The notes under the pieces were generated by a model. The model ran no database searches, had not been told where the DNA came from, and saw only the letters and a program-made list of their open reading frames with translations. Positions 1 through 64,000 of a stretch of DNA of 64,000 bases are shown here, one piece after another. The translations under genes were made by a program, and so were the position numbers. Location of the stretch: contig NZ_CP086115.1 of NCBI RefSeq assembly GCF_016806835.2, positions 1 through 64,000 on the forward strand. Direction: 5' to 3'. Position 1 is the first letter of the stretch; the number at the start of each line of letters is the position of its first letter. Origin of the DNA: Skermanella rosea (GTDB lineage: Bacteria; Pseudomonadota; Alphaproteobacteria; Azospirillales; Azospirillaceae).

Positions 1-325
1 TCACCTGGAAGGTGCCGGCGAACTTATCGCCGCCGGCGCTGCCGTAGGCGAACTCCAGCAGCTCGTGCGTGCCCGCGATGGCCGCCGCGAGCAGGGCATT
101 GGCCGACGTGCCGTCCTCGAAGACGCCGGTGCCGGAGATGCTGACCGAGCGCACGCCTGCGCCCTGCAGCAGCTTGCGCCAGCCTGCGTCGTCCTTGGTG
201 GTGACGTCCACCTCGGTGTTGTTGATCGACAGGTTCTCGGTTCGCATGCCGCCGATGGCGGTATAGGTGACGGGCGAGCCGCCGCCGCGTTTGATGCGAA
301 GTAGGCGTCCAGTAGCTAAGGGCAT
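1..325 (-). CDS. Phage major tail tube protein, TP901-1 family (partial)
   Basis: The visible N-terminal 108 residues begin MPLATGRLLRIKRGGG and read like the TP901-1/phi13 family of major tail tube proteins: a short lead-in, a segment on a new feature in the DV(T)TKDDAGW style, and a glycine-rich strand. The start at 325 has a strong ribosome site (AAGGAG) seven bases upstream. The gene runs off the left edge of the window, so the C-terminus is not seen. Tail tube subunits polymerise around the tape measure protein, so a long-tailed (siphovirus-like) virion is expected, with the remaining tail genes to the left. Confidence 0.75.
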   Translation of the reverse strand, partial: MPLATGRLLRIKRGGGSPVTYTAIGGMRTENLSINNTEVDVTTKDDAGWRKLLQGAGVRSVSISGTGVFEDGTSANALLAAAIAGTHELLEFAYGSAGGDKFAGTFQV

Positions 326-335
326 TGAAAACTCC

Positions 336-956
336 TTAAGAAATTATGGGTTGATGAAAAAGCTCAGGCATCGGGTCGTGCGCGAAACCCTCGATGGGGT
401 TCGGCCCGGCCACGGTGATCGGAAGACCCAGCCGCGCGAGGGTCGTGAGGCGGCGCGTCGCGCGCGCCAGCAACTCGGGGCCGGGCGGGCTGGTCGGATG
501 GGCGTAGGGCGTGCCGTCCGCCCAGTGTCCCGGCGTGCCGTCGAAGCCGAGCAGCACGATGGAGCGGGCGCCGAGGGCGAACGCGAGGCCGATGGCCTGC
601 ATGCCGCTGGTGCCCTTGGTCACGCTGACCCGCTTGCGGCCGTTGGTCACGGCGAGGCGCGTCGGGCGGACATAGGTGATGCGGGGCCGCGGAGCGTCCT
701 TCAGGCCGGGGGCCGTGGAGTAAATCGGGCCGCCGTGGAAGCGGCGGAAGTCGCCGCGCGGGTCGGTCGCGTCCTTCCAGCGGTCGAGGAACAGGTCGTC
801 GCCGAAGAACATGGCGCTGGCCGAGGGCAGCTTGAGGTAGGCGAGGTTGACCGCGATGCTCTGGCGGCCTTTCAGCGCGTCCCAGTCCAGATTGACCAGC
901 GAGGCGCCGCCGCCGAGGATGTAGACCGGTTCGTCGGCTGAGAAGATCGGTTCCAT
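336..956 (-). CDS. Phage Rossmann-like protein, glycosyltransferase/DUF115-like, function unknown
   Basis: This 206-residue protein opens with VYILGGGASLVNLDWDAL and a following IAVNLAYLKLPSA segment. That resembles the nucleotide-binding opening of DUF115/MptE-like and sialyltransferase-like proteins sometimes carried among phage structural genes. A second conserved-looking stretch is GTSGMQAIGLAFALGARSIV, followed by LLGFDG. It sits between the tail tube gene and the tail terminator gene in the same orientation, so it is probably expressed late. A role in modifying a surface sugar or a virion component is only a guess; no catalytic residue can be assigned. Confidence 0.5.
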   Translation of the reverse strand: MEPIFSADEPVYILGGGASLVNLDWDALKGRQSIAVNLAYLKLPSASAMFFGDDLFLDRWKDATDPRGDFRRFHGGPIYSTAPGLKDAPRPRITYVRPTRLAVTNGRKRVSVTKGTSGMQAIGLAFALGARSIVLLGFDGTPGHWADGTPYAHPTSPPGPELLARATRRLTTLARLGLPITVAGPNPIEGFAHDPMPELFHQPIIS

Positions 957-962
957 AAACTC

Positions 963-1364
963 CTAGATGTCCTGTGTGATGGCCCGGTAGCGCTGGACGC
1001 CGTGCCAGTACGTCTCGTTGGGCTGCCGCTCCTGAAAATGCGTCTGGAACTCGCAGCGGATCATCACCAGCGTGCCGCCCGAGACGGTGATCGCGGCCTC
1101 CTGGTTATGGAGCGCGGCGTAGATGTTCTTCAGGATGCCCAGCACCTCCGCGGCGCTCTCCTTGCTGCGCGAGAAGGCATGGATCTGCATCTCCCACTCG
1201 TGCAGCTCGATATCCTTGGCGCTGGCGTCGTCCATGGCGATGTCGCCGAAGCGGACATACGGATAGGCCTGCCCCTGCGGCACGTGGCTGTAGACCGGCG
1301 TGGTGAGCTGCGCGTCGAGGCGGGCGTAAATTCCGGCCAGCAATGCTGCGGTGTCGAGTGCCAT
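963..1364 (-). CDS. Phage tail completion/terminator protein, DUF3168 family
   Basis: The 133-residue product begins MALDTAALLAGIYARLDAQL and contains the pattern VYSHVPQGQAYPYVRFGDI typical of DUF3168 (gp17-like) tail completion proteins, which cap the tail and join it to the head. The ATG at 1364 is preferred because the codons further upstream lie in the neighbouring gp10 gene and read as low-complexity arginine-rich sequence. It follows the HK97 gp10-like gene by two bases, consistent with the usual gp10/DUF3168/tail tube order. Confidence 0.8.
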   Translation of the reverse strand: MALDTAALLAGIYARLDAQLTTPVYSHVPQGQAYPYVRFGDIAMDDASAKDIELHEWEMQIHAFSRSKESAAEVLGILKNIYAALHNQEAAITVSGGTLVMIRCEFQTHFQERQPNETYWHGVQRYRAITQDI

Positions 1365-1366
1365 GG

Positions 1367-1810
1367 CTACTTCTTCGACGCCTTGCGCTGTGCCTTGGCG
1401 ACGCCCTGCTTCAGGCGTTTCTCGATGTTGCCGCGCTCTTCCTTCAGCGCGGGACGGAAGAACGGACGCTCCTCCATCTTCGAGGTGCCGAATTCCAGCA
1501 GGGCGGCGTACTCGACGGCGCCGGAACCGGCCTTGACGAGCACGCGCTTCCTGGACGGCTGCGCCTCCACCTTGATCGAGTTGACCAGGCGGCCGGTGTC
1601 GTTGGCCGGTGCCTCGCCGGGAGCCGACGCGCGGTGCGTGACGCTGCGGCGCTTGTAGGTCCGGCCGGATTTGCCGCCGGCCATGATCTTCTGCTTGGCG
1701 TTGCCCTCGATCATGAGGCCGCCGGCGTAGAGCGCGGCCTGAACTTCCTTCTCGATCTCGCCCATCAACCGCTTGCGGATCGTGACCCATTGCTGCAGGA
1801 GGCTAGGCAT
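1367..1810 (-). CDS. HK97 gp10 family neck/tail-joining protein
   Basis: This 147-residue basic protein has the HK97 gp10 hallmarks: an N-terminal helix, GRLVNSIKVE near the middle, and VEYAALLEFGTSKMEERPFFRPAL near the C-terminus. Family members help attach the tail to the head. It overlaps the head-closure gene by eight bases, showing translational coupling inside the head-tail joining cluster. The C-terminus is very rich in lysine. Confidence 0.85.
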   Translation of the reverse strand: MPSLLQQWVTIRKRLMGEIEKEVQAALYAGGLMIEGNAKQKIMAGGKSGRTYKRRSVTHRASAPGEAPANDTGRLVNSIKVEAQPSRKRVLVKAGSGAVEYAALLEFGTSKMEERPFFRPALKEERGNIEKRLKQGVAKAQRKASKK

Positions 1811-2162
1811 CGAGCGTGCCCTCCACGCAGAGCAGCTCGAGCACGATGTTCTCTTCGGCGACGTTGATGCACTGGACGATATCGAAGACGCGCGTGCCGA
1901 ACAGGATCCGGTTCCTGGTGGTCACGTCGTTTCGGTGGCGCATCCTGATCTTGTGGCTGACCGGCGTTTCGGTCTGCATCGAGCGCCATACCTCGAGGCC
2001 GCGATAGGGCATGATCGACGCCCACGCCTTGCCGACCTCGGACCATGCGAGCGTGCCGCCGCCGATGCCGTCGGGGGTACGCATCTTCGCCTGGATCGTG
2101 ATGCGGTGGCGCAGCTCTCCCGCGTCGATGCAGAGCGCCTTGTTCTTCGAGCGGCAGCTCAT
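1803..2162 (-). CDS. Phage head closure (head-tail joining) protein, SPP1 gp16-like
   Basis: The 119-residue product carries the usual pattern of the head-tail joining family: GELRHRITIQ at the start of the domain, GIGGGTLAWSEVGKAWASI, and a later RMRHRNDVTTRNRILFGTRVFDI stretch. SPP1 gp16-type proteins close the connector channel after packaging. Its ATG overlaps the stop codon of the connector gene (ATGA). It lies in the expected position between connector and gp10 genes. Confidence 0.8.
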   Translation of the reverse strand: MSCRSKNKALCIDAGELRHRITIQAKMRTPDGIGGGTLAWSEVGKAWASIMPYRGLEVWRSMQTETPVSHKIRMRHRNDVTTRNRILFGTRVFDIVQCINVAEENIVLELLCVEGTLDA

Positions 2163-2785
2163 AGCGAGCGCACGCGGTAAGGTTCGAGCAGCTTCAGCGC
2201 GGCCTCGGGCAGCTCGCCACAGTTGCGCGCCTCGTAGAAGGACGACAGCGCCTGCTTGATGGCCAGGCGGATCGCGGCGGGCACGTTGGAGCCGGAGGCG
2301 CCGTACCCGGCCGTGTGGACGATCTGGACCGCGTCCCGCTCGCGCAGGATGGGCAGCAGGGTGCCCTCGCGCAGGATGACGCGGCCGCCCGAGGCATCGA
2401 CGAGGTAGTCGTCGGGGCTCAGGACGGTGGCGATGTTGTAAGCATCGTAAGTCGTGACGCTGGTGACGGCGATCAGCGGCGGGTAGGACAGCACGATCGG
2501 CGCATAGTCGCCGGTCAGCAGGGCGATCGGCCCCTCACGCACCCCGTCCCACCATTGATTGCGCCTCTCTTCCTGCGAGGGCCATCTGTCCAGGGTCTGG
2601 CGCAGGGTCCGGGCGATGAAGGCGCGGCGCGTGTGCTGCTCGGCCATCTCGCGGCACGCCACGATCATCTCCTGGATCATCAGGTCCTCGTCGTCGCCGT
2701 CGAGGCGCAGGAACAGCTTGGCTTCTTCAAGCGTGACCGGCTCAACGGCGGGCGGGGTGACGACGATGGTGGAATGCAGGGCCAT
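2159..2785 (-). CDS. Phage head-tail connector protein, HK97 gp6-like
   Basis: This 208-residue protein starts with TPPAVEPVTLEEAKLFLRLD, the diagnostic opening of gp6-like connector proteins. It continues with a helix rich in acidic residues and ends with FYEARNCGELPEAALKLLEPYRV, also typical. Connectors form the ring below the portal. The gene is the first of a tightly overlapping joining module (2785 down to 963). The confident family match rests on both ends of the protein. Confidence 0.87.
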   Translation of the reverse strand: MALHSTIVVTPPAVEPVTLEEAKLFLRLDGDDEDLMIQEMIVACREMAEQHTRRAFIARTLRQTLDRWPSQEERRNQWWDGVREGPIALLTGDYAPIVLSYPPLIAVTSVTTYDAYNIATVLSPDDYLVDASGGRVILREGTLLPILRERDAVQIVHTAGYGASGSNVPAAIRLAIKQALSSFYEARNCGELPEAALKLLEPYRVRSL

Positions 2786-2788
2786 GAA

Positions 2789-2920
2789 CTAAGCGGCGGG
2801 GGTAATGTAGAGGCCCCAGAGCGCGACCAGGACGGCGAAGGTGAACACCAGCACGGCGAGCGCCGCGGCGGCCCACTGAAGCTGGGTGAACCCGTCGCCG
2901 TCGTTGGGATCGCGCGGCAT
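2789..2920 (-). CDS. Small single-span membrane protein
   Basis: A 43-residue frame encodes an N-terminal polar part (MPRDPNDGDGFTQLQWAA) followed by a clear hydrophobic helix of about 23 residues (ALAVLVFTFAVLVALWGLYI). Its start overlaps the stop codon of the upstream gene by one base and its stop lies four bases before the connector gene, so it fits exactly in the operon. Function is unknown; small membrane proteins in late operons can influence lysis or entry exclusion, but nothing here proves that. Confidence 0.6.
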   Translation of the reverse strand: MPRDPNDGDGFTQLQWAAAALAVLVFTFAVLVALWGLYITPAA

Positions 2921-3228
2921 CACTTGGCCTTCTTGCCCTTCGCCGGGGCGGCGGGCTTGGTCTCGGCGACGGGATCGACGGCCTTGTTCTCGGTGGCCGG
3001 ATCGGCGTCCTTTTCCTCGTCGGATGCTTCGTCCGCCGGGGCGGGCTCGGCGACGGCGGCGAGAGCGACAGCCGTCTCATCGTCCGCAACGGCCTCCTGG
3101 CCGATGCCCAGCTCGATCAGGCGGCGGGCGACCGTATCGGTCTCCTCATAGACCTCGCCTGCGACGAACTCGCGGACCTCGATGCCGTCGATGGCGAGCT
3201 TGTCCGACTTGATGCAGTGAATGAACAT
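2920..3228 (-). CDS. Phage protein of unknown function with Ala/Pro/Glu-rich tail
   Basis: The 102-residue product has a compact N-terminal part (MFIHCIKSDKLAIDGIEVREF) that reads like the small proteins often found next to capsid genes, then a disordered tail rich in Ala, Pro, Glu and Lys ending in KGKKAK. The start has a good ribosome site (GGAGATTCC) upstream. It lies after a hairpin that follows the decoration-type gene. Function is not known. Confidence 0.6.
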   Translation of the reverse strand: MFIHCIKSDKLAIDGIEVREFVAGEVYEETDTVARRLIELGIGQEAVADDETAVALAAVAEPAPADEASDEEKDADPATENKAVDPVAETKPAAPAKGKKAK

Positions 3229-3246
3229 TGGAATCTCCTAGAAAAT

Positions 3247-3268
3247 GGGGCGGCCCGAAGACCGCCCC
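3247..3268 (-). terminator. UUCG-type hairpin after decoration gene
   Basis: On the minus strand, seven-base arms (GGGGCGG and CCGCCCC) enclose a TCTTCGGG loop and are followed by ATTTTC. The hairpin lies between the decoration-type gene (ends at 3294) and the next gene (starts at 3228). It could end or attenuate transcription so that capsid and decoration proteins are made in larger amounts than downstream proteins. Confidence 0.6.
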
Positions 3269-3293
3269 GAGTTGCTCGGCAAGCTAAGGGTGA

Positions 3294-3704
3294 TCAGGCG
3301 ACCGCGCCGAGGCCCGGATGCCCAAGGACGGCCGTGGCGCCGATGCCACCGCCGCTCGTCACGCCGGTGGACACGAGGCTCAGGCGCACGTAGCGCTTGC
3401 CGCCCGTGTAGGCGATCTTCTTGGTCTTGTTGTCGTCGGCCGCGACGAAGGCGACCGATGCCTCAGTCACGCTGAGGAAGGTGTCGGCCACGGCAGCGGC
3501 GTCCGACTGGTTGGAGGCGTCGGCATCCTCGATCAGCGGGGTATAGGTGCCGTCGGTGATGGTGTCCGACTGGATGGAGAAGAACACGCTTCCAAAGCCC
3601 TGGGTGTCGATCCAGGTGCCGTTCGTCGTGGTGTTCGACGTGATGGAAGCACGGTTGAGGGCGGGAGTGACCTTGACGTCACTCGCCATTTCACGATTAG
3701 CCAT
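3294..3704 (-). CDS. Probable capsid decoration/stabilisation protein
   Basis: The product is about 136 residues and dominated by beta-strand pattern: TTNGTWIDTQGFGSVFFSIQ, DGTYTPLIEDADASNQSDAA, and KKIAYTGGKRYVRLSLV. This pattern is common among small proteins encoded directly after the HK97 capsid gene. The ATG at 3704 is chosen because GAAAGGAAC lies at the right distance upstream; an earlier TTG at 3737 lacks such a site. It is flanked by two hairpins, suggesting separate control of its dose. The decoration role is inferred from position and fold pattern. Confidence 0.6.
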   Translation of the reverse strand: MANREMASDVKVTPALNRASITSNTTTNGTWIDTQGFGSVFFSIQSDTITDGTYTPLIEDADASNQSDAAAVADTFLSVTEASVAFVAADDNKTKKIAYTGGKRYVRLSLVSTGVTSGGGIGATAVLGHPGLGAVA

Positions 3705-3741
3705 GGGTAGGTTCCTTTCTGGAATTGGTTGAGCCAAGTGG

Positions 3742-3763
3742 CGGGCCGCCTTTCGACGGCCCG
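3742..3763 (-). other. Intergenic hairpin downstream of capsid gene
   Basis: Perfect seven-base arms (CGGGCCG and CGGCCCG) enclose an eight-base loop between the capsid and decoration genes. There is no run of T after it on the minus strand, so it is more likely an RNA processing or stability element than a full terminator. Confidence 0.4.
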
Positions 3764-3789
3764 TTCACTCAGTCGGGAGGGGGAAGTGG

Positions 3790-5136
3790 TTACGCGGCCA
3801 GCTTCTGGAGCTTCACGGCCTCGAAGTTGGTCACATCGCCGCCGACGCGCTTCGTCACGTACATGATGACGAAGCCCTTGGCGGTGAGGGGATCGCGCAG
3901 GATCCGCACGCCGATGCGGTCAACGACGGTGTAGGCGCGGCGGAAGTCGCCGTAAGCCAGTGCCAGCGCATCGTTGGCGATGACGGGCATGTCATCGGCG
4001 AAGCTGACCGGCTTGCCCATGATGCCCGTCTCAAGGCCCACGTTCTTGTCGTAGACCATGTTGAAGATCGGACGACCCTCAAGGTCCTTCAACTTCATCA
4101 GGCCGCCGAACGAGCGGCGCTTCACCATGAAGCGGGCGTTGGCCTGGTAGTCTTCCTTCAGGCTGTTCTGCAGGTCGACCAGACCGTCATAGGTGTAGGC
4201 ACCGTTGGAGCCCGACTTGATCTGCTCGATCGCGCCCTGCTCGAACACGCCGGCGCTGGCGTAGTTCGGGTAGGTGAGCAGACCGCGCGGCTTCTCGTTG
4301 CCGTCGCCACTGACGAAACCGGTGTTCTCGGCGCGGGACAGCGCGGCGGTCACCTCGTCGAGCAGCCAGGCCTCGATGTCGATATCGGCGTCATCGATCA
4401 TCTTCTGCGTCAGAACAGGCTCTGCGTACTGCTCATGGGCGCCGATGCGCTGCTTGCCGAACTTCGGCGTTGCGGTTGCGGGACGGCTCGCCTTCTCGAC
4501 GACCCAGCCACCGGTGGCGGCCACGTCGTTGTAGGTCGGGAACTCGATCGCGTCCTTGCCGATCTGGCGCACCGTGGCGAGCTCGCGGATGGGCGAGGTC
4601 TCGATGATGCGCGAGCGCAGCAGGGTGTCGAACACGGGCATGACCAGGTAGCCGCCGTCGGGCTGGCTGTTGACCGAAAGGTCCTTGTACTCGGCGGAAC
4701 CACCGAGGAAGTCGTTCATGTAGGTCTGCGAGGGCACGTCCTTGCGGGCGAAGGCGTTCATGGCCTTGTTCCAAGCCTTCTTCTCCTCCTCCGCGTCCGA
4801 GCCTTTGGTGCCGCCCAGAGCCTGACGCTCAACGGCCGCCTTCAGCTCGACCAGCTCCTTCGCCGTGGCGGTGCCGCTGTCGACGGCTTCCTTCAGCTTG
4901 GCTTCCAGACCGGCGACGAATTCGGCGTGGGCCTTTTCGGACGCTTGGAACTGGCGGCCCAGCTGCTGGCTTTCCTCGGCGGTCTTGGTGGCCGTCTCGA
5001 TCATGGCGTTGATCTTGGCCTCGTCGAGGGCATCGGTCTTCTTCTTGACGCCTTCAAGCATCGATTTCAGCTCGGTGGCCGCTTTCATGGCCTCCTGAGC
5101 CTGTTGGAGCACCTGCTCCTGATTAAGTTCAGGCAT
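3790..5136 (-). CDS. Major capsid protein, HK97 family, with N-terminal scaffold domain
   Basis: The 448-residue product has an N-terminal coiled-coil region of about 110 residues (MPELNQEQVLQQAQEAMKAA onward), which corresponds to the delta/scaffold domain removed by the prohead protease. The HK97 fold follows: GGYLVMPVFDTLLRSRIIET, IGKDAIEFPTYNDVAATGGWV, and the C-terminal GDFRRAYTVVDRIGVRILRDPLT. Length and segment order fit the HK97/phi-C31-like capsid family. It overlaps the protease gene by eight bases, the standard arrangement. Confidence 0.95.
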   Translation of the reverse strand: MPELNQEQVLQQAQEAMKAATELKSMLEGVKKKTDALDEAKINAMIETATKTAEESQQLGRQFQASEKAHAEFVAGLEAKLKEAVDSGTATAKELVELKAAVERQALGGTKGSDAEEEKKAWNKAMNAFARKDVPSQTYMNDFLGGSAEYKDLSVNSQPDGGYLVMPVFDTLLRSRIIETSPIRELATVRQIGKDAIEFPTYNDVAATGGWVVEKASRPATATPKFGKQRIGAHEQYAEPVLTQKMIDDADIDIEAWLLDEVTAALSRAENTGFVSGDGNEKPRGLLTYPNYASAGVFEQGAIEQIKSGSNGAYTYDGLVDLQNSLKEDYQANARFMVKRRSFGGLMKLKDLEGRPIFNMVYDKNVGLETGIMGKPVSFADDMPVIANDALALAYGDFRRAYTVVDRIGVRILRDPLTAKGFVIMYVTKRVGGDVTNFEAVKLQKLAA

Positions 5137-5776
5137 TATGAATATCCTTCAATGAATTGGTTAAAGTCTTCAGTTGTTCGAGAATGGGCGTCAGGTCTTC
5201 AGCATCCCGCTGATCCAGAGCCTTGAATCCGCCCGCAGCGACTGCTTTCGCTTGCTGGCGGCTGAGTCCTGCATCCCGCAGGATTTCTTCGAGTTCGCGG
5301 ATCGTCTTCGGCGCTTCCTTGACGCCGGTGATCAACGCGTTGCTGTTGGCCGGGAAGGTGACGAGGCTCACCTCGTACAGCTCGATGCCCTTCAGGGTGC
5401 GCGTGCCCTTCTTCTCGTCGTAATCGGCGCTGGTGCAGGAGAAGCCGATCGACATGCTGTCGAGCGCGCCCGAGCGGGCCTCCTCGTAGGCGTCGCGGCC
5501 CAGCGTGGTGTTGATGAAGTGGCCCTTGAGGTAGAGGCCCTTGCCGTCCTCCTTGGCCTCGTCCCAGACGCCCGCGATCCGGTGCGGGTGGTGCTGGTAG
5601 AGCATCTTCGGCATGCGGGTCTTCAGGCTTTCCTTGAAGGCGCCCTTGGCCACGACATCGCCGTAGGCGTCCGGATCGCCGCCGAAGGTGGAGCCGTAGC
5701 CTTCGACAAGCATCTGGCCAGCGTCGTCCTGCTTCGTTTCGAATTCGAAGGCGAACGTCTTAATTTCATGGGTCAT
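5129..5776 (-). CDS. HK97 family prohead protease (U35)
   Basis: This 215-residue serine protease matures the capsid by cutting off the scaffold domain. Seen in the sequence are the family opening (VEGYGSTFGGDPDAYGDVVAKGAF), the catalytic histidine region MLYQHHPHRIAGVWDE, and the catalytic serine in ALDSMSIGF, followed by ELYEVSLVTFPANSNALI. The order and spacing match the U35 family. The start has AAGGAC upstream. It is transcribed with portal, morphogenesis and capsid genes. Confidence 0.93.
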   Translation of the reverse strand: MTHEIKTFAFEFETKQDDAGQMLVEGYGSTFGGDPDAYGDVVAKGAFKESLKTRMPKMLYQHHPHRIAGVWDEAKEDGKGLYLKGHFINTTLGRDAYEEARSGALDSMSIGFSCTSADYDEKKGTRTLKGIELYEVSLVTFPANSNALITGVKEAPKTIRELEEILRDAGLSRQQAKAVAAGGFKALDQRDAEDLTPILEQLKTLTNSLKDIHNA

Positions 5777-5809
5777 TTGATAAGTCCTTTTTTGGAAATG
5801 ACTTGCGTT

Positions 5810-6589
5810 TTATTCAGTCGGTGCTTCGCGCATCACGAGGGTGCAGCGGCAGTTCACCGTGTTGTGCGCGGATCCGGCCGGGTCGCCGGGGCGATCCATC
5901 AGCTCGCCGCCCACCCTGAACTTCTCGTTCAGCGGTATGGCCGGGTGCCGCGCCATGGCGGCGTGGGCGTCGCGGGTGCGGCTGTCGAGGGTCGGCAGCC
6001 AGACCTTCACGAGCTGGAGCCCGTATTCCTGTTCCGCCCGCCGGGCCGTCTCGGCCTGCGCGAACAGCGCGGCCTGGTGCGTCTCGGTGCGGGCGATGGT
6101 GGCGGCCCGCCATGCGGACAGCGCCGACACCTTGCGGATGCGCCGGGCTATGGCCTCGGTGCCTTCGCCGGCGACGACGCCGGCCGTGACGGCCTTCAGC
6201 ACGTCGCCCTGCGCGGTCTCGGCGATCGCCTGGACATGGGCCATGCCGTATTCGGCCAGCCAGCGGTCGATCAGCGCGGTGAAGAACCCGTCGTCGATCG
6301 CCTTCTCGGCCAGCCCGCGGATGTCCTCGCGCGTCAGGCGACCGAACAGCGGGATGATCAGCTTGGCCTGTGCGGCGAACAGCAGGCGCAGCGTGATGCG
6401 GAACACCATCGCCTCGGCGTCGAAGCTCCGCACGCCCTGGAACTCGAACGCCTCGGCGCACTGCTCCACGAAGGCGGTGCGGGCATTCTTGATCGCCCGG
6501 GCGAGGCCGATCTCAGAGCGGACCAGCAGCGCCTCGTTGCGGACCTGCTGTTCGCTATGCGCCTTGTTCAGGCTCTTCTTCGTCTTCAC
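5810..6589 (-). CDS. Phage head morphogenesis protein, SPP1 gp7/Mu F-like
   Basis: The C-terminal half shows the Mu F-like/SPP1 gp7 minor head protein pattern: RIRKVSALSAWRAATIARTETHQAA, then LQLVKVWLPTLDSRTRDAHAAM, and the terminal cysteine/histidine part GSAHNTVNCRCTL. These proteins help package and eject DNA and stay inside the head. A GTG start at 6589 within the portal reading frame gives 259 residues and a 35-base overlap. The exact start is uncertain because no clear ribosome site is present, but homology-like sequence begins soon after it. Confidence 0.82.
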   Translation of the reverse strand: MKTKKSLNKAHSEQQVRNEALLVRSEIGLARAIKNARTAFVEQCAEAFEFQGVRSFDAEAMVFRITLRLLFAAQAKLIIPLFGRLTREDIRGLAEKAIDDGFFTALIDRWLAEYGMAHVQAIAETAQGDVLKAVTAGVVAGEGTEAIARRIRKVSALSAWRAATIARTETHQAALFAQAETARRAEQEYGLQLVKVWLPTLDSRTRDAHAAMARHPAIPLNEKFRVGGELMDRPGDPAGSAHNTVNCRCTLVMREAPTE

Positions 6590-7865
6590 CGGAAGGCAGT
6601 GTTTCGGGTTCGCTGAGGTCGGCGCCCACCATGTCGAGCGGAACCTGTCCGGTCTTGACCAGCACGAGGTTTCCTTCCTCGCCCAGCTCATCGAAGCCGA
6701 CCATCACGCGCTTCTCGTTGATGGTCAGGAACTCAGCGTCCTTGGCGCGCTTGAACATCAGCTCGCGCCGGGGCTCGAGCGCCCGGATCGAATCCTCGTC
6801 GTAGGAGAGGGTCAGATCCTCGCCGAACTGGGGCACCAGCCAGGCGTTGAGGTATTCCAGCACGCTGTCCAGCTCGGGCAGCACCGTGTTCTCCCAGAAG
6901 GAGAGCTGCGCCTGCTCGAAGTTGGCGAAAGTGGAATCGCCGGGGATGCCGAGCATCTGGGGCGGCACGTCATGGGTCAGCGCGATGATCCGCGCGTTAG
7001 CCCACAGGCCCTCGATGTGGTCCATGTCCTTTGGGTTGAGGGACATCTCCTTCCAGTCGAGGCCGCCTTCCAGCAGCATCGGGCGGCCCGCGTTTCGCGA
7101 CCCGCTGTACTGCTCGTCGATCTCGCCCTTGAGCCGCTGGAACTGCTCCTCAGAGAGGGTGCCCTGGCCGTCCTTGCCGTTCATCACGACAGCACCCGAC
7201 GGGCGGGCGCCGTTGTCGAGCAGGGCCTTGTTCCAGGCCTGCGCCTTGTTGAACGTGTCGACCGAGAAGGCGGAAGCCTCCATCGGCGAGAGACCGTACC
7301 AGTCCGACAGCGGATGGAAGGTCTTGAGGTGCAGGACGTCCGACCGGCCGGTGATCTGATCCACCGGGTAATCGCGCTCGATGTCGCCACTGCGGTAGCG
7401 GTATGCCTTCGGCAGGGCATCACCGCCGATGACGGTGACCCGCTCGGGCCTCAGCAGCCAAAGCTCGGTCGGCGGCTTCTTGGCGCTCGTGACGGGCGTC
7501 GGGCGGACCACATAGGCGTTGCCGGCGATGCGACGGAAGCCGATCAGCGCCTCGAAGAACAGCGGGCCGGGGGTGGCCGGGTTCGGGCGGCGCAGGAGAT
7601 CGAGGAGCGGATGCCTTTCGATGATCTCCACCTTGCCGTCCTTGCCGGTGCGCTCCAGCTGCAGGCGGACGCTTGCGGCGCTCTTCGCGACCTTGGTCAC
7701 GCAGGCGAAGGCGATGGCGTTCTGGATATAGGCTTCGCGGGCGAAGCTCTCCGGGTTGCGCTCGAACCATGCCGGATGCAGGTTGCCGTAGTTCGGGTAG
7801 AGCGCGGTGCGCTTTGGTGCGGCAGCCTTGGTATCGGCGTCGCGTTTACGGTTAAAGGGCCACAT
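6555..7865 (-). CDS. Phage portal protein, HK97 family
   Basis: The 436-residue product is full length for HK97-type portals. It has an N-terminal PNYGNLHPAWFERNPESFAREAYIQNAIAFACVT segment, an IIERHPLLDLLRRPNP motif, and a helical region with KDMDHIEGLWANARIIALTHDVPPQMLG followed by FANFEQAQLSFWENTVLPEL. Portals form the dodecameric ring through which TerL pumps DNA. It is placed after TerL and before the protease, the canonical order. Confidence 0.95.
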   Translation of the reverse strand: MWPFNRKRDADTKAAAPKRTALYPNYGNLHPAWFERNPESFAREAYIQNAIAFACVTKVAKSAASVRLQLERTGKDGKVEIIERHPLLDLLRRPNPATPGPLFFEALIGFRRIAGNAYVVRPTPVTSAKKPPTELWLLRPERVTVIGGDALPKAYRYRSGDIERDYPVDQITGRSDVLHLKTFHPLSDWYGLSPMEASAFSVDTFNKAQAWNKALLDNGARPSGAVVMNGKDGQGTLSEEQFQRLKGEIDEQYSGSRNAGRPMLLEGGLDWKEMSLNPKDMDHIEGLWANARIIALTHDVPPQMLGIPGDSTFANFEQAQLSFWENTVLPELDSVLEYLNAWLVPQFGEDLTLSYDEDSIRALEPRRELMFKRAKDAEFLTINEKRVMVGFDELGEEGNLVLVKTGQVPLDMVGADLSEPETLPSGEDEEEPEQGA

Positions 7866-7886
7866 GTGTGTTCGGTCTCTCCGGCG

Positions 7887-9314
7887 CTACAGCGCCCGGA
7901 CACGGGGGCCAGCACTCTGTGTTTTGGTTCTGATCCACTTCAGGAACTGCGAGGTGCTGTCCACGCGGTCGTCGTGTGTCGCGTTGGGGAACACGGTGAG
8001 TTCCTGTTCATAATCGAGCAGCCACGGCGCCGATTCCGGAAGGCTGACCAAGCCGCTCTCGACCTGCGCCGCCTGGGCGCGGGCGCGGGTTTCCTTGTCG
8101 GCTTCGGGCTCGATGGCGATGACAGGAAGCTTGCTCCCGTCGATCTTGAGGTCCTGTATCAGGGCCATGCCGCTCGCCTTGTCCTCGATCAGGACGGAAG
8201 TGGCATCCCATTTCAGGGCGTTGCTGATGACGGTGCGCTTCAGCTCCGGGTATTCCATCCGCTTGCAGAACACGTCGAGCAGGTGATAGCCCGTCCTCGT
8301 GACGCCCCATGTCGTGCAGCAGCTCGGATCGTTGTGCTCGGCCTTCTTGCTGGCGGTGTCCCAGCTCTGCACGATCATGTCGTAGTGATCGAGGCGGCGG
8401 CCGTAGCGGTGGCCATCGAGCCAAGCGAGCTGGAATATCCCGCCTTCGGCCGGCGTCGGCTCCTGCTGGTACTGGCTGGCGAAGGTGTACCGGTCGGCCG
8501 TTTTCATGGCCACCAGCTCCTCCGCCGTGTGCATCGTCTCCCAAAGGGCGGTGCCGTCTTCCTGCAGCGCCTTGATCTTGAGGTGGGCGAAGGGCATGCC
8601 GAGATGGCCGCCCAATGCGTAGCCGCTCGGGTCCATCTCATGCAGGCGCTGCATGACCAGCACGATAGGGGTGTGCCGGTTGTTCCGTCGGCTTTTCAGC
8701 GTCCCGGAGAAACGCCGGTTGATCTTGTCGCGCTTCGTCTTGCTGTCGGCGTCATCCGGCTTCAGCGGGTCATCCGAGATGATCGCCCCGGCAAAGAGCT
8801 GCCCCGGCTCATAGTCCAGCAGGCCCGCCCCGAAACCCGTGATAGGACCGCCGGCGGCGCCAGCTTTCAGGCCGCCGCCTTCCGTGGTCTTCCATAGCTT
8901 CTTGGCGTCCACGCTCTCCGCGATCTTCACCGGCCAGAGCCGCTGGAACTGCGGGCTGGTGATGATCTCCTTGGCCTCGTTGCTGTTATCGAGGGCCAGT
9001 TCGTCCGAGTAGCTGACGTGGATGAACTTCGCCTTGGGGTTCCGCGCGAACGTCTGCGCGATCCACATCTTCACGACGATCTCGGTCTTGCCGTATCGCG
9101 GTGGGAGGTTGATCACCAGGTTGGGGTATTCCCCGCTCTCGACCTTCTTCAGCGCATCGACGATGGCGAGATGGTGAGCATTGACCTGAAACTTGCGTCC
9201 CTGCAGCTCCTTGAAGAAGTAGCGGGTGAAGAACAGCAGATCGTTCTCACAGCGCCACTTGATGACCTTCAGTCGCTTGATCTCTTCAGGCGACGGATGC
9301 TCAGCATTCTTCAT
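7887..9314 (-). CDS. terL: Phage terminase large subunit (packaging ATPase/nuclease)
   Basis: The 475-residue enzyme drives DNA packaging. A Walker A variant (LPPRYGKTEIV, about residues 70-80) and FARNPKAKFIHVSYSDELA follow the pattern of DEAD-like terminases. GAIISDDPLKPDDADS carries the Walker B region. The RNase H-like nuclease half begins around MIVQSWDTASKKAEHNDPSCCTTWG with an acidic residue and continues with SVLIEDKASGMALIQDL. The N-terminus overlaps the small subunit gene by 14 bases. Length is typical of the gp17-type C-terminal nuclease family. Confidence 0.93.
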   Translation of the reverse strand: MKNAEHPSPEEIKRLKVIKWRCENDLLFFTRYFFKELQGRKFQVNAHHLAIVDALKKVESGEYPNLVINLPPRYGKTEIVVKMWIAQTFARNPKAKFIHVSYSDELALDNSNEAKEIITSPQFQRLWPVKIAESVDAKKLWKTTEGGGLKAGAAGGPITGFGAGLLDYEPGQLFAGAIISDDPLKPDDADSKTKRDKINRRFSGTLKSRRNNRHTPIVLVMQRLHEMDPSGYALGGHLGMPFAHLKIKALQEDGTALWETMHTAEELVAMKTADRYTFASQYQQEPTPAEGGIFQLAWLDGHRYGRRLDHYDMIVQSWDTASKKAEHNDPSCCTTWGVTRTGYHLLDVFCKRMEYPELKRTVISNALKWDATSVLIEDKASGMALIQDLKIDGSKLPVIAIEPEADKETRARAQAAQVESGLVSLPESAPWLLDYEQELTVFPNATHDDRVDSTSQFLKWIRTKTQSAGPRVRAL

Positions 9315-9681
9315 CGAGCGCTTGGGAGATGATCTGCGCCTCCCTCGGGCTCAGGTCTATCGTGCTGTGCTCGATGGGTCCGCCTTCAGGGCCGCTGTGT
9401 TCGATGGCCTTGCGCTTGGCGTGCTTGTACTGCGCCAGCTCGACCGCGGCCTTCATGCGCTGCTCGAAGGTGAAGCTGGGCAGCTCGATCAGCGAGCCGT
9501 CGAGGGTGACGATCTTCGGCCTGATCCGGCTGACATCGTCGTTGATCACATCGGCCAGGAACTCGAGCGGGTCGATCTGGGTGATGACGTCGACGTAGCC
9601 GACCGTCGCCAGCGTGCGCCTGTTGGGCGTGCCCTTCTGTCGGCCGCCCCGGCGTTCACCGGGTTTGGCTCCGCGAGACAT
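9301..9681 (-). CDS. Probable terminase small subunit (DUF5681-like)
   Basis: The 126-residue product starts MSRGAKPGERRGGRQKGTPN, the basic opening shared by DUF5681 and many small terminase-like proteins, and continues with a helical region (FEQRMKAAVELAQYKHAKRKAIEH) and a C-terminal STIDLSPREAQIISQALDE. Small terminase subunits recognise the packaging site and load TerL. The role is assigned mainly because the gene directly precedes and overlaps terL. Confidence 0.65.
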   Translation of the reverse strand: MSRGAKPGERRGGRQKGTPNRRTLATVGYVDVITQIDPLEFLADVINDDVSRIRPKIVTLDGSLIELPSFTFEQRMKAAVELAQYKHAKRKAIEHSGPEGGPIEHSTIDLSPREAQIISQALDEEC

Positions 9682-9708
9682 GTTTACTACCGTTTGCTAC
9701 TTTAGTGA

Positions 9709-9915
9709 TTAATGTTCTTCACTCTTTGACACGGGACCGTTCGGACCGTCCGTCAGGTCGATGCTGTCGGCCGCGAAGGTCAGGCTGACCTCCGTCGGCT
9801 CCCCCGCATACCCATGGATCGCGAAGGCCCGTACCTCGGGCAGCTTCTGGCCGTTCATCCAGACCTCGGCCTTGCCGCGGTACTGACGGATCGTGAATGC
9901 GGGGCGCTTGGGCAT
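9709..9915 (-). CDS. Small phage protein of unknown function
   Basis: A 68-residue protein (MPKRPAFTIRQYRGKAEVWM onward) predicted to be mostly beta strand, with EVSLTFAADSIDLTDGPNG near the C-terminus. It is the first gene after a terminator and directly precedes the terminase genes, so it probably starts the packaging/structural transcript. No family is recognised. Confidence 0.55.
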   Translation of the reverse strand: MPKRPAFTIRQYRGKAEVWMNGQKLPEVRAFAIHGYAGEPTEVSLTFAADSIDLTDGPNGPVSKSEEH

Positions 9916-9926
9916 GGATCGGTCAT

Positions 9927-9956
9927 GAAAAAGCCCCGCGACCGGAGGTGCGAGGC
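9927..9956 (-). terminator. Rho-independent terminator before packaging operon
   Basis: On the minus strand an imperfect GC-rich stem (AGCCTCGCACC pairing with GGTCGCGGGGCT, one bulge) is followed directly by TTTTTC. It ends the transcript of the DUF6456 gene and separates it from the terminase and head operon. Confidence 0.7.
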
Positions 9957-10075
9957 TACGTTAAGTGTTCAAAGGGAATAATCCAATTATGTTGAAGTAT
10001 AGCGAACTGACTCCGAGTCGTCAAGAGAGCATCAACAGAGAAACGCTTAAATCTAAATGGCGGATAAACAACCGA

Positions 10076-10969
10076 TCAGCGTTTGAGGAATGGCCCGTAG
10101 TATTTTCCGAGTTCCTGAAGACCTTCCTTGAGCCGAGGCATCTGTGAGCCGCGCCTCTCGTAGAGATCGTATCTCTGCGTGACGAGCAGCTTTCCGAGGC
10201 AGCAGACATCGAACACCATCTGCTGGCCGATGGTCCCGCCCACCTTCGAGAGGGCGGCACGCAGACGGTTGAGGGAGTCGAGGCGGGCCGGGGCGAAGTC
10301 GCGCCATCCACCGCCGGTCACGAAGTCGCGCGTCGGGTCCAGCACGGCGCCCGGCGGGATCTGGGCGTCCTCGAAATCGAAGTAGAGCTGCAGGCCTGCC
10401 TCGTACTCGCGAAGGGTGATCAGGTTGCGGTTCAGGTAGTGCTTCAGGGCCGGGTTCGGAGCCCGCGTGAAGCTTGCCACGGCGCCGCGGCCGAGGCCGG
10501 TGACCTCAATGCGGGGCGCGTCGATACCCTGCCTTGGGAGGACGACGATCTTCGGCGAGGCTGGCATGCTCGATGAGGACGCCGCCCCGGCGGTTCGGGC
10601 TTTCAGTTGCGCGTAAAAGGGTTTCGAGACGGTCCAGAAGGTGGGGGTCTGCCCCGGCTTCGCCAAACTCACGCCGTGTGTGTTCAATTCCCTGTCCTCG
10701 ACGCGAACCCACCCAACGGGTTCTTCGCTGGACGCCATGTCGGGATCGACGATGGCCGGGATGCCGTTCAGCAACACGCGATGGATCGTCGGGTTTCCGG
10801 GCGCCGTATCGGGATTGATGCCGGGCCAGCGATGCTGGGGAACTCCCGCCTGCTTGAGAGCGACGACCTGTTTTTCCGCCGCGGCCGATGCACGCCGCTC
10901 ACGGTTCCTGGCTTTACGCGCCTGTTTTTTCGTGTCGCTCAGAAAGGCCCCCGCCCTGATTGCACGCAC
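10076..10969 (-). CDS. DUF6456 domain protein, putative phage regulator
   Basis: The C-terminal third (LREYEAGLQLYFDFEDAQIPP, then LDSLNRLRAALSKVGGTIGQQMVFDVCCLGKLL and LKEGLQELGKYYG) follows the DUF6456 pattern found in alphaproteobacterial DNA-binding proteins. The N-terminus is lysine/arginine rich (KKQARKARNRERRAS). A GTG at 10969 preceded by AAGGAA gives 297 residues; an upstream frame to 11110 contains unlikely cysteine-rich sequence. Isolated between a terminator and an AT-rich upstream region, it may control late transcription, but this is inference. Confidence 0.6.
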   Translation of the reverse strand: MRAIRAGAFLSDTKKQARKARNRERRASAAAEKQVVALKQAGVPQHRWPGINPDTAPGNPTIHRVLLNGIPAIVDPDMASSEEPVGWVRVEDRELNTHGVSLAKPGQTPTFWTVSKPFYAQLKARTAGAASSSSMPASPKIVVLPRQGIDAPRIEVTGLGRGAVASFTRAPNPALKHYLNRNLITLREYEAGLQLYFDFEDAQIPPGAVLDPTRDFVTGGGWRDFAPARLDSLNRLRAALSKVGGTIGQQMVFDVCCLGKLLVTQRYDLYERRGSQMPRLKEGLQELGKYYGPFLKR

Positions 10970-11008
10970 TATATATGTAAATTCCTTATAAAGCTTTAAT
11001 GAGCAATA

Positions 11009-11022
11009 CACAAGACCTTGTG
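11009..11022. promoter_or_regulatory. Inverted repeat, candidate operator
   Basis: CACAAG and CTTGTG form perfect six-base arms with a two-base centre, 40 bases upstream of the GTG start of the DUF6456 gene in an otherwise gene-free 229-base stretch. A regulator-binding site is plausible. Confidence 0.35.
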
Positions 11023-11106
11023 GATTACTTGCGCCAGACCGCCGACACTTTACCTGACGGCTGTGGATATTCTGCATAGCGCAGGCGCAGGCCGCTCGGG
11101 GCAATG

Positions 11107-11137
11107 CCACGGGGAGGGGGCCGATCTCTCCCCGTGG
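11107..11137. other. Strong intergenic hairpin after the DarT-like gene
   Basis: Perfect ten-base arms (CCACGGGGAG and CTCCCCGTGG) enclose an eleven-base loop between the 3' end of the DarT-like gene and the DUF6456 promoter region. There is no following T run, so it may stabilise or process RNA rather than terminate by itself. Confidence 0.45.
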
Positions 11138-11198
11138 GGACGATCTCCCTTCCCCACCCCCTCGCGATTGGGATCTTGCGCCAAAGGATCATAGGGTA

Positions 11199-11909
11199 TC
11201 ACATTATGAACTCAGCAAAGCAAAGCGCACCTTCTCCACCCGGCCTTAACCATTGGAAATAGCCGTTCATGCACACTTCGAACGGACGCACATAGGTTGT
11301 TCGTTCCGGTCCAGGCAACTTATCCAGCTGCTCCTGCACATACTCGGCGCGTTCTTTTCGTTCATCCGTGTTTACCCAGGCTCCCACAACAAAACCGGGA
11401 TCTATCCCGCCGAAAACTTGCACCTCGGCATCGGGGTATGTAGGCAGGTAGGGGGGGATGCAAGTTTCCGCGCGGTAGGACTTTCCCCGGAACCCCACTG
11501 GAGGATACTGGTCTGAGAACATTCTGTTGAGGCTCCAGGCGCCAGTCCCAAAGTGGTGTTCTACGTCTTTCATTGCTGCGTTTCGACGGTAAAAGCGGCA
11601 CCTGCGTTTCCAAAGAATGCAGGGATCTAATAGGAGAACCACCCAGTAGGGGTGCCCGCACTTTCCATCCTTCGCCTGAAACATGCAGTGGTTGATGGAG
11701 TTAATCGACACCGAGACGGCCTCATTCTCCTCATCGAGCCGACTTTCACTGCTCGGGACGGCAGTAACATCTTCGCGTTCAAGCAAGCTCGATCGGGGGA
11801 GAAGGCCGTGCTGCACTATGGATTCGAGGTTATCAACCCGCGTGAAGTGCATGAGGAACTTTATTCTTAGCCGCTTGGCCTCATCTTCGATTGGGTTCCT
11901 GCGGTGCAT
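11199..11909 (-). CDS. DarT-like DNA ADP-ribosyltransferase (DUF4433)
   Basis: The 236-residue product matches the DarT family layout. The NAD-binding opening is FLMHFTRVDNLESIVQHGLL. It is followed by SVSINSINHCMFQ, a conserved RNAAMKDV segment, and PDAEVQVFGGIDPGFVVGAW carrying the ARTT-loop glutamate. DarT enzymes use NAD to ADP-ribosylate thymidine in single-stranded DNA and normally pair with the DarG antitoxin. No macrodomain gene lies beside it. Its upstream partner is a nuclease-like gene 51 bases away. The gene is less GC-rich than its neighbours, suggesting acquisition. Toxic, anti-phage or host-takeover roles are possible. Confidence 0.75.
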   Translation of the reverse strand: MHRRNPIEDEAKRLRIKFLMHFTRVDNLESIVQHGLLPRSSLLEREDVTAVPSSESRLDEENEAVSVSINSINHCMFQAKDGKCGHPYWVVLLLDPCILWKRRCRFYRRNAAMKDVEHHFGTGAWSLNRMFSDQYPPVGFRGKSYRAETCIPPYLPTYPDAEVQVFGGIDPGFVVGAWVNTDERKERAEYVQEQLDKLPGPERTTYVRPFEVCMNGYFQWLRPGGEGALCFAEFIM

Positions 11910-11960
11910 TTGTGCGCGCTCTACTTGTGGATTTGGTTGCGGGTTTTACGACAGAACCAC

Positions 11961-12887
11961 TTAGCCGCCGCCGGCTCGGACCGGAACGAACTCATACTCG
12001 CCGCCGCCGAGATCATGCGGGACGTACTCACGGGCTGCGCCGAGGACGCCGACCGGCAGCGCCGCGCGGGCCAGCGGGTTGTGCACCACGACGATGTCGA
12101 GCCCGCCGTTGAATTCATCGCTCCTCACCGATCCCATGACCGCGCTCACCCCCGCGTAGGACGGGTCGAGGAAGCTGTCGGTCGGCACCGGGCTGCCGTT
12201 GCGGCTCGGGACACTGGCGCGGTACGAGTGCCGGGCTTCCTCGGTGACGATGCGGTCGCCGCGGACCGGCACCTGGATCGGCCCGATCGGCAGCACCGCC
12301 TGCAGGATGATCGGAAGCGTGCTCGCCGCCTCCCACATGCCAAAGGCCGACAAGCGGCTTCCGTTCACGGCGATCACGTAGCATTCGTCGTCGGCCACGA
12401 TGCCCTGCTGCCGGTAGCCGGGGACGAGCTCCGCCACCCCGGTTCTGCGGTTGCGCCCGTTGCGCCCCTCGAGCTTCTCCCGCTTCTCCTTGATGGCGGC
12501 GGTCCAGCGCAGGAGCATGGCCTCGGCCGGAACAGTGACAACCCTGAACTCGCCAGCGGACGGGACCCGCAGGCACTCGGCAGGGATTCCGACGGGCTCG
12601 GGGCAGATCGCCTCGCACCACACCACTTTGCCGCCCGCCTCGAAGCGGAAATCTGGGCCGTGGTCAGCCGAAGTCAGGCGGCGGCCCTGGGCGCACAGGT
12701 GCCGCGCCAGCAGCATCTCCCAGACGCGCTGCCAGAACCTGCCGTCGTCGCCACTGGCGATCGCATCGACGAAGGTCGTGTCGGCCAAACCGGCCGCGTC
12801 GTACTCCCGCCACAGTGTCCCATAGTATTCCTGCGCGACCGTGTTGCCCGGGAACCGGCCGCAGATGTGCGCTGAGACCCTGTCCAT
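11961..12887 (-). CDS. PD-(D/E)XK nuclease-like protein next to DarT
   Basis: This 308-residue protein has a helical N-terminus with FWQRVWEMLLARHLCAQG, then SADHGPDFRFEAGGKVVWCEAICPEP. The aspartate in GPDF and the glutamate in WCEA fall where PD-(D/E)XK nucleases place metal-binding residues, but the third lysine is not evident, so activity is uncertain. The remainder (ECYVIAVNGSRLSAFGMW, LPIILQAVLPIGPIQVP) resembles a widespread uncharacterised family. It probably shares a transcript with the downstream DarT-like gene. Start chosen at the first ATG after an AT-rich promoter region. Confidence 0.5.
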   Translation of the reverse strand: MDRVSAHICGRFPGNTVAQEYYGTLWREYDAAGLADTTFVDAIASGDDGRFWQRVWEMLLARHLCAQGRRLTSADHGPDFRFEAGGKVVWCEAICPEPVGIPAECLRVPSAGEFRVVTVPAEAMLLRWTAAIKEKREKLEGRNGRNRRTGVAELVPGYRQQGIVADDECYVIAVNGSRLSAFGMWEAASTLPIILQAVLPIGPIQVPVRGDRIVTEEARHSYRASVPSRNGSPVPTDSFLDPSYAGVSAVMGSVRSDEFNGGLDIVVVHNPLARAALPVGVLGAAREYVPHDLGGGEYEFVPVRAGGG

Positions 12888-12912
12888 TTATCAACCCCGA
12901 CACGAAGTTCAT

Positions 12913-12932
12913 GCCCAATATAGACTATGGGC
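12913..12932. promoter_or_regulatory. Palindrome upstream of nuclease-like/DarT pair
   Basis: Arms GCCCA and TGGGC flank a TATA-rich centre with a further ATA/TAT match, 25-45 bases upstream of the start at 12887. The minus strand reads TATATT inside the palindrome, so an operator overlapping a promoter is likely. Confidence 0.4.
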
Positions 12933-12961
12933 AGATCGTTGATGAACGGTGTCCTGATCGG

Positions 12962-13147
12962 CTAGCCCACTGCCTCGCGGCATGGTTTTTCCGGCTGCAG
13001 GTCGGCCGACGGCGACCAGCCGTGCGGGAACAGCGCCGCGAGGTCGGGGCGGAATTCACGGGCGCGCTGCTCGCCGTGCATCAGCTTCAGCAGCCACCAG
13101 TCATGCTCGTGATGCGGCCCCGGTGCCTGGTCGGGTGTTCTGGTCAT
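12962..13147 (-). CDS. Small phage protein of unknown function
   Basis: A 61-residue protein with GPHHEHDWWLLKLMHGEQRAR in the middle. GAGGAAAG precedes the ATG. It is the last gene of the small-gene cluster before the DarT cassette. No family recognised. Confidence 0.5.
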   Translation of the reverse strand: MTRTPDQAPGPHHEHDWWLLKLMHGEQRAREFRPDLAALFPHGWSPSADLQPEKPCREAVG

Positions 13148-13183
13148 GGTTCTTACTTTCCTCTCTTAGCGATAGCATCTGTC

Positions 13184-13426
13184 TCACACGTCCTTCCGGT
13201 CGATGATCCGGACGCGCACCGTCAGGGGCCAGGCGACCAGCACGGAAAGCACGAGGTCGAACCACTGCGGGAGCCATGCGGGACGGAATATCTCGTCCTC
13301 GGGCTTGGCCGGGCGCACGATTTCCCGGATACGCCGGGATGGCATCATCGCCAGCAGGATCAGGAACGAGAAGCCGGTGGCAAAGTACAGCCACACCAGC
13401 GCGCCGATCACATCGAAAGTCGTCAT
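13184..13426 (-). CDS. Two-span membrane protein of phage small-gene cluster
   Basis: The 80-residue product has two hydrophobic segments (VIGALVWLYFATGFSFLILLAMM at residues 5-27 and WFDLVLSVLVAWPLTVRV near the C-terminus) linked by a charged loop. GGAGGAAC precedes the ATG and the start overlaps the previous stop (ATGA). Holin-like size and topology are noted, but no lysin lies nearby, so function is open. Confidence 0.55.
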   Translation of the reverse strand: MTTFDVIGALVWLYFATGFSFLILLAMMPSRRIREIVRPAKPEDEIFRPAWLPQWFDLVLSVLVAWPLTVRVRIIDRKDV

Positions 13427-13569
13427 ATTGTTCCTCCCGCACCGATCTTGTTTCCTGATGCGTCGTACTGAACGATGTGCATCAAGAGGTGCCTGATGCG
13501 CTCCTCGGCCTCGGCGACCGTGCCGTCCTCCGCCGGGATGACGTCGAACCTTCGGGCCACCGGATTCAT
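13423..13569 (-). CDS. Small phage protein, 48 residues
   Basis: The frame MNPVARRFDVIPAEDGTVAE... is joined to both neighbours by ATGA overlaps (13566-13569 and 13423-13426), which strongly supports translation. It is acidic and helical, without a recognised domain. Confidence 0.55.
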   Translation of the reverse strand: MNPVARRFDVIPAEDGTVAEAEERIRHLLMHIVQYDASGNKIGAGGTI

Positions 13570-13790
13570 ACGGCAGCCTGCCCCAGCGCTGAGGCCGCGA
13601 CACGGCGCACCCGCTCGTCTTCGTGCTTCATGAGCTCGGCGGCGATCGCCGCGATTTCCGGGCTGGTTTCCCGCCCAAGCCGGGCCTGCTCCACCATCTC
13701 GATGATGCGCTCCGCCTTACGCATCCCGTTGCCGTAGCTGTACTCGATCAGGTCAGCGATCTCGGTCGTCAGTTTGGTTCTCGCATCCAT
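13566..13790 (-). CDS. Small helical phage protein
   Basis: A 74-residue, charged, all-helical protein (MDARTKLTTEIADLIEYSYG onward), with ERVRRVAASALGQAAV at the C-terminus. A ribosome site (AGAGGAT) precedes the ATG. It heads a three-gene set coupled by overlapping start and stop codons. Function unknown. Confidence 0.55.
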   Translation of the reverse strand: MDARTKLTTEIADLIEYSYGNGMRKAERIIEMVEQARLGRETSPEIAAIAAELMKHEDERVRRVAASALGQAAV

Positions 13791-13815
13791 AAATCCTCTC
13801 TGGTTGGTAGGTTTG

Positions 13816-14073
13816 TCATTCAGGCAGCGGCACGCGCCTGCCGATTTCCCATGCCCGGACGGCGGCGAGCGCCCCCGAATGGATCAGTTCGTCGAGCAGG
13901 TCCTTCTCCGCGAAGCTGGCGACCTCGGCGTTGGTAACCGGCACCAGCACCCATTCCAGCCGGTCGGGGTCCGCAGTGACGTAAAGCCCGTCTGCGCACA
14001 TCTCGGCATCACAGAAGCCCTGCACGGCGAGAAGCTGGGAAACCCGGAAGCGGAAGTCGTCGAGCACGGTCAC
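13816..14073 (-). CDS. Small phage protein of unknown function
   Basis: A GTG start that overlaps the upstream stop codon (GTGA) gives 85 residues beginning with TVLDDFRFRVSQLLAVQGFC. The middle reads GLYVTADPDRLEWVLVPVTN. No family recognised; position in the early/middle operon suggests a host-interaction role. Confidence 0.5.
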   Translation of the reverse strand: MTVLDDFRFRVSQLLAVQGFCDAEMCADGLYVTADPDRLEWVLVPVTNAEVASFAEKDLLDELIHSGALAAVRAWEIGRRVPLPE

Positions 14074-14663
14074 GCCTCGCCCCCGGTGCTGTAGGTCAGC
14101 ATCTTCCACTGCTCGACCTGCTTCTGGGCTTCGCGTAGCGCTTCGGAACCGCCGCGCACCTTGGCCAGCTCGCGGCGCTCGAACTCGCGGACATACTCCA
14201 CCTCCCATGGCGGCACGAAGACGCGGCCTTCGACCATCTTCTTGCGGATGCTGACGTACATCGCCGCCGAGAGCGGCGGCTCGGGAGGATCAATGATGGC
14301 GATGATGTCGGAAGGCGCCGGGATATCGCTGTTGCCCGGCACGGCAACGTACTGGCGGAGCGCATCGAGGATGACATCCATCGCATAGCCCTGCAGCACC
14401 CAGCAGAAGCCCTCGACCAGAACCTCCAGCTCGGCGCCGGTCTTGCCGTACTGCTTCTGGAGCGCACAGACGTGCCCCATCGCTATCGCCAGCCGGGCCT
14501 TATCCTCCGGGCTGAATCCCTTCCTCTGCGCGGTATTTTGCGGCGAGACGCTCGGCCTCGGTGAGCCATTTGGACTTTCCGGGCGGAGCGTGACCAGCGC
14601 CTGATCGGCTGGCTTCGCCATTTCCACGATCCCGTGAACGGTACTCTTGAGCTGGGTTTCCAT
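14070..14663 (-). CDS. Phage protein overlapping the DUF1376 replication gene
   Basis: The 197-residue frame has a perfect ribosome site (AGGAGG, six bases before the ATG) inside the 3' end of the DUF1376 gene, so the two genes share 164 bases in different frames. The shared part encodes a low-complexity N-terminus. The rest is helical (DKARLAIAMGHVCALQKQYG, LEVLVEGFCWVLQGYAMDVI) and then SDIPAPSDIIAIIDPP. The position after a replication initiator suggests a helicase loader or replication accessory protein, but no ATPase motif is present. Confidence 0.6.
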   Translation of the reverse strand: METQLKSTVHGIVEMAKPADQALVTLRPESPNGSPRPSVSPQNTAQRKGFSPEDKARLAIAMGHVCALQKQYGKTGAELEVLVEGFCWVLQGYAMDVILDALRQYVAVPGNSDIPAPSDIIAIIDPPEPPLSAAMYVSIRKKMVEGRVFVPPWEVEYVREFERRELAKVRGGSEALREAQKQVEQWKMLTYSTGGEA

Positions 14664-15378
14664 GGGCTTCCTCCTGTCGTAGGGGTTTGGTGCGTTTGCT
14701 GATGCTGGCGGTGATGTCCTGGTCGAACATCGAAAGCGATCGCCGCGGCGGGTCGCGGCCGTCGGCGATGTGGCGCTTGATCACCGGCACGATGTCGGCC
14801 TCGAAGTCGGCGCCCGCATTGAGCCAGGCGATGACCGGGGCGGAGATGTAGAGGTAGCGGTTGCCGAACTGGTCGCTGATCCAGTCCACAATCCGGGTGG
14901 CTCTTGCGATGCGCTCTTCGGGTGTTTCGGCCTCAGGCTCACCCGCACGCGTTTCGGCGGCGGCCATATACGAAGAAGATTTATCTTCTGAGGAGAGATT
15001 GTGGTTGTGGTTGTGGTTAGTAGAGCCCGGCTTAGGCTTTGCTTTAGCATTGCTAGCCTTTCGCTTGCCGCCCTTTTTTCCAGCTTTTACACGGGCTTCG
15101 TGCTTTTGCTCCGCTTCCGTGATGATCTCTTCGGCCTTCTGATTACGCCAAACACCGTCAATCAGGGTGAAGAAGGAAGTGAGCACAAAGTCCACATCGC
15201 TACGTTCTTGCTCTAGCGATGCCCTAGCAATGCTAAAGCGGTGTTCATCAGGGATTGGCTTGCCGGTTGTATAGATATACCGGAGCAGCAGAATGAAAGC
15301 TCCATGCTGCGCCTGGGTGAGGTGCAGCGTCTTGGCGCTGTAGTCGCCCCAGTAGAAAGGATACCAAGGCTGGGTCAT
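14500..15378 (-). CDS. DUF1376 phage replication protein
   Basis: The 292-residue product opens with WYPFYWGDYSAKTLHLTQAQ followed by HGAFILLLRYIYTTGKPIPD, the DUF1376 signature of phage replication organiser-like proteins. It then has a lysine-rich linker with a histidine/asparagine run (TNHNHNHN) and a C-terminal helical domain (IARATRIVDWISDQFGNRYL). The ATG at 15378 overlaps the upstream stop codon and has GGAGGG before it. DUF1376 proteins usually bind replication origins. The C-terminal 55 residues overlap the next gene. Confidence 0.75.
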   Translation of the reverse strand: MTQPWYPFYWGDYSAKTLHLTQAQHGAFILLLRYIYTTGKPIPDEHRFSIARASLEQERSDVDFVLTSFFTLIDGVWRNQKAEEIITEAEQKHEARVKAGKKGGKRKASNAKAKPKPGSTNHNHNHNLSSEDKSSSYMAAAETRAGEPEAETPEERIARATRIVDWISDQFGNRYLYISAPVIAWLNAGADFEADIVPVIKRHIADGRDPPRRSLSMFDQDITASISKRTKPLRQEEAHGNPAQEYRSRDRGNGEASRSGAGHAPPGKSKWLTEAERLAAKYRAEEGIQPGG

Positions 15379-15899
15379 TTCGCCGCCCTCCATTCTTCGG
15401 GCGTACGAGCCCCCTTGCTAGTGTTGCAGGGGCGGCAGGATGTCGTGAGGTTCGACAGGTCATTCGTACCCCCTCTGGTGAGCGGGACGATGTGATCGCA
15501 GTGCAGAGGAAGCTCCTCGCTGCTGCAGTATGTGCAGGCGTAGTCATCGCGCTCAAAGACGATCTCGCGTAGTGCCCGCCAGTCAGTCGGATACAGCGAG
15601 ACTTTCGCCGGTGGTCGCCGCAGTCGGTTGCGTTCGTCCAGCAGCCGACCTTGCACCCATTTTTGCTCGTCATTGAGCCGCCAGAAGGCAAGCAAGGTTT
15701 CCTTGTTGGCGTTCCACGTGCGCTTATCCAGCCCAGTAATCCGGGCCAGAAACGCGTCGTTATCAGGCAGCGCACAATCGGGCGACCGCCATGCTGTCAT
15801 GATCATGAGCAGATAGGCCCCGTGCTGGAGCGTGGTCAGGTGCCTGGTGTCGGCCAGATAAGCGTCGGTGAACAGCGGGAGTGCTGAAAACTCGGCCAT
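15375..15899 (-). CDS. DUF1376-HNH endonuclease fusion protein
   Basis: This 174-residue protein joins a short DUF1376-like N-terminus (LPLFTDAYLADTRHLTTLQH, then GAYLLMIMTAWR) to a complete HNH nuclease. The nuclease has a CTYC knuckle, a DHIVPLTRGGTND core and a CRPCNTSKG second knuckle. The gene lies directly upstream of, and overlaps, a longer DUF1376 gene. The fusion suggests a DUF1376 paralogue that gained, or was invaded by, an HNH domain. It may nick DNA at the replication origin or help packaging, where HNH proteins often assist terminase. Confidence 0.75.
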   Translation of the reverse strand: MAEFSALPLFTDAYLADTRHLTTLQHGAYLLMIMTAWRSPDCALPDNDAFLARITGLDKRTWNANKETLLAFWRLNDEQKWVQGRLLDERNRLRRPPAKVSLYPTDWRALREIVFERDDYACTYCSSEELPLHCDHIVPLTRGGTNDLSNLTTSCRPCNTSKGARTPEEWRAAK

Positions 15900-15901
15900 G
15901 G

Positions 15902-16951
15902 TCAGCCCCGGACCAGTCCGGCCGCTTCGATGATGCGGGTCACCGGCACGATCTTCTCGTCAAGCCAGTAGACCGGCTCTCCCTTGACATGTGAGATCAT
16001 GGCGCGTGTTCCGAGCTTCTCAATCGCCTTGTCAATGCCGGGATTCCCGCTTCCCGATGTTGAACGTGATGCCTTGACCGGCTCCCCCGCTTTGCCGATC
16101 AGCTCACCGCCGCGCCTTTCCGCCTTGGGCTCCGAGACGGTGATGGCTTTGCCGATCAACTCTTCGCTGCCGGCGGAGCCGGAGTCGATGGCCTGCCCGA
16201 TCAGCTCGTCGTCAGGAATGGGCTCGGGAACCGCCTCTTTCTGCTGCGGCGGGAGTTGCGCCGGTACTTCGGCGGGCGGCACGCGGCCTTCCTTTCGCAG
16301 CACCGAAAGGTAGGTGTAGACGCTGTTCTTAGGAACGCTGCTGTGGTCGTGGATCTCCTTCGCCGTGCGGCATCCCGCCTCCCAGGCGAGGAACACACGT
16401 TCCTTGCTGCTCGGCTCCGGAGCGTCCTCGATTACCGGCTGCACATCCGCCTGCATCTCGGGCTGCTCTACAAATGCCAAATCCGATGCATTTTGCGGGC
16501 TGGAAGGCTCGTCGTCCTGGCCGTCGATCTCGTCCCGAGGCTGCGGCTCACTGGCCTCCTCGCTGTTGGCTGCACTGATCCAGCCGCTGTCGTGGATCGC
16601 TTCCGTGGCCTGCGCATCGCTGAACAGCCGAACGCGCACGTCGGGGAGCGTCTGGCCGTCGCCTTCGGTCAGCAAGACGGGGACGGCGACATAATCCTGC
16701 CCGGTAGGGCTATCGGTCATGAATTCTTCGAAGAGCTGTCTAGGAGCTGCCGCGGCTTCGCAGGTCCGCTTCAGGGCGTCGGCCTCGATCAGGGCAAGCG
16801 CATATCCCATACCGGCGATCTCGCCATTGATGGTATGGATGCATTCCAGCTCGTGATGGGCGAAAGTAGTCCTATCTGACTTGATGAGGCCGAGGCAGTG
16901 CTCGAAGGCCTCGATACGAGTTCTTAGGGAAGTGGAAACATGATCATGCAT
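15902..16951 (-). CDS. Phage DNA-binding-type protein with winged helix and ELIGKA repeats
   Basis: The 349-residue product has a helical N-terminus, a long acidic linker, then FLAWEAGCRTAKEIHDHSSV followed by PKNSVYTYLSVLRKEGRV, which reads as a winged helix-turn-helix. After it, the motif ELIG(Q/K)A occurs three times in about 45 residues (DDELIGQA, EELIGKA, GELIGKA). The C-terminal IEKLGTRAMISHVKGEPVYW segment is folded-looking. It precedes the two DUF1376 genes and may regulate or take part in replication initiation. Family unknown. Confidence 0.5.
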   Translation of the reverse strand: MHDHVSTSLRTRIEAFEHCLGLIKSDRTTFAHHELECIHTINGEIAGMGYALALIEADALKRTCEAAAAPRQLFEEFMTDSPTGQDYVAVPVLLTEGDGQTLPDVRVRLFSDAQATEAIHDSGWISAANSEEASEPQPRDEIDGQDDEPSSPQNASDLAFVEQPEMQADVQPVIEDAPEPSSKERVFLAWEAGCRTAKEIHDHSSVPKNSVYTYLSVLRKEGRVPPAEVPAQLPPQQKEAVPEPIPDDELIGQAIDSGSAGSEELIGKAITVSEPKAERRGGELIGKAGEPVKASRSTSGSGNPGIDKAIEKLGTRAMISHVKGEPVYWLDEKIVPVTRIIEAAGLVRG

Positions 16952-17125
16952 AAAGCCCCGCTGTCAGGTCGCTGAAAATTAGTGACGGCAGAAAGCTCAG
17001 CGTTGCCTTCTTTTCCCTCGCCGCGCGCTCTGGCCAGAACACGGGTCCGGTAGCCGCCACTCTATTTACACAATACTTACGCAATTTCATTGAGCAAGCA
17101 TTCTCTGCTTATGGGCAAACGGCCA

Positions 17126-17350
17126 CTATTCCTGCAATGCCAGAACTTCGGGTGCAGGCACCGGAATGGTGGGCCGCGCATCCTTCAGCCACGCCAGCGC
17201 CGCGTCGAACGGATCCGGCACGGCCTGGCTGGGGAAGACCGGGTTAAAGGCGTAGCCCTTCGGCGTGGCCTTGCCGTAGGTCACGCGCTTTCCCTGAACC
17301 TTGGCCGCGCGCAGGCTCGGGTTATGGATGATGGTGAAATCGTCTTGCAT
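17126..17350 (-). CDS. Small phage protein of unknown function
   Basis: A 74-residue basic protein (MQDDFTIIHNPSLRAAKVQG onward) with a good ribosome site (GGGAGAGAA). It lies between gapR and a 174-base gene-free stretch that probably holds a promoter for the next operon. No family recognised. Confidence 0.5.
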   Translation of the reverse strand: MQDDFTIIHNPSLRAAKVQGKRVTYGKATPKGYAFNPVFPSQAVPDPFDAALAWLKDARPTIPVPAPEVLALQE

Positions 17351-17376
17351 GGCGTTCTCTCCCTGATCGTGAGCCG

Positions 17377-17643
17377 TTACGCGGCTTCTTCTTCCGCCGG
17401 GATCATCCCCAGCGCGGCCAGGTACAGATCGAGCATGTGCTCGCGCTCATCGCGCTCCGCCGCCTCCAGCTTGCGCAGCTTCAGCACCTCTCGCATCGCC
17501 TTGTTGTCGAAACCGTTGCCCTTGGCCTCGGCGAACACGTCACGGATATCCGCGCCGAGACCGGCCTTCTCTTCCTCGAGGCGCTCGATGCGCTCGATGT
17601 AGCTGCGAAGCTGATCCGCTGCAATATTCCCGACTTGTACCAT
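17377..17643 (-). CDS. gapR: GapR family DNA-binding protein (DUF2312)
   Basis: The 88-residue product contains the GapR signature AADQLRSYIERIERLEEEKA, then DIRDVFAEAKGNGFDNKAMREVLKLRK. In alphaproteobacteria GapR binds AT-rich, over-twisted DNA ahead of replication and transcription forks and stimulates topoisomerases. The ATG at 17643 follows AAGGAGAG. It is full length. Sitting among phage replication genes, it could support replication of the phage genome or alter host chromosome behaviour. Confidence 0.85.
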   Translation of the reverse strand: MVQVGNIAADQLRSYIERIERLEEEKAGLGADIRDVFAEAKGNGFDNKAMREVLKLRKLEAAERDEREHMLDLYLAALGMIPAEEEAA

Positions 17644-17689
17644 AATACTCTCCTTGAAAATGTGGAGGCCGAAGCCCCCGGTTGAAAAT

Positions 17690-18034
17690 TCAGACGATCT
17701 CGACCTTAATTCCATGTTGTGCCTCCACGAGACGCCGCTTGAGGTTCGACATGTGATCGTTCTTGCGCATGTACTCACTCTTGGAATCCTCGACGACCTG
17801 ACAGCCCCGCACGTTGCTCTAGTACCGGAAATCGAGCTTCACGTTACAGATCCAGCGGCCGTTAATCTCGATGCGGTAGGTCGGCTGAAGCTCGAGGTCG
17901 CTGATCTCGCCAAGGCGCAACAGCACACTCAGCTCCCGATACCGGACGCCCTCGCGGGCGCTGTGGAAGGTGTGGCCATCAATGACGATCGCCTTGTTCC
18001 CGAACTTCGGCCTGCCCCTGACGCCGAACTTCAC
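17690..18034 (-). pseudogene. DUF1064 nuclease-like gene interrupted by an in-frame amber codon
   Basis: A GTG start coupled to the upstream stop (GTGA) opens KFGVRGRPKFGNKAIVIDG, followed by HTFHSAREGVRYRELSVLLR and LELQPTYRIEINGRWICN, matching the DUF1064 phage endonuclease-like family. The frame stops at TAG (17819-17821) after DFRY, only 71 residues in. The same frame continues for another 42 codons with the family's expected C-terminus (RGCQVVEDSKSEYMRKNDHM, then SNLKRRLVEAQHGIKVEIV). The break is therefore a single stop codon, from mutation, read error or read-through. Without read-through the protein loses its catalytic lysine region. Confidence 0.65.
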
Positions 18035-18552
18035 AAGGACCGTGGCCTGTTGGAACGGTTTGCCGTGCGCTCCCGGGCGAGCCGCTCCTGGTGACTGCCT
18101 TCGATGACCGGCGGCCCTGCCCTGTCGCCCGCCTGATAGACCTCGTTCGGGTCCGGCACATAGTAGCCGAACTCCGAGGCCCACTGCTGGATCTGCGCCA
18201 TCTTGTCGGAGAACTCCGACTTGCTGAGGCTGGTCGTGCTGCCGCCGATCACCGAGGGCGTGCCGTCGGGGCTCAGCACGACCTTGTGCAGCTTCATGAC
18301 GTGCATCTTGAGGAATTCATGCACCTGGTCATGGCTCAGCGTCGTCCCGGCGTCCTCGAACATCCGCTGGATGTGCGGCACCACGACGCCGTGGTAGTAG
18401 GCGTTCTGCGACAGGCTGCGGGCGTGCTTCACGACATCGACCGTGACGCGGACCTTCTCGCCCTCGTGGCTTCGGATGAAATCCTGGACGGCCGGGCTTC
18501 CGGCCATCGCGCCGTTCTTCACCAGACCGCTGACTGTGAGGGATTTCGACAT
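18031..18552 (-). CDS. NinB/Orf-like recombination protein (tentative)
   Basis: The 173-residue product has RSLSQNAYYHGVVVPHIQRM followed later by STTSLSKSEFSDKMAQIQQW and ASEFGYYVPDPNE. This layout is shared with phage proteins often annotated as NinB/Orf-like recombination mediators. Such proteins bind single-stranded DNA and load annealing proteins. The context fits: ERF-like protein, Gp157 and SSB lie just upstream in the same operon. Family assignment is tentative. Confidence 0.5.
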   Translation of the reverse strand: MSKSLTVSGLVKNGAMAGSPAVQDFIRSHEGEKVRVTVDVVKHARSLSQNAYYHGVVVPHIQRMFEDAGTTLSHDQVHEFLKMHVMKLHKVVLSPDGTPSVIGGSTTSLSKSEFSDKMAQIQQWASEFGYYVPDPNEVYQAGDRAGPPVIEGSHQERLARERTANRSNRPRSL

Positions 18553-18555
18553 GGC

Positions 18556-19110
18556 CTAGAACAGCGCCACGTTTCGCCCGAACCGCGCGCCGATGTAGCG
18601 CTCGTCCGCCGCCGCGAACGGAATCTCGTCGTCGAGCTCCGGCACCGGGCTGCTGTGGCGCTGGGTGGGCCGCGAGCCGGAGCCGCCCCCTGCCCCGCCC
18701 CGCCGGGACTGCTGGTAGCCATCGTCCTCGTCGCGGTCGCGGCCGCCGTCACCGTCGCGCTTGCCGTCGAGCAGGATCAGCTTGGCGTCGAATCCCTGAA
18801 GGACGATCTCGGTGGAATACTTTTCGTTTCCATCCTTGTCGGTCCATTTGCGCGTTTGCATCGCACCCGCGATATAAACCTTGCTGCCCTTATGCAGGTA
18901 ATTGCGTGCGACTTTGACCAAGCCCTCGCTGAAGATCACCACGCGCACCCACTCGGTGCGTTCGCGCTTGTCGCCGGATTGCTTGTCGCGCCACGTCTCG
19001 GTGACGCCGAGACTGAGATTGGCGATTTCGCGCCCGTCCTGCGTTGACCTGATTTCCGGATCGCGCCCGAGGTTTCCAATGAACTGACAATGATTCAAAC
19101 TTCCCGCCAT
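18556..19110 (-). CDS. ssb: Phage single-stranded DNA-binding protein
   Basis: The 184-residue product starts MAGSLNHCQFIGNLGRDPEI, a classic SSB OB-fold opening, and includes TEWVRVVIFSEGLVKVARNYL and GSKVYIAGAMQTRKWTD. A Gly/Arg-rich linker (QQSRRGGAGGGSGSR) leads to DDEIPF, the acidic tip used to recruit partner proteins. Unusually the protein continues about 18 residues past the tip. AGAAGGAT precedes the ATG. It coats DNA during phage replication and recombination. Confidence 0.92.
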   Translation of the reverse strand: MAGSLNHCQFIGNLGRDPEIRSTQDGREIANLSLGVTETWRDKQSGDKRERTEWVRVVIFSEGLVKVARNYLHKGSKVYIAGAMQTRKWTDKDGNEKYSTEIVLQGFDAKLILLDGKRDGDGGRDRDEDDGYQQSRRGGAGGGSGSRPTQRHSSPVPELDDEIPFAAADERYIGARFGRNVALF

Positions 19111-19133
19111 ATAAATCCTTCTGCTATTTGCGG

Positions 19134-19628
19134 TTAATTCCTGCGTATCGTGAGCGTCTGCCCGCCGTTGCTGAGCGTGGCGCCGGGCACCGCCTGCCCC
19201 GCGTCCAGCTTCGCCTTGATGGTCGTGTGGTCGGGCTTGCGCTCGATCTTCACGCAATCGTCGGGCAGCGCCGCCTCGTCGGTGATGACGACCGACTGCC
19301 GCGCCGCGGTCAGCGCGCAGGTGGCCTCCGGCAGCTCGACCTTGCGCTCGTCCGCCAGCACCAGGCCCTCAAAGATGATGTTGCGGATCGCCTCGATGCG
19401 GCCCTCGTAGCGCTTCTTGCGGGCCTGAATCGCCTTGCTGCGCTCGGCGAGCGCCGCCGTCATGTCCTCCGCCTCGGCAAGGCGGTCGAACAGCGTGCCG
19501 ATGATTTCCCGGAACTCTGTGCTGCCCTCGATCATCCCGGCGATCAGCTCGGGATCGTCGTGGCCGGCCTCGGTGATGACCTGCTTCAGCTTGGCAACGG
19601 CGATGGCTTCTTTCTGCAGGTAGCTCAT
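19134..19628 (-). CDS. Siphovirus Gp157 family protein
   Basis: The 164-residue product is a coiled-coil N-terminus (LFDRLAEAEDMTAALAERSK) followed by KRYEGRIEAIRNIIFEGLVL and a C-terminal beta domain (CALTAARQSVVITDEAALPD, IKAKLDAGQAVPGATL). This is the Gp157 layout. Gp157 of lactic acid phages was linked to phage resistance traits; in practice the family travels with SSB and annealing proteins, as here. The start overlaps the ERF-like gene stop (ATGA). Confidence 0.8.
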   Translation of the reverse strand: MSYLQKEAIAVAKLKQVITEAGHDDPELIAGMIEGSTEFREIIGTLFDRLAEAEDMTAALAERSKAIQARKKRYEGRIEAIRNIIFEGLVLADERKVELPEATCALTAARQSVVITDEAALPDDCVKIERKPDHTTIKAKLDAGQAVPGATLSNGGQTLTIRRN

Positions 19629-20413
19629 GCGACGCCTCCCATGCCGGAGACGGCTTCCTTGTCGGCGGCAAGGATGCGCCTCATGGCCTCCGGATCGGGT
19701 TTGAACTCCTCCGGCGTCAACTCCATCATGGAGGCGCTGCGCATCTGCTCGCGGACCACCGCGTCGTACAGGTCGAGGTGCGCCGCCTTCAGCTTGGCCA
19801 GCCCTTCCCTCTTGCTCGCGTCGTTCAGCAACGCCATCAGGTCGCCACGCAGCATGCACTCCGCGAGCCCGTCGGTGTATTTCTTGACCCAGCCCTCCCA
19901 CTGCGCGCGGGTGAAGCCGGTCGACTTCGTCGCGGCCTCCTTAGCGGCCGCCTTCGGTTTCTGTCCCGCCTCGGCGAATTCGCGCTTCAGTCCGGCGACG
20001 TACTTGTTGTCGTCGTAGAGCCCCATGAACACGTCGGCGCTGAAGCCCAGATAGGACAGCGCCTTGGTGATGGCGTCGGTCAGCGCCTTCTTCGCCGCAT
20101 CGTCGTCCAAGCGCACCTTGCCGCTCTTGTCGAGTTCCCGCCACGGGTTCATCGCGGTGACCGGGAAGGCCTCGGAGCGCTTGCCTTCGAGCACGTACCA
20201 GAGCCGCAGCGTGCAGGCGATCAAGTCTTCGTGGAAGACGTAGTCGGCATCGTAGCCCCAGCCGAGACCAAGGGGACCGAACTGCTCCGTCGCGCGCTGG
20301 ATCTGGTAGTAGCTGTCGATGGACGTGAAGCCGCCGCGCTGGTTGACGTATTTCGTGTGCGCCGGATCGGTCTTCGCGACGGAGTTCCAGAGATCGAGGT
20401 TGTTCGCGCTCAT
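19625..20413 (-). CDS. ERF/Rad52-like single-strand annealing protein
   Basis: The 262-residue product contains RGGFTSIDSYYQIQRATEQF followed by GPLGLGWGYDADYVFHED, and later DDAAKKALTDAITKALSYLGFSADVFMG, the core signature of ERF and related Rad52-superfamily annealing proteins in phages. It probably anneals complementary single strands during phage recombination and genome circularisation. It is coupled to both neighbours through ATGA overlaps in a recombination operon with Gp157 and SSB. The C-terminus is helical and charged. Confidence 0.75.
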   Translation of the reverse strand: MSANNLDLWNSVAKTDPAHTKYVNQRGGFTSIDSYYQIQRATEQFGPLGLGWGYDADYVFHEDLIACTLRLWYVLEGKRSEAFPVTAMNPWRELDKSGKVRLDDDAAKKALTDAITKALSYLGFSADVFMGLYDDNKYVAGLKREFAEAGQKPKAAAKEAATKSTGFTRAQWEGWVKKYTDGLAECMLRGDLMALLNDASKREGLAKLKAAHLDLYDAVVREQMRSASMMELTPEEFKPDPEAMRRILAADKEAVSGMGGVA

Positions 20414-20727
20414 GCCAGCACCTCCGCCGGAAGCTCCGACCGGCTGGCGATCATGTTCTGGATGGCGCTGTCACGGACGGCGCACTCGTGGCGACGCACC
20501 TCGCAGTCCTTGCGGACATCGTCGAAGGCCTTCTCCAGCCCGCCAACGACCTCATCGAACGTCGCGGCGTCGATTTTCTCGCCGTGGGACTTCACGTGCT
20601 GCCTGATCTGGCCGATCACGTTGAACGCGATGCCCTCCAGAACCTTCAATGTCATGAAAGCGTGATGGGCCTCGGCGGCGTCGCGGGCTTCGTTTGAACA
20701 GGCAAAAGAACTTGGAGTAAATGACAT
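20410..20727 (-). CDS. First gene of the phage early operon, unknown function
   Basis: A 105-residue helical protein (AEAHHAFMTLKVLEGIAFNV, IDAATFDEVVGGLEKAFDDV) with two cysteines in the C-terminal part (DCEVRRHECAVR). It begins the leftward early operon just after an AT-rich control region. It may be an accessory of the downstream annealing protein, but no family was recognised. Confidence 0.55.
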   Translation of the reverse strand: MSFTPSSFACSNEARDAAEAHHAFMTLKVLEGIAFNVIGQIRQHVKSHGEKIDAATFDEVVGGLEKAFDDVRKDCEVRRHECAVRDSAIQNMIASRSELPAEVLA

Positions 20728-20768
20728 AACTACTAACCAATGAAAGAAGCTTTACAAGTAATAATCTT

Positions 20769-20789
20769 TAGTTTAGGAAACATAAACTA
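20769..20789. promoter_or_regulatory. Operator candidate in the phage early control region
   Basis: A perfect inverted repeat with seven-base arms (TAGTTTA and TAAACTA) around a seven-base centre lies in the 92-base AT-rich gap between the leftward early operon and the rightward Cro-like gene. TTGACG on the minus strand and TATATA-like hexamers overlap it, as expected for a divergent promoter/operator. Confidence 0.5.
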
Positions 20790-20819
20790 TATAACAATTT
20801 CGTCAAGTAAAATGTTTTT

Positions 20820-21056
20820 ATGAAACATAAAATAAATAGTTCTACTGCAACACTGGAGCAGAGGCGTGCCATTGTAGCCGTTATGGGTTTTACGAAGGCA
20901 GGATTTGCGAGGATTGTGGGTGTCTCACAGCCGCCGATTTTCGACTGGGTTCAAGGCCGCGAAGTCAGTGAGGAGACGCTTGGCAAGATCGACGAAGCCA
21001 TGCGCCGGGAGGGCTGGCGGTTCGAGCGCGGTGGCGTCCGCAGCCTCGGCGCCTAG
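20820..21056 (+). CDS. Cro/YdaS-like helix-turn-helix regulator
   Basis: The only plus-strand gene in the phage block. The 78-residue product has a helix-turn-helix (RRAIVAVMGFTKAGFARIVG then VSQPPIFDWVQGREVSEETL) like phage Cro or YdaS proteins. It is divergent from the early operon across an operator palindrome, so it likely controls the early switch. Its 3' end overlaps by four bases the oppositely oriented gene at 21053. Confidence 0.7.
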   Translation: MKHKINSSTATLEQRRAIVAVMGFTKAGFARIVGVSQPPIFDWVQGREVSEETLGKIDEAMRREGWRFERGGVRSLGA

Positions 21057-21457
21057 CGCGGCCTGACGGCCCCGGCCAGCTCGAACAGTTCCGGCACCCC
21101 TGCCCTCTTGCCGTCAATCTCGTACCGGCGCTGACCGTTGTGATCGATGATCCGCACGGCGTGGCCCATCTCCTTCAGCTTGTCGATCACATCCTTGAAC
21201 GTCACCGGCTCGACGGGCGTCCTCTCGATGACCGGCACCTTGCCGTCCAGACGGTCAGGGCGCGGCGGCGGGGGCAGCGTGGGATCGACCTGGGACAGGA
21301 TACAGTATCGCGCCTCCAGCGCATTCGCCGAACGGCCGGGCAGGCGCTCGGTGATGGCCATGAACGTCAGCCTCTCCCGCACCCCCTTCGTCAGGGCGGC
21401 ATCTTCCGCCGCCGTCCAGCGGGGCGCAGGCCGGCGCGCGGCTCTCCTAAGCTTCAC
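21053..21457 (-). CDS. SANT/Myb-like DNA-binding protein
   Basis: The 134-residue product begins with basic residues and RWTAAEDAALTKGVRERLTF, then MAITERLPGRSANALEARYC, a SANT/Myb-like helix-turn-helix. The C-terminus (KLKEMGHAVRIIDHNGQRRY) forms a small beta-type domain. GTG start coupled to the upstream stop. A DNA-binding role in phage gene control is likely. Confidence 0.55.
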   Translation of the reverse strand: MKLRRAARRPAPRWTAAEDAALTKGVRERLTFMAITERLPGRSANALEARYCILSQVDPTLPPPPRPDRLDGKVPVIERTPVEPVTFKDVIDKLKEMGHAVRIIDHNGQRRYEIDGKRAGVPELFELAGAVRPR

Positions 21458-21795
21458 GGTCGCCTTCCCTGCCCGACAGCATCCAGATGGCCCTGCTCGA
21501 CGATGCGCCGCACGTATGCGGGCTCGACGCCCGCCAGCCAGCAGGCACGGCGGAAGTTGGCGCCGAAGCCGAGCAGCCAGTCACGGGCCGTCGCCTGCAT
21601 CGCGTGCTTGCTGTCGTCTACCTCCGCGTAGTCGTGCCGCGGGATGTCGCCCCGCGCATCGGACACGGCGCACATCAGCACCGAAAGCCACAGGGCCGCC
21701 CGGCGGGCATGCTCCTGCGGATCGAGATCGCGCACCGGCCGGTAGATGCCGGCGGCATCGCCGGGATCCTCATCGTGGGCGGCATAGTCGATCAC
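21454..21795 (-). CDS. Phage protein of unknown function
   Basis: A 113-residue helical protein (HARRAALWLSVLMCAVSDAR, AMQATARDWLLGFGANFRRA, CWLAGVEPAYVRRIVEQGHL). The last part looks like a short helix-turn-helix but is not convincing. It is translationally coupled to both neighbours through GTGA overlaps. Confidence 0.5.
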   Translation of the reverse strand: MIDYAAHDEDPGDAAGIYRPVRDLDPQEHARRAALWLSVLMCAVSDARGDIPRHDYAEVDDSKHAMQATARDWLLGFGANFRRACWLAGVEPAYVRRIVEQGHLDAVGQGRRP

Positions 21796-22022
21796 CCCAC
21801 CCTCCTCCGCAAATCGGCGACATCCCGCTTCAGCATTTCAAGCGCCTCCCGGAGCATGGCGTTCTCCTGCTCGAGCTTGCCGATGTGGTGCAGGCAGAAC
21901 TGGTCGACGACGCGGGGCGAGAGGTGTGCGCTGTTGACGGAGGGGCGGTTCGGATCGTCATGAAACGTCTTCAGCCGCTGGTAAATGGGCGTGTCGCTGA
22001 ACTTCGGTCGCTCGGGGATCAT
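21792..22022 (-). CDS. Small coiled-coil phage protein
   Basis: A 76-residue protein whose C-terminal half is a regular coiled coil (CLHHIGKLEQENAMLREALE, then MLKRDVADLRRRVG). It lies in the leftward early cluster and shares its start with the stop of the preceding, apparently frameshifted, coiled-coil gene. Function unknown. Confidence 0.5.
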   Translation of the reverse strand: MIPERPKFSDTPIYQRLKTFHDDPNRPSVNSAHLSPRVVDQFCLHHIGKLEQENAMLREALEMLKRDVADLRRRVG

Positions 22023-22257
22023 ACGCCTGCCGCGGCGAGGTCGCTGCCGCCCGTCTCGCAGGCCATCTCGATGCGGCGTGGAGCAGGTTTGCGGCCGTGC
22101 TCCAGCTGCTCGATGCGCTTCCTCAGCTCCTTGTTCTCGGCACGCAGATCATCCACGGCAATGGCGAGAGGAGCGATGAGGCACCCATTAATGCAAGCTG
22201 GGTCAGCATCGCCCGGTAAAGTGAGAGACTTTCAGGTAGGGCATCGGCGATACTCAT
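22019..22257 (-). pseudogene. Frameshifted coiled-coil gene
   Basis: The ATG at 22257 opens MSIADALPESLSLYRAMLTQ in one frame, which ends early. From about 22185 a different frame reads IAPLAIAVDDLRAENKELRK followed by RIEQLEHGRKPAPRRIEM and stops with an ATGA overlap to the next gene. The two halves together would make one 79-residue coiled-coil protein, so a one-base frameshift near 22180-22190 is likely. Confidence 0.35.
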
Positions 22258-22286
22258 CTTATGTTTTCCTTCGGGTTGTGTGTTTT

Positions 22287-22475
22287 TCAAACGCGCCAGT
22301 CGAACGCGAGCCAGTGCTCCTGACTGCGATCGGGAGCGGCTTCGTAGGTGTACCAGGTCGGCAGTTTCGGCCTCAGCGCGTCGGTCACGACCAGCATCAG
22401 CGTGAGCACCGTGACGATGACGAACACCCAGCCGTGCGCCCTGAGAAAGCCCAGCACCTTCTCCCGGGACGTCAC
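22287..22475 (-). CDS. Small membrane protein
   Basis: A GTG start coupled to the upstream stop (GTGA) gives 62 residues with one hydrophobic helix (WVFVIVTVLTLMLVVTDAL) and a polar C-terminus. Together with the preceding small membrane gene it forms a pair of single-span proteins at the promoter-proximal end of the leftward cluster. Function unknown. Confidence 0.5.
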   Translation of the reverse strand: MTSREKVLGFLRAHGWVFVIVTVLTLMLVVTDALRPKLPTWYTYEAAPDRSQEHWLAFDWRV

Positions 22476-22612
22476 TGCGTCCCCCCGGGAAGGCCGGAAG
22501 TGGCGATGCTCCAGACGACCCACGCGACAAAAATGATGCTAAAGGCGAACTCCGTCAGTTCCGGCAAGACCTGACGCCAGCCGAATGAATCCTGGTCTAA
22601 GTTATCCGTCAT
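22472..22612 (-). CDS. Small membrane protein
   Basis: The 46-residue product starts MTDNLDQDSFGWRQVLPELT and continues with a hydrophobic helix (EFAFSIIFVAWVVWSIATSG). AAAAGGAG lies at good distance before the ATG at 22612. Upstream lies the TnpB element and an AT-rich region with a DnaA-box sequence (22715-22723). Confidence 0.5.
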   Translation of the reverse strand: MTDNLDQDSFGWRQVLPELTEFAFSIIFVAWVVWSIATSGLPGGTQ

Positions 22613-22765
22613 GCAAAACTCCTTTTCGAATAAAATCTGTTGACGTTTTGTGTTTGTGGTTTTAGAAATACGCAAATATTAGATCAAATCAACAAAAATC
22701 TACTTACCGTTTCTTTATCCACATCGCCGTAAAACCTCTTCCTTGAGGGAGAGGATATAAGGCGC

Positions 22766-22794
22766 TTGCAGACTTAGGTAAACAATCCTATAAT
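22766..22794 (+). promoter_or_regulatory. Sigma70-type promoter of tnpB
   Basis: TTGCAG (22766-22771) and a consensus TATAAT (22789-22794) are separated by 17 bases. Transcription should start around 22801, only about two bases before the tnpB ATG at 22803, so the mRNA may be leaderless. Confidence 0.65.
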
Positions 22795-22802
22795 CTAACT
22801 CT

Positions 22803-23954
22803 ATGCTTTCAGCCATCAGGATTCGCTTGTACCCCACCGGCGCTCAAGCCGCAAAGCTGGCCGTTCAGTTCGGCTGCGCACGCTTTGTCTGGAACCACGG
22901 GCTTGAGGCCAGCCAGACCGCCTACCGCGAGACGGGGAAAGGGCTGGGTTATCACGCGCTCTCCACAGCACTGCCCAAACTGAAGCAGGAGATGGAATGG
23001 CTGAAGGATGCCGACGCGCAGGTGCTTCAGCAATCGCTTCAGAACCTCGCTGCCGCCTACGAAGGGTTCTTCGCCAAACGCGCCCGCTACCCGCGCTTCA
23101 AGTCCAAGCGCGGACGTCAGTCGATCCGCTATCCTCAGCGCGTGAAACTGGATGGCAACCGTATCTATCTGCCGAAAGTCGGCTGGGTGCGCTGCGTCGT
23201 CCACCGCGAGATTGTCGGGCGCATCAAGAGCGTGACCGTCAGCCGCAACCCATCGGGCCGCTTCCATGCCAGCATCCTGACTGAGGATGACCGGCCCATG
23301 TCCGCCGTGTCCACGGACGGCAAGGCCATCGGCATCGACCTCGGACTGACCGATTTCGCCGTCACCAGCGACGGCTCCAAGTTCTCGAACCCCCGTCACC
23401 TCGCGCGGGCGGAGAAGAACCTGAAGCGGAAGCAGCGCAAGCTTTCCCGCAAGGTGAAAGGCAGCAGGGGACGGGCCAAGGCCTGCCGTCTGCTTGCCCG
23501 AGCGCATGAGCGAGTAGCTGATGCGCGCAAAGACTACCTGCACAAGCTGTCCCGACGAATCGTGAACGAGAACCAAGTGATCGTCGTCGAATCCCTGAAC
23601 GTGCAGGGCATGGCGAGGAACCGCAGCCTCGCCAAGGCCATCTCGGATGTCGGCTGGGGGGAATTTACCCGTCAGCTTGCCTACAAGGCCGAACGTGAGG
23701 GCAAGGCGTTCGTCAGGGTGGATCGCTGGTATCCGTCGAGCAAAGCCTGCTCGGAGTGTGGGGCAATTCGCGACAGCCTGCCGCTCGGCGTGCGGCGGTG
23801 GGAATGCTCCTGCGGCGCGGTTCATGACCGCGACATCAATGCCGCCCGGAACATCCGGGCAGAAGGTCTCAGACTGCTGGCGGGTGGGATGCCCGCTTCT
23901 GCCGGTGGAGGCACAGTAAGACGGCGCACGCGGGAGACCGCCTGTGCCGCATGA
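22803..23954 (+). CDS. tnpB: RNA-guided nuclease TnpB (IS605 OrfB family)
   Basis: The 383-residue protein is full length. It opens with SAIRIRLYPTGAQAAKLAVQ and has the OrfB helix-turn-helix domain. The RuvC nuclease follows, with the first aspartate in IGIDLGLTDFA (near residue 177), glutamate in VVESLNVQGM (near 262) and the last aspartate in HDRDINAARN. The zinc finger is CSECG...CSCG. All catalytic residues are intact, so an active element nuclease is expected. Such nucleases are guided by an RNA from the element's right end and help the element persist. Confidence 0.93.
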   Translation: MLSAIRIRLYPTGAQAAKLAVQFGCARFVWNHGLEASQTAYRETGKGLGYHALSTALPKLKQEMEWLKDADAQVLQQSLQNLAAAYEGFFAKRARYPRFKSKRGRQSIRYPQRVKLDGNRIYLPKVGWVRCVVHREIVGRIKSVTVSRNPSGRFHASILTEDDRPMSAVSTDGKAIGIDLGLTDFAVTSDGSKFSNPRHLARAEKNLKRKQRKLSRKVKGSRGRAKACRLLARAHERVADARKDYLHKLSRRIVNENQVIVVESLNVQGMARNRSLAKAISDVGWGEFTRQLAYKAEREGKAFVRVDRWYPSSKACSECGAIRDSLPLGVRRWECSCGAVHDRDINAARNIRAEGLRLLAGGMPASAGGGTVRRRTRETACAA

Positions 23955-24003
23955 GCCTGTGAAGCCGGAAGCCGCTTCCTTCAGGGAGAGGTCATTCACA
24001 TAT

Positions 24004-24231
24004 GTGTTGTCTCCGCGGCTCGCTCGGGCCGCGCTTGGCATGATCAACCGGGACAACGATTGGCTGGCCCGTCAATGCGGGCGTCACCGCTCGACGGTCT
24101 GGCGCTTCTTGAACGAAAAGGGTGGCCACTACGCCGTGGCGGAGCGGATCACCGGCGTGTTGCTGGGCGCCGGGGTGCGCCTGACCGAGGACGGCCAGAG
24201 CGTGACGCTGTCCGAGGCGGGCCCGGCATGA
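24004..24231 (+). CDS. Helix-turn-helix protein beside TnpB element
   Basis: The product from a GTG start at 24004 is about 75 residues: LSPRLARAALGMINRDNDWL, then ARQCGRHRSTVWRFLNEKGG and VAERITGVLLGAGVRLTEDG. This is the compact repressor/CII-like layout seen in alphaproteobacterial phages. The codons before 24004 belong to the TnpB element's right end, so the element inserted at or just before the start codon. It opens a rightward cluster of six small overlapping genes. Confidence 0.6.
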   Translation: MLSPRLARAALGMINRDNDWLARQCGRHRSTVWRFLNEKGGHYAVAERITGVLLGAGVRLTEDGQSVTLSEAGPA

Positions 24232-24326
24232 TGCGGATCCTCTCGACGCGCCGCTTCATCCTGCTGGCCTGGGCGGCGATCTGGCTCTGCGCGGGCTATG
24301 CGGGGCTGCTGAAGGGCCCGTGGTGA
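24228..24326 (+). CDS. Small membrane protein, 32 residues
   Basis: ATGATG overlapping the previous stop opens MMRILSTRRFILLAWAAIWL then CAGYAGLLKGPW, a basic N-terminus and one hydrophobic helix. Its stop overlaps the next GTG. The tight coupling on both sides supports expression. Confidence 0.5.
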   Translation: MMRILSTRRFILLAWAAIWLCAGYAGLLKGPW

Positions 24327-24523
24327 AGAAGGACGACCTCCATGTCGGCTCCGCCTTGCCGGGCATGTCGAAGGCTACGGTGGCGATGATCGCGGGCGTG
24401 GCCGGGGTGCTCGCCTCGAAGGTGGTGTGGGAGCTGCTGTGGCACGGCCCGCAGGAGAAGCAGCGGAAGAAATGGCAGGAGCGCGAGCGGGATCGTCCCG
24501 GCCCGCTTGGGCCGATCTTGTGA
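24323..24523 (+). CDS. Small membrane-associated protein
   Basis: The GTG at 24323 overlaps the preceding stop; another in-frame GTG lies three bases earlier. The 66-residue product has a hydrophobic helix (SKATVAMIAGVAGVLASKVV) and a very charged C-terminus (QEKQRKKWQERERDR). Function unknown. Confidence 0.5.
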   Translation: MKKDDLHVGSALPGMSKATVAMIAGVAGVLASKVVWELLWHGPQEKQRKKWQERERDRPGPLGPIL

Positions 24524-24557
24524 ACCGAAGTTAATTTGTAACCGCAGAAGGACGTAT

Positions 24558-24932
24558 ATGCATGATCTTGAATGGACGAATGACATTACCCGCCAGTTCG
24601 TAAACATGATCCGCAACGGCAACGAGGCCGGAATCCGGGAACGCTTCGCGCAGATCCAGGGCATGGCCCGCGAAGGGAACCGCCAGGGCATCGTCGAGGC
24701 CTTGAAGGACGAGCAGGCCGCCCTTGCGGAGAACGTGAGGATCGGCGGCGACCATGGCGATCTTCTGGCCGGCCTCGTCTACAGCATCGACATCGAGCAA
24801 GCGGCGAACGACCTTGGCCGCGGGACGTTCGTGTCCCATGCGATCGACACCGGCGAGCGCAGGAAAGCCGGCTGGGCCGACAAGATGAAGCCCTGGATGG
24901 AGCGCGACAAGACCAACGGCAGGGGGCGATGA
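24558..24932 (+). CDS. Helical protein of unknown function
   Basis: The 124-residue product starts MHDLEWTNDITRQFVNMIRN and is rich in helix (NRQGIVEALKDEQAALAENV). GAAGGA precedes the ATG at a proper distance. It is in the rightward small-gene cluster leading to the plasmid origin. No family recognised. Confidence 0.55.
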   Translation: MHDLEWTNDITRQFVNMIRNGNEAGIRERFAQIQGMAREGNRQGIVEALKDEQAALAENVRIGGDHGDLLAGLVYSIDIEQAANDLGRGTFVSHAIDTGERRKAGWADKMKPWMERDKTNGRGR

Positions 24933-25078
24933 TGGCGGCCATGGACCTTCTCGGCGCTCCGGCCGAGATGCACACAAACAACGAGCCTTGCCCGCAGCAC
25001 GAGCCCTATGATGGCCCTATCGTGGTCGACCTGGCCGTTCTTGATGTCCTGTTCGGGGAAGACGTGGGCGATGGCTGA
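24929..25078 (+). CDS. Small protein, 49 residues
   Basis: ATGATG overlaps the upstream stop and the 3' end overlaps the next start by eight bases. The product is acidic at its C-terminus (VVDLAVLDVLFGEDVGDG). Not recognised. Confidence 0.45.
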   Translation: MMAAMDLLGAPAEMHTNNEPCPQHEPYDGPIVVDLAVLDVLFGEDVGDG

Positions 25079-25337
25079 AGACCCTGAGCACGAGGCGTGG
25101 CGCACGCGGTTTCTCAGCGCTGAGAAGGAGGTGGCCGATCTCTGGTCGGTCGTGCTGTCATGCCGCCTGCGCGGCTATGGCAAGTCCGAGCTGCTGGCGC
25201 TGCGGTCCTTCGAGAAGGCTGCCGAGGAACTGCGCGCCGCGGTGCGCGACGGTGGCGGCAGCTCCGAAATGGAATCCTTCCACGTCCACCAGTGCCAGAT
25301 CGCGGGCACCGAGCAGCTTCTGGCCCAACGCGCTTAG
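25071..25337 (+). CDS. Small helical protein before the plasmid origin
   Basis: The 88-residue product (MAEDPEHEAWRTRFLSAEKE, then LLALRSFEKAAEELRAAVRD) is fully helical. It ends the rightward cluster immediately before the origin region. Function unknown. Confidence 0.5.
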   Translation: MAEDPEHEAWRTRFLSAEKEVADLWSVVLSCRLRGYGKSELLALRSFEKAAEELRAAVRDGGGSSEMESFHVHQCQIAGTEQLLAQRA

Positions 25338-25709
25338 CTCCTGCCAAGCTTTTTATGGCATAGACGCCAGCCCTCGTTTATCCACAGAGCCGCCTCTTTG
25401 AATGTCTATAGACTGTCTATTCAGAGAGTCTTTGTGGAATTCACCTTTTTTGATCAATAGGTTGCTGGGGGAAAGTGACCCGTCGATTCCCAACGATGTC
25501 CCGTTGATTCCGAATCCTGACCCGTCTGTTCCCGTTTCTGACCCGTCGATTCCCGCGTGCTCTGCGGTTTTCCACAGACGCGCAGCGGCCTGACGGCAAA
25601 TGACCCTTCATTTCCCGCTTTTACCCCGCCGATTCCCACGTTAGTCTCGGTGCCGCCGGTCGGCTCACCGCTGGAACTGGAATGGACGGGTCACTTTTCG
25701 GGGAACGGG
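25338..25709. other. Putative plasmid replication origin (oriV)
   Basis: This 372-base gene-free region contains a perfect DnaA box (TTATCCACA, 25378-25386), a near match TTTTCCACA (25568-25576), an AT-rich stretch (25395-25460), six direct 16-base repeats between 25476 and 25637 and one inverted copy just before repA (25679-25693). The iteron, DnaA box and AT-rich segment together are the standard layout of an iteron-controlled origin. Confidence 0.8.
25476..25637 (+). repeat. Iterons with 21-base period
   Basis: Four copies of TGACCCGTCGATTCCC or close variants begin at 25476, 25497, 25518 and 25539, exactly 21 bases (two helical turns) apart. Two more begin at 25601 and 25622, again 21 bases apart. 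The spacing puts all sites on the same face of the helix for RepA binding. Confidence 0.85.
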
Positions 25710-26705
25710 ATGCCCAGCGACAATCTGACCGATCGGGAACGCAAGCGCCTCGACCGCTTCGAGAGAATGCAGCAGAACCGCCGCGGCCGCACTTCCCCGG
25801 CCGTGATGCCGTCCAAGCTGGCCCGCACGGCGGCATTTGCCCCGAGAAAGAAGAACCTCGTCACCGACAGCAACTTCAAGCGCGTCTACGAGTTCCGGCC
25901 CCACACCGTGGTGGAGGTCAGCGGCCGGGAGCTGGGCACCCAGCACCGCGACGCGCTCTATGCGCTGTTCAAGCTGCGTGCCAAGCGAACCGAGGAGCCG
26001 AATCCCCTCTACAACCCCAACATCAGCGCGGTCGGCCTCAAGGCGCCGAAGCCGACGCTGATCTACTATCACACGCTGACGACGTGGCGGGAAATCCTGA
26101 AGGCCACCGGCCGCACGGCGCACGTCAACAACCTCGGCACGGTGCTGCGGACCTTCGAGGAGATGCGCAAGGTCAATTTCCGGGTCTATACCGGCACCTT
26201 CGACCAGTACCAGGCGGCCTCCAAACGCGGGCGGCTGGCCGGGCCGGGCTTCAGCGACAACCTGCTGAACGAGATCGAATGGAGCGGCATCGAGCTGGAC
26301 TCTCCCGTGCGTGTGCGCTACGGCGCCTGGGTCAAGGAGATGTTCGAGACCAAGACCCTCGTCTCGGTTGATTCGGAGGTCTACTTCAAGCTCAAGTCCG
26401 ATTACGCCAAGAGCCTGTGGCCGGCGATCGACTCCCAGAACAGCTACTCCTGGATCGACGTCGAGGCGGTCGCCGAGCTCTCCGGCCTTGAGTACGCCTC
26501 CCTGACCACCCGGCAGAAGGTCAAGCTGCGCGAGGAAACCCGGCAGGCGTTCGACGATATGGTCGCGGCGGGCGGCCTCGCCGAGTGGCGCTGCGAACAG
26601 ACCGGCAGCGGGCGCATCAAGGGCTACCGCTACCACTACGTCCACGCCGCCCCTCGGCAGGGCGTGCTGGACCTCCTGATCTCCGAGGACGATCTCTCCT
26701 ACTGA
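25710..26705 (+). CDS. repA: Plasmid replication initiator protein
   Basis: The 331-residue product is basic and has two winged-helix-like parts: RVYEFRPHTVVEVSGRELGT with RDALYALFKLRAKR, and LIYYHTLTTWREILKATGRT with LGTVLRTFEEMRKVNFRVYT. The second half (SYSWIDVEAVAELSGLEYAS, LTTRQKVKLREETRQAFDDM) repeats the helix pattern. It starts at the ATG at 25710, after the inverted iteron; the longer frame reaches into the iterons and is unlikely. Its neighbours (iterons upstream, parA downstream) fix the role. The precise Rep family is not resolved. Confidence 0.8.
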   Translation: MPSDNLTDRERKRLDRFERMQQNRRGRTSPAVMPSKLARTAAFAPRKKNLVTDSNFKRVYEFRPHTVVEVSGRELGTQHRDALYALFKLRAKRTEEPNPLYNPNISAVGLKAPKPTLIYYHTLTTWREILKATGRTAHVNNLGTVLRTFEEMRKVNFRVYTGTFDQYQAASKRGRLAGPGFSDNLLNEIEWSGIELDSPVRVRYGAWVKEMFETKTLVSVDSEVYFKLKSDYAKSLWPAIDSQNSYSWIDVEAVAELSGLEYASLTTRQKVKLREETRQAFDDMVAAGGLAEWRCEQTGSGRIKGYRYHYVHAAPRQGVLDLLISEDDLSY

Positions 26706-26711
26706 CCGCAC

Positions 26712-26727
26712 GGGAATCAACGGGTCA
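26712..26727 (-). repeat. Inverted iteron copy after repA
   Basis: Sixteen bases that read TGACCCGTTGATTCCC on the minus strand, matching the oriV iterons, lie six bases after the repA stop. Together with the inverted copy at 25679-25693 it may bind RepA for copy control (handcuffing or autoregulation). Confidence 0.6.
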
Positions 26728-26781
26728 CTTTGACGGGATGGCCCACCCTACGAAGGATGATCCGACCGCAATCCGTTGAAT

Positions 26782-26824
26782 GATAGAAAGAAAGCTGGCA
26801 AGCTTGCTTGAAAGAAAGATAGCT
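26782..26824 (+). repeat. Plasmid motif pair upstream of parA
   Basis: Two copies of the plasmid-wide motif (AGAAAGAAAGCTGGC and GAAAGAAAGATAGCT) flank an AAGCTTGCTT core just before the parA ribosome site. They are likely binding sites of the partition or another plasmid regulator. Matching copies occur at 27773-27790 (inverted), 28920-28932 and elsewhere. Confidence 0.6.
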
Positions 26825-26836
26825 AAGGAGGTCGGG

Positions 26837-27481
26837 GTGATCGTGATCGTTGGCGGCGAGAAGGGTGGGGTGGGTAAAACCACGATCGCCACCCACCTGG
26901 CCGTGGCCAGAAAGACCGCCGGGCGGTCCGTGCTGCTGGTCGATGCCGACCCGCAGGGCACGGCGACGACCTGGATGGACATGCGCAAGGACAAGCCGGT
27001 GCCGCAGGTGCCCATTATCTCGCTGCGCGGGCCCAAGGTCCACACCGACCTGCGCGAGCAGGCCAAGCATTACGAGGACATCGTCGTCGACGCCGGCGGC
27101 GCCGACAGCCACGAGTTCCGCTCCGCCCTGCTGGCGGCCGACATCGTGCTGCTGCCGCTGCGTCCCGGCAGCTTCGACTTCTGGACGCTCCAGAAGATGG
27201 CCGACGTGATCGGCATGGCCGACACCTACAACGAAAACCTGAAGGCGATGATCGTGCTGAGCCAGGTGCCGCCGACCGCGAAGGACCGGGCCAAGAAGGA
27301 GGCCGCCGCCGTGCTGGCCGACATGCCGCGCTTCACGCTGATGAACGCCATGACGGTTTTCCGGGCCGCCTTCAACAACTGCAGCGGCGAGGGGCTGGCC
27401 GTATCCGAGATGTCGAGCCGCGACCCCAAGGCCTGCACCGAGATCTCGTTCGTTCACCAGGAACTGTTCGGAGGGCGATGA
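26837..27481 (+). CDS. parA: ParA family partition ATPase
   Basis: The 214-residue product contains a deviant Walker A (GGEKGGVGKTTIATHLAVAR), LLVDADPQGTATTW and DIVVDAGGADSHEFRSALLA with IVLLPLRPG, all diagnostic of short ParA/MinD-type partition ATPases. The GTG at 26837 is chosen because AAGGAGG lies five bases before it; the longer frame would translate the upstream operator motifs. It lacks an N-terminal DNA-binding domain (type Ib), and autoregulation would be done by the downstream small protein. Stop overlaps the next start (ATGA). Confidence 0.88.
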   Translation: MIVIVGGEKGGVGKTTIATHLAVARKTAGRSVLLVDADPQGTATTWMDMRKDKPVPQVPIISLRGPKVHTDLREQAKHYEDIVVDAGGADSHEFRSALLAADIVLLPLRPGSFDFWTLQKMADVIGMADTYNENLKAMIVLSQVPPTAKDRAKKEAAAVLADMPRFTLMNAMTVFRAAFNNCSGEGLAVSEMSSRDPKACTEISFVHQELFGGR

Positions 27482-27765
27482 TGGCGATCAAGATGCCCGG
27501 CAAGAAGCAGTCGCCGGAGGAGTTCATTTCAGGTGCCACCGCCGCGGCGCCCTCCCCTGCCCCGCGCGAGGAATATCCGTGGCACCAGCCGATGGTGCGA
27601 GACGACCTGCGCGTCCAGCTCAACGCCAAGCTGCCCGAGCGGCTGATGGTCAAGGTGGACTGGCTCGCCCGGCGGCTGGGCGTGAAGAAACAGGACATGA
27701 TCGAGACGGCGCTTCAGGAATGGGCGCAGGCGCGTCTGCGCGAGATGGGGATCGAGGACGAGTGA
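27478..27765 (+). CDS. ParA partner, ribbon-helix-helix-type partition protein
   Basis: The 95-residue product has a disordered basic N-terminus and a C-terminal RVQLNAKLPERLMVKVDWLA then RRLGVKKQDMIETALQEWAQ, the beta-helix-helix pattern of ribbon-helix-helix DNA-binding proteins. It is coupled to parA by ATGA. In type Ib partition such proteins bind short centromere repeats, so the neighbouring GAAAGAAAG motifs are candidate sites. Confidence 0.7.
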   Translation: MMAIKMPGKKQSPEEFISGATAAAPSPAPREEYPWHQPMVRDDLRVQLNAKLPERLMVKVDWLARRLGVKKQDMIETALQEWAQARLREMGIEDE

Positions 27766-27772
27766 GGTAGGA

Positions 27773-27790
27773 AGCTACCTTTCTTTCAAG
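27773..27790 (-). repeat. Inverted copy of plasmid motif after par operon
   Basis: Reading the minus strand gives CTTGAAAGAAAGGTAGCT, one base different from the copy at 26807-26824. The two copies bracket the parA operon in opposite orientation. Confidence 0.6.
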
Positions 27791-27802
27791 CCGGAGGCGA
27801 CG

Positions 27803-28015
27803 ATGATCGACACCGTGGAGACGCTGATCCAGTCGGCGCAGGCCGACGATCCGGAGTTCCGGGAACTGGCGCGGCGGCTCGGCCAACCCGAGCGGCTGGT
27901 GCATCTGCTGTTCGACGAGGGTGTCCGGGTACAGGCGACGAACCCCGGGCGGGCGATGCTCTGCGCGGCCGTGATCGACCGGCTGCAGGGGCTATTGCAG
28001 AGCCAACCTATCTAG
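27803..28015 (+). CDS. Small plasmid protein of unknown function
   Basis: The 70-residue product (MIDTVETLIQSAQADDPEFR onward) is helical. CGGAGG precedes the ATG. It lies between two motif copies just after the par operon, and may belong to the same transcript. Confidence 0.5.
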   Translation: MIDTVETLIQSAQADDPEFRELARRLGQPERLVHLLFDEGVRVQATNPGRAMLCAAVIDRLQGLLQSQPI

Positions 28016-28034
28016 AAAGAAAGCCAGCTTTCTA
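28013..28034. repeat. Palindromic plasmid motif between convergent genes
   Basis: TAGAAAG and CTTTCTA form the arms of a near palindrome containing AGAAAGAAAGCC. It overlaps the 3' ends of the convergent genes at 28015 and 28032. Confidence 0.5.
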
Positions 28035-28913
28035 CTGCCCTGGCAACGTAGCCGGCTCTCTCGCGATGGCGGGCAGCGGGTTGTCCGCCCGCTCAAGGGT
28101 CCGCCTGATCTCGTGGAAGCACGCCTGCAGGCGCTCGACCTCGCAGTCGCCCGCCAACCGCCGAGCCGCCTCCCGGCAGGCGTTGGAGATCGCCCAGGCC
28201 GCTGCGTCCGGCGCAAGGCCAAGTGCTCTTGCCAACTCCGCGCGCGACTCATCCAGCAAGCGAGCATCGCGCTCCGCACCTTCCCTCGCCTCCTTGAGGA
28301 GCCTCTCGCGGGCACGGACGGCCTCGGTAGCCGCTTGCTCCAGCTTGTTGGTGGCTTCCTTGAACCTGACCCGTGCACGGAACCTGTCGGCGACCAAGGC
28401 CGCAACGTCCTCGCCGACGGCTTTGCGCAGGCGCTGGTGGATACTCCAAGCGTCGGAGGGGCGCTCCGCCACGGGCGCGGTCCTCTGGCGCTGGATGCCG
28501 TCGATCAGCAGCTTGATCCAGGCGTCCATCGGGAGGTTCTCGACGGAGCGAAGGGTAGGGGCCTTCACGGTGGCCCAGCCCTCCTCGCCACGCACGATGA
28601 GGCCGCAGCCGGGAGGCAGGTCCGCCTTACCGATAAGTCCCTTCGGCACGGCGAAGATCACGCCGGAGGCGTAGCGCAGATAGCTTTGCCACTTGCCCGC
28701 CGTGACGTCGCGGCGGTAATCCGCGACCGAGATCTTCACCTCGTAGGCCAGCGGATGGAAGTTCCGAAAGGAGGGCGGCACCGTGTAGACGTCTGGACGG
28801 GGCGATCCGGCCGGGCCGAGCTGCATGTCCGTCCAGACCAGCCGCGTTCCGCCGACCAGGAGATGCGCCTCAAGATCCTTCAGCAGCGTGTCATGCTTCC
28901 AGCCATGTTGCAT
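28032..28913 (-). CDS. MmcB-like PD-(D/E)XK nuclease with coiled-coil tail
   Basis: The N-terminal half (HDTLLKDLEAHLLVGGTRLV, RPDVYTVPPSFRNFHPLAYE, VKISVADYRRDVTAGKWQSY, LRYASGVIFAVPKGL) shows the PDV...EVK arrangement of PD-(D/E)XK enzymes and resembles MmcB, a DNA repair nuclease-like protein of alphaproteobacteria. The C-terminal half is a long coiled coil. The ATG at 28913 is used; plasmid motif AAGAAAGATAGCT sits directly upstream, so this gene may have its own regulated promoter inside the SPFH operon. Confidence 0.65.
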   Translation of the reverse strand: MQHGWKHDTLLKDLEAHLLVGGTRLVWTDMQLGPAGSPRPDVYTVPPSFRNFHPLAYEVKISVADYRRDVTAGKWQSYLRYASGVIFAVPKGLIGKADLPPGCGLIVRGEEGWATVKAPTLRSVENLPMDAWIKLLIDGIQRQRTAPVAERPSDAWSIHQRLRKAVGEDVAALVADRFRARVRFKEATNKLEQAATEAVRARERLLKEAREGAERDARLLDESRAELARALGLAPDAAAWAISNACREAARRLAGDCEVERLQACFHEIRRTLERADNPLPAIAREPATLPGQ

Positions 28914-28917
28914 AAAG

Positions 28918-29106
28918 CTAGCTATCTTTCTTACTAGCTTCTTCCATGGAACGCAGCTCCGCCTCATAACGCTCTCCGGTCCTGCGGATGTCGACGGCGT
29001 TCCTGACGCCGCGCGGCATGACCAGGTAGAAGAAGGCCTTGAACAGCAGCCACAGCAGCACGAGGCCGATTGAGAACTCCACCAGGTAGACGACCAGCTT
29101 ACTCAT
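28918..29106 (-). CDS. Small membrane protein in SPFH operon
   Basis: A 62-residue single-span protein (VVYLVEFSIGLVLLWLLFKA, FFYLVMPRGVR) with a charged C-terminal tail. It overlaps the SPFH gene stop by eight bases and precedes the nuclease gene. The membrane link with SPFH suggests a shared complex. Confidence 0.55.
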   Translation of the reverse strand: MSKLVVYLVEFSIGLVLLWLLFKAFFYLVMPRGVRNAVDIRRTGERYEAELRSMEEASKKDS

Positions 29107-30289
29107 TGGCGGCCCCCTTGCTCAGGCCCTTGCTGATCCGGATGAATGATTCCAAGCCGACCGCGTCGAATGGATTTACCTGCCCGGACTGGCCTTGCCC
29201 GCCGATCACCATGAGGCCCGGCAGCTTGACCTTGGCCAGCTCGGCGGCGACACCGATCGCGGTCTCCTTCGCGAATTGGGCCTTCTCCTGCGGGGTGAGG
29301 CCCGCGCTGACCTTCAGCGCGTTGGCACGCGCCTCGGCCTCGCCGCGCGCGATGATGGCCTTCTTCTCCTCCTCCGCCTTGAGCGCCTGCTCCTCGGCGA
29401 CCTCGCGTTCCTTCTCAGCCGCGATGACGGCACGCTTCTTCTCCACGAGGGATTCCGCCTCGGCCTGTGCCACGTTGGCCTTGCCGCGCTCCTGGGCGGT
29501 GATGGCGTCCTGCTTGGCACGCTCGGCGTTCGCCTTGGCGACCACCTGCTCCTGCTCGGCCTCCTTGCGCTTGGCGATCAGCTCGTCGGTTTTCTCGTCG
29601 AAGTCGATGTCGTTGATCACCAGCTGGACGAGTTCGACGTTGTAGCGATCAAAGGTGCTCGGCTCGGCGATGAAGGGCTTCCCGTCCTCGCGCAGCCGCA
29701 CTTTCACTAGGCGCTCGATGAAGCTGTTGCCGTCCTCGTCCTTGCGCCAGCGCTCCTCGTACTCGGTGGCGTAAATGCCGTTCTTGATCTGCTCGTTCAC
29801 GAGGTTGATGAAGTCCGAGCGGCGGGTGGAGTAGACTTCCTCGGCCCCGAAGTGGGTGGCCGACTGCTTGAGGCTGGCGGCGACGACCTGGCGCACCAGG
29901 TCGCTCTGCACCGCTTCGAATGAGCGGAAATCCTGGTGGATGTTCAGGATGTCCTGCTCGGTCATGGGCAAGCGGAACTTGATCTGGCCCGAAACGAAGG
30001 CGGTCGAGGCGTCATTGAAGCGCACGGGGATGCGCTCGTCCTCGGCGTTGAAGTCGTAGACGTCGGAGATCCGGTACTCGTGGATGTCGGCGAACATCTT
30101 CAGGTAGACGCCCGGCTGCGTGCGTACAGACATCTGGCCGCTGCCCGCCGCCTGCTTGACCTGGACATAGCCCGCGTTGTTGGTTTGGAACAGCTGGGAG
30201 GCCAGGAGGCCGACGACCAGCGTCAGGAAGACGCCGACCGCGATGGATACTTTGCGAACTAAATTCTTGCCTTGTGAAATCGTTGTCAT
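29099..30289 (-). CDS. SPFH/prohibitin domain membrane protein
   Basis: The 396-residue product has an N-terminal membrane anchor (VSIAVGVFLTLVVGLLASQL), a prohibitin-type SPFH domain (GVYLKMFADIHEYRISDVYD, GQIKFRLPMTEQDILNIHQD, LVQLVINDIDFDEKTDEL) and a long coiled coil (KRKEAEQEQVVAKANAERAK onward). SPFH proteins form large ring or cage assemblies in membranes. A plasmid copy next to a small membrane protein and a nuclease is unusual. Confidence 0.85.
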   Translation of the reverse strand: MTTISQGKNLVRKVSIAVGVFLTLVVGLLASQLFQTNNAGYVQVKQAAGSGQMSVRTQPGVYLKMFADIHEYRISDVYDFNAEDERIPVRFNDASTAFVSGQIKFRLPMTEQDILNIHQDFRSFEAVQSDLVRQVVAASLKQSATHFGAEEVYSTRRSDFINLVNEQIKNGIYATEYEERWRKDEDGNSFIERLVKVRLREDGKPFIAEPSTFDRYNVELVQLVINDIDFDEKTDELIAKRKEAEQEQVVAKANAERAKQDAITAQERGKANVAQAEAESLVEKKRAVIAAEKEREVAEEQALKAEEEKKAIIARGEAEARANALKVSAGLTPQEKAQFAKETAIGVAAELAKVKLPGLMVIGGQGQSGQVNPFDAVGLESFIRISKGLSKGAANE

Positions 30290-30320
30290 GTGAACCTCTA
30301 TGGAATGAATGTTTTCTTTA

Positions 30321-30350
30321 TAGAAAGCTTTCTTGCTAACTTTCTTTCTG
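30321..30350. repeat. Plasmid motif cluster upstream of SPFH operon
   Basis: TAGAAAG, CTTTCTT and CTTTCTTTCTG occur in 30 bases between the SPFH start (30289) and the XRE gene, overlapping the end of the latter. This is a good operator location for the SPFH operon. Confidence 0.55.
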
Positions 30351-30707
30351 TGCTGCGACGATGCTCTGCATCAGCTTGCGCAGGGAGAGCCGGACCTGAT
30401 CGTCCCGGATCGAGCCGTAGAGCTGCATCGCGACCAACGCCTCGCGGGGCGCGCCGGGAGCGTCGGTCGCCTCGTCCAGTCCATCGAAGAACCAGCCGAT
30501 CTGCACGCCCATGACCAGCGCGAACCGGTGCAACCGCGAGGCACTTATCCGGTTCTTGCCGCTTTCGTATTTCTGCACTTGTTGAAAAGTAATATCTACC
30601 TCACTGGCAAGCTTCTGCTGGCTTATCCCAAGCGCGATGCGGCGTAATTTAAGCCTATTTCCAACATATACATCAACAAGATCAGCACTTCCTTTTTTAT
30701 TTGTCAT
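30336..30707 (-). CDS. XRE family transcriptional regulator
   Basis: The 123-residue product carries a canonical helix-turn-helix: VGNRLKLRRIALGISQQKLA followed by SEVDITFQQVQKYESGKNRI. The C-terminal part (LVAMQLYGSIRDDQVRLSLR) is helical. It is divergent from the tRNA-like gene, with ATCAA/TTGAT inverted arms in the AT-rich gap (30713-30739) that could be its own operator. It may regulate the SPFH operon downstream. Confidence 0.82.
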   Translation of the reverse strand: MTNKKGSADLVDVYVGNRLKLRRIALGISQQKLASEVDITFQQVQKYESGKNRISASRLHRFALVMGVQIGWFFDGLDEATDAPGAPREALVAMQLYGSIRDDQVRLSLRKLMQSIVAAQKES

Positions 30708-30749
30708 ATATCATCAATTATTTATTTGCCATAGTTGATTGTTTATTAC

Positions 30750-30778
30750 TTGTTTATATCGGGAAGTGCAACTATAAA
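30750..30778 (+). promoter_or_regulatory. Promoter of the tRNA-like gene
   Basis: TTGTTT (30750-30755) and TATAAA (30773-30778) are spaced by 17 bases and lie about 27 bases before the tRNA-like sequence, in an AT-rich region. Confidence 0.5.
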
Positions 30779-30804
30779 ATGATTAACTTAAATAACTTCA
30801 TTGT

Positions 30805-30877
30805 ACCGCTGAGCCCGTGGGGGCGGCCCGGTCTCCAAAACCGGCGCCTGCGAATTCGACTTTCGCCAGCGGTGCCA
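30805..30877 (+). tRNA. tRNA-Trp(CCA)-like gene with a very short D-arm
   Basis: A perfect seven-base acceptor stem (ACCGCTG with CAGCGGT), a five-base anticodon stem (CCGGT with ACCGG) around CTCCAAA (anticodon CCA), and a five-base T-stem around TTCGACT fold into a cloverleaf. The discriminator is G and CCA is encoded. G73 and the CCA anticodon are the known bacterial tryptophan identity elements. The D-arm is abnormal: GCCC pairs with GGGC around only four bases, base 8 is A rather than T, and the T-stem ends in A-T. It may be a degenerate or special-purpose tRNA. Confidence 0.65.
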
Positions 30878-30895
30878 AGACACGGGGCCGGACGG

Positions 30896-31210
30896 GTGAC
30901 TGAAGATGACGACATCGACCTGACGTTCGCCATGCACCTGCACGGGTGCGGCTACCTGGATGCTCGCCCGATCGGGAACGGCACCTATGCCTGCATCTAT
31001 CCGCTGCTCTTTACTCACGCGATCATCGTGGGTCAGATCGGTGACTACTACGGCTTTGAAGATCGCTGGTGCTATCACGGCTACGATGCCGCAAAGGCCG
31101 CGCTCGATTCCTGGAACGGGGTAGGGGAGCCGCAGGGGTGGCACCGCCACCCCCGTACTGGCCGCCGACGTCCACAAGGAGATGCGGCGCTAGAGCATGT
31201 CAACCGATGA
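30896..31210 (+). CDS. Conserved plasmid protein of unknown function
   Basis: From a GTG at 30896 the 104-residue product reads TEDDDIDLTFAMHLHGCGYL, then YACIYPLLFTHAIIVGQIGD and ALDSWNGVGEPQGWHRHPRT with GRRRPQGDAALEHVNR. The ending resembles small proteins encoded on sphingomonad plasmids. It starts 19 bases after the tRNA-like gene and may be co-transcribed with it. Function unknown. Confidence 0.6.
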   Translation: MTEDDDIDLTFAMHLHGCGYLDARPIGNGTYACIYPLLFTHAIIVGQIGDYYGFEDRWCYHGYDAAKAALDSWNGVGEPQGWHRHPRTGRRRPQGDAALEHVNR

Positions 31211-31245
31211 CGCGTCCCAGGAAAGGGACCATCGGCGCGGCGGGC

Positions 31246-32199
31246 TTAACGATGGACGTCCGCGTACGGCCCTAAAAACCGGATACCGTTGAAGTGAATG
31301 AGGTGGGTCGGCGCGTCGGCCACCCAAACCTCGGTCTCCCAGGCGATCTCGGCGAGATACCGCGCCATGGTGGCCCGGGTCGGGAACGCCGTCACATAGA
31401 CGAGGCCAGCGGAAGATCCCGAGAAGAGCCGGACAAGCTCTTCATGCCGCTTCGCGTCGACCGGCCCGTGGCTGGTGACAGACTCGACAAGGAGGAGCCA
31501 GTTGCGCTCGGTATAGTGAATGACCACGTCCGGCATCTTGCCGTGGTTATCGACGGTCACGCCCAGCATCGCGAGGCCGTCGCGATCGAAATAGCCCATC
31601 TTGTCGCCGGTATCGCCGGCATAGATCAGGACGCCGTCCGGAGCGAAGCGGGGTGCGAACTCCTCGATGATGGCGCGGATCAGCTCGCTGTGTTCGCCGG
31701 GGCTAAGCTGGATCGTTTGGTTGGTCGCGACACGCACGGGAACCCTCTGCATATCGCGCTCGCGCGCGTAGCGGTCCGCAAGGGTTTCCCAAAGCCCGAG
31801 GTACTTTGCAAGCTCGGTATCCCATTCCGGAGTGCCGTAGGTGCGCAGGAGGGCCAGCGCCTCGGGTGAAACCTGATAGACGGCGTAGGGGCTGTTCACC
31901 GCCCGATTAGGATCGTCGGGATTGTAGAGGGCAATGCCGGCCTGCACGAACTGATGCATGGTCCGGCGCCGGAACGTCTCACGAGTGTTTGGCGCATATG
32001 CCTTGCCATAGTGCTCCTTGGTCCAGTCCATGATGGGCGTGATACCCATCAAGGGCGCCCGTGCGTCGCTCCAAGGGCGATCCGGGACCAGATCCAGCAG
32101 TGCCAAAAGGGTGTAGGCTGAACGATCGTTGCGCTGCGCACGCGGCAGACCGAGATCCGCCAGGATCTGGCGGGCCGTCTCAACATGGGTGGTGGTCAC
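31246..32199 (-). CDS. Type II restriction endonuclease, BsuBI/PstI family
   Basis: The 317-residue product matches the BsuBI/PstI family. The N-terminal helix domain is followed by APNTRETFRRRTMHQFVQAG and NSPYAVYQVSPEALALLRTY. The catalytic half has LIYAGDTGDKMGYFDRDGLA, MPDVVIHYTERNWLLLVESV and TSHGPVDAKRHEEL. Known members cut at CTGCAG. The start overlaps the methyltransferase stop (ATGA), so modification enzyme is made first. A complete restriction-modification unit can stabilise the replicon and exclude other DNA. Confidence 0.88.
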   Translation of the reverse strand: MTTTHVETARQILADLGLPRAQRNDRSAYTLLALLDLVPDRPWSDARAPLMGITPIMDWTKEHYGKAYAPNTRETFRRRTMHQFVQAGIALYNPDDPNRAVNSPYAVYQVSPEALALLRTYGTPEWDTELAKYLGLWETLADRYARERDMQRVPVRVATNQTIQLSPGEHSELIRAIIEEFAPRFAPDGVLIYAGDTGDKMGYFDRDGLAMLGVTVDNHGKMPDVVIHYTERNWLLLVESVTSHGPVDAKRHEELVRLFSGSSAGLVYVTAFPTRATMARYLAEIAWETEVWVADAPTHLIHFNGIRFLGPYADVHR

Positions 32200-33674
32200 G
32201 CGAACTCACTTACTTTCAGGTCGATGTTCGTCTGGGTGAGGTTGTCGGTCGAGCGTGCCCATACCCCGAGAGCAACCAGGATCTCCCGGCTGGGATAGGG
32301 CAGCGAGCGCAGATCCGTAGCGTTGACCTGGGTGTGGCCATTGAAGCGCCGGAAATACTGATCGACCATGGTGGTGTTGAGGTAGACGGCAAGCCCGCGC
32401 GCGATGTCCTCGCCAAGCGGCTTCTTGCCTTCATGGAAGACGTTGAGGTGGTTCTCGAAGCCGATCGCAGTGGTATTGAAGGCGGCCGGGTCGATGACAT
32501 AGGCGACGAGGCGACGGCGTTCCTCCTTCGACGTGAAACGGCGCACGATGGCATAGAAACCGCTCGGGAAGAGCCATTTCTTGGTGGAGGGGGTGTTGCG
32601 GATAGCGTTGGGCTTCTTGAACCCGGGCTTCGGCCATTCAAGGGAGTGACCGGCAAAATGGCCTGGGTAGAGGAGTGGCACCGTGCCAGGCTCGGGATCG
32701 GCGCGGAGGTCGTCTTTCATGCGGAAGTCAACGACCGGTCCTGTCGAGACCGCAAGTCCGAGGGCGCTCAGTTGGTGAGTGAAGGCGGTCGTCTGAAGGA
32801 GGTCACCCTCCTCACCGGTAGGGATATGAATGAACTGGTCGGCATCGTCGGGGAAGACGATCTCGGCGAACGGCAGGCTCTTCTCGTGGTAATCGGTGAA
32901 GCTGTCGTCCTCGGACGTCGAGATGGTTACCGGCCCCTGAGATGCTCCGCGCTCAAGGCGGATAATGACATTTTCCTGTAGGACGCCGTCGTCCTTGAAT
33001 GCTTTGTTCCGCGCCTCGAACAGGTGGATGTGGCGAATGGCGGCGCGGGACATGATGAAGCGACGGAAAGGCTGGTAGTAAGGCCCATTGCAGAAGCTGC
33101 GCGGGATGATTGCGACGATCTCGCCGCCGGGTTCGAGCAACTCGAGGGCGAGGCCGACGAAACCTGAATAAAGGTTCACGGTCTCAAGCCCGGCGGTGCG
33201 CAGGAACTGACGATGGGCCGAAGCCGTATTGATCTTCTTGTACGGGGGATTCAGGATGGCATGCGTATACCGGGGGCCTTTGTCGAGGCTGATCATCGAG
33301 GCAGCCTGCTCGATGAAGTCACCTGGAAAGATCGTGACCTCGACATCCGGACCAACAGCGGCCGGACCGAGATTGGCCCGGAGTTCTTTCAAGATGGCTG
33401 CATCCACCTCGTAGGCGTGGACCGACAGCGTTCCCCTTTCCTCTTGCTCGCGCCAGCGTTTCACGAAAGCCGCGGTGAGGGCGCCGAGACCGGCCCCAGC
33501 GTCAAGTAGCCGGACGGCCTGAGATGGACGCGTAAAGAGCCCGGCCATGAACTTGGCAACCGGCTTTGGGGTCATAAACTGCCCAAGGTGCGACTGCGAC
33601 TGCCGGACAACCGGTTCGGGCGCTGAAGGCGCTACGGGAGCCTGGAGCGGGGCTGAGGAAACTACTTCGGTCAT
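32196..33674 (-). CDS. Type II adenine-specific DNA methyltransferase (BsuBI/PstI partner)
   Basis: The 492-residue product has SHLGQFMTPKPVAKFMAGLF, the AdoMet motif LLDAGAGLGALTAAF and the catalytic motif HAILNPPYKKI of N6-adenine methyltransferases, then LELLEPGGEIVAIIPRSFCN. The large C-terminal target-recognition part ends with HTQVNATDLRSLPYPS. The ATG at 33674 is preferred over upstream in-frame codons, which are not protein-like. It protects the sites cut by the coupled endonuclease. Confidence 0.9.
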   Translation of the reverse strand: MTEVVSSAPLQAPVAPSAPEPVVRQSQSHLGQFMTPKPVAKFMAGLFTRPSQAVRLLDAGAGLGALTAAFVKRWREQEERGTLSVHAYEVDAAILKELRANLGPAAVGPDVEVTIFPGDFIEQAASMISLDKGPRYTHAILNPPYKKINTASAHRQFLRTAGLETVNLYSGFVGLALELLEPGGEIVAIIPRSFCNGPYYQPFRRFIMSRAAIRHIHLFEARNKAFKDDGVLQENVIIRLERGASQGPVTISTSEDDSFTDYHEKSLPFAEIVFPDDADQFIHIPTGEEGDLLQTTAFTHQLSALGLAVSTGPVVDFRMKDDLRADPEPGTVPLLYPGHFAGHSLEWPKPGFKKPNAIRNTPSTKKWLFPSGFYAIVRRFTSKEERRRLVAYVIDPAAFNTTAIGFENHLNVFHEGKKPLGEDIARGLAVYLNTTMVDQYFRRFNGHTQVNATDLRSLPYPSREILVALGVWARSTDNLTQTNIDLKVSEFA

Positions 33675-33880
33675 ACATTCCCAGGATTTCTTGTTATACG
33701 GGCGGGGCAATTTATGCAGACCTGTGGGGAGAATGAAAGCGATATAGCTGGGGGAAACGGCCATATCGAGTTGCTCGTATAAACGGTGATATCCACTCCC
33801 CTTGCGACCTTGGTTTGTGGACCCGGAATGTAGCATCATCCTTGCAACCCGGATGGGTAGAATGAGCGAGCGTCGAAGAT

Positions 33881-34300
33881 CTAATCGCTGCTTTCTTCCT
33901 TTTTCATCCACCGCTCGATAGCGGCGAGGAACACGACGTTCTGGCGCATCTTAGTAAGCGCCACCACCGCCTTCACCTCATCATGGGCTTCGTGGTGGAT
34001 CTGCACCGGCCGTTTCTTGCCACCCGTCGCGTGTGGCCATGTCATCGCCTCACCGGCCCGCACCGCTGCGGCAAGGTCGCGGACCGCCACCTCTATCGCC
34101 TCACGATAGGTCAACCCTGCGCGTTCGGCCTGCTGGTGGAAGGCATCCCACGTTTCGGCCGCTATTCCTGAGACAGACGTGCCGATAACCGGCCAGCGGG
34201 CTTGAGGCGACATCGGGTCCTGAAGTTCTATTGCCTCCATCGTTATCGCCCTAGCCGAACTGTGGCGCAACTGTGACGCCTTGTTGCTGTTTTGTTCCAT
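33881..34300 (-). CDS. Possible plasmid transfer or regulatory protein (divergent from virB)
   Basis: The 139-residue product has a C-terminal GIAAETWDAFHQQAERAGLT followed by YREAIEVAVRDLAAAVRAGE, then a basic part (KKRPVQIHHEAHDEVKAVVA). The spacing resembles ribbon-helix-helix or MobC-like accessory proteins but is not decisive. GGAAAGG precedes the ATG. It is transcribed away from virB1, sharing a 170-base control region, so a regulator of the transfer operon is plausible. Confidence 0.5.
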   Translation of the reverse strand: MEQNSNKASQLRHSSARAITMEAIELQDPMSPQARWPVIGTSVSGIAAETWDAFHQQAERAGLTYREAIEVAVRDLAAAVRAGEAMTWPHATGGKKRPVQIHHEAHDEVKAVVALTKMRQNVVFLAAIERWMKKEESSD

Positions 34301-34399
34301 AACCTTTCCGCCCGGGTAATCTGCACCCACAACGGGACATTGTTGCCAGCGGAAGGCGAATGATAGGGTGTGGCGGTAAATCGTACTGGCAGAGTGTGT

Positions 34400-34419
34400 A
34401 GTTGTTGATAGAGACAACT
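34400..34419. promoter_or_regulatory. Inverted repeat in the virB promoter region
   Basis: AGTTGT and ACAACT form six-base arms around eight bases, followed by TTTTTATTT, about 50 bases before virB1. It could be an operator of the virB operon or a weak terminator. Confidence 0.4.
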
Positions 34420-34470
34420 TTTTATTTCTCGCCATGCCAGTAATTTTGCATAGACACCAGGGCGTTGCCG

Positions 34471-35091
34471 ATGCCTCCGCTGCCGTTAACCGTTGCCATA
34501 CAAATCGCGCTGGCTCACGCCCCGCAAGTTGCGCCGGAAACCGTTCTTGCGTTTGCCTACGCGGAAAGCGCGCTCGACCCGCTGGCCATCCACAGCAATA
34601 CCGAGCGCCGCAGCTACGCGCCCGCGACTGCAACGGAAGCGGCGGCACTGGCCCGCTCGCTGCTGGCCAAAGGCCATTCGCTCGATCTCGGCCTGATGCA
34701 GATCAACTCGGCCAACCTGATCCGAACCGGCCTGACCGTGGAGTCCGCCTTCGATCCCGCCGAATCGGTAAGGGCAGGGGGGATGATCCTAGTCGAGGCC
34801 TATCAGCGCTGCGACAGCCAGCTCGACCGCCTGCGCTGCATGGCCAGCCGCTACAACACCGGCCATCCGGCGCGCGGCATCCGCAACGGATACGCGGCCC
34901 GCGTCTGGAACGCCGCCGACCAGGTCGTGCCCGCGATCCGGCAGGCCGCTCCACCCGCCCCTTTACCGCCGTCTCAACCGCCGCCTCCCAATCCCTGCGG
35001 CCCGCCGCCGCCGTCATGGGACGGATGGGCCGTGGCGGCCTACCAGCAGTGTCTTCGCCGCGCCTCTTCCTCTCAGGAGCCACCGAAATGA
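34471..35091 (+). CDS. virB1: VirB1-like lytic transglycosylase
   Basis: The 206-residue product has the transglycosylase pattern: VLAFAYAESALDPLAIHSNT with the catalytic glutamate in AES, later GHSLDLGLMQINSANLIRTG, then CMASRYNTGHPARGIRNGYA. The proline-rich C-terminus (PPPPNPCGPPPPSW) is typical of VirB1. It opens local gaps in peptidoglycan for the transfer channel. The ATG at 34471 is used. It starts the virB operon and overlaps virB2. Confidence 0.87.
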   Translation: MPPLPLTVAIQIALAHAPQVAPETVLAFAYAESALDPLAIHSNTERRSYAPATATEAAALARSLLAKGHSLDLGLMQINSANLIRTGLTVESAFDPAESVRAGGMILVEAYQRCDSQLDRLRCMASRYNTGHPARGIRNGYAARVWNAADQVVPAIRQAAPPAPLPPSQPPPPNPCGPPPPSWDGWAVAAYQQCLRRASSSQEPPK

Positions 35092-35372
35092 TCGCCACGC
35101 AGCGCCTCGCCACCGCCGCCGCCGTTCTCGCCACCGTCATCCTGCTGATGCCCGAGCTCGCGCACGCCCAGGCGGGTGGAGGAGGGCAGGCGCAGAGCCT
35201 GCTGAACTGGGTCGTCACCACGATCGGCCGCCCGATGCTCAACGCCGGCATCCTGCTGGTAGCTTTCTTTCTTTTGTGCGCCCGCGTCTCGCTCGGCATC
35301 GTCGGGCTGGTCGCCGCCGGCGGGCTCGTCTTCGCCAACTATGCGCAGATCGCCGGGTTCTTCGGGTTCTGA
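35088..35372 (+). CDS. virB2: VirB2 pilin
   Basis: The 94-residue prepilin has a long signal region (LATAAAVLATVILLMPELAH AQ cleavage area) and two hydrophobic helices (LLNWVVTTIGRPMLNAGILL, SLGIVGLVAAGGLVFANYAQ), as in cyclic or linear VirB2 pilins. A copy of the plasmid motif (AGCTTTCTTTCTTTTG) lies inside the coding sequence at 35261-35276, encoding AFFLL. ATGA overlap with virB1. Confidence 0.85.
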   Translation: MIATQRLATAAAVLATVILLMPELAHAQAGGGGQAQSLLNWVVTTIGRPMLNAGILLVAFFLLCARVSLGIVGLVAAGGLVFANYAQIAGFFGF

Positions 35373-35375
35373 GCC

Positions 35376-35729
35376 ATGGATCTGAACGACGAGCGCATGA
35401 TCCGGGAGGATACGCTGCATGTCGGCGCGACCCGTCCCGTGCGCTTCCTCGGCCTGCCCATGCCGCTTGCCGTCGCGCTGGTCGGGCTCGCTTACGTGAT
35501 CCAGACCAACGTGACCGGCTGGCAGGGCGTGCTCTGGGCCGTTTCCGTCGTCGGCCCGTGCTGGGGCATCGCCTATCTCGCCGTGGCGCACGATCCGTAC
35601 GGCATCAATGTCGGACTGGCCTGGCTGCGCACGAGCCTGCTGTCGCTGGACCGGGGGCGCTGGGGCGGGCCGAGTTGCAGCCCGCTGCCCGCACGCCTGC
35701 GGCAGGGGAGGAGACGCCATGGCCCTTGA
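35376..35729 (+). CDS. virB3: VirB3 inner-membrane protein
   Basis: The 117-residue protein carries IREDTLHVGATRPVRFLGLP at the N-terminus, typical of VirB3, two membrane helices (MPLAVALVGLAYVIQTNVTG, VLWAVSVVGPCWGIAYLAVA) and a cytoplasmic tail. It is three bases after virB2 and overlaps virB4 by eleven bases. It anchors VirB4 at the channel. Confidence 0.85.
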   Translation: MDLNDERMIREDTLHVGATRPVRFLGLPMPLAVALVGLAYVIQTNVTGWQGVLWAVSVVGPCWGIAYLAVAHDPYGINVGLAWLRTSLLSLDRGRWGGPSCSPLPARLRQGRRRHGP

Positions 35730-38106
35730 GCGGCTGCGCGAGCAGTTCATCCTGACCGACAAGCCCGCCGACGAGTACCTGCCGTGGCACGGGCACATCG
35801 CCGACGAGATCGTGCTGCTCGAGGACGGTACCCATGTCGCGATGCTGCGGCTCGACGGCAAGGCACTGACCCTGCTCGACGAGGCGGCACGCTACGCCGA
35901 GCGGCGCCGCCGGCACGCGGCGATCCGGGCGCTCGCCGATACCAACGTCACGATCTATGAGCACCACGTCGCGCACGATCGCGTCGATCCGTTCCGCCTC
36001 GGCCAGTTCCGCTCCTCCTATGCCCGCCAGCTGGCCGGGGATTATCACCGGGGTCTGGATGACGGGCTGATGGCGCGTGACTGGTTCCTCACCGTCCTGA
36101 TCCATCCCCGTCCGCTGGAAGGGCTGCTCAACCGGCTGCGCGGCGGCGAGGCGGAGCGCGACGAGCTACTGGTGCGTCAGGCCGAGGAGAAGGCGGCCGC
36201 GCTGATCGCCATGTTGCGCGACTACCGCCCCGCGCGCCTCGGCATGCGGCTCCAGGACGGCGTACCCTACAGCGAGATCGGCGAGGCGATGCGCCTCGTG
36301 CTCTATGGCCGCTGGCAGCCGGTGCCGGTGCCGCACGGCTCCCTGGCGAGCGTGATCTACACCGACCGCGTGATCTGCGGCATGCGCGGCTTCGAGGTGC
36401 TTCAGCCGGGCGGCTCGACCTTCGGCCTGCTGTTCGGGTTCCGCGACTATCCCGAGATGGTCCGCCCGCACGTCCTGGACGGCATTCTCGCCTCGTCGCA
36501 CCGCATCGTGATGACCAACTCGTTCCGCTACCGCAGCGCCGCCGCGGCGACGGACCGCATGGCCCTGCAGCAGCGCCGCATGATGAACGCCGGCGACCGG
36601 GCGCACTCGCTGCGCGAAGGCCTGGACGAGGCGATGGACGACGTGCAGTCCGGCCGCGCCATCGTCGGCGACCATCACTGGAGCTTGGCCGTGCATGCCG
36701 ACAGCATGGCAGCGCTCGACAAGGCGGCAGGCGAGATCAAGAGCCTGCTCGCCAACACCAGCAACCTTGCCGCCTCGCCCGAGGCGCTGGGCTGCTTTCC
36801 CGCCTACTGGGCGCAGGTGCCTGGCGCGCCGTCCCTGCTGCGGGCGCGGCACGGCACGGTGAAGGCGATGAATTTCTGCTCGTTCTCCTCGCTGTGCGGC
36901 TTCCCGCGCGGCGGGGGCGCGGTGCATTGGGACCATCCCGTCCTGCGCCTGGTCACGTCGGGCAACACGGCGCACGACTACGATCCGCACGTCCGGCGCG
37001 TCGGCCATACCGTGCTGATCGGCCCGACCGGCTACGGCAAGTCCACCTTCATCGGCCTTTTCGACACGCTGCTGGAACAGGCGCTGGCGCACAAAGGCGG
37101 CATCTCCGTCATCCTCGACAAGGATGGCTCCAACGAGCTGAGCGTTCTGGCGCGCCACGGCTATTACGTCCGCATCCGGCGCGGCCAGAACAGCGGCATG
37201 GCCCCGCTGAAGGCGCTCGGCGACACGGACGATGCCCGCTCCTGGCTGGCCGAGTTCGTCAAAGGCCTCATCATGGCCGACGGCAAGGGCGAGCCGCCGC
37301 CCGACCAGCTGGAGCGCATCGATACCGGCATCGCTTTCCTGCTGCGCCGTCCGCCCGGCCTCCGCTGGCTCGGCGGCCTGCGCATGTTCCTCGATCACGG
37401 CAAGGACTCGACCGGTGCACGGCTGGAGCGCTGGTGCCGGGGCGGCGCACTCGGCTGGGCGTTCGACGGGCCGGAGGATGCCATCCGGCTCGAAGCGGGC
37501 GTGGTGGGCATCGACAATACCGAGATCCTGCCCGACGACATGGCGACGGTGCGCGCGCCGGCGGCGGCGTACCAGCTCTACCGCATCCGGGAAAAGATCG
37601 GGCGCGGCGTGCGCGGCGCGGTCTATGTGGACGAAGGGGCGAGCTATCTGCCCGACGAGCGCTTCGCGGCGGGGTTCGACGCCTTCTCCCGCGAGCTGCG
37701 CAAGGGCAACGGCCTGCTGTGGTTCGCGGTCCATCATCCGCAGGATCTGTCGAACCATCCGGTCGGCAAGGCGCTGCTCGCCAACTGCCCGACCAAGCTG
37801 CTCTTTCCCAACCCTTACGCCGACGAGGCGGTCTATCGCGACGTGCTCCACTGCACGCCCGGCGAGATCGAGGCGGTGGTGCAGAGCATGCTGAAGGCCG
37901 GGGACGGCACCTTCATGGTGAAGCGTCCGGACGGCAGCTTCATCGCCCGCGCGCCGCTGCAGCGGCATCCCGAGCACATCGCCGTTCTCTCGTCCGACCC
38001 GAACCGCTCCGCGCTGTGGCACCGCATCGCGAAGGAACTGGGCACGACCGACCCGGAGCTGATCTGGGCCGAATACCGCAACCGCTACAAGGAGGCCCGA
38101 GCATGA
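35719..38106 (+). CDS. virB4: VirB4 secretion ATPase
   Basis: The 795-residue ATPase has the CagE/TrbE/VirB domain and a Walker A (LIGPTGYGKSTFIGLFDTLL, around residue 435), followed by VILDKDGSNELSVLARHGYY; the Walker B region is RGAVYVDEGASYLPDERFAA, then LLWFAVHHPQDLSNHPVGKA. Length is standard. It powers pilus assembly and substrate transfer. Start at the ATG at 35719 inside virB3. Confidence 0.93.
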   Translation: MALERLREQFILTDKPADEYLPWHGHIADEIVLLEDGTHVAMLRLDGKALTLLDEAARYAERRRRHAAIRALADTNVTIYEHHVAHDRVDPFRLGQFRSSYARQLAGDYHRGLDDGLMARDWFLTVLIHPRPLEGLLNRLRGGEAERDELLVRQAEEKAAALIAMLRDYRPARLGMRLQDGVPYSEIGEAMRLVLYGRWQPVPVPHGSLASVIYTDRVICGMRGFEVLQPGGSTFGLLFGFRDYPEMVRPHVLDGILASSHRIVMTNSFRYRSAAAATDRMALQQRRMMNAGDRAHSLREGLDEAMDDVQSGRAIVGDHHWSLAVHADSMAALDKAAGEIKSLLANTSNLAASPEALGCFPAYWAQVPGAPSLLRARHGTVKAMNFCSFSSLCGFPRGGGAVHWDHPVLRLVTSGNTAHDYDPHVRRVGHTVLIGPTGYGKSTFIGLFDTLLEQALAHKGGISVILDKDGSNELSVLARHGYYVRIRRGQNSGMAPLKALGDTDDARSWLAEFVKGLIMADGKGEPPPDQLERIDTGIAFLLRRPPGLRWLGGLRMFLDHGKDSTGARLERWCRGGALGWAFDGPEDAIRLEAGVVGIDNTEILPDDMATVRAPAAAYQLYRIREKIGRGVRGAVYVDEGASYLPDERFAAGFDAFSRELRKGNGLLWFAVHHPQDLSNHPVGKALLANCPTKLLFPNPYADEAVYRDVLHCTPGEIEAVVQSMLKAGDGTFMVKRPDGSFIARAPLQRHPEHIAVLSSDPNRSALWHRIAKELGTTDPELIWAEYRNRYKEARA

Positions 38107-38795
38107 AAAAGCTGCTGATGACCGGCGTGACGCTGCTGGCGCTGAGCGCCCCCGCCCATGCCTTCGAGGTCGTCTACGATCCGGTGCAGGACGTGCAGGG
38201 CCTGCAGGAACTGGCCCAGTGGGTGGAGCAGCTCGCCGCGATGCAGCGCCAGTACGAGCAGCTCGTCGCCACCTATAACGCACTCGCCCATATCACCGAC
38301 CTTTCCAGCGCCGCCTATGCGCTGGGCGGCGTCACGCGCAACTACCTGCCGGAAGCGAACGCCATTCCCGACCTGATGTCGGACGTGGCGAACCTGTGGG
38401 GCAGGGCAGGGTACTTCAATTCCTACGACACCTATTACGCCTCGACCGTCCTCGACAGGTGGGGCAAGGAAATGGAGCGCCGCAAGGGCGTCACCAGCAA
38501 CGCCAAGGCCATGGCGGCCGCGGGCGCGCTCGAGGCGCAGGACCATCTGGCCAATCTCGCCATCCTTCAGGCCCGGCTGGAGTCGGCCAGGGACGTCACC
38601 GAAGTCGCTGCCGTCAACGGCCTGATCGCGATCGAGCAACAGAACCTCGATAGTCACCGCGCCCAGATCGAGAACGTCCGGCTGCTGCTCGCCTCCGATG
38701 ACCGGGTTGCGCAGCAACGGGCGGAGCAGATGCAGCGGGAGAGCGCGGACATGCTGCTGGCCCGCACTGCCCCGATCACGGACGACCTGCGGTGA
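38103..38795 (+). CDS. virB5: VirB5 minor pilin
   Basis: The 230-residue product has a clear signal peptide (MKKLLMTGVTLLALSAPAHA) and a long helical domain (LQELAQWVEQLAAMQRQYEQ onward), then RAGYFNSYDTYYASTVLDRW, and ends with a coiled part. This matches VirB5/TrbJ-like tip proteins. ATGA overlap with virB4. Confidence 0.82.
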   Translation: MKKLLMTGVTLLALSAPAHAFEVVYDPVQDVQGLQELAQWVEQLAAMQRQYEQLVATYNALAHITDLSSAAYALGGVTRNYLPEANAIPDLMSDVANLWGRAGYFNSYDTYYASTVLDRWGKEMERRKGVTSNAKAMAAAGALEAQDHLANLAILQARLESARDVTEVAAVNGLIAIEQQNLDSHRAQIENVRLLLASDDRVAQQRAEQMQRESADMLLARTAPITDDLR

Positions 38796-39058
38796 CCGCG
38801 CTCCATGCCCTGCTTCTGGCGGCCCAGCTCGGCGGCGCGGCGGTGCCCGTCGCCGAGTACGATATTCCCTGGTTCCAGGCCAATCCCGCCGCGCTGCGCG
38901 AGATGCTTACGCGCTGCCACGCGGATCATCGCCTGGCCCAGACGCCGGAATGCCAGAACGCGGAGGCCGCGGCGACGCGGCGGCTCGGCCAGCCGCTCCC
39001 GCCCGTCGCCAAGCCCGCCAAACCCCCGCCCGCGAAGGGGAAAGACCGTGCCGCTTGA
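38792..39058 (+). CDS. EexN-like small exported protein (entry exclusion candidate)
   Basis: The 88-residue product has a signal-like N-terminus (ALHALLLAAQLGGAAVPVAE) and the pattern WFQANPAALREMLTRCHADH with CQNAEAAATRR. This pattern of two cysteines after a NPxxR motif is shared with EexN-type entry exclusion proteins often found between virB5 and virB6. The C-terminus is proline/lysine rich. GTG start overlaps the virB5 stop. Confidence 0.5.
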   Translation: MTALHALLLAAQLGGAAVPVAEYDIPWFQANPAALREMLTRCHADHRLAQTPECQNAEAAATRRLGQPLPPVAKPAKPPPAKGKDRAA

Positions 39059-39986
39059 AAGCGTCTTCGCCAGCGCCGCCGAGGCCTTCGACAATTCGCT
39101 GCTGGAGGGCATGGACGCCGCCATCAGCGCCGGGCTCGACTGGGCCATGCCGCAGCTGCGCGTGGCGCTGATGCTCTATGTCGCGGGCACCGGCATCCTG
39201 ATGATGTATCACAAGACCGATGGCTGGAGCTTCGCCTCCGCCGCGCTGAAAGCCATGGCGATCGGCGCGCTGATCCAGTCGACGAACTACAACTACTATG
39301 TCCGCGACCTGTTCTTCACCGACCTGCCCAACCAGATCGCCTTCTCGCTGAACGGTCCGCGCATCACGGTCAACTCGGCCCAGCAGTTCGACGTGATGTG
39401 GTCGGCCGTCATGCATTTCTGCGCCTTCATCCTCGGCCAGGCGACGGGCTGGTCGCACATCATGGACCGCGCCCTCGTCTGGCTGTTCGCCCTGCTGATC
39501 CTGCTGGCGCTCTGGGTCTGCTTCATCATCTGGTACATCAGCCGGGTCTTCATGGCGCTCGTGATCTGCATGGGCGCGTTCCTGGTCATCCTCTACCTGT
39601 TCCGCCACACGCGCGGCTATGTCGAGCAGTGGATCGGCAAGCTGGTCGGCCTGACCATGCTCCAGCTCACCGCCTCGATCCTGTTGCGCATCATCCTGAT
39701 CGTGATGAATGCCCGTCTGCGCGCCATGCAGAACGATCCCGGCATCGGCGTGGACGAGATGCTGAACAACATGGCCGGGCTGACCGGCGTGTTCTGGATG
39801 GGCGCGCTGCTCATGGTCGCGCTGCCCTCCGCCATCTCCATCGGCTCCGGCGTGGGTGCCGGGGCCGCCGTCACCGCCGGGATGCTCGGCGGGATCGGCG
39901 CCGGTGCCGCCGGCATGGCCACCGCCACCGTCTCACGCGCTGCCCGCCTCGGCGCGGCGCTCGGCCGCTACACCGGGAGGGCCTGA
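39048..39986 (+). CDS. virB6: VirB6 polytopic membrane protein
   Basis: The 312-residue product from the GTG at 39048 has at least five hydrophobic segments (LMLYVAGTGILMMYHKTDGW, LVWLFALLILLALWVCFIIW, VFMALVICMGAFLVILYLFR, LTMLQLTASILLRIILIVMN, VFWMGALLMVALPSAISIGS) and a glycine/alanine-rich C-terminus. This is the TrbL/VirB6 pattern. It forms the inner-membrane part of the channel. Confidence 0.85.
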   Translation: MPLESVFASAAEAFDNSLLEGMDAAISAGLDWAMPQLRVALMLYVAGTGILMMYHKTDGWSFASAALKAMAIGALIQSTNYNYYVRDLFFTDLPNQIAFSLNGPRITVNSAQQFDVMWSAVMHFCAFILGQATGWSHIMDRALVWLFALLILLALWVCFIIWYISRVFMALVICMGAFLVILYLFRHTRGYVEQWIGKLVGLTMLQLTASILLRIILIVMNARLRAMQNDPGIGVDEMLNNMAGLTGVFWMGALLMVALPSAISIGSGVGAGAAVTAGMLGGIGAGAAGMATATVSRAARLGAALGRYTGRA

Positions 39987-39989
39987 CCC

Positions 39990-40145
39990 ATGCGCTGCAT
40001 GTCCCGCTTCATCCTGCATCTCCTGCTCTTCCTCCTCGTCGTGGCGCTGCTCGCGGCGTGCTCCTCGACGCAGGACGCACCAGCCTGTCGCGGCGAGCCG
40101 TTCGCCATCAACGTGCCCACCCAGCAGACGGCGGGGAAACCATGA
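39990..40145 (+). CDS. virB7: VirB7-like lipoprotein
   Basis: A 51-residue frame encodes a lipoprotein signal with a clear lipobox (LLLFLLVVALLAAC), then a short tail with one more cysteine (ACRGEPFAINVPTQQTAGKP). The position between virB6 and virB8 and the size match VirB7, the outer-membrane lipoprotein that stabilises VirB9. Both ends couple to neighbours. Confidence 0.72.
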   Translation: MRCMSRFILHLLLFLLVVALLAACSSTQDAPACRGEPFAINVPTQQTAGKP

Positions 40146-40900
40146 ACGAGATGTCGAGCCGGGCCGAGGATCTGATCGGCGACGTCGTCCTGCCCGCTGC
40201 CGAGCTGCAGCGCCTCTATGAGGAGCGCCGGGCGGAAGCCGCCCGCATCACGCGGCGCGAGCGGATCAGGCGCTGGACCGGAGCCGCGACCAACCTGGTG
40301 CTGCTCGCGGTCTGCGGCGCACAGGCCACCGCGATCGCCGTCATGCTGCCGCTGGAAAAGCCGGTGCCCGTCATCGTCTACCAGCGTAGCGACGGCACGG
40401 TGGTCAACACGCTGGAATGGGCCAGCCTGCCTCGGGAAGTGCAGGAGGATACGACCGTCAACGTGGTCTGGAACTACGTCCAGCAGCGGGAAAGCTGGTC
40501 GGAGGGCAATGCCGGATGGGCGTGGACCGTGGTGTCCGCCATGTCCTCTCCCGCTGTGCGCGAGCAGTTCCAGGCCTGGTTCCGCAGGGAAAACCCGGAT
40601 AGTCCCGCACGCATCTACCGCAACGGCACGACGGTGGAAGCCCGCTACGTCAACTGGGCGGCGGTCTGCCCGCCGGAGGGCTGCGACGGTCCGCCGCCCG
40701 CCTACCGGTTCTGGTTCGACCGCGTCGAGGCACCTCCCGGCGGCCCGGCGAAGCCGCCGGTGCGTTACGCCGTAACGGTCCGCATCCTGCGCAATGTGCC
40801 CTTGCCCAAGGATCGGATGTGGCAGCGCTGGACCTTCAACGCGCCGCTGATCCAGGTGGTCGAGTATCCCGGAGCGCAGCGGGAAGGGGTCTCACGATGA
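40142..40900 (+). CDS. virB8: VirB8 assembly factor
   Basis: The 252-residue product has a cytoplasmic N-terminus, one membrane helix (NLVLLAVCGAQATAIAVMLP) and a periplasmic domain with PLEKPVPVIVYQRSDGTVVN and WNYVQQRESWSEGNAGWAWT, ending VRILRNVPLPKDRMWQRWTF. This is typical of VirB8. ATGA overlap with virB7. Confidence 0.87.
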   Translation: MNEMSSRAEDLIGDVVLPAAELQRLYEERRAEAARITRRERIRRWTGAATNLVLLAVCGAQATAIAVMLPLEKPVPVIVYQRSDGTVVNTLEWASLPREVQEDTTVNVVWNYVQQRESWSEGNAGWAWTVVSAMSSPAVREQFQAWFRRENPDSPARIYRNGTTVEARYVNWAAVCPPEGCDGPPPAYRFWFDRVEAPPGGPAKPPVRYAVTVRILRNVPLPKDRMWQRWTFNAPLIQVVEYPGAQREGVSR

Positions 40901-41862
40901 AACGACTGGCCTTTCTCGCTTTCTTTCTAGCTACCACCGCACAGGCCGCCGAGCTGCCCGCTCCCTGCGGACCCGACCCGAGGGAGCGCTGCATCGCCTA
41001 CAAGGCGGGCCAGATCGTGCGTGTCTATCTCGCGCCCGGCGCCACGGTGACGATCGAACTGCCGCCGACCGAGACGGTGTTCTTCGTCGGCGCCAGCGAC
41101 AACGGCATCATCTCGGGCACCGGAGCGACGGAGCGCGCCGCGGCGGGGCAGGACGCGACCAGCGATCCGAACCTGATGACCGCCGTGCCGGGCGGTGCCG
41201 ACAATCCAACGCAGTTCCTCACCATCAAGGCGCTGCGCCATCTGGAGCCGCAGCCCTTCCTGGTGATCGGCCGCTGGAGCAATCCGGTCACCGGCAAGCA
41301 GGAGTTCCGGCGCCATGTCTTCGAGATCCTGACCCGCCCCGGCGACCTGACGCAGGACACCCCGGATACGATGTTCTCGGTGCGCTTCACCGACCCGGAA
41401 ACGGAGCAGCTGGTGCGCAACGCCAAATGGCGGGCCGAGAAGGAAAAGCGCGATGCGCAGCGCGCCGCCGACCGGCTGCAGACGATCTCGCTCTCCTCGA
41501 TCCGCCGCAACACCGCGTATGACGGGCAGGCTACCGAAGCCGACCGCGCTGCGCTTGCTCCCTCTGAGATGTGGGATGACGGCCAGCGCACCTATCTGCG
41601 CTATCCCGGCAACCGGCGTGTCCCGCATGCCTTCCAGGTTCTGCCCGACGGCAAGGAGGGCGTCATCGGCCAGCAGACCGTGCCCGATCCCGAACTGCGG
41701 GGGAACATGCTGATCCTGCAGGGCGTGGTGCCGATGATGCGCCTGCGCGACGGCGACGCCGTGCTGTGCATCGCCAACCGCGCCTATGACCCGGTCGGGC
41801 GCAATCCCGGCACCGGCACGGTCGATCCGGGCGTGTCGCGCCTATCGCGGAGGAACGACTGA
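40897..41862 (+). CDS. virB9: VirB9 outer-membrane core protein
   Basis: The 321-residue product has a signal peptide (MKRLAFLAFFLATTAQAAEL) and a typical VirB9 body (CIAYKAGQIVRVYLAPGATV, LEPQPFLVIGRWSNPVTGKQ, PSEMWDDGQRTYLRYPGNRR, VIGQQTVPDPELRGNMLILQ). The signal peptide region contains the plasmid motif CTTTCTTTCTAGCTACC (40919-40935), giving unusual codons for this GC-rich gene. Confidence 0.9.
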   Translation: MKRLAFLAFFLATTAQAAELPAPCGPDPRERCIAYKAGQIVRVYLAPGATVTIELPPTETVFFVGASDNGIISGTGATERAAAGQDATSDPNLMTAVPGGADNPTQFLTIKALRHLEPQPFLVIGRWSNPVTGKQEFRRHVFEILTRPGDLTQDTPDTMFSVRFTDPETEQLVRNAKWRAEKEKRDAQRAADRLQTISLSSIRRNTAYDGQATEADRAALAPSEMWDDGQRTYLRYPGNRRVPHAFQVLPDGKEGVIGQQTVPDPELRGNMLILQGVVPMMRLRDGDAVLCIANRAYDPVGRNPGTGTVDPGVSRLSRRND

Positions 41863-42959
41863 TGTTCGGCCGCACCGCGCCGCCCGCCTCTGCCGTCGAT
41901 GGCGAGGTTTCGCCGGTTTCCGGGCGGCGGCCGATGTCGCGCTGGCGCAAGCTGGGCTTCACCCTGCTGGCCGGGGTGTCGCTGGTCGGCATCGGCTGGC
42001 TCACGGCGCAATCCCCCGACACCAGGGACCGCGGCGACGAACGCGCCCCGACCGCCGACAAGGTGGGCGAGATCGGCGGACCCTTCGTGCCGATACCGCG
42101 CGAGGTTCCGGCTCCGCCACCGACGCCGGTCGCGCTTCCACCGCCCGGCGTGCCGGTACCGACCGGCCGGAACTTCACGCTGCCGAGCGTTACGCCGTCA
42201 CGGCCCGTCTATATCTCGCAGTTCCAGGCGCAGGCAGACGGCGCAGCCGCGCGGGCAACGGAGGCAGGGCAGGGCGGTGGCACCGCTACCGCCGCCCCGG
42301 CCGCCGGCGATCCGCTCGGCGCGCGGCTGGCCGCCGGGGAGGATCAGGAAACCGCCGTGGCGACGATGCTGCCGGACCGCAACCTGTTCATGACCATGGG
42401 CACACCGATGCCCTGCATCACCGAACAGCCGATCCGCACCGACGTGCCCGGGCCGTTCCGCTGCAAGGTGCCGACCCCGGTCTACAGCACGTCGGGCACG
42501 GTGCCGCTGCTCGACCCGGGCACCTGGATCGTCGGCCAGGTCAGGGAACCGCTGGGGCGCGGCATGAAGCGCGCCTTCGCCGTGGTCACCCGGCTGGAAA
42601 CCCCGCAGGGCTGTTTGGTGAAATTGCGCGCACCCATCGGCGACCAGCTCGGCACGGCGGGCATCGACGGCGAAGTGGACACGCACTTCTTCGAGCGCTT
42701 CCGGGGCATCGCCATGATCGCGCTGCTCGATGCGGCGGGCCAGGCGGCTGCCATCGCAGCCTCCCGCGCGATCGGCGGCGATAACGGCATCAGCTTCAAC
42801 CAGTTTCAAAGCGGCGGGCAGCGGCTCGGGCAGGGCACGTTCCAGAGCGATATCGACATCCCGCCCACGCTCTACACCCCGCAGGCCAGGAACCTCCTCG
42901 TCATGGCGATGAGTGATATTGATTTCCGGCCTTGCTTTAAGCTTCGGACGGTTCAATGA
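41862..42959 (+). CDS. virB10: VirB10 core channel protein
   Basis: The 365-residue product has a single membrane helix (KLGFTLLAGVSLVGIGWLTA), a proline-rich linker, and the C-terminal TrbI/VirB10 domain (TPMPCITEQPIRTDVPGPFR, VYSTSGTVPLLDPGTWIVGQ, DGEVDTHFFERFRGIAMIAL). The very end (FRPCFKLRTVQ) departs from the usual RDLDF-type ending and adjoins a foreign HNH gene, so the insertion may have replaced the last codons. Confidence 0.9.
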   Translation: MFGRTAPPASAVDGEVSPVSGRRPMSRWRKLGFTLLAGVSLVGIGWLTAQSPDTRDRGDERAPTADKVGEIGGPFVPIPREVPAPPPTPVALPPPGVPVPTGRNFTLPSVTPSRPVYISQFQAQADGAAARATEAGQGGGTATAAPAAGDPLGARLAAGEDQETAVATMLPDRNLFMTMGTPMPCITEQPIRTDVPGPFRCKVPTPVYSTSGTVPLLDPGTWIVGQVREPLGRGMKRAFAVVTRLETPQGCLVKLRAPIGDQLGTAGIDGEVDTHFFERFRGIAMIALLDAAGQAAAIAASRAIGGDNGISFNQFQSGGQRLGQGTFQSDIDIPPTLYTPQARNLLVMAMSDIDFRPCFKLRTVQ

Positions 42960-43047
42960 AATAATAATAGCCCATGACACCTAACGAATATTTACAGACG
43001 CAAGGAGGCTTGTAAGATGAAGTTCAGTAAACGCAACTACTCGTTTT

Positions 43048-43566
43048 ATGAAATCGATAAACAATCCCGAAATATCCGCAGACGATTTAAGGAGATTACT
43101 TTCTTACGATCCTGAAGCTGGACATCTGACATGGAAGGTTAGGCGCAGTCAGAGAGTTCTTGCTGGGCATCGAGCAGGTTGGGTTCAGGAGAATCCTCGC
43201 CGTTGCAGGATGATAAAGATTGATAATCGAAACCTTCAGGAACACCGCGTTATATGGGCTCTGGTTCACGGCGCATGGCCTGAAAAGGTCATCGACCACC
43301 GTGATGGTGACGCCACCAATAATCGATTCTCCAACCTTAGAGAATGCGAGCAGTGGCAGAATTCCGTCAACGCGAAAATGCGCCGAGACAATACTTCAGG
43401 GTTCAAAGGCGTTTCCTATCACAAGAGAACCCGACGGTATACCGCCGCGATCCAGCAAAAAGGAAAGCTACACTACCTTGGCCTGTTCAGCACAGCAGAA
43501 GAGGCCAGTGCAGCATATCAGAAAGCCGCAACCGAACTGCACGGGGACTTCGCACGTCCCCATTAA
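43048..43566 (+). CDS. HNH endonuclease with AP2-like domain inserted in the virB operon
   Basis: The 172-residue product starts MKSINNPEISADDLRRLLSY, then an HNH core (LVHGAWPEKVIDHRDGDATN, NRFSNLRECEQWQNSVNAKM) and a C-terminal AP2-like domain (SGFKGVSYHKRTRRYTAAIQ, QKGKLHYLGLFSTAEEASAA). This is the layout of phage and mobile-intron HNH homing enzymes. The surrounding 600 bases are clearly AT-richer than the virB genes. A strong ribosome site (AAGGAGG, 43002-43008) serves a short overlapping frame from 43017 rather than this ATG, so translation may be coupled. Confidence 0.85.
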   Translation: MKSINNPEISADDLRRLLSYDPEAGHLTWKVRRSQRVLAGHRAGWVQENPRRCRMIKIDNRNLQEHRVIWALVHGAWPEKVIDHRDGDATNNRFSNLRECEQWQNSVNAKMRRDNTSGFKGVSYHKRTRRYTAAIQQKGKLHYLGLFSTAEEASAAYQKAATELHGDFARPH

Positions 43567-43580
43567 GAGGGGACTATTCC

Positions 43581-44615
43581 ATGACCCGCCAGCACGAAGC
43601 GATCCCGCTGCTCAGCCACGCGCTGGAGCCGTTCCAGCAATGGTGGAGCGATCCCAGCGTCGAAGATATCATGTGCCAGAAGCCGAACGAGGTCTGGGTC
43701 CGACGCGGCGCGGAGACGACCCGCCACGAGGTGCCGCTCGATTTCGTCGACATGGAAGGCATCGCCATCCTGGCCGCGTCGCTCAAGCGCCAGAATGTCG
43801 GCCGGGCCAAGCCGCTGCTGTCGTGCGACCTGCCCGGCGGAACCCGGTTGCAGGCCGTGCTGCCGCCCTGCGTCAATGACGGCACGGTGGCGCTGGCGAT
43901 CCGGCGCGCGAAGAAGGCGGTGCCGACGCTGGCCGAGCTGGGCCAGGGCGGATTGTTCGCCGAGGTGGAGCCGCTCGGCGGCATGTCGGCGGCGGACCGC
44001 CAGCTGATCCAGCTCTATGCCGAGGCCCGTGACGCGAAAGACGCCCAGGAGCGTGAACAGCGCTGGATCGCGTTCCTGCGCGCGGCGATCCGGGCGCGCA
44101 AGACCATCGTGAACTGCGGCGAGGTCGGCAGCGGCAAAACCTATGCGGCACTCGGCCTGATCGGCGAAATTCCGCTCGAGGACCGCATCGTCATCATCGG
44201 CGATGCCGACGAGACCAGCAGCCTGCCGCACCCGAACCGCGTCGATCTGTTCTTCAGCAAGGGCGAGCAGGGCGAAGCGGGCGTGACGGCGAACGACCTG
44301 GTCGAGGCGTCGCTGCGGCTGGCCATGCGCTGGCTGATCCTGCAGGAGCTGCGCGGCTCGGAGGCGTTCAGCTTCATCCGGGCCCGCCGCTCCGGCCATC
44401 CCTCGCTCACCACCTGCCATGCCGAGAACCCCAAGGCGGTCTTCCCGACGCTGGCCCTGATGGTAAAGCAAAGCCCGGCTGCAAGAGACGTCGATCTGGC
44501 GACGATCGAGCAGTCGCTGCATGGGCTGATCGATTGTATCTGTCACTTCCATCGCCCGGACGGGAAATTCCGCATCTCCGACATCTGGTTCCGGCTGGCG
44601 GAGGAGGGGAGATGA
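43581..44615 (+). CDS. virB11: VirB11 transfer ATPase
   Basis: The 344-residue product has the VirB11 N-terminal domain (FQQWWSDPSVEDIMCQKPNE) and an ATPase domain with Walker A (NCGEVGSGKTYAALGLIGEI, around residue 180), Asp box IIGDADETSSLPHPNRVDLF, Walker B-like LRLAMRWLILQELRGSEAFS and His box SGHPSLTTCHAENPKAVFPT. AGAGGGG precedes the ATG. The hexamer switches the channel between pilus building and DNA transfer. Confidence 0.93.
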   Translation: MTRQHEAIPLLSHALEPFQQWWSDPSVEDIMCQKPNEVWVRRGAETTRHEVPLDFVDMEGIAILAASLKRQNVGRAKPLLSCDLPGGTRLQAVLPPCVNDGTVALAIRRAKKAVPTLAELGQGGLFAEVEPLGGMSAADRQLIQLYAEARDAKDAQEREQRWIAFLRAAIRARKTIVNCGEVGSGKTYAALGLIGEIPLEDRIVIIGDADETSSLPHPNRVDLFFSKGEQGEAGVTANDLVEASLRLAMRWLILQELRGSEAFSFIRARRSGHPSLTTCHAENPKAVFPTLALMVKQSPAARDVDLATIEQSLHGLIDCICHFHRPDGKFRISDIWFRLAEEGR

Positions 44616-46363
44616 GTCGCGCTGCGTTGCTGCTGGTGCCGCCCATCCTGCTCGCCTTCTGGAGCGTGGTGGCCTCCTTCGTCACGCTCTGGGGCCTTGG
44701 CACACTGGAAGCGGTGGGCTGGCCCAGCTGGCACTGGTGGGGCTATCTCAGCGCCACCATGCCGGATGCTCATACACAGAGATTGGTGAACCAGTGGCTG
44801 CTGATCGGGGCAGGGGTCGGCAGCGCGGCCGCCGGCATGCTGGGCTACCGCATCGTCAGCGACGGCCGGTCGCTGCTCGGCTTCGCGGATCGCCCCCTGC
44901 ATGGCCGCTCGAAGTTCGCCACGCGGCGGGAAGGGCAGGGGGCCGGGCTCGTCTATTCCCGCGCGCCGCGGCCCGATGCTCTCCTGCTGGGCCGGACCAA
45001 GGGGCTGTTCGGCTGGTTTGCCCGCTATGTCTGCCTGCCCGGCGTCGAGCACGTCATGCTGTTCGCCAAGACAGGCGCGGGCAAGGGCGTCGCCTATGTC
45101 ATCACCAACTGCTTCAACTATGCCGACAGCCTGGTCGTGCTCGACATCAAGGGGGAGAACCACCGGACCACGGCGGCCCACCGGCGCAAGCGGCTGAAGC
45201 AGGAGGTCTACCTGTTCGCGCCGCTCGCCGAGGATGGGCGGACCCACTGCTGGAACCCACTGGGCGACATCAGCACGGCCCAGCCCGATTACATTTCCAA
45301 GCTCCAGCGCCGGGCCTTCAACATCTTCCCCGAGGTCGAGGGCAAGGACCGCTTCTGGCAGGACGGCGCGCGCTCGGCCTTTCTCGGCATCTCGGTGCTG
45401 GTCGCGGAATCGCCCGAACTGGCGCTCAACCCGGCGACGGTGTTCCGCTTCTTCACCCGGGGCGACGGTGCGGCCGAGCTGGCGCGGCGCATCGAGGCGC
45501 GGCGGGCGGCGGGCAGCCCGCACAGCCAGACCTGCGTGGATCTGATCAGCGATTACCTGAACGGCACCGACGAGGTGGTCAAAGGCATCCGCAAGCACGT
45601 CACCGCGACGATGGGGCTATGGTTCAACCCGAAGATCGCCGCCGCCACGGCGAAAAGCGACTTCTCCCTGCGCGAGCTGCGGCGCCGGAAGATGACGGTC
45701 TATGTCGGGGTGATGCCGTCCGACCTGGAGCAGCTCGGCGTGCTGCTGCGCCTGTTCTTCCTGCAGCTGTTCGAGGCCAATACCGACGTCATGCCGGATC
45801 AAGACCGCACGATCCGGCACCGCTGCCACGTCCTGCTGGACGAATTCACCAGCGTTCCCGTCATGCGCGCCATCGCCAAGGCGACCGGCTTCGCGCGCGG
45901 CTTCTGGATGCATTTCAGCTTCGTCGTGCAGAGCAAGAACCAGGTGCGCGAGGAGTACAAGGGGCAGGGCGAGGCCTCGCTGCTGGAGAATGTCGGCGCG
46001 GAGATCGTGTTCGGCACCGACGATCCGACGCTGTGCCGGGAGGCCTCGGAGCGGGCAGGGTACGACACGGTGGACAACGTCAGCCGCACCACGCCGCGCT
46101 TCTTCTCATTCTTCCGGGCCAAGGAGCAGAACGAGAGCACCAGCCAGACCCGCCGGGCGCTGCTGCTGCCGCAGGAGGTCGCCCGCCTACCGGTAGACGA
46201 GGAGATCGTGTTCCGCGCCACGGTGCCGCCGTTCCTGCTGAAGCGGCTGCGCTGGTACGAGGACCGCCACTTCAAGCGGCTGATCGGTCGGCCTCCGGAG
46301 CTGCCGCGCGTGACCTACCAGCTGGCGCGCGATGACGGTTTAATTCGGTTGCCGGGATCGTAA
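44612..46363 (+). CDS. virD4: VirD4/TraG coupling protein
   Basis: The 583-residue product has two N-terminal membrane helices (LLLVPPILLAFWSVVASFVT, NQWLLIGAGVGSAAAGMLGY), Walker A VMLFAKTGAGKGVAYVITNC, YADSLVVLDIKGENHRTTAA, Walker B CHVLLDEFTSVPVMRAIAKA and VVQSKNQVREEYKG. It brings the relaxase-DNA complex to the channel. It is coupled to virB11 by ATGA. Confidence 0.93.
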   Translation: MSRAALLLVPPILLAFWSVVASFVTLWGLGTLEAVGWPSWHWWGYLSATMPDAHTQRLVNQWLLIGAGVGSAAAGMLGYRIVSDGRSLLGFADRPLHGRSKFATRREGQGAGLVYSRAPRPDALLLGRTKGLFGWFARYVCLPGVEHVMLFAKTGAGKGVAYVITNCFNYADSLVVLDIKGENHRTTAAHRRKRLKQEVYLFAPLAEDGRTHCWNPLGDISTAQPDYISKLQRRAFNIFPEVEGKDRFWQDGARSAFLGISVLVAESPELALNPATVFRFFTRGDGAAELARRIEARRAAGSPHSQTCVDLISDYLNGTDEVVKGIRKHVTATMGLWFNPKIAAATAKSDFSLRELRRRKMTVYVGVMPSDLEQLGVLLRLFFLQLFEANTDVMPDQDRTIRHRCHVLLDEFTSVPVMRAIAKATGFARGFWMHFSFVVQSKNQVREEYKGQGEASLLENVGAEIVFGTDDPTLCREASERAGYDTVDNVSRTTPRFFSFFRAKEQNESTSQTRRALLLPQEVARLPVDEEIVFRATVPPFLLKRLRWYEDRHFKRLIGRPPELPRVTYQLARDDGLIRLPGS

Positions 46364-46425
46364 GAACTGACGACCGATGTTTGAACGGCTAACATGACAT
46401 CTTGGGATAAGAGGAAAGAGGCGTC

Positions 46426-47118
46426 ATGTTACCGGTTAAGAAATTTGGTGAAATAGAAATTGACCCGGAAGTTCTTGAACTAGCGATACGTACATTAGGC
46501 AGCATAGCCATGAAAGAACGAGAAGTGGCCACCACGCAGCTCAAATCCGTACTATGGTTCGATGAATGGCTAGGTAAACGGCCCGACTTCACTCCTTCTA
46601 AGGTAGACGTACGGGACTCTCTTAGCCGTGTTTACAATTTGATAGAAAAACTACATGACGCCATCGGAGATCTACCTATGGAAGCTCTCGCGCTTTGCGC
46701 CATGAGCGATGATGAAAGAAGATTAGTCGGCAGGGAGTATAATCAGGCATATGCGGTCATCAGCCAGAGTCTCACTGAAGACGGTGGCGAGTTAGATCGA
46801 AAAGATCAATTGATAAGACAGTTGCTTGATTATCAGCAAAGAATAGCAAAAGCGCGATCTGCCAAAGTATTGTTCAGCAGAGGCGCACCGAAAGATGAGC
46901 GTCGCTGGGGTATTATTGGAGATTGCATGAATGTGTTTATCGCGTTTCGCTTCAGAAACGATGATCACCGCCGCATCTGGACCAAACAGGAGATCGACGA
47001 TTTTTACGAACTTTCTCGTCTTATGTGTGAACACGCTACCGGCACTCCGTCCGACCTGAAGCGGATCATCAGTCAGTTATTGAAGAACCTTCGACGCGAT
47101 GCGCGAAACTGCACATAA
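46426..47118 (+). CDS. AT-rich accessory gene of unknown function
   Basis: The 230-residue product (MLPVKKFGEIEIDPEVLELA onward) is helical, with MKEREVATTQLKSVLWFDEW, LIEKLHDAIGDLPMEALALC and RRWGIIGDCMNVFIAFRFRN. Its codon use (AGA, ATA, TTA) and base content differ strongly from virD4 and the relaxase around it, so it looks recently acquired. GAGG-type ribosome site precedes the ATG. No family recognised; cargo between transfer genes often serves defence or exclusion. Confidence 0.6.
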   Translation: MLPVKKFGEIEIDPEVLELAIRTLGSIAMKEREVATTQLKSVLWFDEWLGKRPDFTPSKVDVRDSLSRVYNLIEKLHDAIGDLPMEALALCAMSDDERRLVGREYNQAYAVISQSLTEDGGELDRKDQLIRQLLDYQQRIAKARSAKVLFSRGAPKDERRWGIIGDCMNVFIAFRFRNDDHRRIWTKQEIDDFYELSRLMCEHATGTPSDLKRIISQLLKNLRRDARNCT

Positions 47119-47205
47119 ACCGCCAAAAAATACTGGATTTGTGTGACTGCCCTCGATCAGAGCCGGTCGGCAGAATGCCTCATCATCCATTCAATGAGGT
47201 ATTTC

Positions 47206-47379
47206 ATGACCAACCTTCGGCGAGCAAAAACAGGCGAACACGGCAACATCCGGAAGCCGCACTCCCTCGATTTTCATCTCAACCCAAACGGGGAGATCAA
47301 GGCATCCGCAACCGGCGTGATCGGTATCTGCGGTCTAGTGCTGCTGGTACTCGCGGTCACGGCATTGCTGGCGGCCTAA
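47206..47379 (+). CDS. Small membrane protein
   Basis: The 57-residue product has a basic N-terminus (MTNLRRAKTGEHGNIRKPHS) and a hydrophobic C-terminal helix (GVIGICGLVLLVLAVTALLA). An alternative ATG at 47143 adds 21 less likely residues. It converges on the relaxase gene with eight bases between stops. Confidence 0.5.
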   Translation: MTNLRRAKTGEHGNIRKPHSLDFHLNPNGEIKASATGVIGICGLVLLVLAVTALLAA

Positions 47380-47387
47380 CGTAGCAG

Positions 47388-50300
47388 CTACCTGTCGATG
47401 GTTGGGCCACGCAAGGGCTGCGGCACCGACCTCGGCAGGGTCCGCTGCGGCACGTCCTGCTTTTGCCGGTCGAAGACACGCTTGGCATCGGCCGGACTGA
47501 CCGCCCGATCGGCGATGAATGCCTGCACCTGCTGCCGACCGGCACCGGACGTAATCAGATCCCCCGCGTCCCAGCCCTTCCAGACCCCCTCGGGCGGCAC
47601 GATCACCCGCACGCTGGAGGCACCCGCCGCCTGGATCAGGTCGGCCGAGCCGCGCTTCAGGCGGCCTTGCTGATCGACCTCGCCCACCGCCGCCGCCTTG
47701 CCGCTCGCGTCCGCGTCCGGCCAGATCGTGACGTCGCGGCCCTTCAATGCCGAGAAGTCCACATGGCCCCGGCCATGGTCGCCACCGGCCCAGCTCACCA
47801 CCACCGCGTGGTGGCCCAGCACGGCCTGCAGCGCATCGGCCTTCTTCTCGCCCATCACCACGATCACCGGTGCGTCCGGGGCCTTGGCCAGCGCCTCGCC
47901 GTGATAGAGCGGGCGCGGATCGTTCATCGGCACCAGCGCCCAGCGCCCAGCCTTGGCCGGGTCGATGCCGACCGCCACCCCGGCGGGCACCGCCCAGGTG
48001 ACCTGCGGCGTGAACTTCTTGCCGTCCTTCAGCTCGACGCGCAGCACGTAGCCCATCGGCTGGCCGTCGGGATCCTTGTAGGCCGCCACGTGCGCCGGGC
48101 GGTACGACTTGCGCTCGCGGTCCGTCCCGGCCTGCTTGGGGTTGAAGACGCGGGCAGTCCAGCCGTTCTCCTGCACCAGCGGCGGCACGCCGGGCGGGAC
48201 GGGCTGCACCGGCACCCAGTCCGGCGTTGCCGCCGATCGCTTGCTGACCATCGGTGGGGGCAGGGTGATGCCGGTCCGGCCCTCGAGGTAGCCGATGGCG
48301 TCGGGGAAGCTCATGCCGCGGCCGTCCTTCAGCCAGTCCACCGCATCGCCGTGGCACCCGCAACCGAAGCAATTTCCGGTAAGGATATTGTCTTCGATGG
48401 CAAACGCCCCGTATCCATCAACCGTGGCGCAAAAGACCTCCTCAATGCGGTCAGTCGGTTCTACAGACCGCACGACCCAGCGATGACGGCCAAATGCCTT
48501 CTTCGAGTTCGCCAGCCGTTCAGCAGCCTCGGAACGCAGCACGAGTGAAGGCCACACATGAGCCGTCACTAGATGGATGCGAGAAATCTCCGATGCAGCC
48601 CCGTATCCAACCCGCACCTGTGACGTAACGCCATGCGTGCCAATACCCAGCCTCATGCATATCGCCCTGACATGCTCAAGCGTGTCCGGGTGCTTGCAAT
48701 GAAGCATTATCGTTCCGTCTTCAGCGACATGCCCATCGGTTGCCAAATACCCTGCTAGGAACCCGGCGAGGTAGCGAAGAGGAGCATCTAACGGCGGCAA
48801 ATCTTTGAAGTGTGTCGGGAGCCCCACGACAAGCGAGAACGGCGCGCCTCCCTCCGTGATGTAGACGTAGGTTCGATTGCAAGGGAAATACCCTCTTAAA
48901 TCACGCACCTTATCTCCGTGCAGGCCGACGCGCGCATGTTTCTGGTTTAAGAAGCCATCCCCGAAGACGATGCCATGCCTGATCCCTATGAAGTCAGGCT
49001 CAATGATATTCTGTTGCGGAAAGACGGCTTCTAGCCGATGGCCGGTGCGCAGCTCGCTTGTCAGCGTATCGAGCGTTTTCCCACGCACGAACCAACGGTG
49101 GCCGTCCGTGGCGTAAAGCGTTTTCCTGACCCCGTTACGGGAGAGATTGATCTTCCAGAGGCGTTGATGTCCGAAGCTACGGATTGGTGCATCCACCCAT
49201 ATGCCGCCGCGGGTCAGCAGCCGGTGAACGCCTCCCGCGAGCTTCTGGATTGGTATGGTGCCGTCGGGCGTAATGACGCCGGTTTCACCAGCTAGGCAAT
49301 GATAGTGGCCCTTCTTCTCGTCGACATGGAAGCTCGGCGTCTTCTCCTCATGGAAGGGGCAGAGCCCCTTGCCGTGCCGGTCCAGCTGCACCGTCTGGCC
49401 GATCAGGTGGGTGAGCGAGACCGAGTGTTTCAGCGCATCGATATGATCTTTCGCAACGCGTTCTCTGGCAACGAATCCCACAACTTTTTGTAGCGCGGGT
49501 TTTTGCTTCGCGAAAGAGCGGGATACGGACCTGCCGACTTCCTCGCCAAGGCCTTGCAGTGCCTCGATGACCGGCGTCAGGCTGGTGCTGCGCTCCAGCT
49601 CGCGGGCCAGCGGCCGCACCTGCTCCCTTTCCCGGGACCGCTGGAACGCCTCGCGCAGCACCGTCGGCCGCAGCCCCTCGGCCGCGCGCTGCTCTGCGGG
49701 GCGCAGGCCGCGCTGCATGCGGCGGGCGGTGGCGCGCTGGACCTGATGCGCGCGCTGCATGAACGCGAGGGCGGAGGCCTTCTCCGGCTGGCGCTCGAGG
49801 TTCCGGGCCACGTTCTTCCAGACGTCGCTCTCGCGCACGATGCGGCTGTCGCCGAGCGGGCGGCGGTCGACGATCTCCTGACGCTCCGCCCCGTCAGAGA
49901 TGACCAGCCAGGCCGTCTCCCGGTGGCGGCTCTCCGCGACATACGCCTTGAAGCCCTGCACCGTCCTGGAGCCGCCGGGCAGGGCGTTGATGTGCTCGGT
50001 CGAGGTGATGCCCTGCTGGGCGTCGATCGTGCCCGCGTCGCCGTAGGTCAGCCGGATCCTGCCGCTCCTGCCGTCGCGCAGCGACTCCCACTTCACCATG
50101 CCCTCGCGGCCCGCCGCGGTGCGCAGGGTGATGCCCTCCTTGCCGATGCCGGTCACGGTCAGCACCGAGCCGTTGTTACCGATGTTGCCCCAGCCGCCGG
50201 TGTCGAAGCGGGCGTTGACGCGGCCGAACAGGCGCACCCGGTCGCCCACCGCCAGTGCCAAGTCGTAGCGCGCGCCGATCTGGTCGGTCGCCTGCACCGT

Positions 50301-52850
50301 GACCTTGTCCGGCCCGATCTCGCCCATCGCCCGCCGGCGCTCGCGGATCGCGGCGCTGATCTGGCGCGCGTCGGCGTTGCTCGGCGCCGACACCGTGATC
50401 GTGAAGTCCGGCGTGTCCCGGTTGGCCTCGCGCCGCTCCTGCCAGAGGGCGGCGATGCGCTCCACCGCCTCGCGGTAGCCGCCCGCGACGAGCTGGACGG
50501 TCTTGTCCTCGCGCTTCATCGCCAGCGCCGCCTCGGCCTTGCCGTCGCGGAACAGCCGGGCGATCTGGCGCTCGCGCTCGCCCTTCTGCCGCACCGTGCT
50601 CAGCACCTCGGGCACGGCCTGCTTGCCCAGCGCCCTGCGCATCAGGGCGATGGTCGGCCCGGCATCGATGGCCTGGCACTGCTTGGGATCGCCCAGCGCC
50701 ACCAGCTGGAAGCCGTGGCTCCCCTGCAGCCGCATCAGGTCGAGCATCTGGCGGGTGCCGAGCAGGCCCAGCTCGTCCACGACGACGACGCTTCTGCCGT
50801 CCAGCGGCAGCTTGCCCGACTTGGCCCTATCGAGGAAGACGGAGACGGCGGCGCGGTTGGCCGCACCGATCCCGGCCTCGGCCAGCGCATCGCTCTGCCG
50901 CCACGCCAGCGCCGCGCCGAAGACGGTGCGGCCGTCCGCCTCCCAAGCGTCCACCAGCGGCTTCAGCAGGGTGGTCTTTCCCATCCCGGCGGCGCCGATC
51001 GCCACCGCGACGCGCCCGCCGGCGCCGAGCGCCTCCATCATCCGGCGCTGCGCCCGGCCGTGCTCGCCGTCGAAGCGCAGGCCGCTGCGCTCCGCCGCGC
51101 TGGCCAGCTGCTCGGGCGTGAGGGCGGCGCTCCTGTCCTTCGCCGCCTCCCTCACGCGGCGGACCAGCTCCTTCTCCTGGGTGACGTGCAGCGTGGTGGT
51201 CAGGCGCGTCACCTCCTGCCCCTTCACGTCGCGCTCGCGCCCCCAGACCAGCTGCGTCGCCTGGCCGTCCTGCCGCACGCCGCGCTCGCGCATCCGCTCG
51301 GTGACGCGGTCGATGTCCTGCGGCCCCTCGACGCCGGACGCGATCAGTCCCCGGCACGCCGCCACCCGGGCGTCGGACCCGGCGATGACGGAGCGGCGCT
51401 GGAGATCCTTCTCGAGCAGCGGCAGCGAGGCCTCGTAGGCGACGTCGTGGCGCTGTTCCGGCGCGAGGTCGGGCTTGGGCGCATCGGGCCGCACGACGCT
51501 GGCGTGCGTCCAGCCGAGGTCGCGGGCCTCCTCCGCCCATGCCGCGAAGTCGCCGAGATCGTCCGCCTTGGACTTCCGGCTTCCCTTCGCGCCGCCCTTC
51601 AGGAAGCGCACCTTGCCCTCGGAGGAAAGCCCGTCCCAGTCGACGCCCTGACCGGCGGCGTACTCCCGCGCCGCCTCGTGCGCGTCACGGGTGCGCTTGG
51701 AGAAGGCGTCCCGCACGCGGTCGGGGATCGCCGCCACACGCGCGGCACCCGTCTCCGGATCGAGCGCCACCTCGATGCCGTGCCGGCGCAGGTTGGTGGC
51801 CACATGCGCCTGGTAGTAGGCGCCGAACTCCTTGACCCGCCCCTCCAGGCGCTGCAGGTCGAGCCCGCCGACGCGGCCGGTGTCGGTCACGACGAGGTTC
51901 GGCGTGGCGACATGGGTGTGCAGGTTCGGGTCGCCGGCCACCTTGAGCGTCACCAGCTCGGTGTAGGGCGTGTCCGGCGCCATGCTGTCGGAGAGGGTGA
52001 GCGCGCCCCTGTCGTCGCGCGCGATGGCGACGGTGGGGCGCGAGGAGTAGTGGTCGAACGTGACCCAGCCGATGTGCCCCGGCTCGGCGCCGTGCTTGCC
52101 GCCGTCCCCCTTGCGGGCCCGGCCGATCTCCGTCTCGATGTAGCGCATGGCGCTGTCCACCGCGTCCCGGTGGGCCTGCGCGATCATGTTGCGCTCGGCC
52201 TCAGTCGGCGCGAAGGCCCAGGCGAGCGAGACGGACTTGTCGGCGGAGAAGCACAGGTCGATGTAGCCGATGCGCGGCTTCGACGTCGTGACGCGCTGGC
52301 GCCAGTCGTCGGGATCCAGCGCCGAGCCGTCGGCCCGCCTGCCGTCCAGGATGTTGGCGTATTCCGCCGCCTTGATGGAGCGGATGTCCTCGACGCCGAA
52401 CGCGCCGAACATGCGCCTCACCGCCGATTCCCGGTCGTCGGTCGGCAGGGCCTGCCCGTCGAGCCGGTGGCCCTTCAGCACGAGGGCGATCTCCGGCTTG
52501 GTCGGCAGGCGGTCGGGATCGACGCCGAACAGCCCCTCCAGGCTGTCGGTCGCGCGCACCCTGCTCTTGCCCGGGACGTCGCCGCCGTTGGCTTGCTGGC
52601 CGTTCAGCAGGTTCGTCACCTCGTCCATGGTGGGGGCGCGGTTGGGATCGATGCCGAGCCGGTCTGCGACCTCGGGGTGCATGTCGCGGCGAGGCTGGGG
52701 GGCGGTGTGCTCGCCGTCGCCGGCCATGCCGCGCTGGTAGTATTCGGCCAGGTCGGCCTTGTCGCGGGGGAGCGTCTGCTCCATCAGGTGCTCGGCCATC
52801 GCCCGCGCGATCGCCGGTTTGCCCGCCGCCCCGGTGCGGTAGGTGAGCAC
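47388..52850 (-). CDS. traA: MobF relaxase-helicase-primase (TraA-like) carrying an intein
   Basis: This 1820-codon gene encodes several domains. The MobF relaxase has an N-terminal tyrosine region (MLTYRTGAAGKPAIARAMAE, AEYYQRG) and histidine cluster GDPNLHTHVATPNLVV near residue 310. An RecD-like helicase follows (Walker A GAAGMGKTTLLKPLVDAWEA near residue 615, Walker B VVVDELGLLG). The C-terminal part is a primase: zinc finger CPFHEEKTPSFHVDEKKGHYH...CFGC and Toprim (VIVVMGEKKADALQ, DVTIWPDADASGKAAA). A 309-residue intein (residues 1185-1493) splits the zinc finger. The mature protein would be about 1511 residues. It nicks oriT, unwinds DNA and can prime synthesis in the recipient. Confidence 0.93.
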   Translation of the reverse strand: MLTYRTGAAGKPAIARAMAEHLMEQTLPRDKADLAEYYQRGMAGDGEHTAPQPRRDMHPEVADRLGIDPNRAPTMDEVTNLLNGQQANGGDVPGKSRVRATDSLEGLFGVDPDRLPTKPEIALVLKGHRLDGQALPTDDRESAVRRMFGAFGVEDIRSIKAAEYANILDGRRADGSALDPDDWRQRVTTSKPRIGYIDLCFSADKSVSLAWAFAPTEAERNMIAQAHRDAVDSAMRYIETEIGRARKGDGGKHGAEPGHIGWVTFDHYSSRPTVAIARDDRGALTLSDSMAPDTPYTELVTLKVAGDPNLHTHVATPNLVVTDTGRVGGLDLQRLEGRVKEFGAYYQAHVATNLRRHGIEVALDPETGAARVAAIPDRVRDAFSKRTRDAHEAAREYAAGQGVDWDGLSSEGKVRFLKGGAKGSRKSKADDLGDFAAWAEEARDLGWTHASVVRPDAPKPDLAPEQRHDVAYEASLPLLEKDLQRRSVIAGSDARVAACRGLIASGVEGPQDIDRVTERMRERGVRQDGQATQLVWGRERDVKGQEVTRLTTTLHVTQEKELVRRVREAAKDRSAALTPEQLASAAERSGLRFDGEHGRAQRRMMEALGAGGRVAVAIGAAGMGKTTLLKPLVDAWEADGRTVFGAALAWRQSDALAEAGIGAANRAAVSVFLDRAKSGKLPLDGRSVVVVDELGLLGTRQMLDLMRLQGSHGFQLVALGDPKQCQAIDAGPTIALMRRALGKQAVPEVLSTVRQKGERERQIARLFRDGKAEAALAMKREDKTVQLVAGGYREAVERIAALWQERREANRDTPDFTITVSAPSNADARQISAAIRERRRAMGEIGPDKVTVQATDQIGARYDLALAVGDRVRLFGRVNARFDTGGWGNIGNNGSVLTVTGIGKEGITLRTAAGREGMVKWESLRDGRSGRIRLTYGDAGTIDAQQGITSTEHINALPGGSRTVQGFKAYVAESRHRETAWLVISDGAERQEIVDRRPLGDSRIVRESDVWKNVARNLERQPEKASALAFMQRAHQVQRATARRMQRGLRPAEQRAAEGLRPTVLREAFQRSREREQVRPLARELERSTSLTPVIEALQGLGEEVGRSVSRSFAKQKPALQKVVGFVARERVAKDHIDALKHSVSLTHLIGQTVQLDRHGKGLCPFHEEKTPSFHVDEKKGHYHCLAGETGVITPDGTIPIQKLAGGVHRLLTRGGIWVDAPIRSFGHQRLWKINLSRNGVRKTLYATDGHRWFVRGKTLDTLTSELRTGHRLEAVFPQQNIIEPDFIGIRHGIVFGDGFLNQKHARVGLHGDKVRDLRGYFPCNRTYVYITEGGAPFSLVVGLPTHFKDLPPLDAPLRYLAGFLAGYLATDGHVAEDGTIMLHCKHPDTLEHVRAICMRLGIGTHGVTSQVRVGYGAASEISRIHLVTAHVWPSLVLRSEAAERLANSKKAFGRHRWVVRSVEPTDRIEEVFCATVDGYGAFAIEDNILTGNCFGCGCHGDAVDWLKDGRGMSFPDAIGYLEGRTGITLPPPMVSKRSAATPDWVPVQPVPPGVPPLVQENGWTARVFNPKQAGTDRERKSYRPAHVAAYKDPDGQPMGYVLRVELKDGKKFTPQVTWAVPAGVAVGIDPAKAGRWALVPMNDPRPLYHGEALAKAPDAPVIVVMGEKKADALQAVLGHHAVVVSWAGGDHGRGHVDFSALKGRDVTIWPDADASGKAAAVGEVDQQGRLKRGSADLIQAAGASSVRVIVPPEGVWKGWDAGDLITSGAGRQQVQAFIADRAVSPADAKRVFDRQKQDVPQRTLPRSVPQPLRGPTIDR
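48372..49298 (-). mobile_element. Intein with LAGLIDADG homing endonuclease in the relaxase-primase gene
   Basis: The 927-base insert is in frame. It begins with CLAGETGVITPDGTIP (block A), has KTLYATDGHRWFVRG (block B with TxxH-like motif) and ends VFCATVDGYGAFAIEDNILTGN (block F/G) before cysteine +1. The penultimate residue is Gly instead of His. The centre carries two LAGLIDADG-type motifs (IRHGIVFGDGFLNQ and YLAGFLAGYLATDGHV), each with its acidic residue, so the homing nuclease seems intact. Cysteine +1 is itself a zinc ligand, so splicing is required to rebuild the CHC2 finger. Confidence 0.9.
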
Positions 52851-52854
52851 GGGC

Positions 52855-53184
52855 CTAGCCCTCGACCACCCCGTCCTCGTCGGCCCCGTTCACCGCGCGC
52901 TGGATGCCGCGGAGCACGGCAGTCTCGACGGTCGGGCCGATATTGGTCAACATACCGCCGATCCGCACCAGCGCTTCCGTTTGGTCGGACAGGGTGACCG
53001 CAATGCGCTTCAGGGTCTTGCTCAGGGAATCGTCGCCGTCGGCTTCCTCGCTCGCCGCTTCCAGCAGCCGGGCCAGCATCTCCGACTGGGTTTCCTGCGT
53101 CTCCACCATCATGGAGAGCCCCTGCGTCAGGGCGTCGATGCTGGTCTTGATCCCGTCGAGCGCCTCACGCAGTTCGGCGTCCAT
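52855..53184 (-). CDS. Coiled-coil accessory protein next to relaxase
   Basis: The 109-residue helical product (MDAELREALDGIKTSIDALT, SMMVETQETQSEMLARLLEA, SKTLKRIAVTLSDQTEALVR) precedes the relaxase and is separated from it by four bases. GGAGGG lies before the ATG. The location beside the candidate oriT suggests a relaxosome accessory role, but no DNA-binding motif is visible. Confidence 0.55.
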   Translation of the reverse strand: MDAELREALDGIKTSIDALTQGLSMMVETQETQSEMLARLLEAASEEADGDDSLSKTLKRIAVTLSDQTEALVRIGGMLTNIGPTVETAVLRGIQRAVNGADEDGVVEG

Positions 53185-53218
53185 GGCATTCGCCCTCCGC
53201 AGCCGGGGTGTCCGGGGA

Positions 53219-53286
53219 AAGCGTAACACGCGCCGGAGCGCATGGTCTACCATGCCTTGGTCTGTTGACCTCCCACCGTTACGCTT
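53219..53286. other. Candidate oriT
   Basis: Nine-base perfect arms AAGCGTAAC (53219-53227) and GTTACGCTT (53278-53286) enclose a second perfect palindrome (CATGGT, CT, ACCATG; 53241-53254). The site lies in a 252-base gene-free region directly upstream of the relaxase operon, the usual oriT position. Several short TACGG repeats follow (53310-53420). The nick site cannot be placed by eye. Confidence 0.5.
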
Positions 53287-53436
53287 CAGCATCGCCCCAG
53301 ACACGGGTGGGATTACGCCTGCGTTACGGCACGGGTACGGAAACCCATACGGCATTGTCACGCGGGCGATACGACCTAGTCGCGGTCAGCTGTGACGGGA
53401 GTGGTACGGAAGCGCTACGTGACTGCTGCGGATGGC

Positions 53437-54309
53437 TCAGAACAGCGTGAGCTGCTGCGGCTTGCGGCGCTGCATCGGCTCGGCCTGCGTTGGCGTCTGG
53501 ATGACCTTGGCGGGTGTCTCGTCGGGTGCGGCGACCGGCTCAGGGGCGGGGAGGGCTGCCGGTGCCTCGGGCTTCTCGTCGGTCAGCGTCGCGTTATGTC
53601 GTGACGGCCTGATCTTCCATTGCCAGCCGCCGAGGATGTGGGCCGGGGTATGCCAGCGCCCGAACTCCTCAAGGCTCAGCGTATTGCCGTGCTGGATGAT
53701 GGCGGGAACATGCAGCAGGGAGAGTTGCACATAGGCCATGTGAACGCACCGGCTATCGAGGTCGGTCGCCGTGACGTGAAGCCGCTGCTGGTAGTTGATC
53801 CCCTCGTCGCGCATGGCGTGGGCCAGCGCGATCACCATCGCGCCGGATCCGCAGGCGGGCTCCTGTGCGGTAACGAAGCCGCGTTCCTCGATCAGGGGTC
53901 TTACGTCATCGGTCAGCGTCATCTTGGCCATCATCCGGCACACGTGATAGGGCGTGAAGAATTGGCCCTTGTACTTGTTGTGCAGCTCCAGCTCGTGGAA
54001 CACCTTGCCGAGCACATCGTCCGGCCCGCATTCCAGCGTTTCGACCAGCTCGCCAAGCATCTGCGGAAAACGCTCGACCTCTTCCCGGCTGTAGCGCTTC
54101 ACGATCTCCAGATAGCGGGCCTCCCGTTTCTCGCGTTGCGGCAGGTCGACGCCGTTGCTGATGGCGAGGGCCGACATTTCGCAGAAATCGCTGAACACCT
54201 CCCATGTCGAGTGGCGGTGTGAGTTCAGGCCGATCAGCTTGATGAGGGCTTTGCGATGCTGTTCGGCTTGGCGGGCGTCGCCGCTGAATTCATGTTCTTC
54301 AAAATTCAC
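53437..54309 (-). CDS. N6-methyltransferase-like protein without a catalytic NPPY motif
   Basis: The 290-residue product has HNKYKGQFFTPYHVCRMMAK and the AdoMet-binding EPACGSGAMVIALAHAMRDE, then VTATDLDSRCVHMAYVQLSL, all typical of HsdM-type methyltransferases. Where NPPF/Y would be expected the sequence reads LEEFGRWHTPAHILGGW, so no catalytic motif is seen. A disordered proline-rich C-terminus ends RKPQQLTLF, which looks like a clamp-binding (QxxLxLF-like) peptide. It may be a DNA-binding decoy or an antirestriction factor. Confidence 0.75.
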   Translation of the reverse strand: MNFEEHEFSGDARQAEQHRKALIKLIGLNSHRHSTWEVFSDFCEMSALAISNGVDLPQREKREARYLEIVKRYSREEVERFPQMLGELVETLECGPDDVLGKVFHELELHNKYKGQFFTPYHVCRMMAKMTLTDDVRPLIEERGFVTAQEPACGSGAMVIALAHAMRDEGINYQQRLHVTATDLDSRCVHMAYVQLSLLHVPAIIQHGNTLSLEEFGRWHTPAHILGGWQWKIRPSRHNATLTDEKPEAPAALPAPEPVAAPDETPAKVIQTPTQAEPMQRRKPQQLTLF

Positions 54310-54357
54310 ATAGATAATCGAGGTGCAGGTTCATCAAAGCGGGGCCGGTGGCGAGGG

Positions 54358-55332
54358 TTATCGCCCTCTAGCCACCGGCTCGCGCTCGCGGCGCTGACGT
54401 TCCCGCTCGGCAAAGCCCGACTTCGCCTCGACCTGCTGCGGCGCTATGACGGGTTGGAGGCCATGAAGGTAATCCGCAGCCTTCTGGGCGTGGCTCGACG
54501 CGGTGAAAATCGCGTGCTTGTCGCCCTTCAGCACTTTCAGCCAGCTATCGAGGTAGGCGGCGTGATCCTCGCGCGGCTCGATGGCAAGGCCGAGGTCGGC
54601 GGCAAGGAAGGCGCTGCCAATTTCGGCCACCAGTTCTTCAGCCGCATAGCCTTCGTCGCCCCAGCGCTTGCGCCCGAAATCCCGGTTGAGGCGGGACGGG
54701 TGGCGGGTCCAGTGCGTTGTTTCGTGGCCCAGCGTGGCGTAATAGCTCTCCGGGTCGCGGAACGTCATGAAGGGCGGCATCTGGATACGGTCGGCCTGAA
54801 TGGCGTAAAAGGCCTGATTGCCGCCGTGGTCGATCTGTGCGCCGGTGTTGCGGAAGAAGGTTTCCGCTGCCTCGATGCGGTCTATCGCGTCAAGCTTCGG
54901 TGCCTCGGCAAGGGCATAGAAACGATCCGGTAGGCCGTCGATCTGCTCGACATTGAAGACGTTGTACTGCTTCAGAAAAGGTATCTTTCTTTCTTTTTCT
55001 TCACCTTTCTCGTTTTCCTCGGTGCGCTTGATCTGGTCGGCATAGGCAACGATGCTTGATTTCTCGCCCTTGCGAACCTGCCCGCCCAGGTCGGCGGCCT
55101 GCCGGTACGTCATCCAGATTGGGGCGCTGTAACCTTTCTCATCAGCGGAGGCCCACAGCATCAGGACGTTGATTCCCCGGTACGGGGTGCCGTCATGGCG
55201 CAGCGGGCGGGTGATGCGTCCGGCTGCATGCTCGGCGTTCCATGGCTTCATCCATGGGCGCGAACCCTGCTCAAGCTGGGCGATGATGGAAGCGGTAATG
55301 GTGTCATAAATATCTTTGCGGGTTGAGGTCAT
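54358..55332 (-). CDS. ardC: Antirestriction protein ArdC
   Basis: The 324-residue product has the N-terminal DUF1738/ArdC ssDNA-binding domain (DIYDTITASIIAQLEQGSRP, WMKPWNAEHAAGRITRPLRH, GTPYRGINVLMLWASADEKG) and the C-terminal metallopeptidase-like domain with HETTHWTRHPSRLNRDFG and EELVAEIGSAFLAADLG. The HExxH zinc motif (HETTH) and second-sphere glutamate are present. ArdC-type proteins protect incoming plasmid single strands from host restriction. A plasmid-motif-like CTTTCTTTCTTTTT occurs inside the gene (54985-54998). Confidence 0.9.
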   Translation of the reverse strand: MTSTRKDIYDTITASIIAQLEQGSRPWMKPWNAEHAAGRITRPLRHDGTPYRGINVLMLWASADEKGYSAPIWMTYRQAADLGGQVRKGEKSSIVAYADQIKRTEENEKGEEKERKIPFLKQYNVFNVEQIDGLPDRFYALAEAPKLDAIDRIEAAETFFRNTGAQIDHGGNQAFYAIQADRIQMPPFMTFRDPESYYATLGHETTHWTRHPSRLNRDFGRKRWGDEGYAAEELVAEIGSAFLAADLGLAIEPREDHAAYLDSWLKVLKGDKHAIFTASSHAQKAADYLHGLQPVIAPQQVEAKSGFAERERQRREREPVARGR

Positions 55333-55356
55333 ATAGCTAATGGGTTTTGTTAAATT

Positions 55357-55379
55357 AGGTTAGAGCCGCGCTCTAACCT
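55357..55379. promoter_or_regulatory. Perfect palindrome upstream of ardC
   Basis: Ten-base perfect arms (AGGTTAGAGC and GCTCTAACCT) around CGC, 25 bases before the ardC start. A dimeric repressor site is likely. Confidence 0.6.
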
Positions 55380-55411
55380 GAAACTAGGCCCGCGCCGATG
55401 AGCGGGGTGTA

Positions 55412-55492
55412 GGTGTCAAATGATCGAAACGGTTATGTTCGACTTGGCGCTGAAGCGCCTAGGAGAACTTCTGTTTCGCGGCATTTGACACC
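55412..55492. promoter_or_regulatory. 81-base nested hairpin upstream of ardC
   Basis: Outer arms GGTGTCAAATG and CATTTGACACC match perfectly over 11 bases and extend after a short mismatch by CGAAAC/GTTTCG. An inner GGCGCT/AGCGCC stem with GTTC/GAAC lies in the loop. As single strand it would form one long hairpin. Its place before the antirestriction gene in the likely leading region suggests a single-strand promoter or a primase-loading (ssi) site. Confidence 0.55.
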
Positions 55493-55555
55493 GGAGGGGC
55501 AGCAGGCCCCTACTTCCTCCTCTCCCCATGACCAGGCGCCGGCGACCGCGTCAGG

Positions 55556-55632
55556 GATCGTCACCCGCAGGGCGGAGCAAGGCTCCGGGAGCGAAGCGAG
55601 TAGAGCCCGGCCCGAAGGGGACGCCGATCGTC
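55556..55632. other. GC-rich structured segment flanked by GATCGTC repeats
   Basis: GATCGTC occurs at both ends 70 bases apart. Between them lie GGAGC/GCTCC and other GC-rich stems. It overlaps the 3' end of the DUF1643 gene. A structured RNA or terminator is possible; no T run was seen. Confidence 0.3.
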
Positions 55633-56200
55633 AGGCACTCCACCCCCGCCACGGCACCAGCTCGGCGTCACGGCGCAGGTACAAAGGATGTCGCGGACTT
55701 CCGTCGGCGGTCGTGCCGAGACACCAGAGCGGAACCTGGGCGCGCCGCAGCTCGACGACGATCTCCTCGGCCAGCCCGCGCATGGGTCCCTTCAGCGTGC
55801 CGAAGGCGAGGATGACGTATTCGGCCCATAGCGCTGATCCGCGGATGGCCGACAGGTTCTCCTCGCACCGGATCGGCGCTCCCTTCAGCCGCTTCGGGTC
55901 GGTGCACCGGTAGGCCGAGATGTTGGCCTTGCGGTAGGCGGTCAGGCCGAGGCGCTGGGTGAAGCCGATCTCCCGGCGCACGGTGCTATCGTCAACCGTG
56001 CCGTCGGCCGTCGATGGGTTCATCCCGATGAAGAGCGCATAGGCCGCACCCTCGCGGCCCCATTCCCGCCAGAGCATGGTGCGGTAGCAGTCGCCCGGGC
56101 CGGTGAAGGTCGCGCCGCCGCGCATGCCGCGGGGCAGGGCGAGGCGCACCTTGCCGCCGGGATCGTGGGGAAGATCGAGCAGGTGCTGGCCATCACGCAT
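55631..56200 (-). CDS. DUF1643 family protein
   Basis: The 189-residue product contains ALFIGMNPSTADGTVDDSTV, RREIGFTQRLGLTAYRKANI and SAYRCTDPKRLKGAPIRCEE, the hallmark of DUF1643. The family occurs in phages and plasmids and has a base-excision-like fold pattern, but its function is not known. The ATG at 56200 overlaps the upstream gene by eight bases. Confidence 0.82.
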   Translation of the reverse strand: MRDGQHLLDLPHDPGGKVRLALPRGMRGGATFTGPGDCYRTMLWREWGREGAAYALFIGMNPSTADGTVDDSTVRREIGFTQRLGLTAYRKANISAYRCTDPKRLKGAPIRCEENLSAIRGSALWAEYVILAFGTLKGPMRGLAEEIVVELRRAQVPLWCLGTTADGSPRHPLYLRRDAELVPWRGWSA

Positions 56201-56519
56201 TGGCGATCTCCAGCAGCACGTCAGCATGGCAAGGCTGATCCAGCGGGCACCAGCAGGCGAGGTTCTTGCCCGCAAGATGGATCTTCGCACCGATCCGAAG
56301 GTGGAGCGGCAAGAAACGCCGGTACAGGCTGACGGCGTGCTCCCGGTCTATGACGACGCCGGACAGCTCGCCACCGCCGGGCGCCATCTTGTTTCGGCAA
56401 TAGCGCTCACCAAGAACGAATGGGTTTCCCCATTCCGTCGGTCGGCCAACATAGACGGTATTCGGCGGCATCTTCCAGCCGGCCGACCGTTTGCGTTGGA
56501 TGCGGCGGGGTGGGCTCAT
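56193..56519 (-). CDS. DUF4326 family protein
   Basis: The 108-residue product reads PPNTVYVGRPTEWGNPFVLG, then REHAVSLYRRFLPLHLRIGA and LAGKNLACWCPLDQPCHADV LLE, the DUF4326 pattern with a CWCP...CHA cysteine/histidine cluster. The family is common in phages; a nucleotide or DNA modification role has been suggested by context only. It is coupled to both neighbours. Confidence 0.82.
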   Translation of the reverse strand: MSPPRRIQRKRSAGWKMPPNTVYVGRPTEWGNPFVLGERYCRNKMAPGGGELSGVVIDREHAVSLYRRFLPLHLRIGAKIHLAGKNLACWCPLDQPCHADVLLEIANA

Positions 56520-57094
56520 GCCGCCTCCGCAATCGCATCTGGGCTGATCGTGGAGAAGCGCCGGAGCACCAGCTTGACGTAGCCGAACACCGGGCCGCGC
56601 TCCTTGGCCAGCAGCTCGTTCACGCGTCGGCACCCGCCCTTCGCCTCCGGCACCGGGCCGAGGATCACCGGAGCCAAGTCCCAGTCGGACGCCCTGAACA
56701 CGTGGAGCCGACCGGCAGCGGCTGCCCGCTTCAGGCCTGGGCAATGCCGTATCGAAAGCGAGGCGCACGGCTCGCACATCGGCAGGCCGTCATTGATGAG
56801 CGGGTGGAAGCCTTCACGCTCCCCTTGGTTCATGCAGATCGAGCTGGCCGGAAGCGGCTCGCAGCAGATCTGGCAGAGGCGATGCGCGACGACGTGGCGC
56901 GAGCGCTCGAGGTGCATGATCTTGAACACCGGCCTGCCCTCGCCCGGCGTGTCGATGCCGTCGCACATGAAGCGCAGGCGGTTTCCGCCGATGGTCTCGG
57001 TGCGGACGTAGACCGCCTCGCGGCTGGCCTCGGGCGACCATGCTGCCACCCAAGGAACGGGGCTGGTACCCCATTTCAAGGGAAGGGCCGTCAT
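56516..57094 (-). CDS. Cysteine-rich phage-type protein of unknown function
   Basis: The 192-residue product has CQICCEPLPASSICMNQGE followed by CEPCASLSIRHCPGL, a set of paired cysteines that probably binds zinc. The ATG at 57094 overlaps the upstream stop (ATGA). It belongs to the leftward small-gene operon. Confidence 0.6.
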   Translation of the reverse strand: MTALPLKWGTSPVPWVAAWSPEASREAVYVRTETIGGNRLRFMCDGIDTPGEGRPVFKIMHLERSRHVVAHRLCQICCEPLPASSICMNQGEREGFHPLINDGLPMCEPCASLSIRHCPGLKRAAAAGRLHVFRASDWDLAPVILGPVPEAKGGCRRVNELLAKERGPVFGYVKLVLRRFSTISPDAIAEAA

Positions 57095-57474
57095 AGCAGC
57101 GTCCCCTGAGGCGTCAGGGAAGGCTCTGGCACAAAGAAGCCGAGTTGGCCTGGGCACGGCAGGAACGGCAGCGTCTTGGCATCCGTCAGCACGAAGCCGA
57201 ACGGCCCGCTAAACCAGCGGCTCGGATGTGACGGCACGCAGTCCGTGATTGTCGCCTGTCCGACGATGCCGCCGAGCGGAAGCTCACAGATCGGCGGCAG
57301 GTTGATGTCCGGGAAGTAGAGCGGCAGGTCTTCGTACGCCTCTCGGTCCAGCCGCTTCCCCGTATGGATCAGGACCGGCCCACGATATCGGGTCTCCCAC
57401 GTCCGGTTCTCAATGTCCTTGAATCCGTTGACGATGAGCCATGCCCATGGCTGCTGGATGCTAAGCGCCTTCAT
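57091..57474 (-). CDS. ASCH domain protein
   Basis: The 127-residue product opens MKALSIQQPWAWLIVNGFKD, then IENRTWETRYRGPVLIHTGK and GGIVGQATITDCVPSHPSRW, characteristic of ASCH (PUA-like) proteins in phages and plasmids. These bind RNA or modified nucleotides. Both ends couple to neighbours by ATGA overlaps. Confidence 0.85.
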   Translation of the reverse strand: MKALSIQQPWAWLIVNGFKDIENRTWETRYRGPVLIHTGKRLDREAYEDLPLYFPDINLPPICELPLGGIVGQATITDCVPSHPSRWFSGPFGFVLTDAKTLPFLPCPGQLGFFVPEPSLTPQGTLL

Positions 57475-57923
57475 GACGCCTCTCCATCCAACTCGCGAAG
57501 AAGGGCATACGCCTCTGTCGCGATCTGGTCGAGGTCTGCGATCAGCCCCAACTCGCTGTCGTAGCGGTCCACGATCTTCTGCAGGAGGGGGACGATCTTC
57601 TCCGGGATCATCCAAGCCTTGGCGATAAGGCGAGCGTCCTCACAGTCGATCCCAATGACGTCGTATCGGTAGACGCTCCCGTCCATCTTCGCGGCGTCTA
57701 TGCCGGTGATCGACCGGTCACCGACCTCGAACTTTAGGAGATCTTTGGCCGGGATCATGCCGCTGCGTGGCTGGCCGGGCTGGAACCGCGGCTGCGCACT
57801 GCGCATGCCCCAGCGCACGAAGTCCATGACGTAGCGACGGCCGCTATGTGTGGTGGCGAGGTAGAGGTGCTCCGATCCGGCATTGCCGAACCATTTCCAC
57901 GGGCCGGGAGTGTGCTTGCTCAT
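57471..57923 (-). CDS. Phage/plasmid protein of unknown function
   Basis: The 150-residue product starts MSKHTPGPWKWFGNAGSEHL and continues with DVIGIDCEDARLIAKAWMIP. Proteins with the SKHTPGPW opening are common in phages; their role is unknown. The ATG at 57923 is chosen because it overlaps the upstream stop and has AAGGG before it. Confidence 0.6.
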   Translation of the reverse strand: MSKHTPGPWKWFGNAGSEHLYLATTHSGRRYVMDFVRWGMRSAQPRFQPGQPRSGMIPAKDLLKFEVGDRSITGIDAAKMDGSVYRYDVIGIDCEDARLIAKAWMIPEKIVPLLQKIVDRYDSELGLIADLDQIATEAYALLRELDGEAS

Positions 57924-58237
57924 CGCTGCCATCCCTTCCCAAGGCTCGCGCCCCAGCGTTGCAGCGCCGTGCGTTCCGGTGCCGCTGCCTTGTCGGCGGC
58001 GAGCTGGTCCAGCATGACCTGGTCGAGGTCGGCATACGGACGCAGCGGTTCGACCAGCGCGGCCGGATTGCGGATTTCGTGCTCACTGGTTCCGATCCAG
58101 AGGACGGGCGGCAGGTCGCGCAGGTCGTCGTCGGCCTGCTCGATCAGCACGGAAGCGAAGTACGTGCAGAGGCCCACGTCATATCCCACGACACAGCGAT
58201 GACCGGGAATTTTGCACGGAAGATTATGACGGCTCAT
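57920..58237 (-). CDS. Conserved plasmid/phage protein of unknown function
   Basis: The 105-residue product begins MSRHNLPCKIPGHRCVVGYD, then LCTYFASVLIEQADDDLRDL. The N-terminus resembles that of the endonuclease VII-type protein starting at 59332 (MSRHALPSKKPG), perhaps because the nuclease genes were inserted here with a duplicated start region. Function unknown. Confidence 0.55.
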   Translation of the reverse strand: MSRHNLPCKIPGHRCVVGYDVGLCTYFASVLIEQADDDLRDLPPVLWIGTSEHEIRNPAALVEPLRPYADLDQVMLDQLAADKAAAPERTALQRWGASLGKGWQR

Positions 58238-58526
58238 TGATAATCCTTTCTAAGTAATTTGCCGCTGCTAACAATATTTCTGGGCTATCTTTGGCGCAGC
58301 CGATCATCGAATTACATGATTGGCAAAGAATGCCGCGAACAACTGATGTGACATGGCAATGATCAACGCAAACATTTCTGTTCGGTGGCGGAGAAAGAGG
58401 TTTCCTACAGATGCCGCAACTATTGCCCTGATCCGATATCATTGCATTGTACTTCTCTAATGTTAGTCCATATTTACACTTAAGTGCTGATTTGTAATAT
58501 CTTTCTCTTTTGGTTAGCTTTTGCAT
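58224..58526 (-). CDS. Endonuclease VII-type HNH protein (short)
   Basis: The 100-residue product has the recombination endonuclease VII layout: KYGLTLEKYNAMISDQGNSC, GICRKPL, then VDHCHVTSVVRGILCQSCNS and LLAAANYLERI. It retains both cysteine pairs and the DHCH core. It is AT-rich and lies in tandem with a longer relative. Such nucleases resolve branched DNA or act as free-standing homing enzymes. Confidence 0.82.
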   Translation of the reverse strand: MQKLTKRERYYKSALKCKYGLTLEKYNAMISDQGNSCGICRKPLSPPPNRNVCVDHCHVTSVVRGILCQSCNSMIGCAKDSPEILLAAANYLERIINEPS

Positions 58527-59332
58527 GTTGGTGTCTTGAGCAAATAATCCGCTGCTTGTCTCAGAATAGCAGGACTATCGCAGGCTCTCCCAAGCATGGT
58601 ATTGCACCCGCGACACAATATTCCTCGAACGACTGATGTCTTATGACAATGATCCAAACAAATATCTAATGACCTTACCTGGGCTAGGCCTATGCCGCAG
58701 ATCGCACATTTCTCGTTTTGACTTAGAAATAATTTTTCCCTCTGCTCTAATGAAATGCCGTAACGGTTGCGATGCTTTATATCGAGCCTTTTAGTCTTAT
58801 TATTCCTATTCCATTCTCTTATGCTTTGATTGGTGCAATCACGGCAATGAGTTGATTTTCCATTCGTTCTTCGCGCATCTGTAGGAAAATCAGATAACGG
58901 CAAAAATCGATTGCCTTGATGTTGCTTAGCGCCACAACGAAGCATATTGTCAGTTTGATCTGCTGTGTTACAGTTCTTCGCTCTGAAAGCTTGTGACTTA
59001 GCCTCATAACCCGTAACGGTCAGCTTCCAAATGCTTCGCGCTTTCCAGCGCTGCCAAGTCGATAAGCTTGGATCGAAACTTGGTTTGCCACTTTCTTTTT
59101 CAATTTTTTCAACCAACTCAGGTTTATATTTTCTCAGCCAGCTTATTCGTCCTATTCCTGTTCTTTTGGCGCGACCAAAATCATTTAATGAAATATTGTC
59201 ATAACCCACGACTGGGCCATAAAAGATAAGGAACTCGTCCTCTTCTTCTGTCCAGCTCCGCTTGTTTATTGGTTGGCTTTTTCGCTTGGAGGACAGGCCG
59301 GGTTTTTTCGAGGGGAGGGCGTGGCGGCTCAT
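58514..59332 (-). CDS. Endonuclease VII-type HNH protein with SANT-like N-terminus
   Basis: The 272-residue product has an N-terminal RSWTEEEDEFLIFYGPVVGY (SANT/Myb-like), a middle part with CRDCTNQSIREWNRNN, and the C-terminal endonuclease VII domain (RYGISLEQREKLFLSQNEKC, AICGIGL, LDHCHKTSVVRGILCRGCNT). The AT-rich coding differs from neighbours and the start overlaps the upstream stop. Likely a mobile, homing-type nuclease. Confidence 0.8.
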   Translation of the reverse strand: MSRHALPSKKPGLSSKRKSQPINKRSWTEEEDEFLIFYGPVVGYDNISLNDFGRAKRTGIGRISWLRKYKPELVEKIEKESGKPSFDPSLSTWQRWKARSIWKLTVTGYEAKSQAFRAKNCNTADQTDNMLRCGAKQHQGNRFLPLSDFPTDARRTNGKSTHCRDCTNQSIREWNRNNKTKRLDIKHRNRYGISLEQREKLFLSQNEKCAICGIGLAQVRSLDICLDHCHKTSVVRGILCRGCNTMLGRACDSPAILRQAADYLLKTPTCKS

Positions 59333-59868
59333 GCGGCCTCTCCCGTTACAGGAGCATCGACGCGGTCAAAGAGCGAGAGGTCGGCGCAGGCCTTCGCCAG
59401 CGCGGATTTTACGTAAGCGACGTCGCGGTAGACATCATCTTCGCCCCATGTCTGAGGGTACGCGGGAGTGATGTCGCCTGCATGATTGCAGTCGAAGCCG
59501 AACCACCAGCTGGTTTGGTCTGCCTTGTCCCACCACGGGTGGCCGGAGTAAGTCAGGCCACCATGGCAGCGCACCAAGAGGGCGGGCGCATAGAGCCCTT
59601 CCTCCGGCGTCGAGATCACCGACGCGCAAAAGACGTTCATGACCCCCAGCTCGTCCATCGACACGGGACGCTCAAGCACCTCAGCCGGGACAGGAACCTG
59701 GTCGTTGTAGGATTTGCCGTGCCATGGGTGCGACGGCGGCACTTGCACGTATCCGCACCACGCCTTCATTTGGTTGCGGCGCATGGCGCACCGGTAGCCG
59801 GTGGATTCGTCTACGAAGTCTAGTGCATCGCCCTCCTCGGCAATAATCGTTTCAAGGTCTACATTCAT
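59329..59868 (-). CDS. Phage/plasmid protein of unknown function
   Basis: The 179-residue product is rich in tryptophan and cysteine (CAMRRNQMKAWCGYVQVPPS, LVRCHGGLTYSGHPWWDKAD, TSWWFGFDCNHAGDITPAYP). Similar proteins occur among phage accessory genes. Function unknown. Confidence 0.55.
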   Translation of the reverse strand: MNVDLETIIAEEGDALDFVDESTGYRCAMRRNQMKAWCGYVQVPPSHPWHGKSYNDQVPVPAEVLERPVSMDELGVMNVFCASVISTPEEGLYAPALLVRCHGGLTYSGHPWWDKADQTSWWFGFDCNHAGDITPAYPQTWGEDDVYRDVAYVKSALAKACADLSLFDRVDAPVTGEAA

Positions 59869-59913
59869 AAATCCTCCGGTTGGGGGGCATTGCTGCCCGG
59901 TTAATCGTGGTGG

Positions 59914-60258
59914 TCAGATCGGGAATGCCGCCCGTTCTTCGGGCGTCATCGCCTCGTACCGCTCCCGCCATGCCTTCCGCTCCGCGTCCTGCCTGCGCTT
60001 AAAGTCGCCCATGTGCGCGGCGATGGACTTCTTGACCTGGCCGGTCAGCGCGTGGTTCGGGCAGGCGACCCGGCCCCGCGTCTCCACGCCCCACGCGTGA
60101 TCCTTGTGCGGGTAGCGGTCATACTGGAGCCGGAACAGCGGGTTGCCGTTCTTGTCCTGCGTCCCCTCGACGTCGTTGTAGTGAATGGCTCCGAGGAACT
60201 CTGGAAGCTGTTGCAGGTCGGCAGGCTTGCGGATGGAGAGAAAGGGGTGCTGGGTCAC
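59914..60258 (-). CDS. Small plasmid protein of unknown function
   Basis: The 114-residue product (FLSIRKPADLQQLPEFLGAI, then WRERYEAMTPEERAAFPI) is basic. It lies after a hairpin terminator, and may have its own promoter. No family recognised. Confidence 0.5.
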   Translation of the reverse strand: MTQHPFLSIRKPADLQQLPEFLGAIHYNDVEGTQDKNGNPLFRLQYDRYPHKDHAWGVETRGRVACPNHALTGQVKKSIAAHMGDFKRRQDAERKAWRERYEAMTPEERAAFPI

Positions 60259-60307
60259 GTGATGTCTGGTCTGGGGGCAGTGCTGCCCGGTTGTCGTTTG
60301 TCGGAAA

Positions 60308-60329
60308 GGGGCGAGCCGAAGCCCGCCCC
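60308..60329 (-). terminator. UUCG-type hairpin, copy 1
   Basis: The minus strand folds as GGGGCGGGC, TTCG, GCTCGCCCC and is followed by TTTCC. It lies ten bases after the gene ending at 60339. An identical 22-base copy follows the parB-like gene (61998-62019). Confidence 0.55.
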
Positions 60330-60338
60330 GAAATGCGA

Positions 60339-60911
60339 TCAGGCGGCTTTCGCGAAGTCCTGTCTGATGCTCGCCAACGTGTCCTCATTCACCGCCACCA
60401 GTGCGTTCGGCGTGGCTCCGAGTGACGCCCGCAGCCTCTCGGGCAAGGCAACGATAGCTTCCACATCTTCCAGATAACGGCAGGCGTAGACGAAGGCGCG
60501 GTATTCGCCTTCCTTGTCCCGTGCTGCGTCGGTGCGCTGCTTGGTCATCTCTTCGTAGCGATCAGCCGCCGCAGCGAGGGCTTCCTCGCAAGGGAATACC
60601 TCGCGGCTGTAGCACCCTGCATGCCCCGGAATATCGGCCACCGTCACGTCGCCGGGAAGGCGCACCTCCAACACGCGGCCAGTATCGAGTACCGCAAACT
60701 TGAGGCAGCGATCAACGCGAGTAACGCCATACCGGCGCAACACCTCCATATCCTTTTCAGGGTATTTCCCGCGCAGAACCTTGTTGATTTGTGCGAGCAA
60801 AGCTTCAAGTGCCGCTTTGTATTCCGTGTCGTCGCGGCGCTGGCGGTACTCATGCATCATGTAGTGAAGGATACCGTCGCGCTTTTCGTTGCTGAGTTTC
60901 AGTTTAGCCAT
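60339..60911 (-). CDS. Phage/plasmid protein, possibly Nmad5-like
   Basis: The 190-residue product starts MAKLKLSNEKRDGILHYMMH, with helical N-terminus, RCLKFAVLDTGRVLEVRLPG in the middle and EALAAAADRYEEMTKQRTDA near the end. The layout resembles proteins grouped as nucleotide modification-associated domain 5, but the match is not firm. Confidence 0.5.
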   Translation of the reverse strand: MAKLKLSNEKRDGILHYMMHEYRQRRDDTEYKAALEALLAQINKVLRGKYPEKDMEVLRRYGVTRVDRCLKFAVLDTGRVLEVRLPGDVTVADIPGHAGCYSREVFPCEEALAAAADRYEEMTKQRTDAARDKEGEYRAFVYACRYLEDVEAIVALPERLRASLGATPNALVAVNEDTLASIRQDFAKAA

Positions 60912-60927
60912 AAGGTAGTCTCCCTAA

Positions 60928-61095
60928 TTATTTTAAATTTAAATAAATCCAGTTCATATAGGCCCGCCCGGCGTCAGGCCCGTGATCGAGGCAAACCTCG
61001 TCCGGCTCGATCCCATCCGCGTCCCACTCCTCGCACGGCCAATCGCCGCAGAGGATGTCTTGCAGGTTCTCGGATACCTCGTCGGGCGTGCTCAT
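60928..61095 (-). CDS. Small acidic protein, 55 residues
   Basis: The frame MSTPDEVSENLQDILCGDWP, then DGIEPDEVCLDHGPDAGRAY is strongly acidic. Its ATG overlaps the upstream stop (ATGA). DNA-mimic size and charge are noted, but there is no direct support for that role. Confidence 0.5.
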   Translation of the reverse strand: MSTPDEVSENLQDILCGDWPCEEWDADGIEPDEVCLDHGPDAGRAYMNWIYLNLK

Positions 61096-61451
61096 GCCGC
61101 GCCCCGTAGCGAAGCATCAAAGCGGGCCAGCATCGCGGCGTTGCTTGCGGCAATCTGGCGAGAAATGAGACAGTCATTCAGCACGCGCAGGCAGTTCGCC
61201 ATGGACGCGATGCGCTTGTCCTCGGCCTCGATCTGCGCCGCGAAGGGATAGCCGCTCTCCCGGCGCTTGGCGTTGGCGTCGCGGGCAATCCGCACCTCGC
61301 GTTCGCAGTGACCGATGAACTGCTCCAGCTCGTCTGCCGGCAGGAAGGCGGCGCATTGGGTGGCCTTCACGCGGACATCCGGGTTGCCGAAAGTCCAGTC
61401 AATCTTGATAACGGCCATCTGCATGGCGGCGGATTCTTCGAAGCTGGTCAT
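61092..61451 (-). CDS. First gene of leftward plasmid operon, unknown function
   Basis: The 119-residue product (FEESAAMQMAVIKIDWTFGN, LPADELEQFIGHCEREVRIA, NCLRVLNDCLISRQIAASNA) is mostly helical. GAGGACAAC precedes the ATG. It is divergent from a helix-turn-helix gene across a region with repeated palindromes, so its operon is probably repressed by that protein. Confidence 0.5.
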   Translation of the reverse strand: MTSFEESAAMQMAVIKIDWTFGNPDVRVKATQCAAFLPADELEQFIGHCEREVRIARDANAKRRESGYPFAAQIEAEDKRIASMANCLRVLNDCLISRQIAASNAAMLARFDASLRGAA

Positions 61452-61472
61452 GTTGTCCTCATTTGTTTGTTG

Positions 61473-61616
61473 TTTGTATGAAATGTTATACAAATCCCGT
61501 ATGACTCGTGCAACTAAAAAATGTAGGTTATGAAAGATATTTTTATTATTTGTAGTACAAACCTTGTTGCGCGTGTGAGAAATTTGTGTATCATTATTTG
61601 TTATGGATACAAATTT
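61473..61616. promoter_or_regulatory. Three TTTGTAT-type palindromes in a divergent promoter region
   Basis: TTTGTAT/ATACAAA arms (61473-61494), TTTGTA-G-TACAAA (61549-61561) and an imperfect ATTTGTGTATC/GATACAAAT pair (about 61582-61614) occupy the AT-rich gap between the leftward operon and the rightward regulator. They are likely operators of that regulator. Confidence 0.6.
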
Positions 61617-61806
61617 ATTTGACCCTGCTTCTTTTGGCCTTCGCGTAAAGGAAAAGGTCACCAAGGAAGGTGGCCTTAGACTTGCTGCCAAATCTTCCGG
61701 TGTGCAGTTCACCACGCTTTCCCGCGTCACAAGGGGCAAGCCACCATCGGTGGAGCATTATTTCCGACTGGTCAAGTGGCTCACCGGCAGAGCGCCAAAG
61801 CACTAA
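61603..61806 (+). CDS. Small helix-turn-helix regulator
   Basis: The 67-residue product contains FGLRVKEKVTKEGGLRLAAK, SSGVQFTTLSRVTRGKPPSV and EHYFRLVKWLTG, a compact XRE-type helix-turn-helix. It is divergent from the leftward operon, and its own start lies in the third palindrome, consistent with autoregulation. Confidence 0.7.
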   Translation: MDTNLFDPASFGLRVKEKVTKEGGLRLAAKSSGVQFTTLSRVTRGKPPSVEHYFRLVKWLTGRAPKH

Positions 61807-61997
61807 CCTTCCCTTTCCATGCTCAGTTCATAAACCTTCCTGATGCTGGACGGTGTGGGTATGTGGTCAAAGCGAGCATTTCCCCGCTTGTCCAAGCGAG
61901 AAGCGGGGGAAGCGGACGCGTTCCGCGCAGCGGATTGTCCACATATCCATGCCGCTAACTACTTTTTATTTTTCTAGCTTTCTTTCTTTAGGGCGAT

Positions 61998-62019
61998 GGG
62001 GCGAGCCGAAGCCCGCCCC
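61998..62019 (-). terminator. UUCG-type hairpin, copy 2
   Basis: Same 22 bases as at 60308-60329, nine bases after the parB-like stop. A plasmid motif copy (AGCTTTCTTTCTTTAG) follows at 61977-61992. Confidence 0.55.
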
Positions 62020-62027
62020 ACACCCGC

Positions 62028-63938
62028 TCAAGCCGCTTCGTCCTGCTCGATCTCGTCCTCATCCCACCCGGTCGGCTCGGCATCGGCCAAGGGTTCCGCC
62101 GTTGCCGCATCGGGCAGGCGCAGGGGCTTCGGCAGCCACCGCTTGCCGCTGAGTTCCTTCTCTGCGGCTTTGACCAGTTCGCGCTTCTTCTTCGCGGAGT
62201 GGATGCCTTTGGCGCTGGACGACACCGCCTCACCGAGTGCGCCAAGGATTTGGTCCTTGGAGATGCGGTCGAGGAACTCGGCATCGGCTTCCCAATAGTC
62301 GGCCATGTCGAGGCCAAGGGCTGCGTGAACCTGATGGCTGTTCGGGATGGCCGGGTTGCCCCGCTCCTGCACCACGTTGATCGAGGTGGCGACGAGGAAG
62401 GCCAGCAAGTCGAGCTTCGTGATCGTAGCGGCGCTCCGTACCCATTCCCACAGATCGTCGGGCTTGCCGGGGATGGTGTCGGCCCAGCGGTCGCGGATGT
62501 CGTTCCACTCCTGACCGGCCTTGCTGTCGGTCAGCTTATTCTGGCCGGGGAAGTGGCTGGTCAGGTGGATTTTCGCCGCTGCCTTTTCTGCCGTGCCTTC
62601 GCAGAATTCGCGCATCGCCAGCGTCCAGACCAGCGTGTCCAGCGCCACGGCGGGGTCGTTCGCCATTGTGACGCGCATCGCCATCGTGCGGTGGGCGGTC
62701 AAATCTTCCAGCAGGGAGGCGGAGAACTCCGGTTTCTCCTTCTTGGCCGGGGTCGGCAGTTCCAGCGAGGCACTGGCTGTGCTTCCGGTGCTGACCGCCT
62801 TCGCATCGTCACGAGCGACCAGACCGCGAGTGATCGTGATGCCATCGTGATGATCGAGTGCGATAACGGCCCCGGCGCGGCCCTTGTCAAACGCCGACCA
62901 GTCGGCACGATCAAGCTCTTGCAGGTTCTCGATAGCGTCCTCGGCTTCCTCGATCCGGCATTGCAACTCGTGCAAACCTTCATCGTCCTCGGACATTTCA
63001 TCGTACTGGCCCTGTAGCTGCTCAAGCTCGGCAGTCAGGCGATCAAGCTCGGCCTGTTCCTCGGCGGTGTAGGGACGCTCCGGTGCGTTCAGTTCCTTGA
63101 GACCATGCTGGTACGGCCAGAAACTCTCGTTGTGTGTTTTAACCCATCCCCACCCTTCGGCACGGACTTCCTCGGCAAGCTGCGCCAGCCGCTCGTTGAA
63201 CAGCCGATCTACCAGTGAGGTGTCGTCCAGATAGCTGCGGTCAGCTTCGGAAAACAGGTCGCGGGTGACGGTGCCGCCAGCGGCAAGATAGGCGTCCAGC
63301 CCGATCAGCTTGACACGGCGGTCACTCGCGGACAGCTTCGTGTGCGTCAGGCGCTGCCGGATTTCGTCAGCCCTGCGCTGCCAGCCTTCCGGCACGTCGA
63401 ACCATGCCGCTTCCTGCTTTGTATGGTCGTCGGTCAGGGTAAAGGCCATCAACTGATCGATCTTCATGCCGTCCCGGCGGAATACTTCCATCAGCTTCGG
63501 ACTGACCCGCGCCAGTTTCAGGCGCTGCTCGACCAGCTTCTCCGTCACGCCGAAACGTGCCGCAATGTCGGCGGGCGACATGCCGCCATCGGCCAGCATC
63601 TTGAAGGCATCGAACTGGTCGGCGGGGTGCATCGCCACACGGACCACGTTCTCGGTAAGGCTCAGTTCGGCGGCTTCCTCGGCGCTGCGGATCAGGCAAG
63701 GCACCGGGAAATCCTTGGCGATCTTCTTCTCCTTGGCGAGCTTCTGGAGAGCGGTCAGGCGGCGGCCACCGGCCACGACCTCGTACTTGCCCTTCGCACC
63801 CTCGACCACGGTCAGGTTCTGGAGCAGTCCGTTCGCCTCGATGGACGCGGCCAAGTCGTCGATGGACTGCCCTCCGATCTTGCGAACATTGCGCGGCGAG
63901 TGGATCAGCTTGCTGAGAGGGATGGTAGAGATCGTCAT
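62028..63938 (-). CDS. Large ParB/RepB/Spo0J-like protein
   Basis: The 636-residue product has the ParB N-terminal domain (PLSKLIHSPRNVRKIGGQSI, DDLAASIEANGLLQNLTVVE), VVAGGRRLTALQKLAKEKKI with the GGRR CTP-binding box, LTENVVRVAMHPADQFDAFK, and a helix-turn-helix (MSPADIAARFGVTEKLVEQR). A long acidic C-terminal extension follows, and it lies far (36 kb) from parA. Proteins of this type are common beside ardC on plasmids of alpha- and betaproteobacteria. It may organise plasmid DNA or regulate transfer rather than partition. AAAGGAACG precedes the ATG. Confidence 0.85.
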   Translation of the reverse strand: MTISTIPLSKLIHSPRNVRKIGGQSIDDLAASIEANGLLQNLTVVEGAKGKYEVVAGGRRLTALQKLAKEKKIAKDFPVPCLIRSAEEAAELSLTENVVRVAMHPADQFDAFKMLADGGMSPADIAARFGVTEKLVEQRLKLARVSPKLMEVFRRDGMKIDQLMAFTLTDDHTKQEAAWFDVPEGWQRRADEIRQRLTHTKLSASDRRVKLIGLDAYLAAGGTVTRDLFSEADRSYLDDTSLVDRLFNERLAQLAEEVRAEGWGWVKTHNESFWPYQHGLKELNAPERPYTAEEQAELDRLTAELEQLQGQYDEMSEDDEGLHELQCRIEEAEDAIENLQELDRADWSAFDKGRAGAVIALDHHDGITITRGLVARDDAKAVSTGSTASASLELPTPAKKEKPEFSASLLEDLTAHRTMAMRVTMANDPAVALDTLVWTLAMREFCEGTAEKAAAKIHLTSHFPGQNKLTDSKAGQEWNDIRDRWADTIPGKPDDLWEWVRSAATITKLDLLAFLVATSINVVQERGNPAIPNSHQVHAALGLDMADYWEADAEFLDRISKDQILGALGEAVSSSAKGIHSAKKKRELVKAAEKELSGKRWLPKPLRLPDAATAEPLADAEPTGWDEDEIEQDEAA

Positions 63939-64000
63939 GGATCGTTCCTTTTGAAAAGTTAATTTTGATAGGCGAGTACCCCGTGTTTTTTCTCGGAAGT

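Follow-up and report, generated by a model that had tools for sequence, protein, structure and literature searches.

A 100,864-bp replicon of Skermanella rosea (C5, contig NZ_CP086115.1), whose first 64,000 nucleotides are the window analysed here (C5:1-64000), is best read as a near-complete set of genes from a presumably temperate siphophage, spanning about 38.8 kb and lacking an integrase, fused to a conjugative plasmid of the Skermanella lineage of about 62 kb, with virions that would usually be too small for the whole element. We put the probability of this reading at roughly 55%. The host is a soil bacterium of the genus Skermanella (Azospirillaceae) and not a sphingomonad, as a preliminary description had supposed.

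C5 reads as a closed circle of about 101 kb. Neither an N nor a terminal repeat occurs in the contig, and an ORF on the minus strand (g144, 100770..100864 + 1..325) stays open across the contig end, as expected of a circle; in loci L019 and L071 its homologues come right after that of the tail terminator, and in L025 after that of the neck gene. The phage block extends leftward from 22.6 kb, crosses the origin and ends at 84.7 kb. By gene content the remainder is a conjugative plasmid with iterons, RepA, ParA, VirB1-B11, VirD4, a MobF relaxase, a second relaxase and a small serine resolvase. Phage, replication/partition and conjugation genes are therefore located on one continuous replicon, as had been proposed from the window.

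Features of replicon C5 (window coordinates equal C5 coordinates; the last four rows lie outside the window)
Feature	Position	Strand	Basis or remark
g144, 3' part of tail-region gene	1..325	-	ORF crosses contig end to C5:100770
Tail terminator	963-1364	-	PHROGs
g004, unnamed, joining region	within 963..2785	-	position and homologues only
Neck/tail completion	1367-1810	-	PHROGs
Head-tail adaptor	2159-2785	-	PHROGs
HK97-type major capsid protein	3790-5136	-	PHROGs
Head maturation protease	5129-5776	-	PHROGs
Head morphogenesis protein	5810-6589	-	PHROGs
Portal	6555-7865	-	PHROGs; PF04860
TerL	7887-9314	-	PHROGs, E 1e-112
Candidate TerS, upstream of TerL	9301-9681	-	unknown-function PHROG match only
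Phage early region, runs leftward into late genes	11961..22612	-	profile matches, gene order
TnpB (IS605 OrfB), between phage early and rep regions	22803..23954	+	profile match
Iteron array, 21-bp units, 3.8 copies	25476..25554	+	repeat analysis
RepA-like replication initiator	25710..26705	+	beside iterons; relatives on plasmid records
ParA	26837-27481	+	profile match
Small partner protein of ParA	ParA and partner span 26837..27765	+	ribbon-helix-helix-like by eye
tRNA-Trp	30805-30877
BsuBI/PstI-type restriction endonuclease and Eco57I-type methylase	31246..33911	-	profile matches
Type IV secretion genes	34471..46363	+	Pfam, similarity, lipobox
MobF relaxase-helicase-primase, 1820 aa	47388..52850	-	profile matches
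ArdC antirestriction protein	54358..55332	-	profile match
ParB-family protein, 636 aa	62028..63938	-	profile match
Second relaxase
Small serine resolvase, 228 aa	C5:69422-70108
Tail, tailspike and lysis genes	C5 84.7-100.9 kb	part of leftward block
Second TnpB (IS605 OrfB)	C5:91031-92167		profile match

The terminase large subunit, portal, protease, capsid and joining genes were all recognised as first named; the proposed TerS is left as a candidate. Among solved structures, the nearest to the major capsid protein is the capsid of the Rhodobacter capsulatus gene transfer agent. The early region encodes primosomal proteins, an HNH protein, NinB/Orf, SSB, a Gam-like protein, an exonuclease and further small genes, which bears out the early operon seen in the window. 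Since the tail, tailspike and lysis genes that had still to be sought are present in the 36.9 kb beyond the window, the phage set appears near-complete: packaging, head, tail and lysis functions are represented, with TerS and a holin as candidates and a weak spanin match (E 0.002). No repressor could be assigned with confidence on C5, and none of the structural genes scanned is split. The phage genes form a strand-coherent block next to the rep region, and the codon use of the late genes is equally close to that of the plasmid core and that of the phage early genes. Because they keep a single leftward order from early to lysis genes, induction should yield particles and cell lysis.

The closed contig, iterons, RepA and ParA mark C5 as an extrachromosomal replicon with its own replication and partition genes, and the iteron origin, repA and parA lie within the 25.3-27.8 kb to which they had been assigned. 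RepA has no Pfam or NCBIfam match; its relatives are present on 19 plasmid records. Maintenance as a plasmid would rely on iteron/RepA replication, ParA partition and the resolvase. The type IV secretion genes comprise VirB1 (SLT), VirB2, VirB3, VirB4, VirB5, g066, VirB6-VirB11 and VirD4. VirB1, B4, B5, B6, B8, B9, B10, B11 and VirD4 score above their own Pfam cut-offs, VirB2 falls under its own (24.6 vs 27.9 bits), VirB3 is assigned by a match to a region annotated as VirB3, and VirB7 is a 51-aa protein assigned by eye from its lipobox. With these qualifications the full VirB1-B11, VirD4 and MobF set described earlier is found. At the motif level, MobF retains the catalytic Tyr and metal-binding His of a relaxase (Tyr-Tyr 37-38, by eye, and a DPNLHTH motif aligned to TrwC); its CHC2 zinc finger is split, and an intein occupies about residues 1185-1493. 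A search for oriT revealed no exact inverted repeat of at least 7 bp with a loop of 3-12 in 46364-47390 or 52840-53440. C5 is likely to move by conjugation through VirB/VirD4 and MobF.

Can the circle also travel as a virion? Records with capsid relatives (best 40 of 379) are all at most 77.4 kb and mostly about 40 kb, 34 of the 40 being no larger than 45.3 kb as against 100.9 kb for C5; the relatives are distant, with at most 46% identity, which makes genome size a weak guide to capacity (phage Cd has 62 kb). Among the best 40 of 1616 records with portal relatives, one has 103,248 bp. Because the records of the capsid relatives are small, packaging of the whole 100.9-kb circle is doubtful. 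The circle would usually not fit the particles, which would leave conjugation as the probable main horizontal route and whole-element virion transfer unproven. Of the double spread by virion and by conjugation that was suggested at the outset, the second part thus appears likely and the first doubtful; dual transmission of C5 is possible.

These capsid records, together with the absence of PF03135 VirB4 from all 26 virus records (many of them fragments) among 66 loci with a TerL relative, speak against a true dual-mode phage-plasmid, in which the whole element is packaged, infects and conjugates. We regard it as rather unlikely, and it would be compatible with an origin by fusion. It would account for a strand-coherent block of virion (head, tail, tailspike) and lysis genes that adjoins the rep region, for a replicon that lacks an integrase and for the similar codon use of both halves. 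A 14-base motif, unique to C5 in the 7.76-Mb genome, further has three copies in the plasmid core and a fourth in the phage lysis region. We downgraded it as strong proof of common control because the phage copy lies in a stretch coding for a membrane segment, where such codons arise more easily by chance. The bolder version, a replicon with two complete and independent transfer machines that is packaged whole in a large capsid of its own and also conjugates, with plasmid-core regulation reaching the phage lysis genes, we consider improbable.

An ordinary prophage insertion would mean that a Cd-like prophage entered a conjugative plasmid, has lost its integrase and is now defective or trapped. 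Phage Cd does have an integrase, a phage block sits on a 236-kb conjugative plasmid of Klebsiella, and a conjugative type is assigned to three of the 81 plasmid records in which a TerL relative occurs, one of the three being among four records whose typing was viewed. A plasmid relative within the genus points in the same direction. In a sister species (G003), RepA is 90% identical to that of C5 at the amino acid level, VirB4-VirD4 homologues reach 48-69% and the resolvase 75% over residues 4-122; iterons are present, and the 176-bp stretch 25378-25553 of C5 is 76% identical there. This genome has no TerL and no PF04860 HK97-type portal, so that, by gene content, the plasmid half is found without this phage. 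Nor does it show a DNA match to window 1-20000 among the best 40 of 270 candidates; at the same depth, three other members of the genus, though not G003, share stretches of 60-129 bases with window 17506-17634. Its relation to C5 is partial, since homologues of MobF and VirB1-B3 were not seen on contigs C228 and C229, C228 starting inside virB4. The preliminary description had named related plasmids lacking exactly the phage block as a sign of simple insertion: G003 is such a relative in that it lacks TerL and portal, while its gene order is too diverged to reveal an exact empty site, and none was found.

The borders argue against such an insertion, which we hold to be unlikely. None of the genome's 17 PF00589 matches lies on C5, so no tyrosine integrase was detected there, and no structural gene among those scanned is interrupted. 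The longest exact repeat between the border zones (20.6-26.9 vs 79-86.5 kb) is 16 bp, a chance-level value that 27 of 171 control pairs attain as well; this test covers exact repeats, and shorter or imperfect att sites may exist. The end of tRNA-Trp, considered as an att site, has no second copy on C5. A recombinase gene first considered as an integrase encodes the 228-aa resolvase, and the gene overlapping it downstream has no recombinase match. The statement that no integrase or att site separates the halves holds up for tyrosine integrases and for exact repeats above chance, and of the flanking att sites with an integrase just left of the window, envisaged as a counter-case, neither such a repeat nor such an integrase was found on C5; the accompanying statement on resolvases does not extend to the replicon, which carries one outside the window. 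An assembly chimera of two replicons of one cell is very improbable: TerL, RepA and the strong VirB4 match are each single-copy in the genome, as two joined replicons would give, but a false circle requires two joins, shared sequence is unlikely to explain them because the border zones lack a long repeat, and the contig is free of N and end repeats and has an ORF crossing its end.

The fusion we favour has no counterpart in the searches made. In two of 17 alphaproteobacterial genomes, that of C5 included, one contig carries both a TrwC relaxase and a portal of HK97 type; in the other (G251) they lie about 459 kb apart on a 2,685,587-bp contig and the portal match is partial. VirB4 matches occur in three of 50,697 phage records, all unannotated faecal contigs of 13.7-23.5 kb. 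Searches of IMG/VR gave no relative of VirB4, RepA or the tape measure protein and one capsid relative (53%), and a search for near DNA matches in plasmids, run with 50 kb of the window, gave two short ones. The nearest TerL relatives (L010, L011) were not counted as relaxase carriers, the match covering the primase part only. Searches of open-licence literature listed no title on a conjugative phage-plasmid with a full type IV secretion system.

A near-complete set for building virus particles and lysing cells next to a mating apparatus is unusual. Kept together, the two could make C5 a surviving intermediate or a stable element with two routes, and the cost of, and switching between, two transfer routes could be tested in one strain. 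PMC10879196 describes the transfer of phage-plasmids in capsids and the acquisition of mobilisation genes by their plasmid descendants once phage genes are lost; a review (PMC11652158) states that the formation of phage-plasmids through acquired genes is yet to be observed, and names conjugation among the plasmid-like functions of these elements.

Known systems share parts of this architecture. The Rhodovastum plasmid NZ_OW485607 has the same VirB order, as does G003, and also MobF on the opposite strand; no phage structural gene is named in the annotation of the whole record; PLSDB types this plasmid as non-mobilizable despite its type IV secretion and MobF genes. Azospirillum phage Cd (NC_010355, 62,337 bp) matches 11 of the 144 called C5 proteins, including capsid, protease, portal, exonuclease and endolysin, but has an integrase (gp72) and no type IV secretion gene named in its annotation. 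The Klebsiella plasmid pB19293_1 (NZ_CP142972, 236 kb) is classed as conjugative (MOBH, MPF_F) and also encodes terminase, head, baseplate and lysis functions; it is far larger, and its secretion system and phage are different ones, judged from the first 48 kb of the plasmid. For Phi1207.3, a prophage of Streptococcus pyogenes, a conjugation-like mode of transfer is reported (PMC4260502), but the prophage is integrated, and 'relaxase' and 'type IV' are absent from that text. Phage-plasmids such as P1, N15 and SSU5 resemble C5 in being extrachromosomal replicons that combine rep/par genes with a set of phage genes; unlike them, C5 has a full type IV secretion system, a coupling protein and a MobF relaxase adjoining its phage genes.

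The source genome of Skermanella rosea (7.76 Mb, seven contigs) includes the 100,864-bp contig C5, whose positions 1-64,000 are the window; we analysed the contig whole, including the other 36,864 bases. Because it contains no N and no terminal repeat, and because one gene continues across the contig end, C5 is most plausibly a closed circle. A sphingomonad host, as presumed in the preliminary description, was not borne out, the host being a member of the Azospirillaceae. A RepA fragment is found at nearly the same position in a contig of another Skermanella genome and in the Skermanella mucosa plasmid NZ_CP086107.

Judged from sequence, plasmid maintenance and conjugation are the best-supported functions of C5. 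Iterons lie upstream of a RepA with relatives in 19 plasmid records, ParA follows downstream, and the type IV secretion genes run from VirB1 to VirB11 and VirD4. The MobF relaxase shows paired tyrosines by eye and a histidine motif that aligns to TrwC. Its primase part contains a CHC2 zinc finger interrupted by an intein with a LAGLIDADG stretch (residues about 1185-1493), which starts with CLAGETG and ends with ILTGN, followed by CFGC; the phage primases at two loci of the nearest TerL relatives are contiguous at this position. A second mobilisation module is formed by a MobA/MobL relaxase and a TraG/TraD-like ATPase. Near the restriction-modification pair, a small XRE-like ORF recognized by eye may be its controller. 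The tRNA-Trp has no second partial copy on C5. Weaker VirB4-family matches occur on four further contigs of the genome (C2, C3, C6 and C7), so other transfer systems may be present in the strain.

Features of C5, with positions on the whole contig
Feature	Position	Remark
Primosomal-type genes (two, adjacent)	14500-15899	HNH nuclease domain behind N-terminal part in one
TnpB	22803-23954	adjoins rep region
Iterons	25476-25554	upstream of RepA
tRNA-Trp	30805-30877	ARAGORN
BsuBI/PstI-type restriction-modification pair	31246-33911	near partition genes
HNH/AP2-type homing endonuclease-like ORF	43048-43566	between virB10 and virB11; by eye
MobF relaxase	47388-52850	with intein
Small serine resolvase	69422-70108	outside window
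MobA/MobL relaxase	75595-76557	outside window; MobQ-type, under NCBIfam MobQ cut-off
Second coupling-like ATPase, TraG/TraD-like	81305-82837	outside window
Phage lysozyme	84718-85224	outside window
Rz-like spanin, candidate	85431-85694	weak match, E 0.002
Virion protein	87093-87842	PHROGs match, outside window
Tailspike	88218-90893	PHROGs match, outside window
TnpB	91031-92167	within tail region
Tail-fibre assembly family	92236-92604	PHROGs match; best-scoring family without known function
Tape measure	96952-100194	PHROGs match, outside window

The phage genes form a single-strand run that starts at 22.6 kb, crosses the origin leftward and ends at 84.7 kb, broken only by the TnpB in the tail region and by low-scoring calls. 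The two TnpB genes of C5 have diverged (69% DNA identity over 348 aligned columns). Within the window, PHROGs identifies terminase, portal, morphogenesis protein, protease, capsid, adaptor, neck and tail terminator, and the early region encodes exonuclease, Gam-like, SSB, NinB/Orf, HNH and primosomal proteins. Further tail and lysis genes, which the preliminary description suggested looking for, lie on C5 beyond the window, the spanin by a weak match, and the phage set looks complete enough for cell lysis.

The main doubt concerns size. For the capsid, 40 relatives were listed out of 379 records; 34 of their records measure at most 45.3 kb, three of these (10.9-18.2 kb) probably being partial, and six measure 62.3-77.4 kb. 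We therefore infer that particles would usually not hold the whole circle. At about 38.8 kb, the phage block comes close in length to the majority of listed records that carry a related capsid. For the portal, one of 40 relatives listed out of 1616 records has a record of 103 kb. The nearest solved structure to the capsid, that of the Rhodobacter gene transfer agent, is uninformative on size here.

How do the two halves relate? The sister species G003 carries a RepA with 90% protein identity, iteron DNA that is 76% identical, and homologues of VirB4 to VirD4 (48-69% identity) on contigs C228 and C229, where no homologue of MobF or VirB1-B3 was found. Neither TerL nor an HK97-type portal was found in this genome, nor was there a DNA match to window positions 1-20000 among the 40 of 270 candidates scored. 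The plasmid half is thus separable from this phage, as RepA and VirB4-VirD4 occur there without TerL and portal. For tyrosine integrases, the reported lack of an integrase extends to the whole of C5, which carries none of the genome's 17; the border zones share no exact repeat above chance. Codon use, compared within C5, does not separate the halves.

GAAAGAAAGNTAGC occurs four times in the 7.76-Mb genome, always on C5 (26810, 27774, 30335 and, within the spanin coding sequence, 85615). The shorter GAAAGAAAG is found 11 times on C5, whereas 50 simulated sequences gave a mean of 0.46 and at most 3; it is absent from G003 C228/C229, from Azospirillum phage Cd and from the compared stretches of Rhodovastum (50 kb) and genome G090 (60 kb). 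The motif may serve as an operator or in partition.

In a survey of one relaxase and one portal family, 16 of 385 alphaproteobacterial genomes carry a TrwC relaxase (E 1e-15 or better). Adding G003, three of 17 have an HK97-type portal, and two have both on one contig: C5, about 44 kb apart, and the 2.7-Mb contig C1 of genome G251, where some 459 kb lie between them and the portal match is partial.

Phage Cd matches 11 of the 144 called C5 proteins, one of which (g106) lies in the plasmid half and perhaps matches by chance. The Rhodovastum plasmid NZ_OW485607 has the same secretion gene order with MobF next on the opposite strand but, unlike C5, its record names no phage structural gene. Phage-plasmids are described as gaining mob or oriT after phage-gene loss (PMC10879196), and phage-plasmid cointegrates as probably packaging less well because of their size (PMC12977533); the interest of the C5 combination depends on whether C5 can package itself. 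A review counts conjugation among the plasmid-like functions that phage-plasmids perform (PMC11652158), there is a Klebsiella plasmid of conjugative type that carries a phage block, and a conjugative typing is given to three of the 81 plasmid records in which a TerL relative occurs. Joining a phage set to a conjugation system is therefore not a new category; the particular combination is a new variant.
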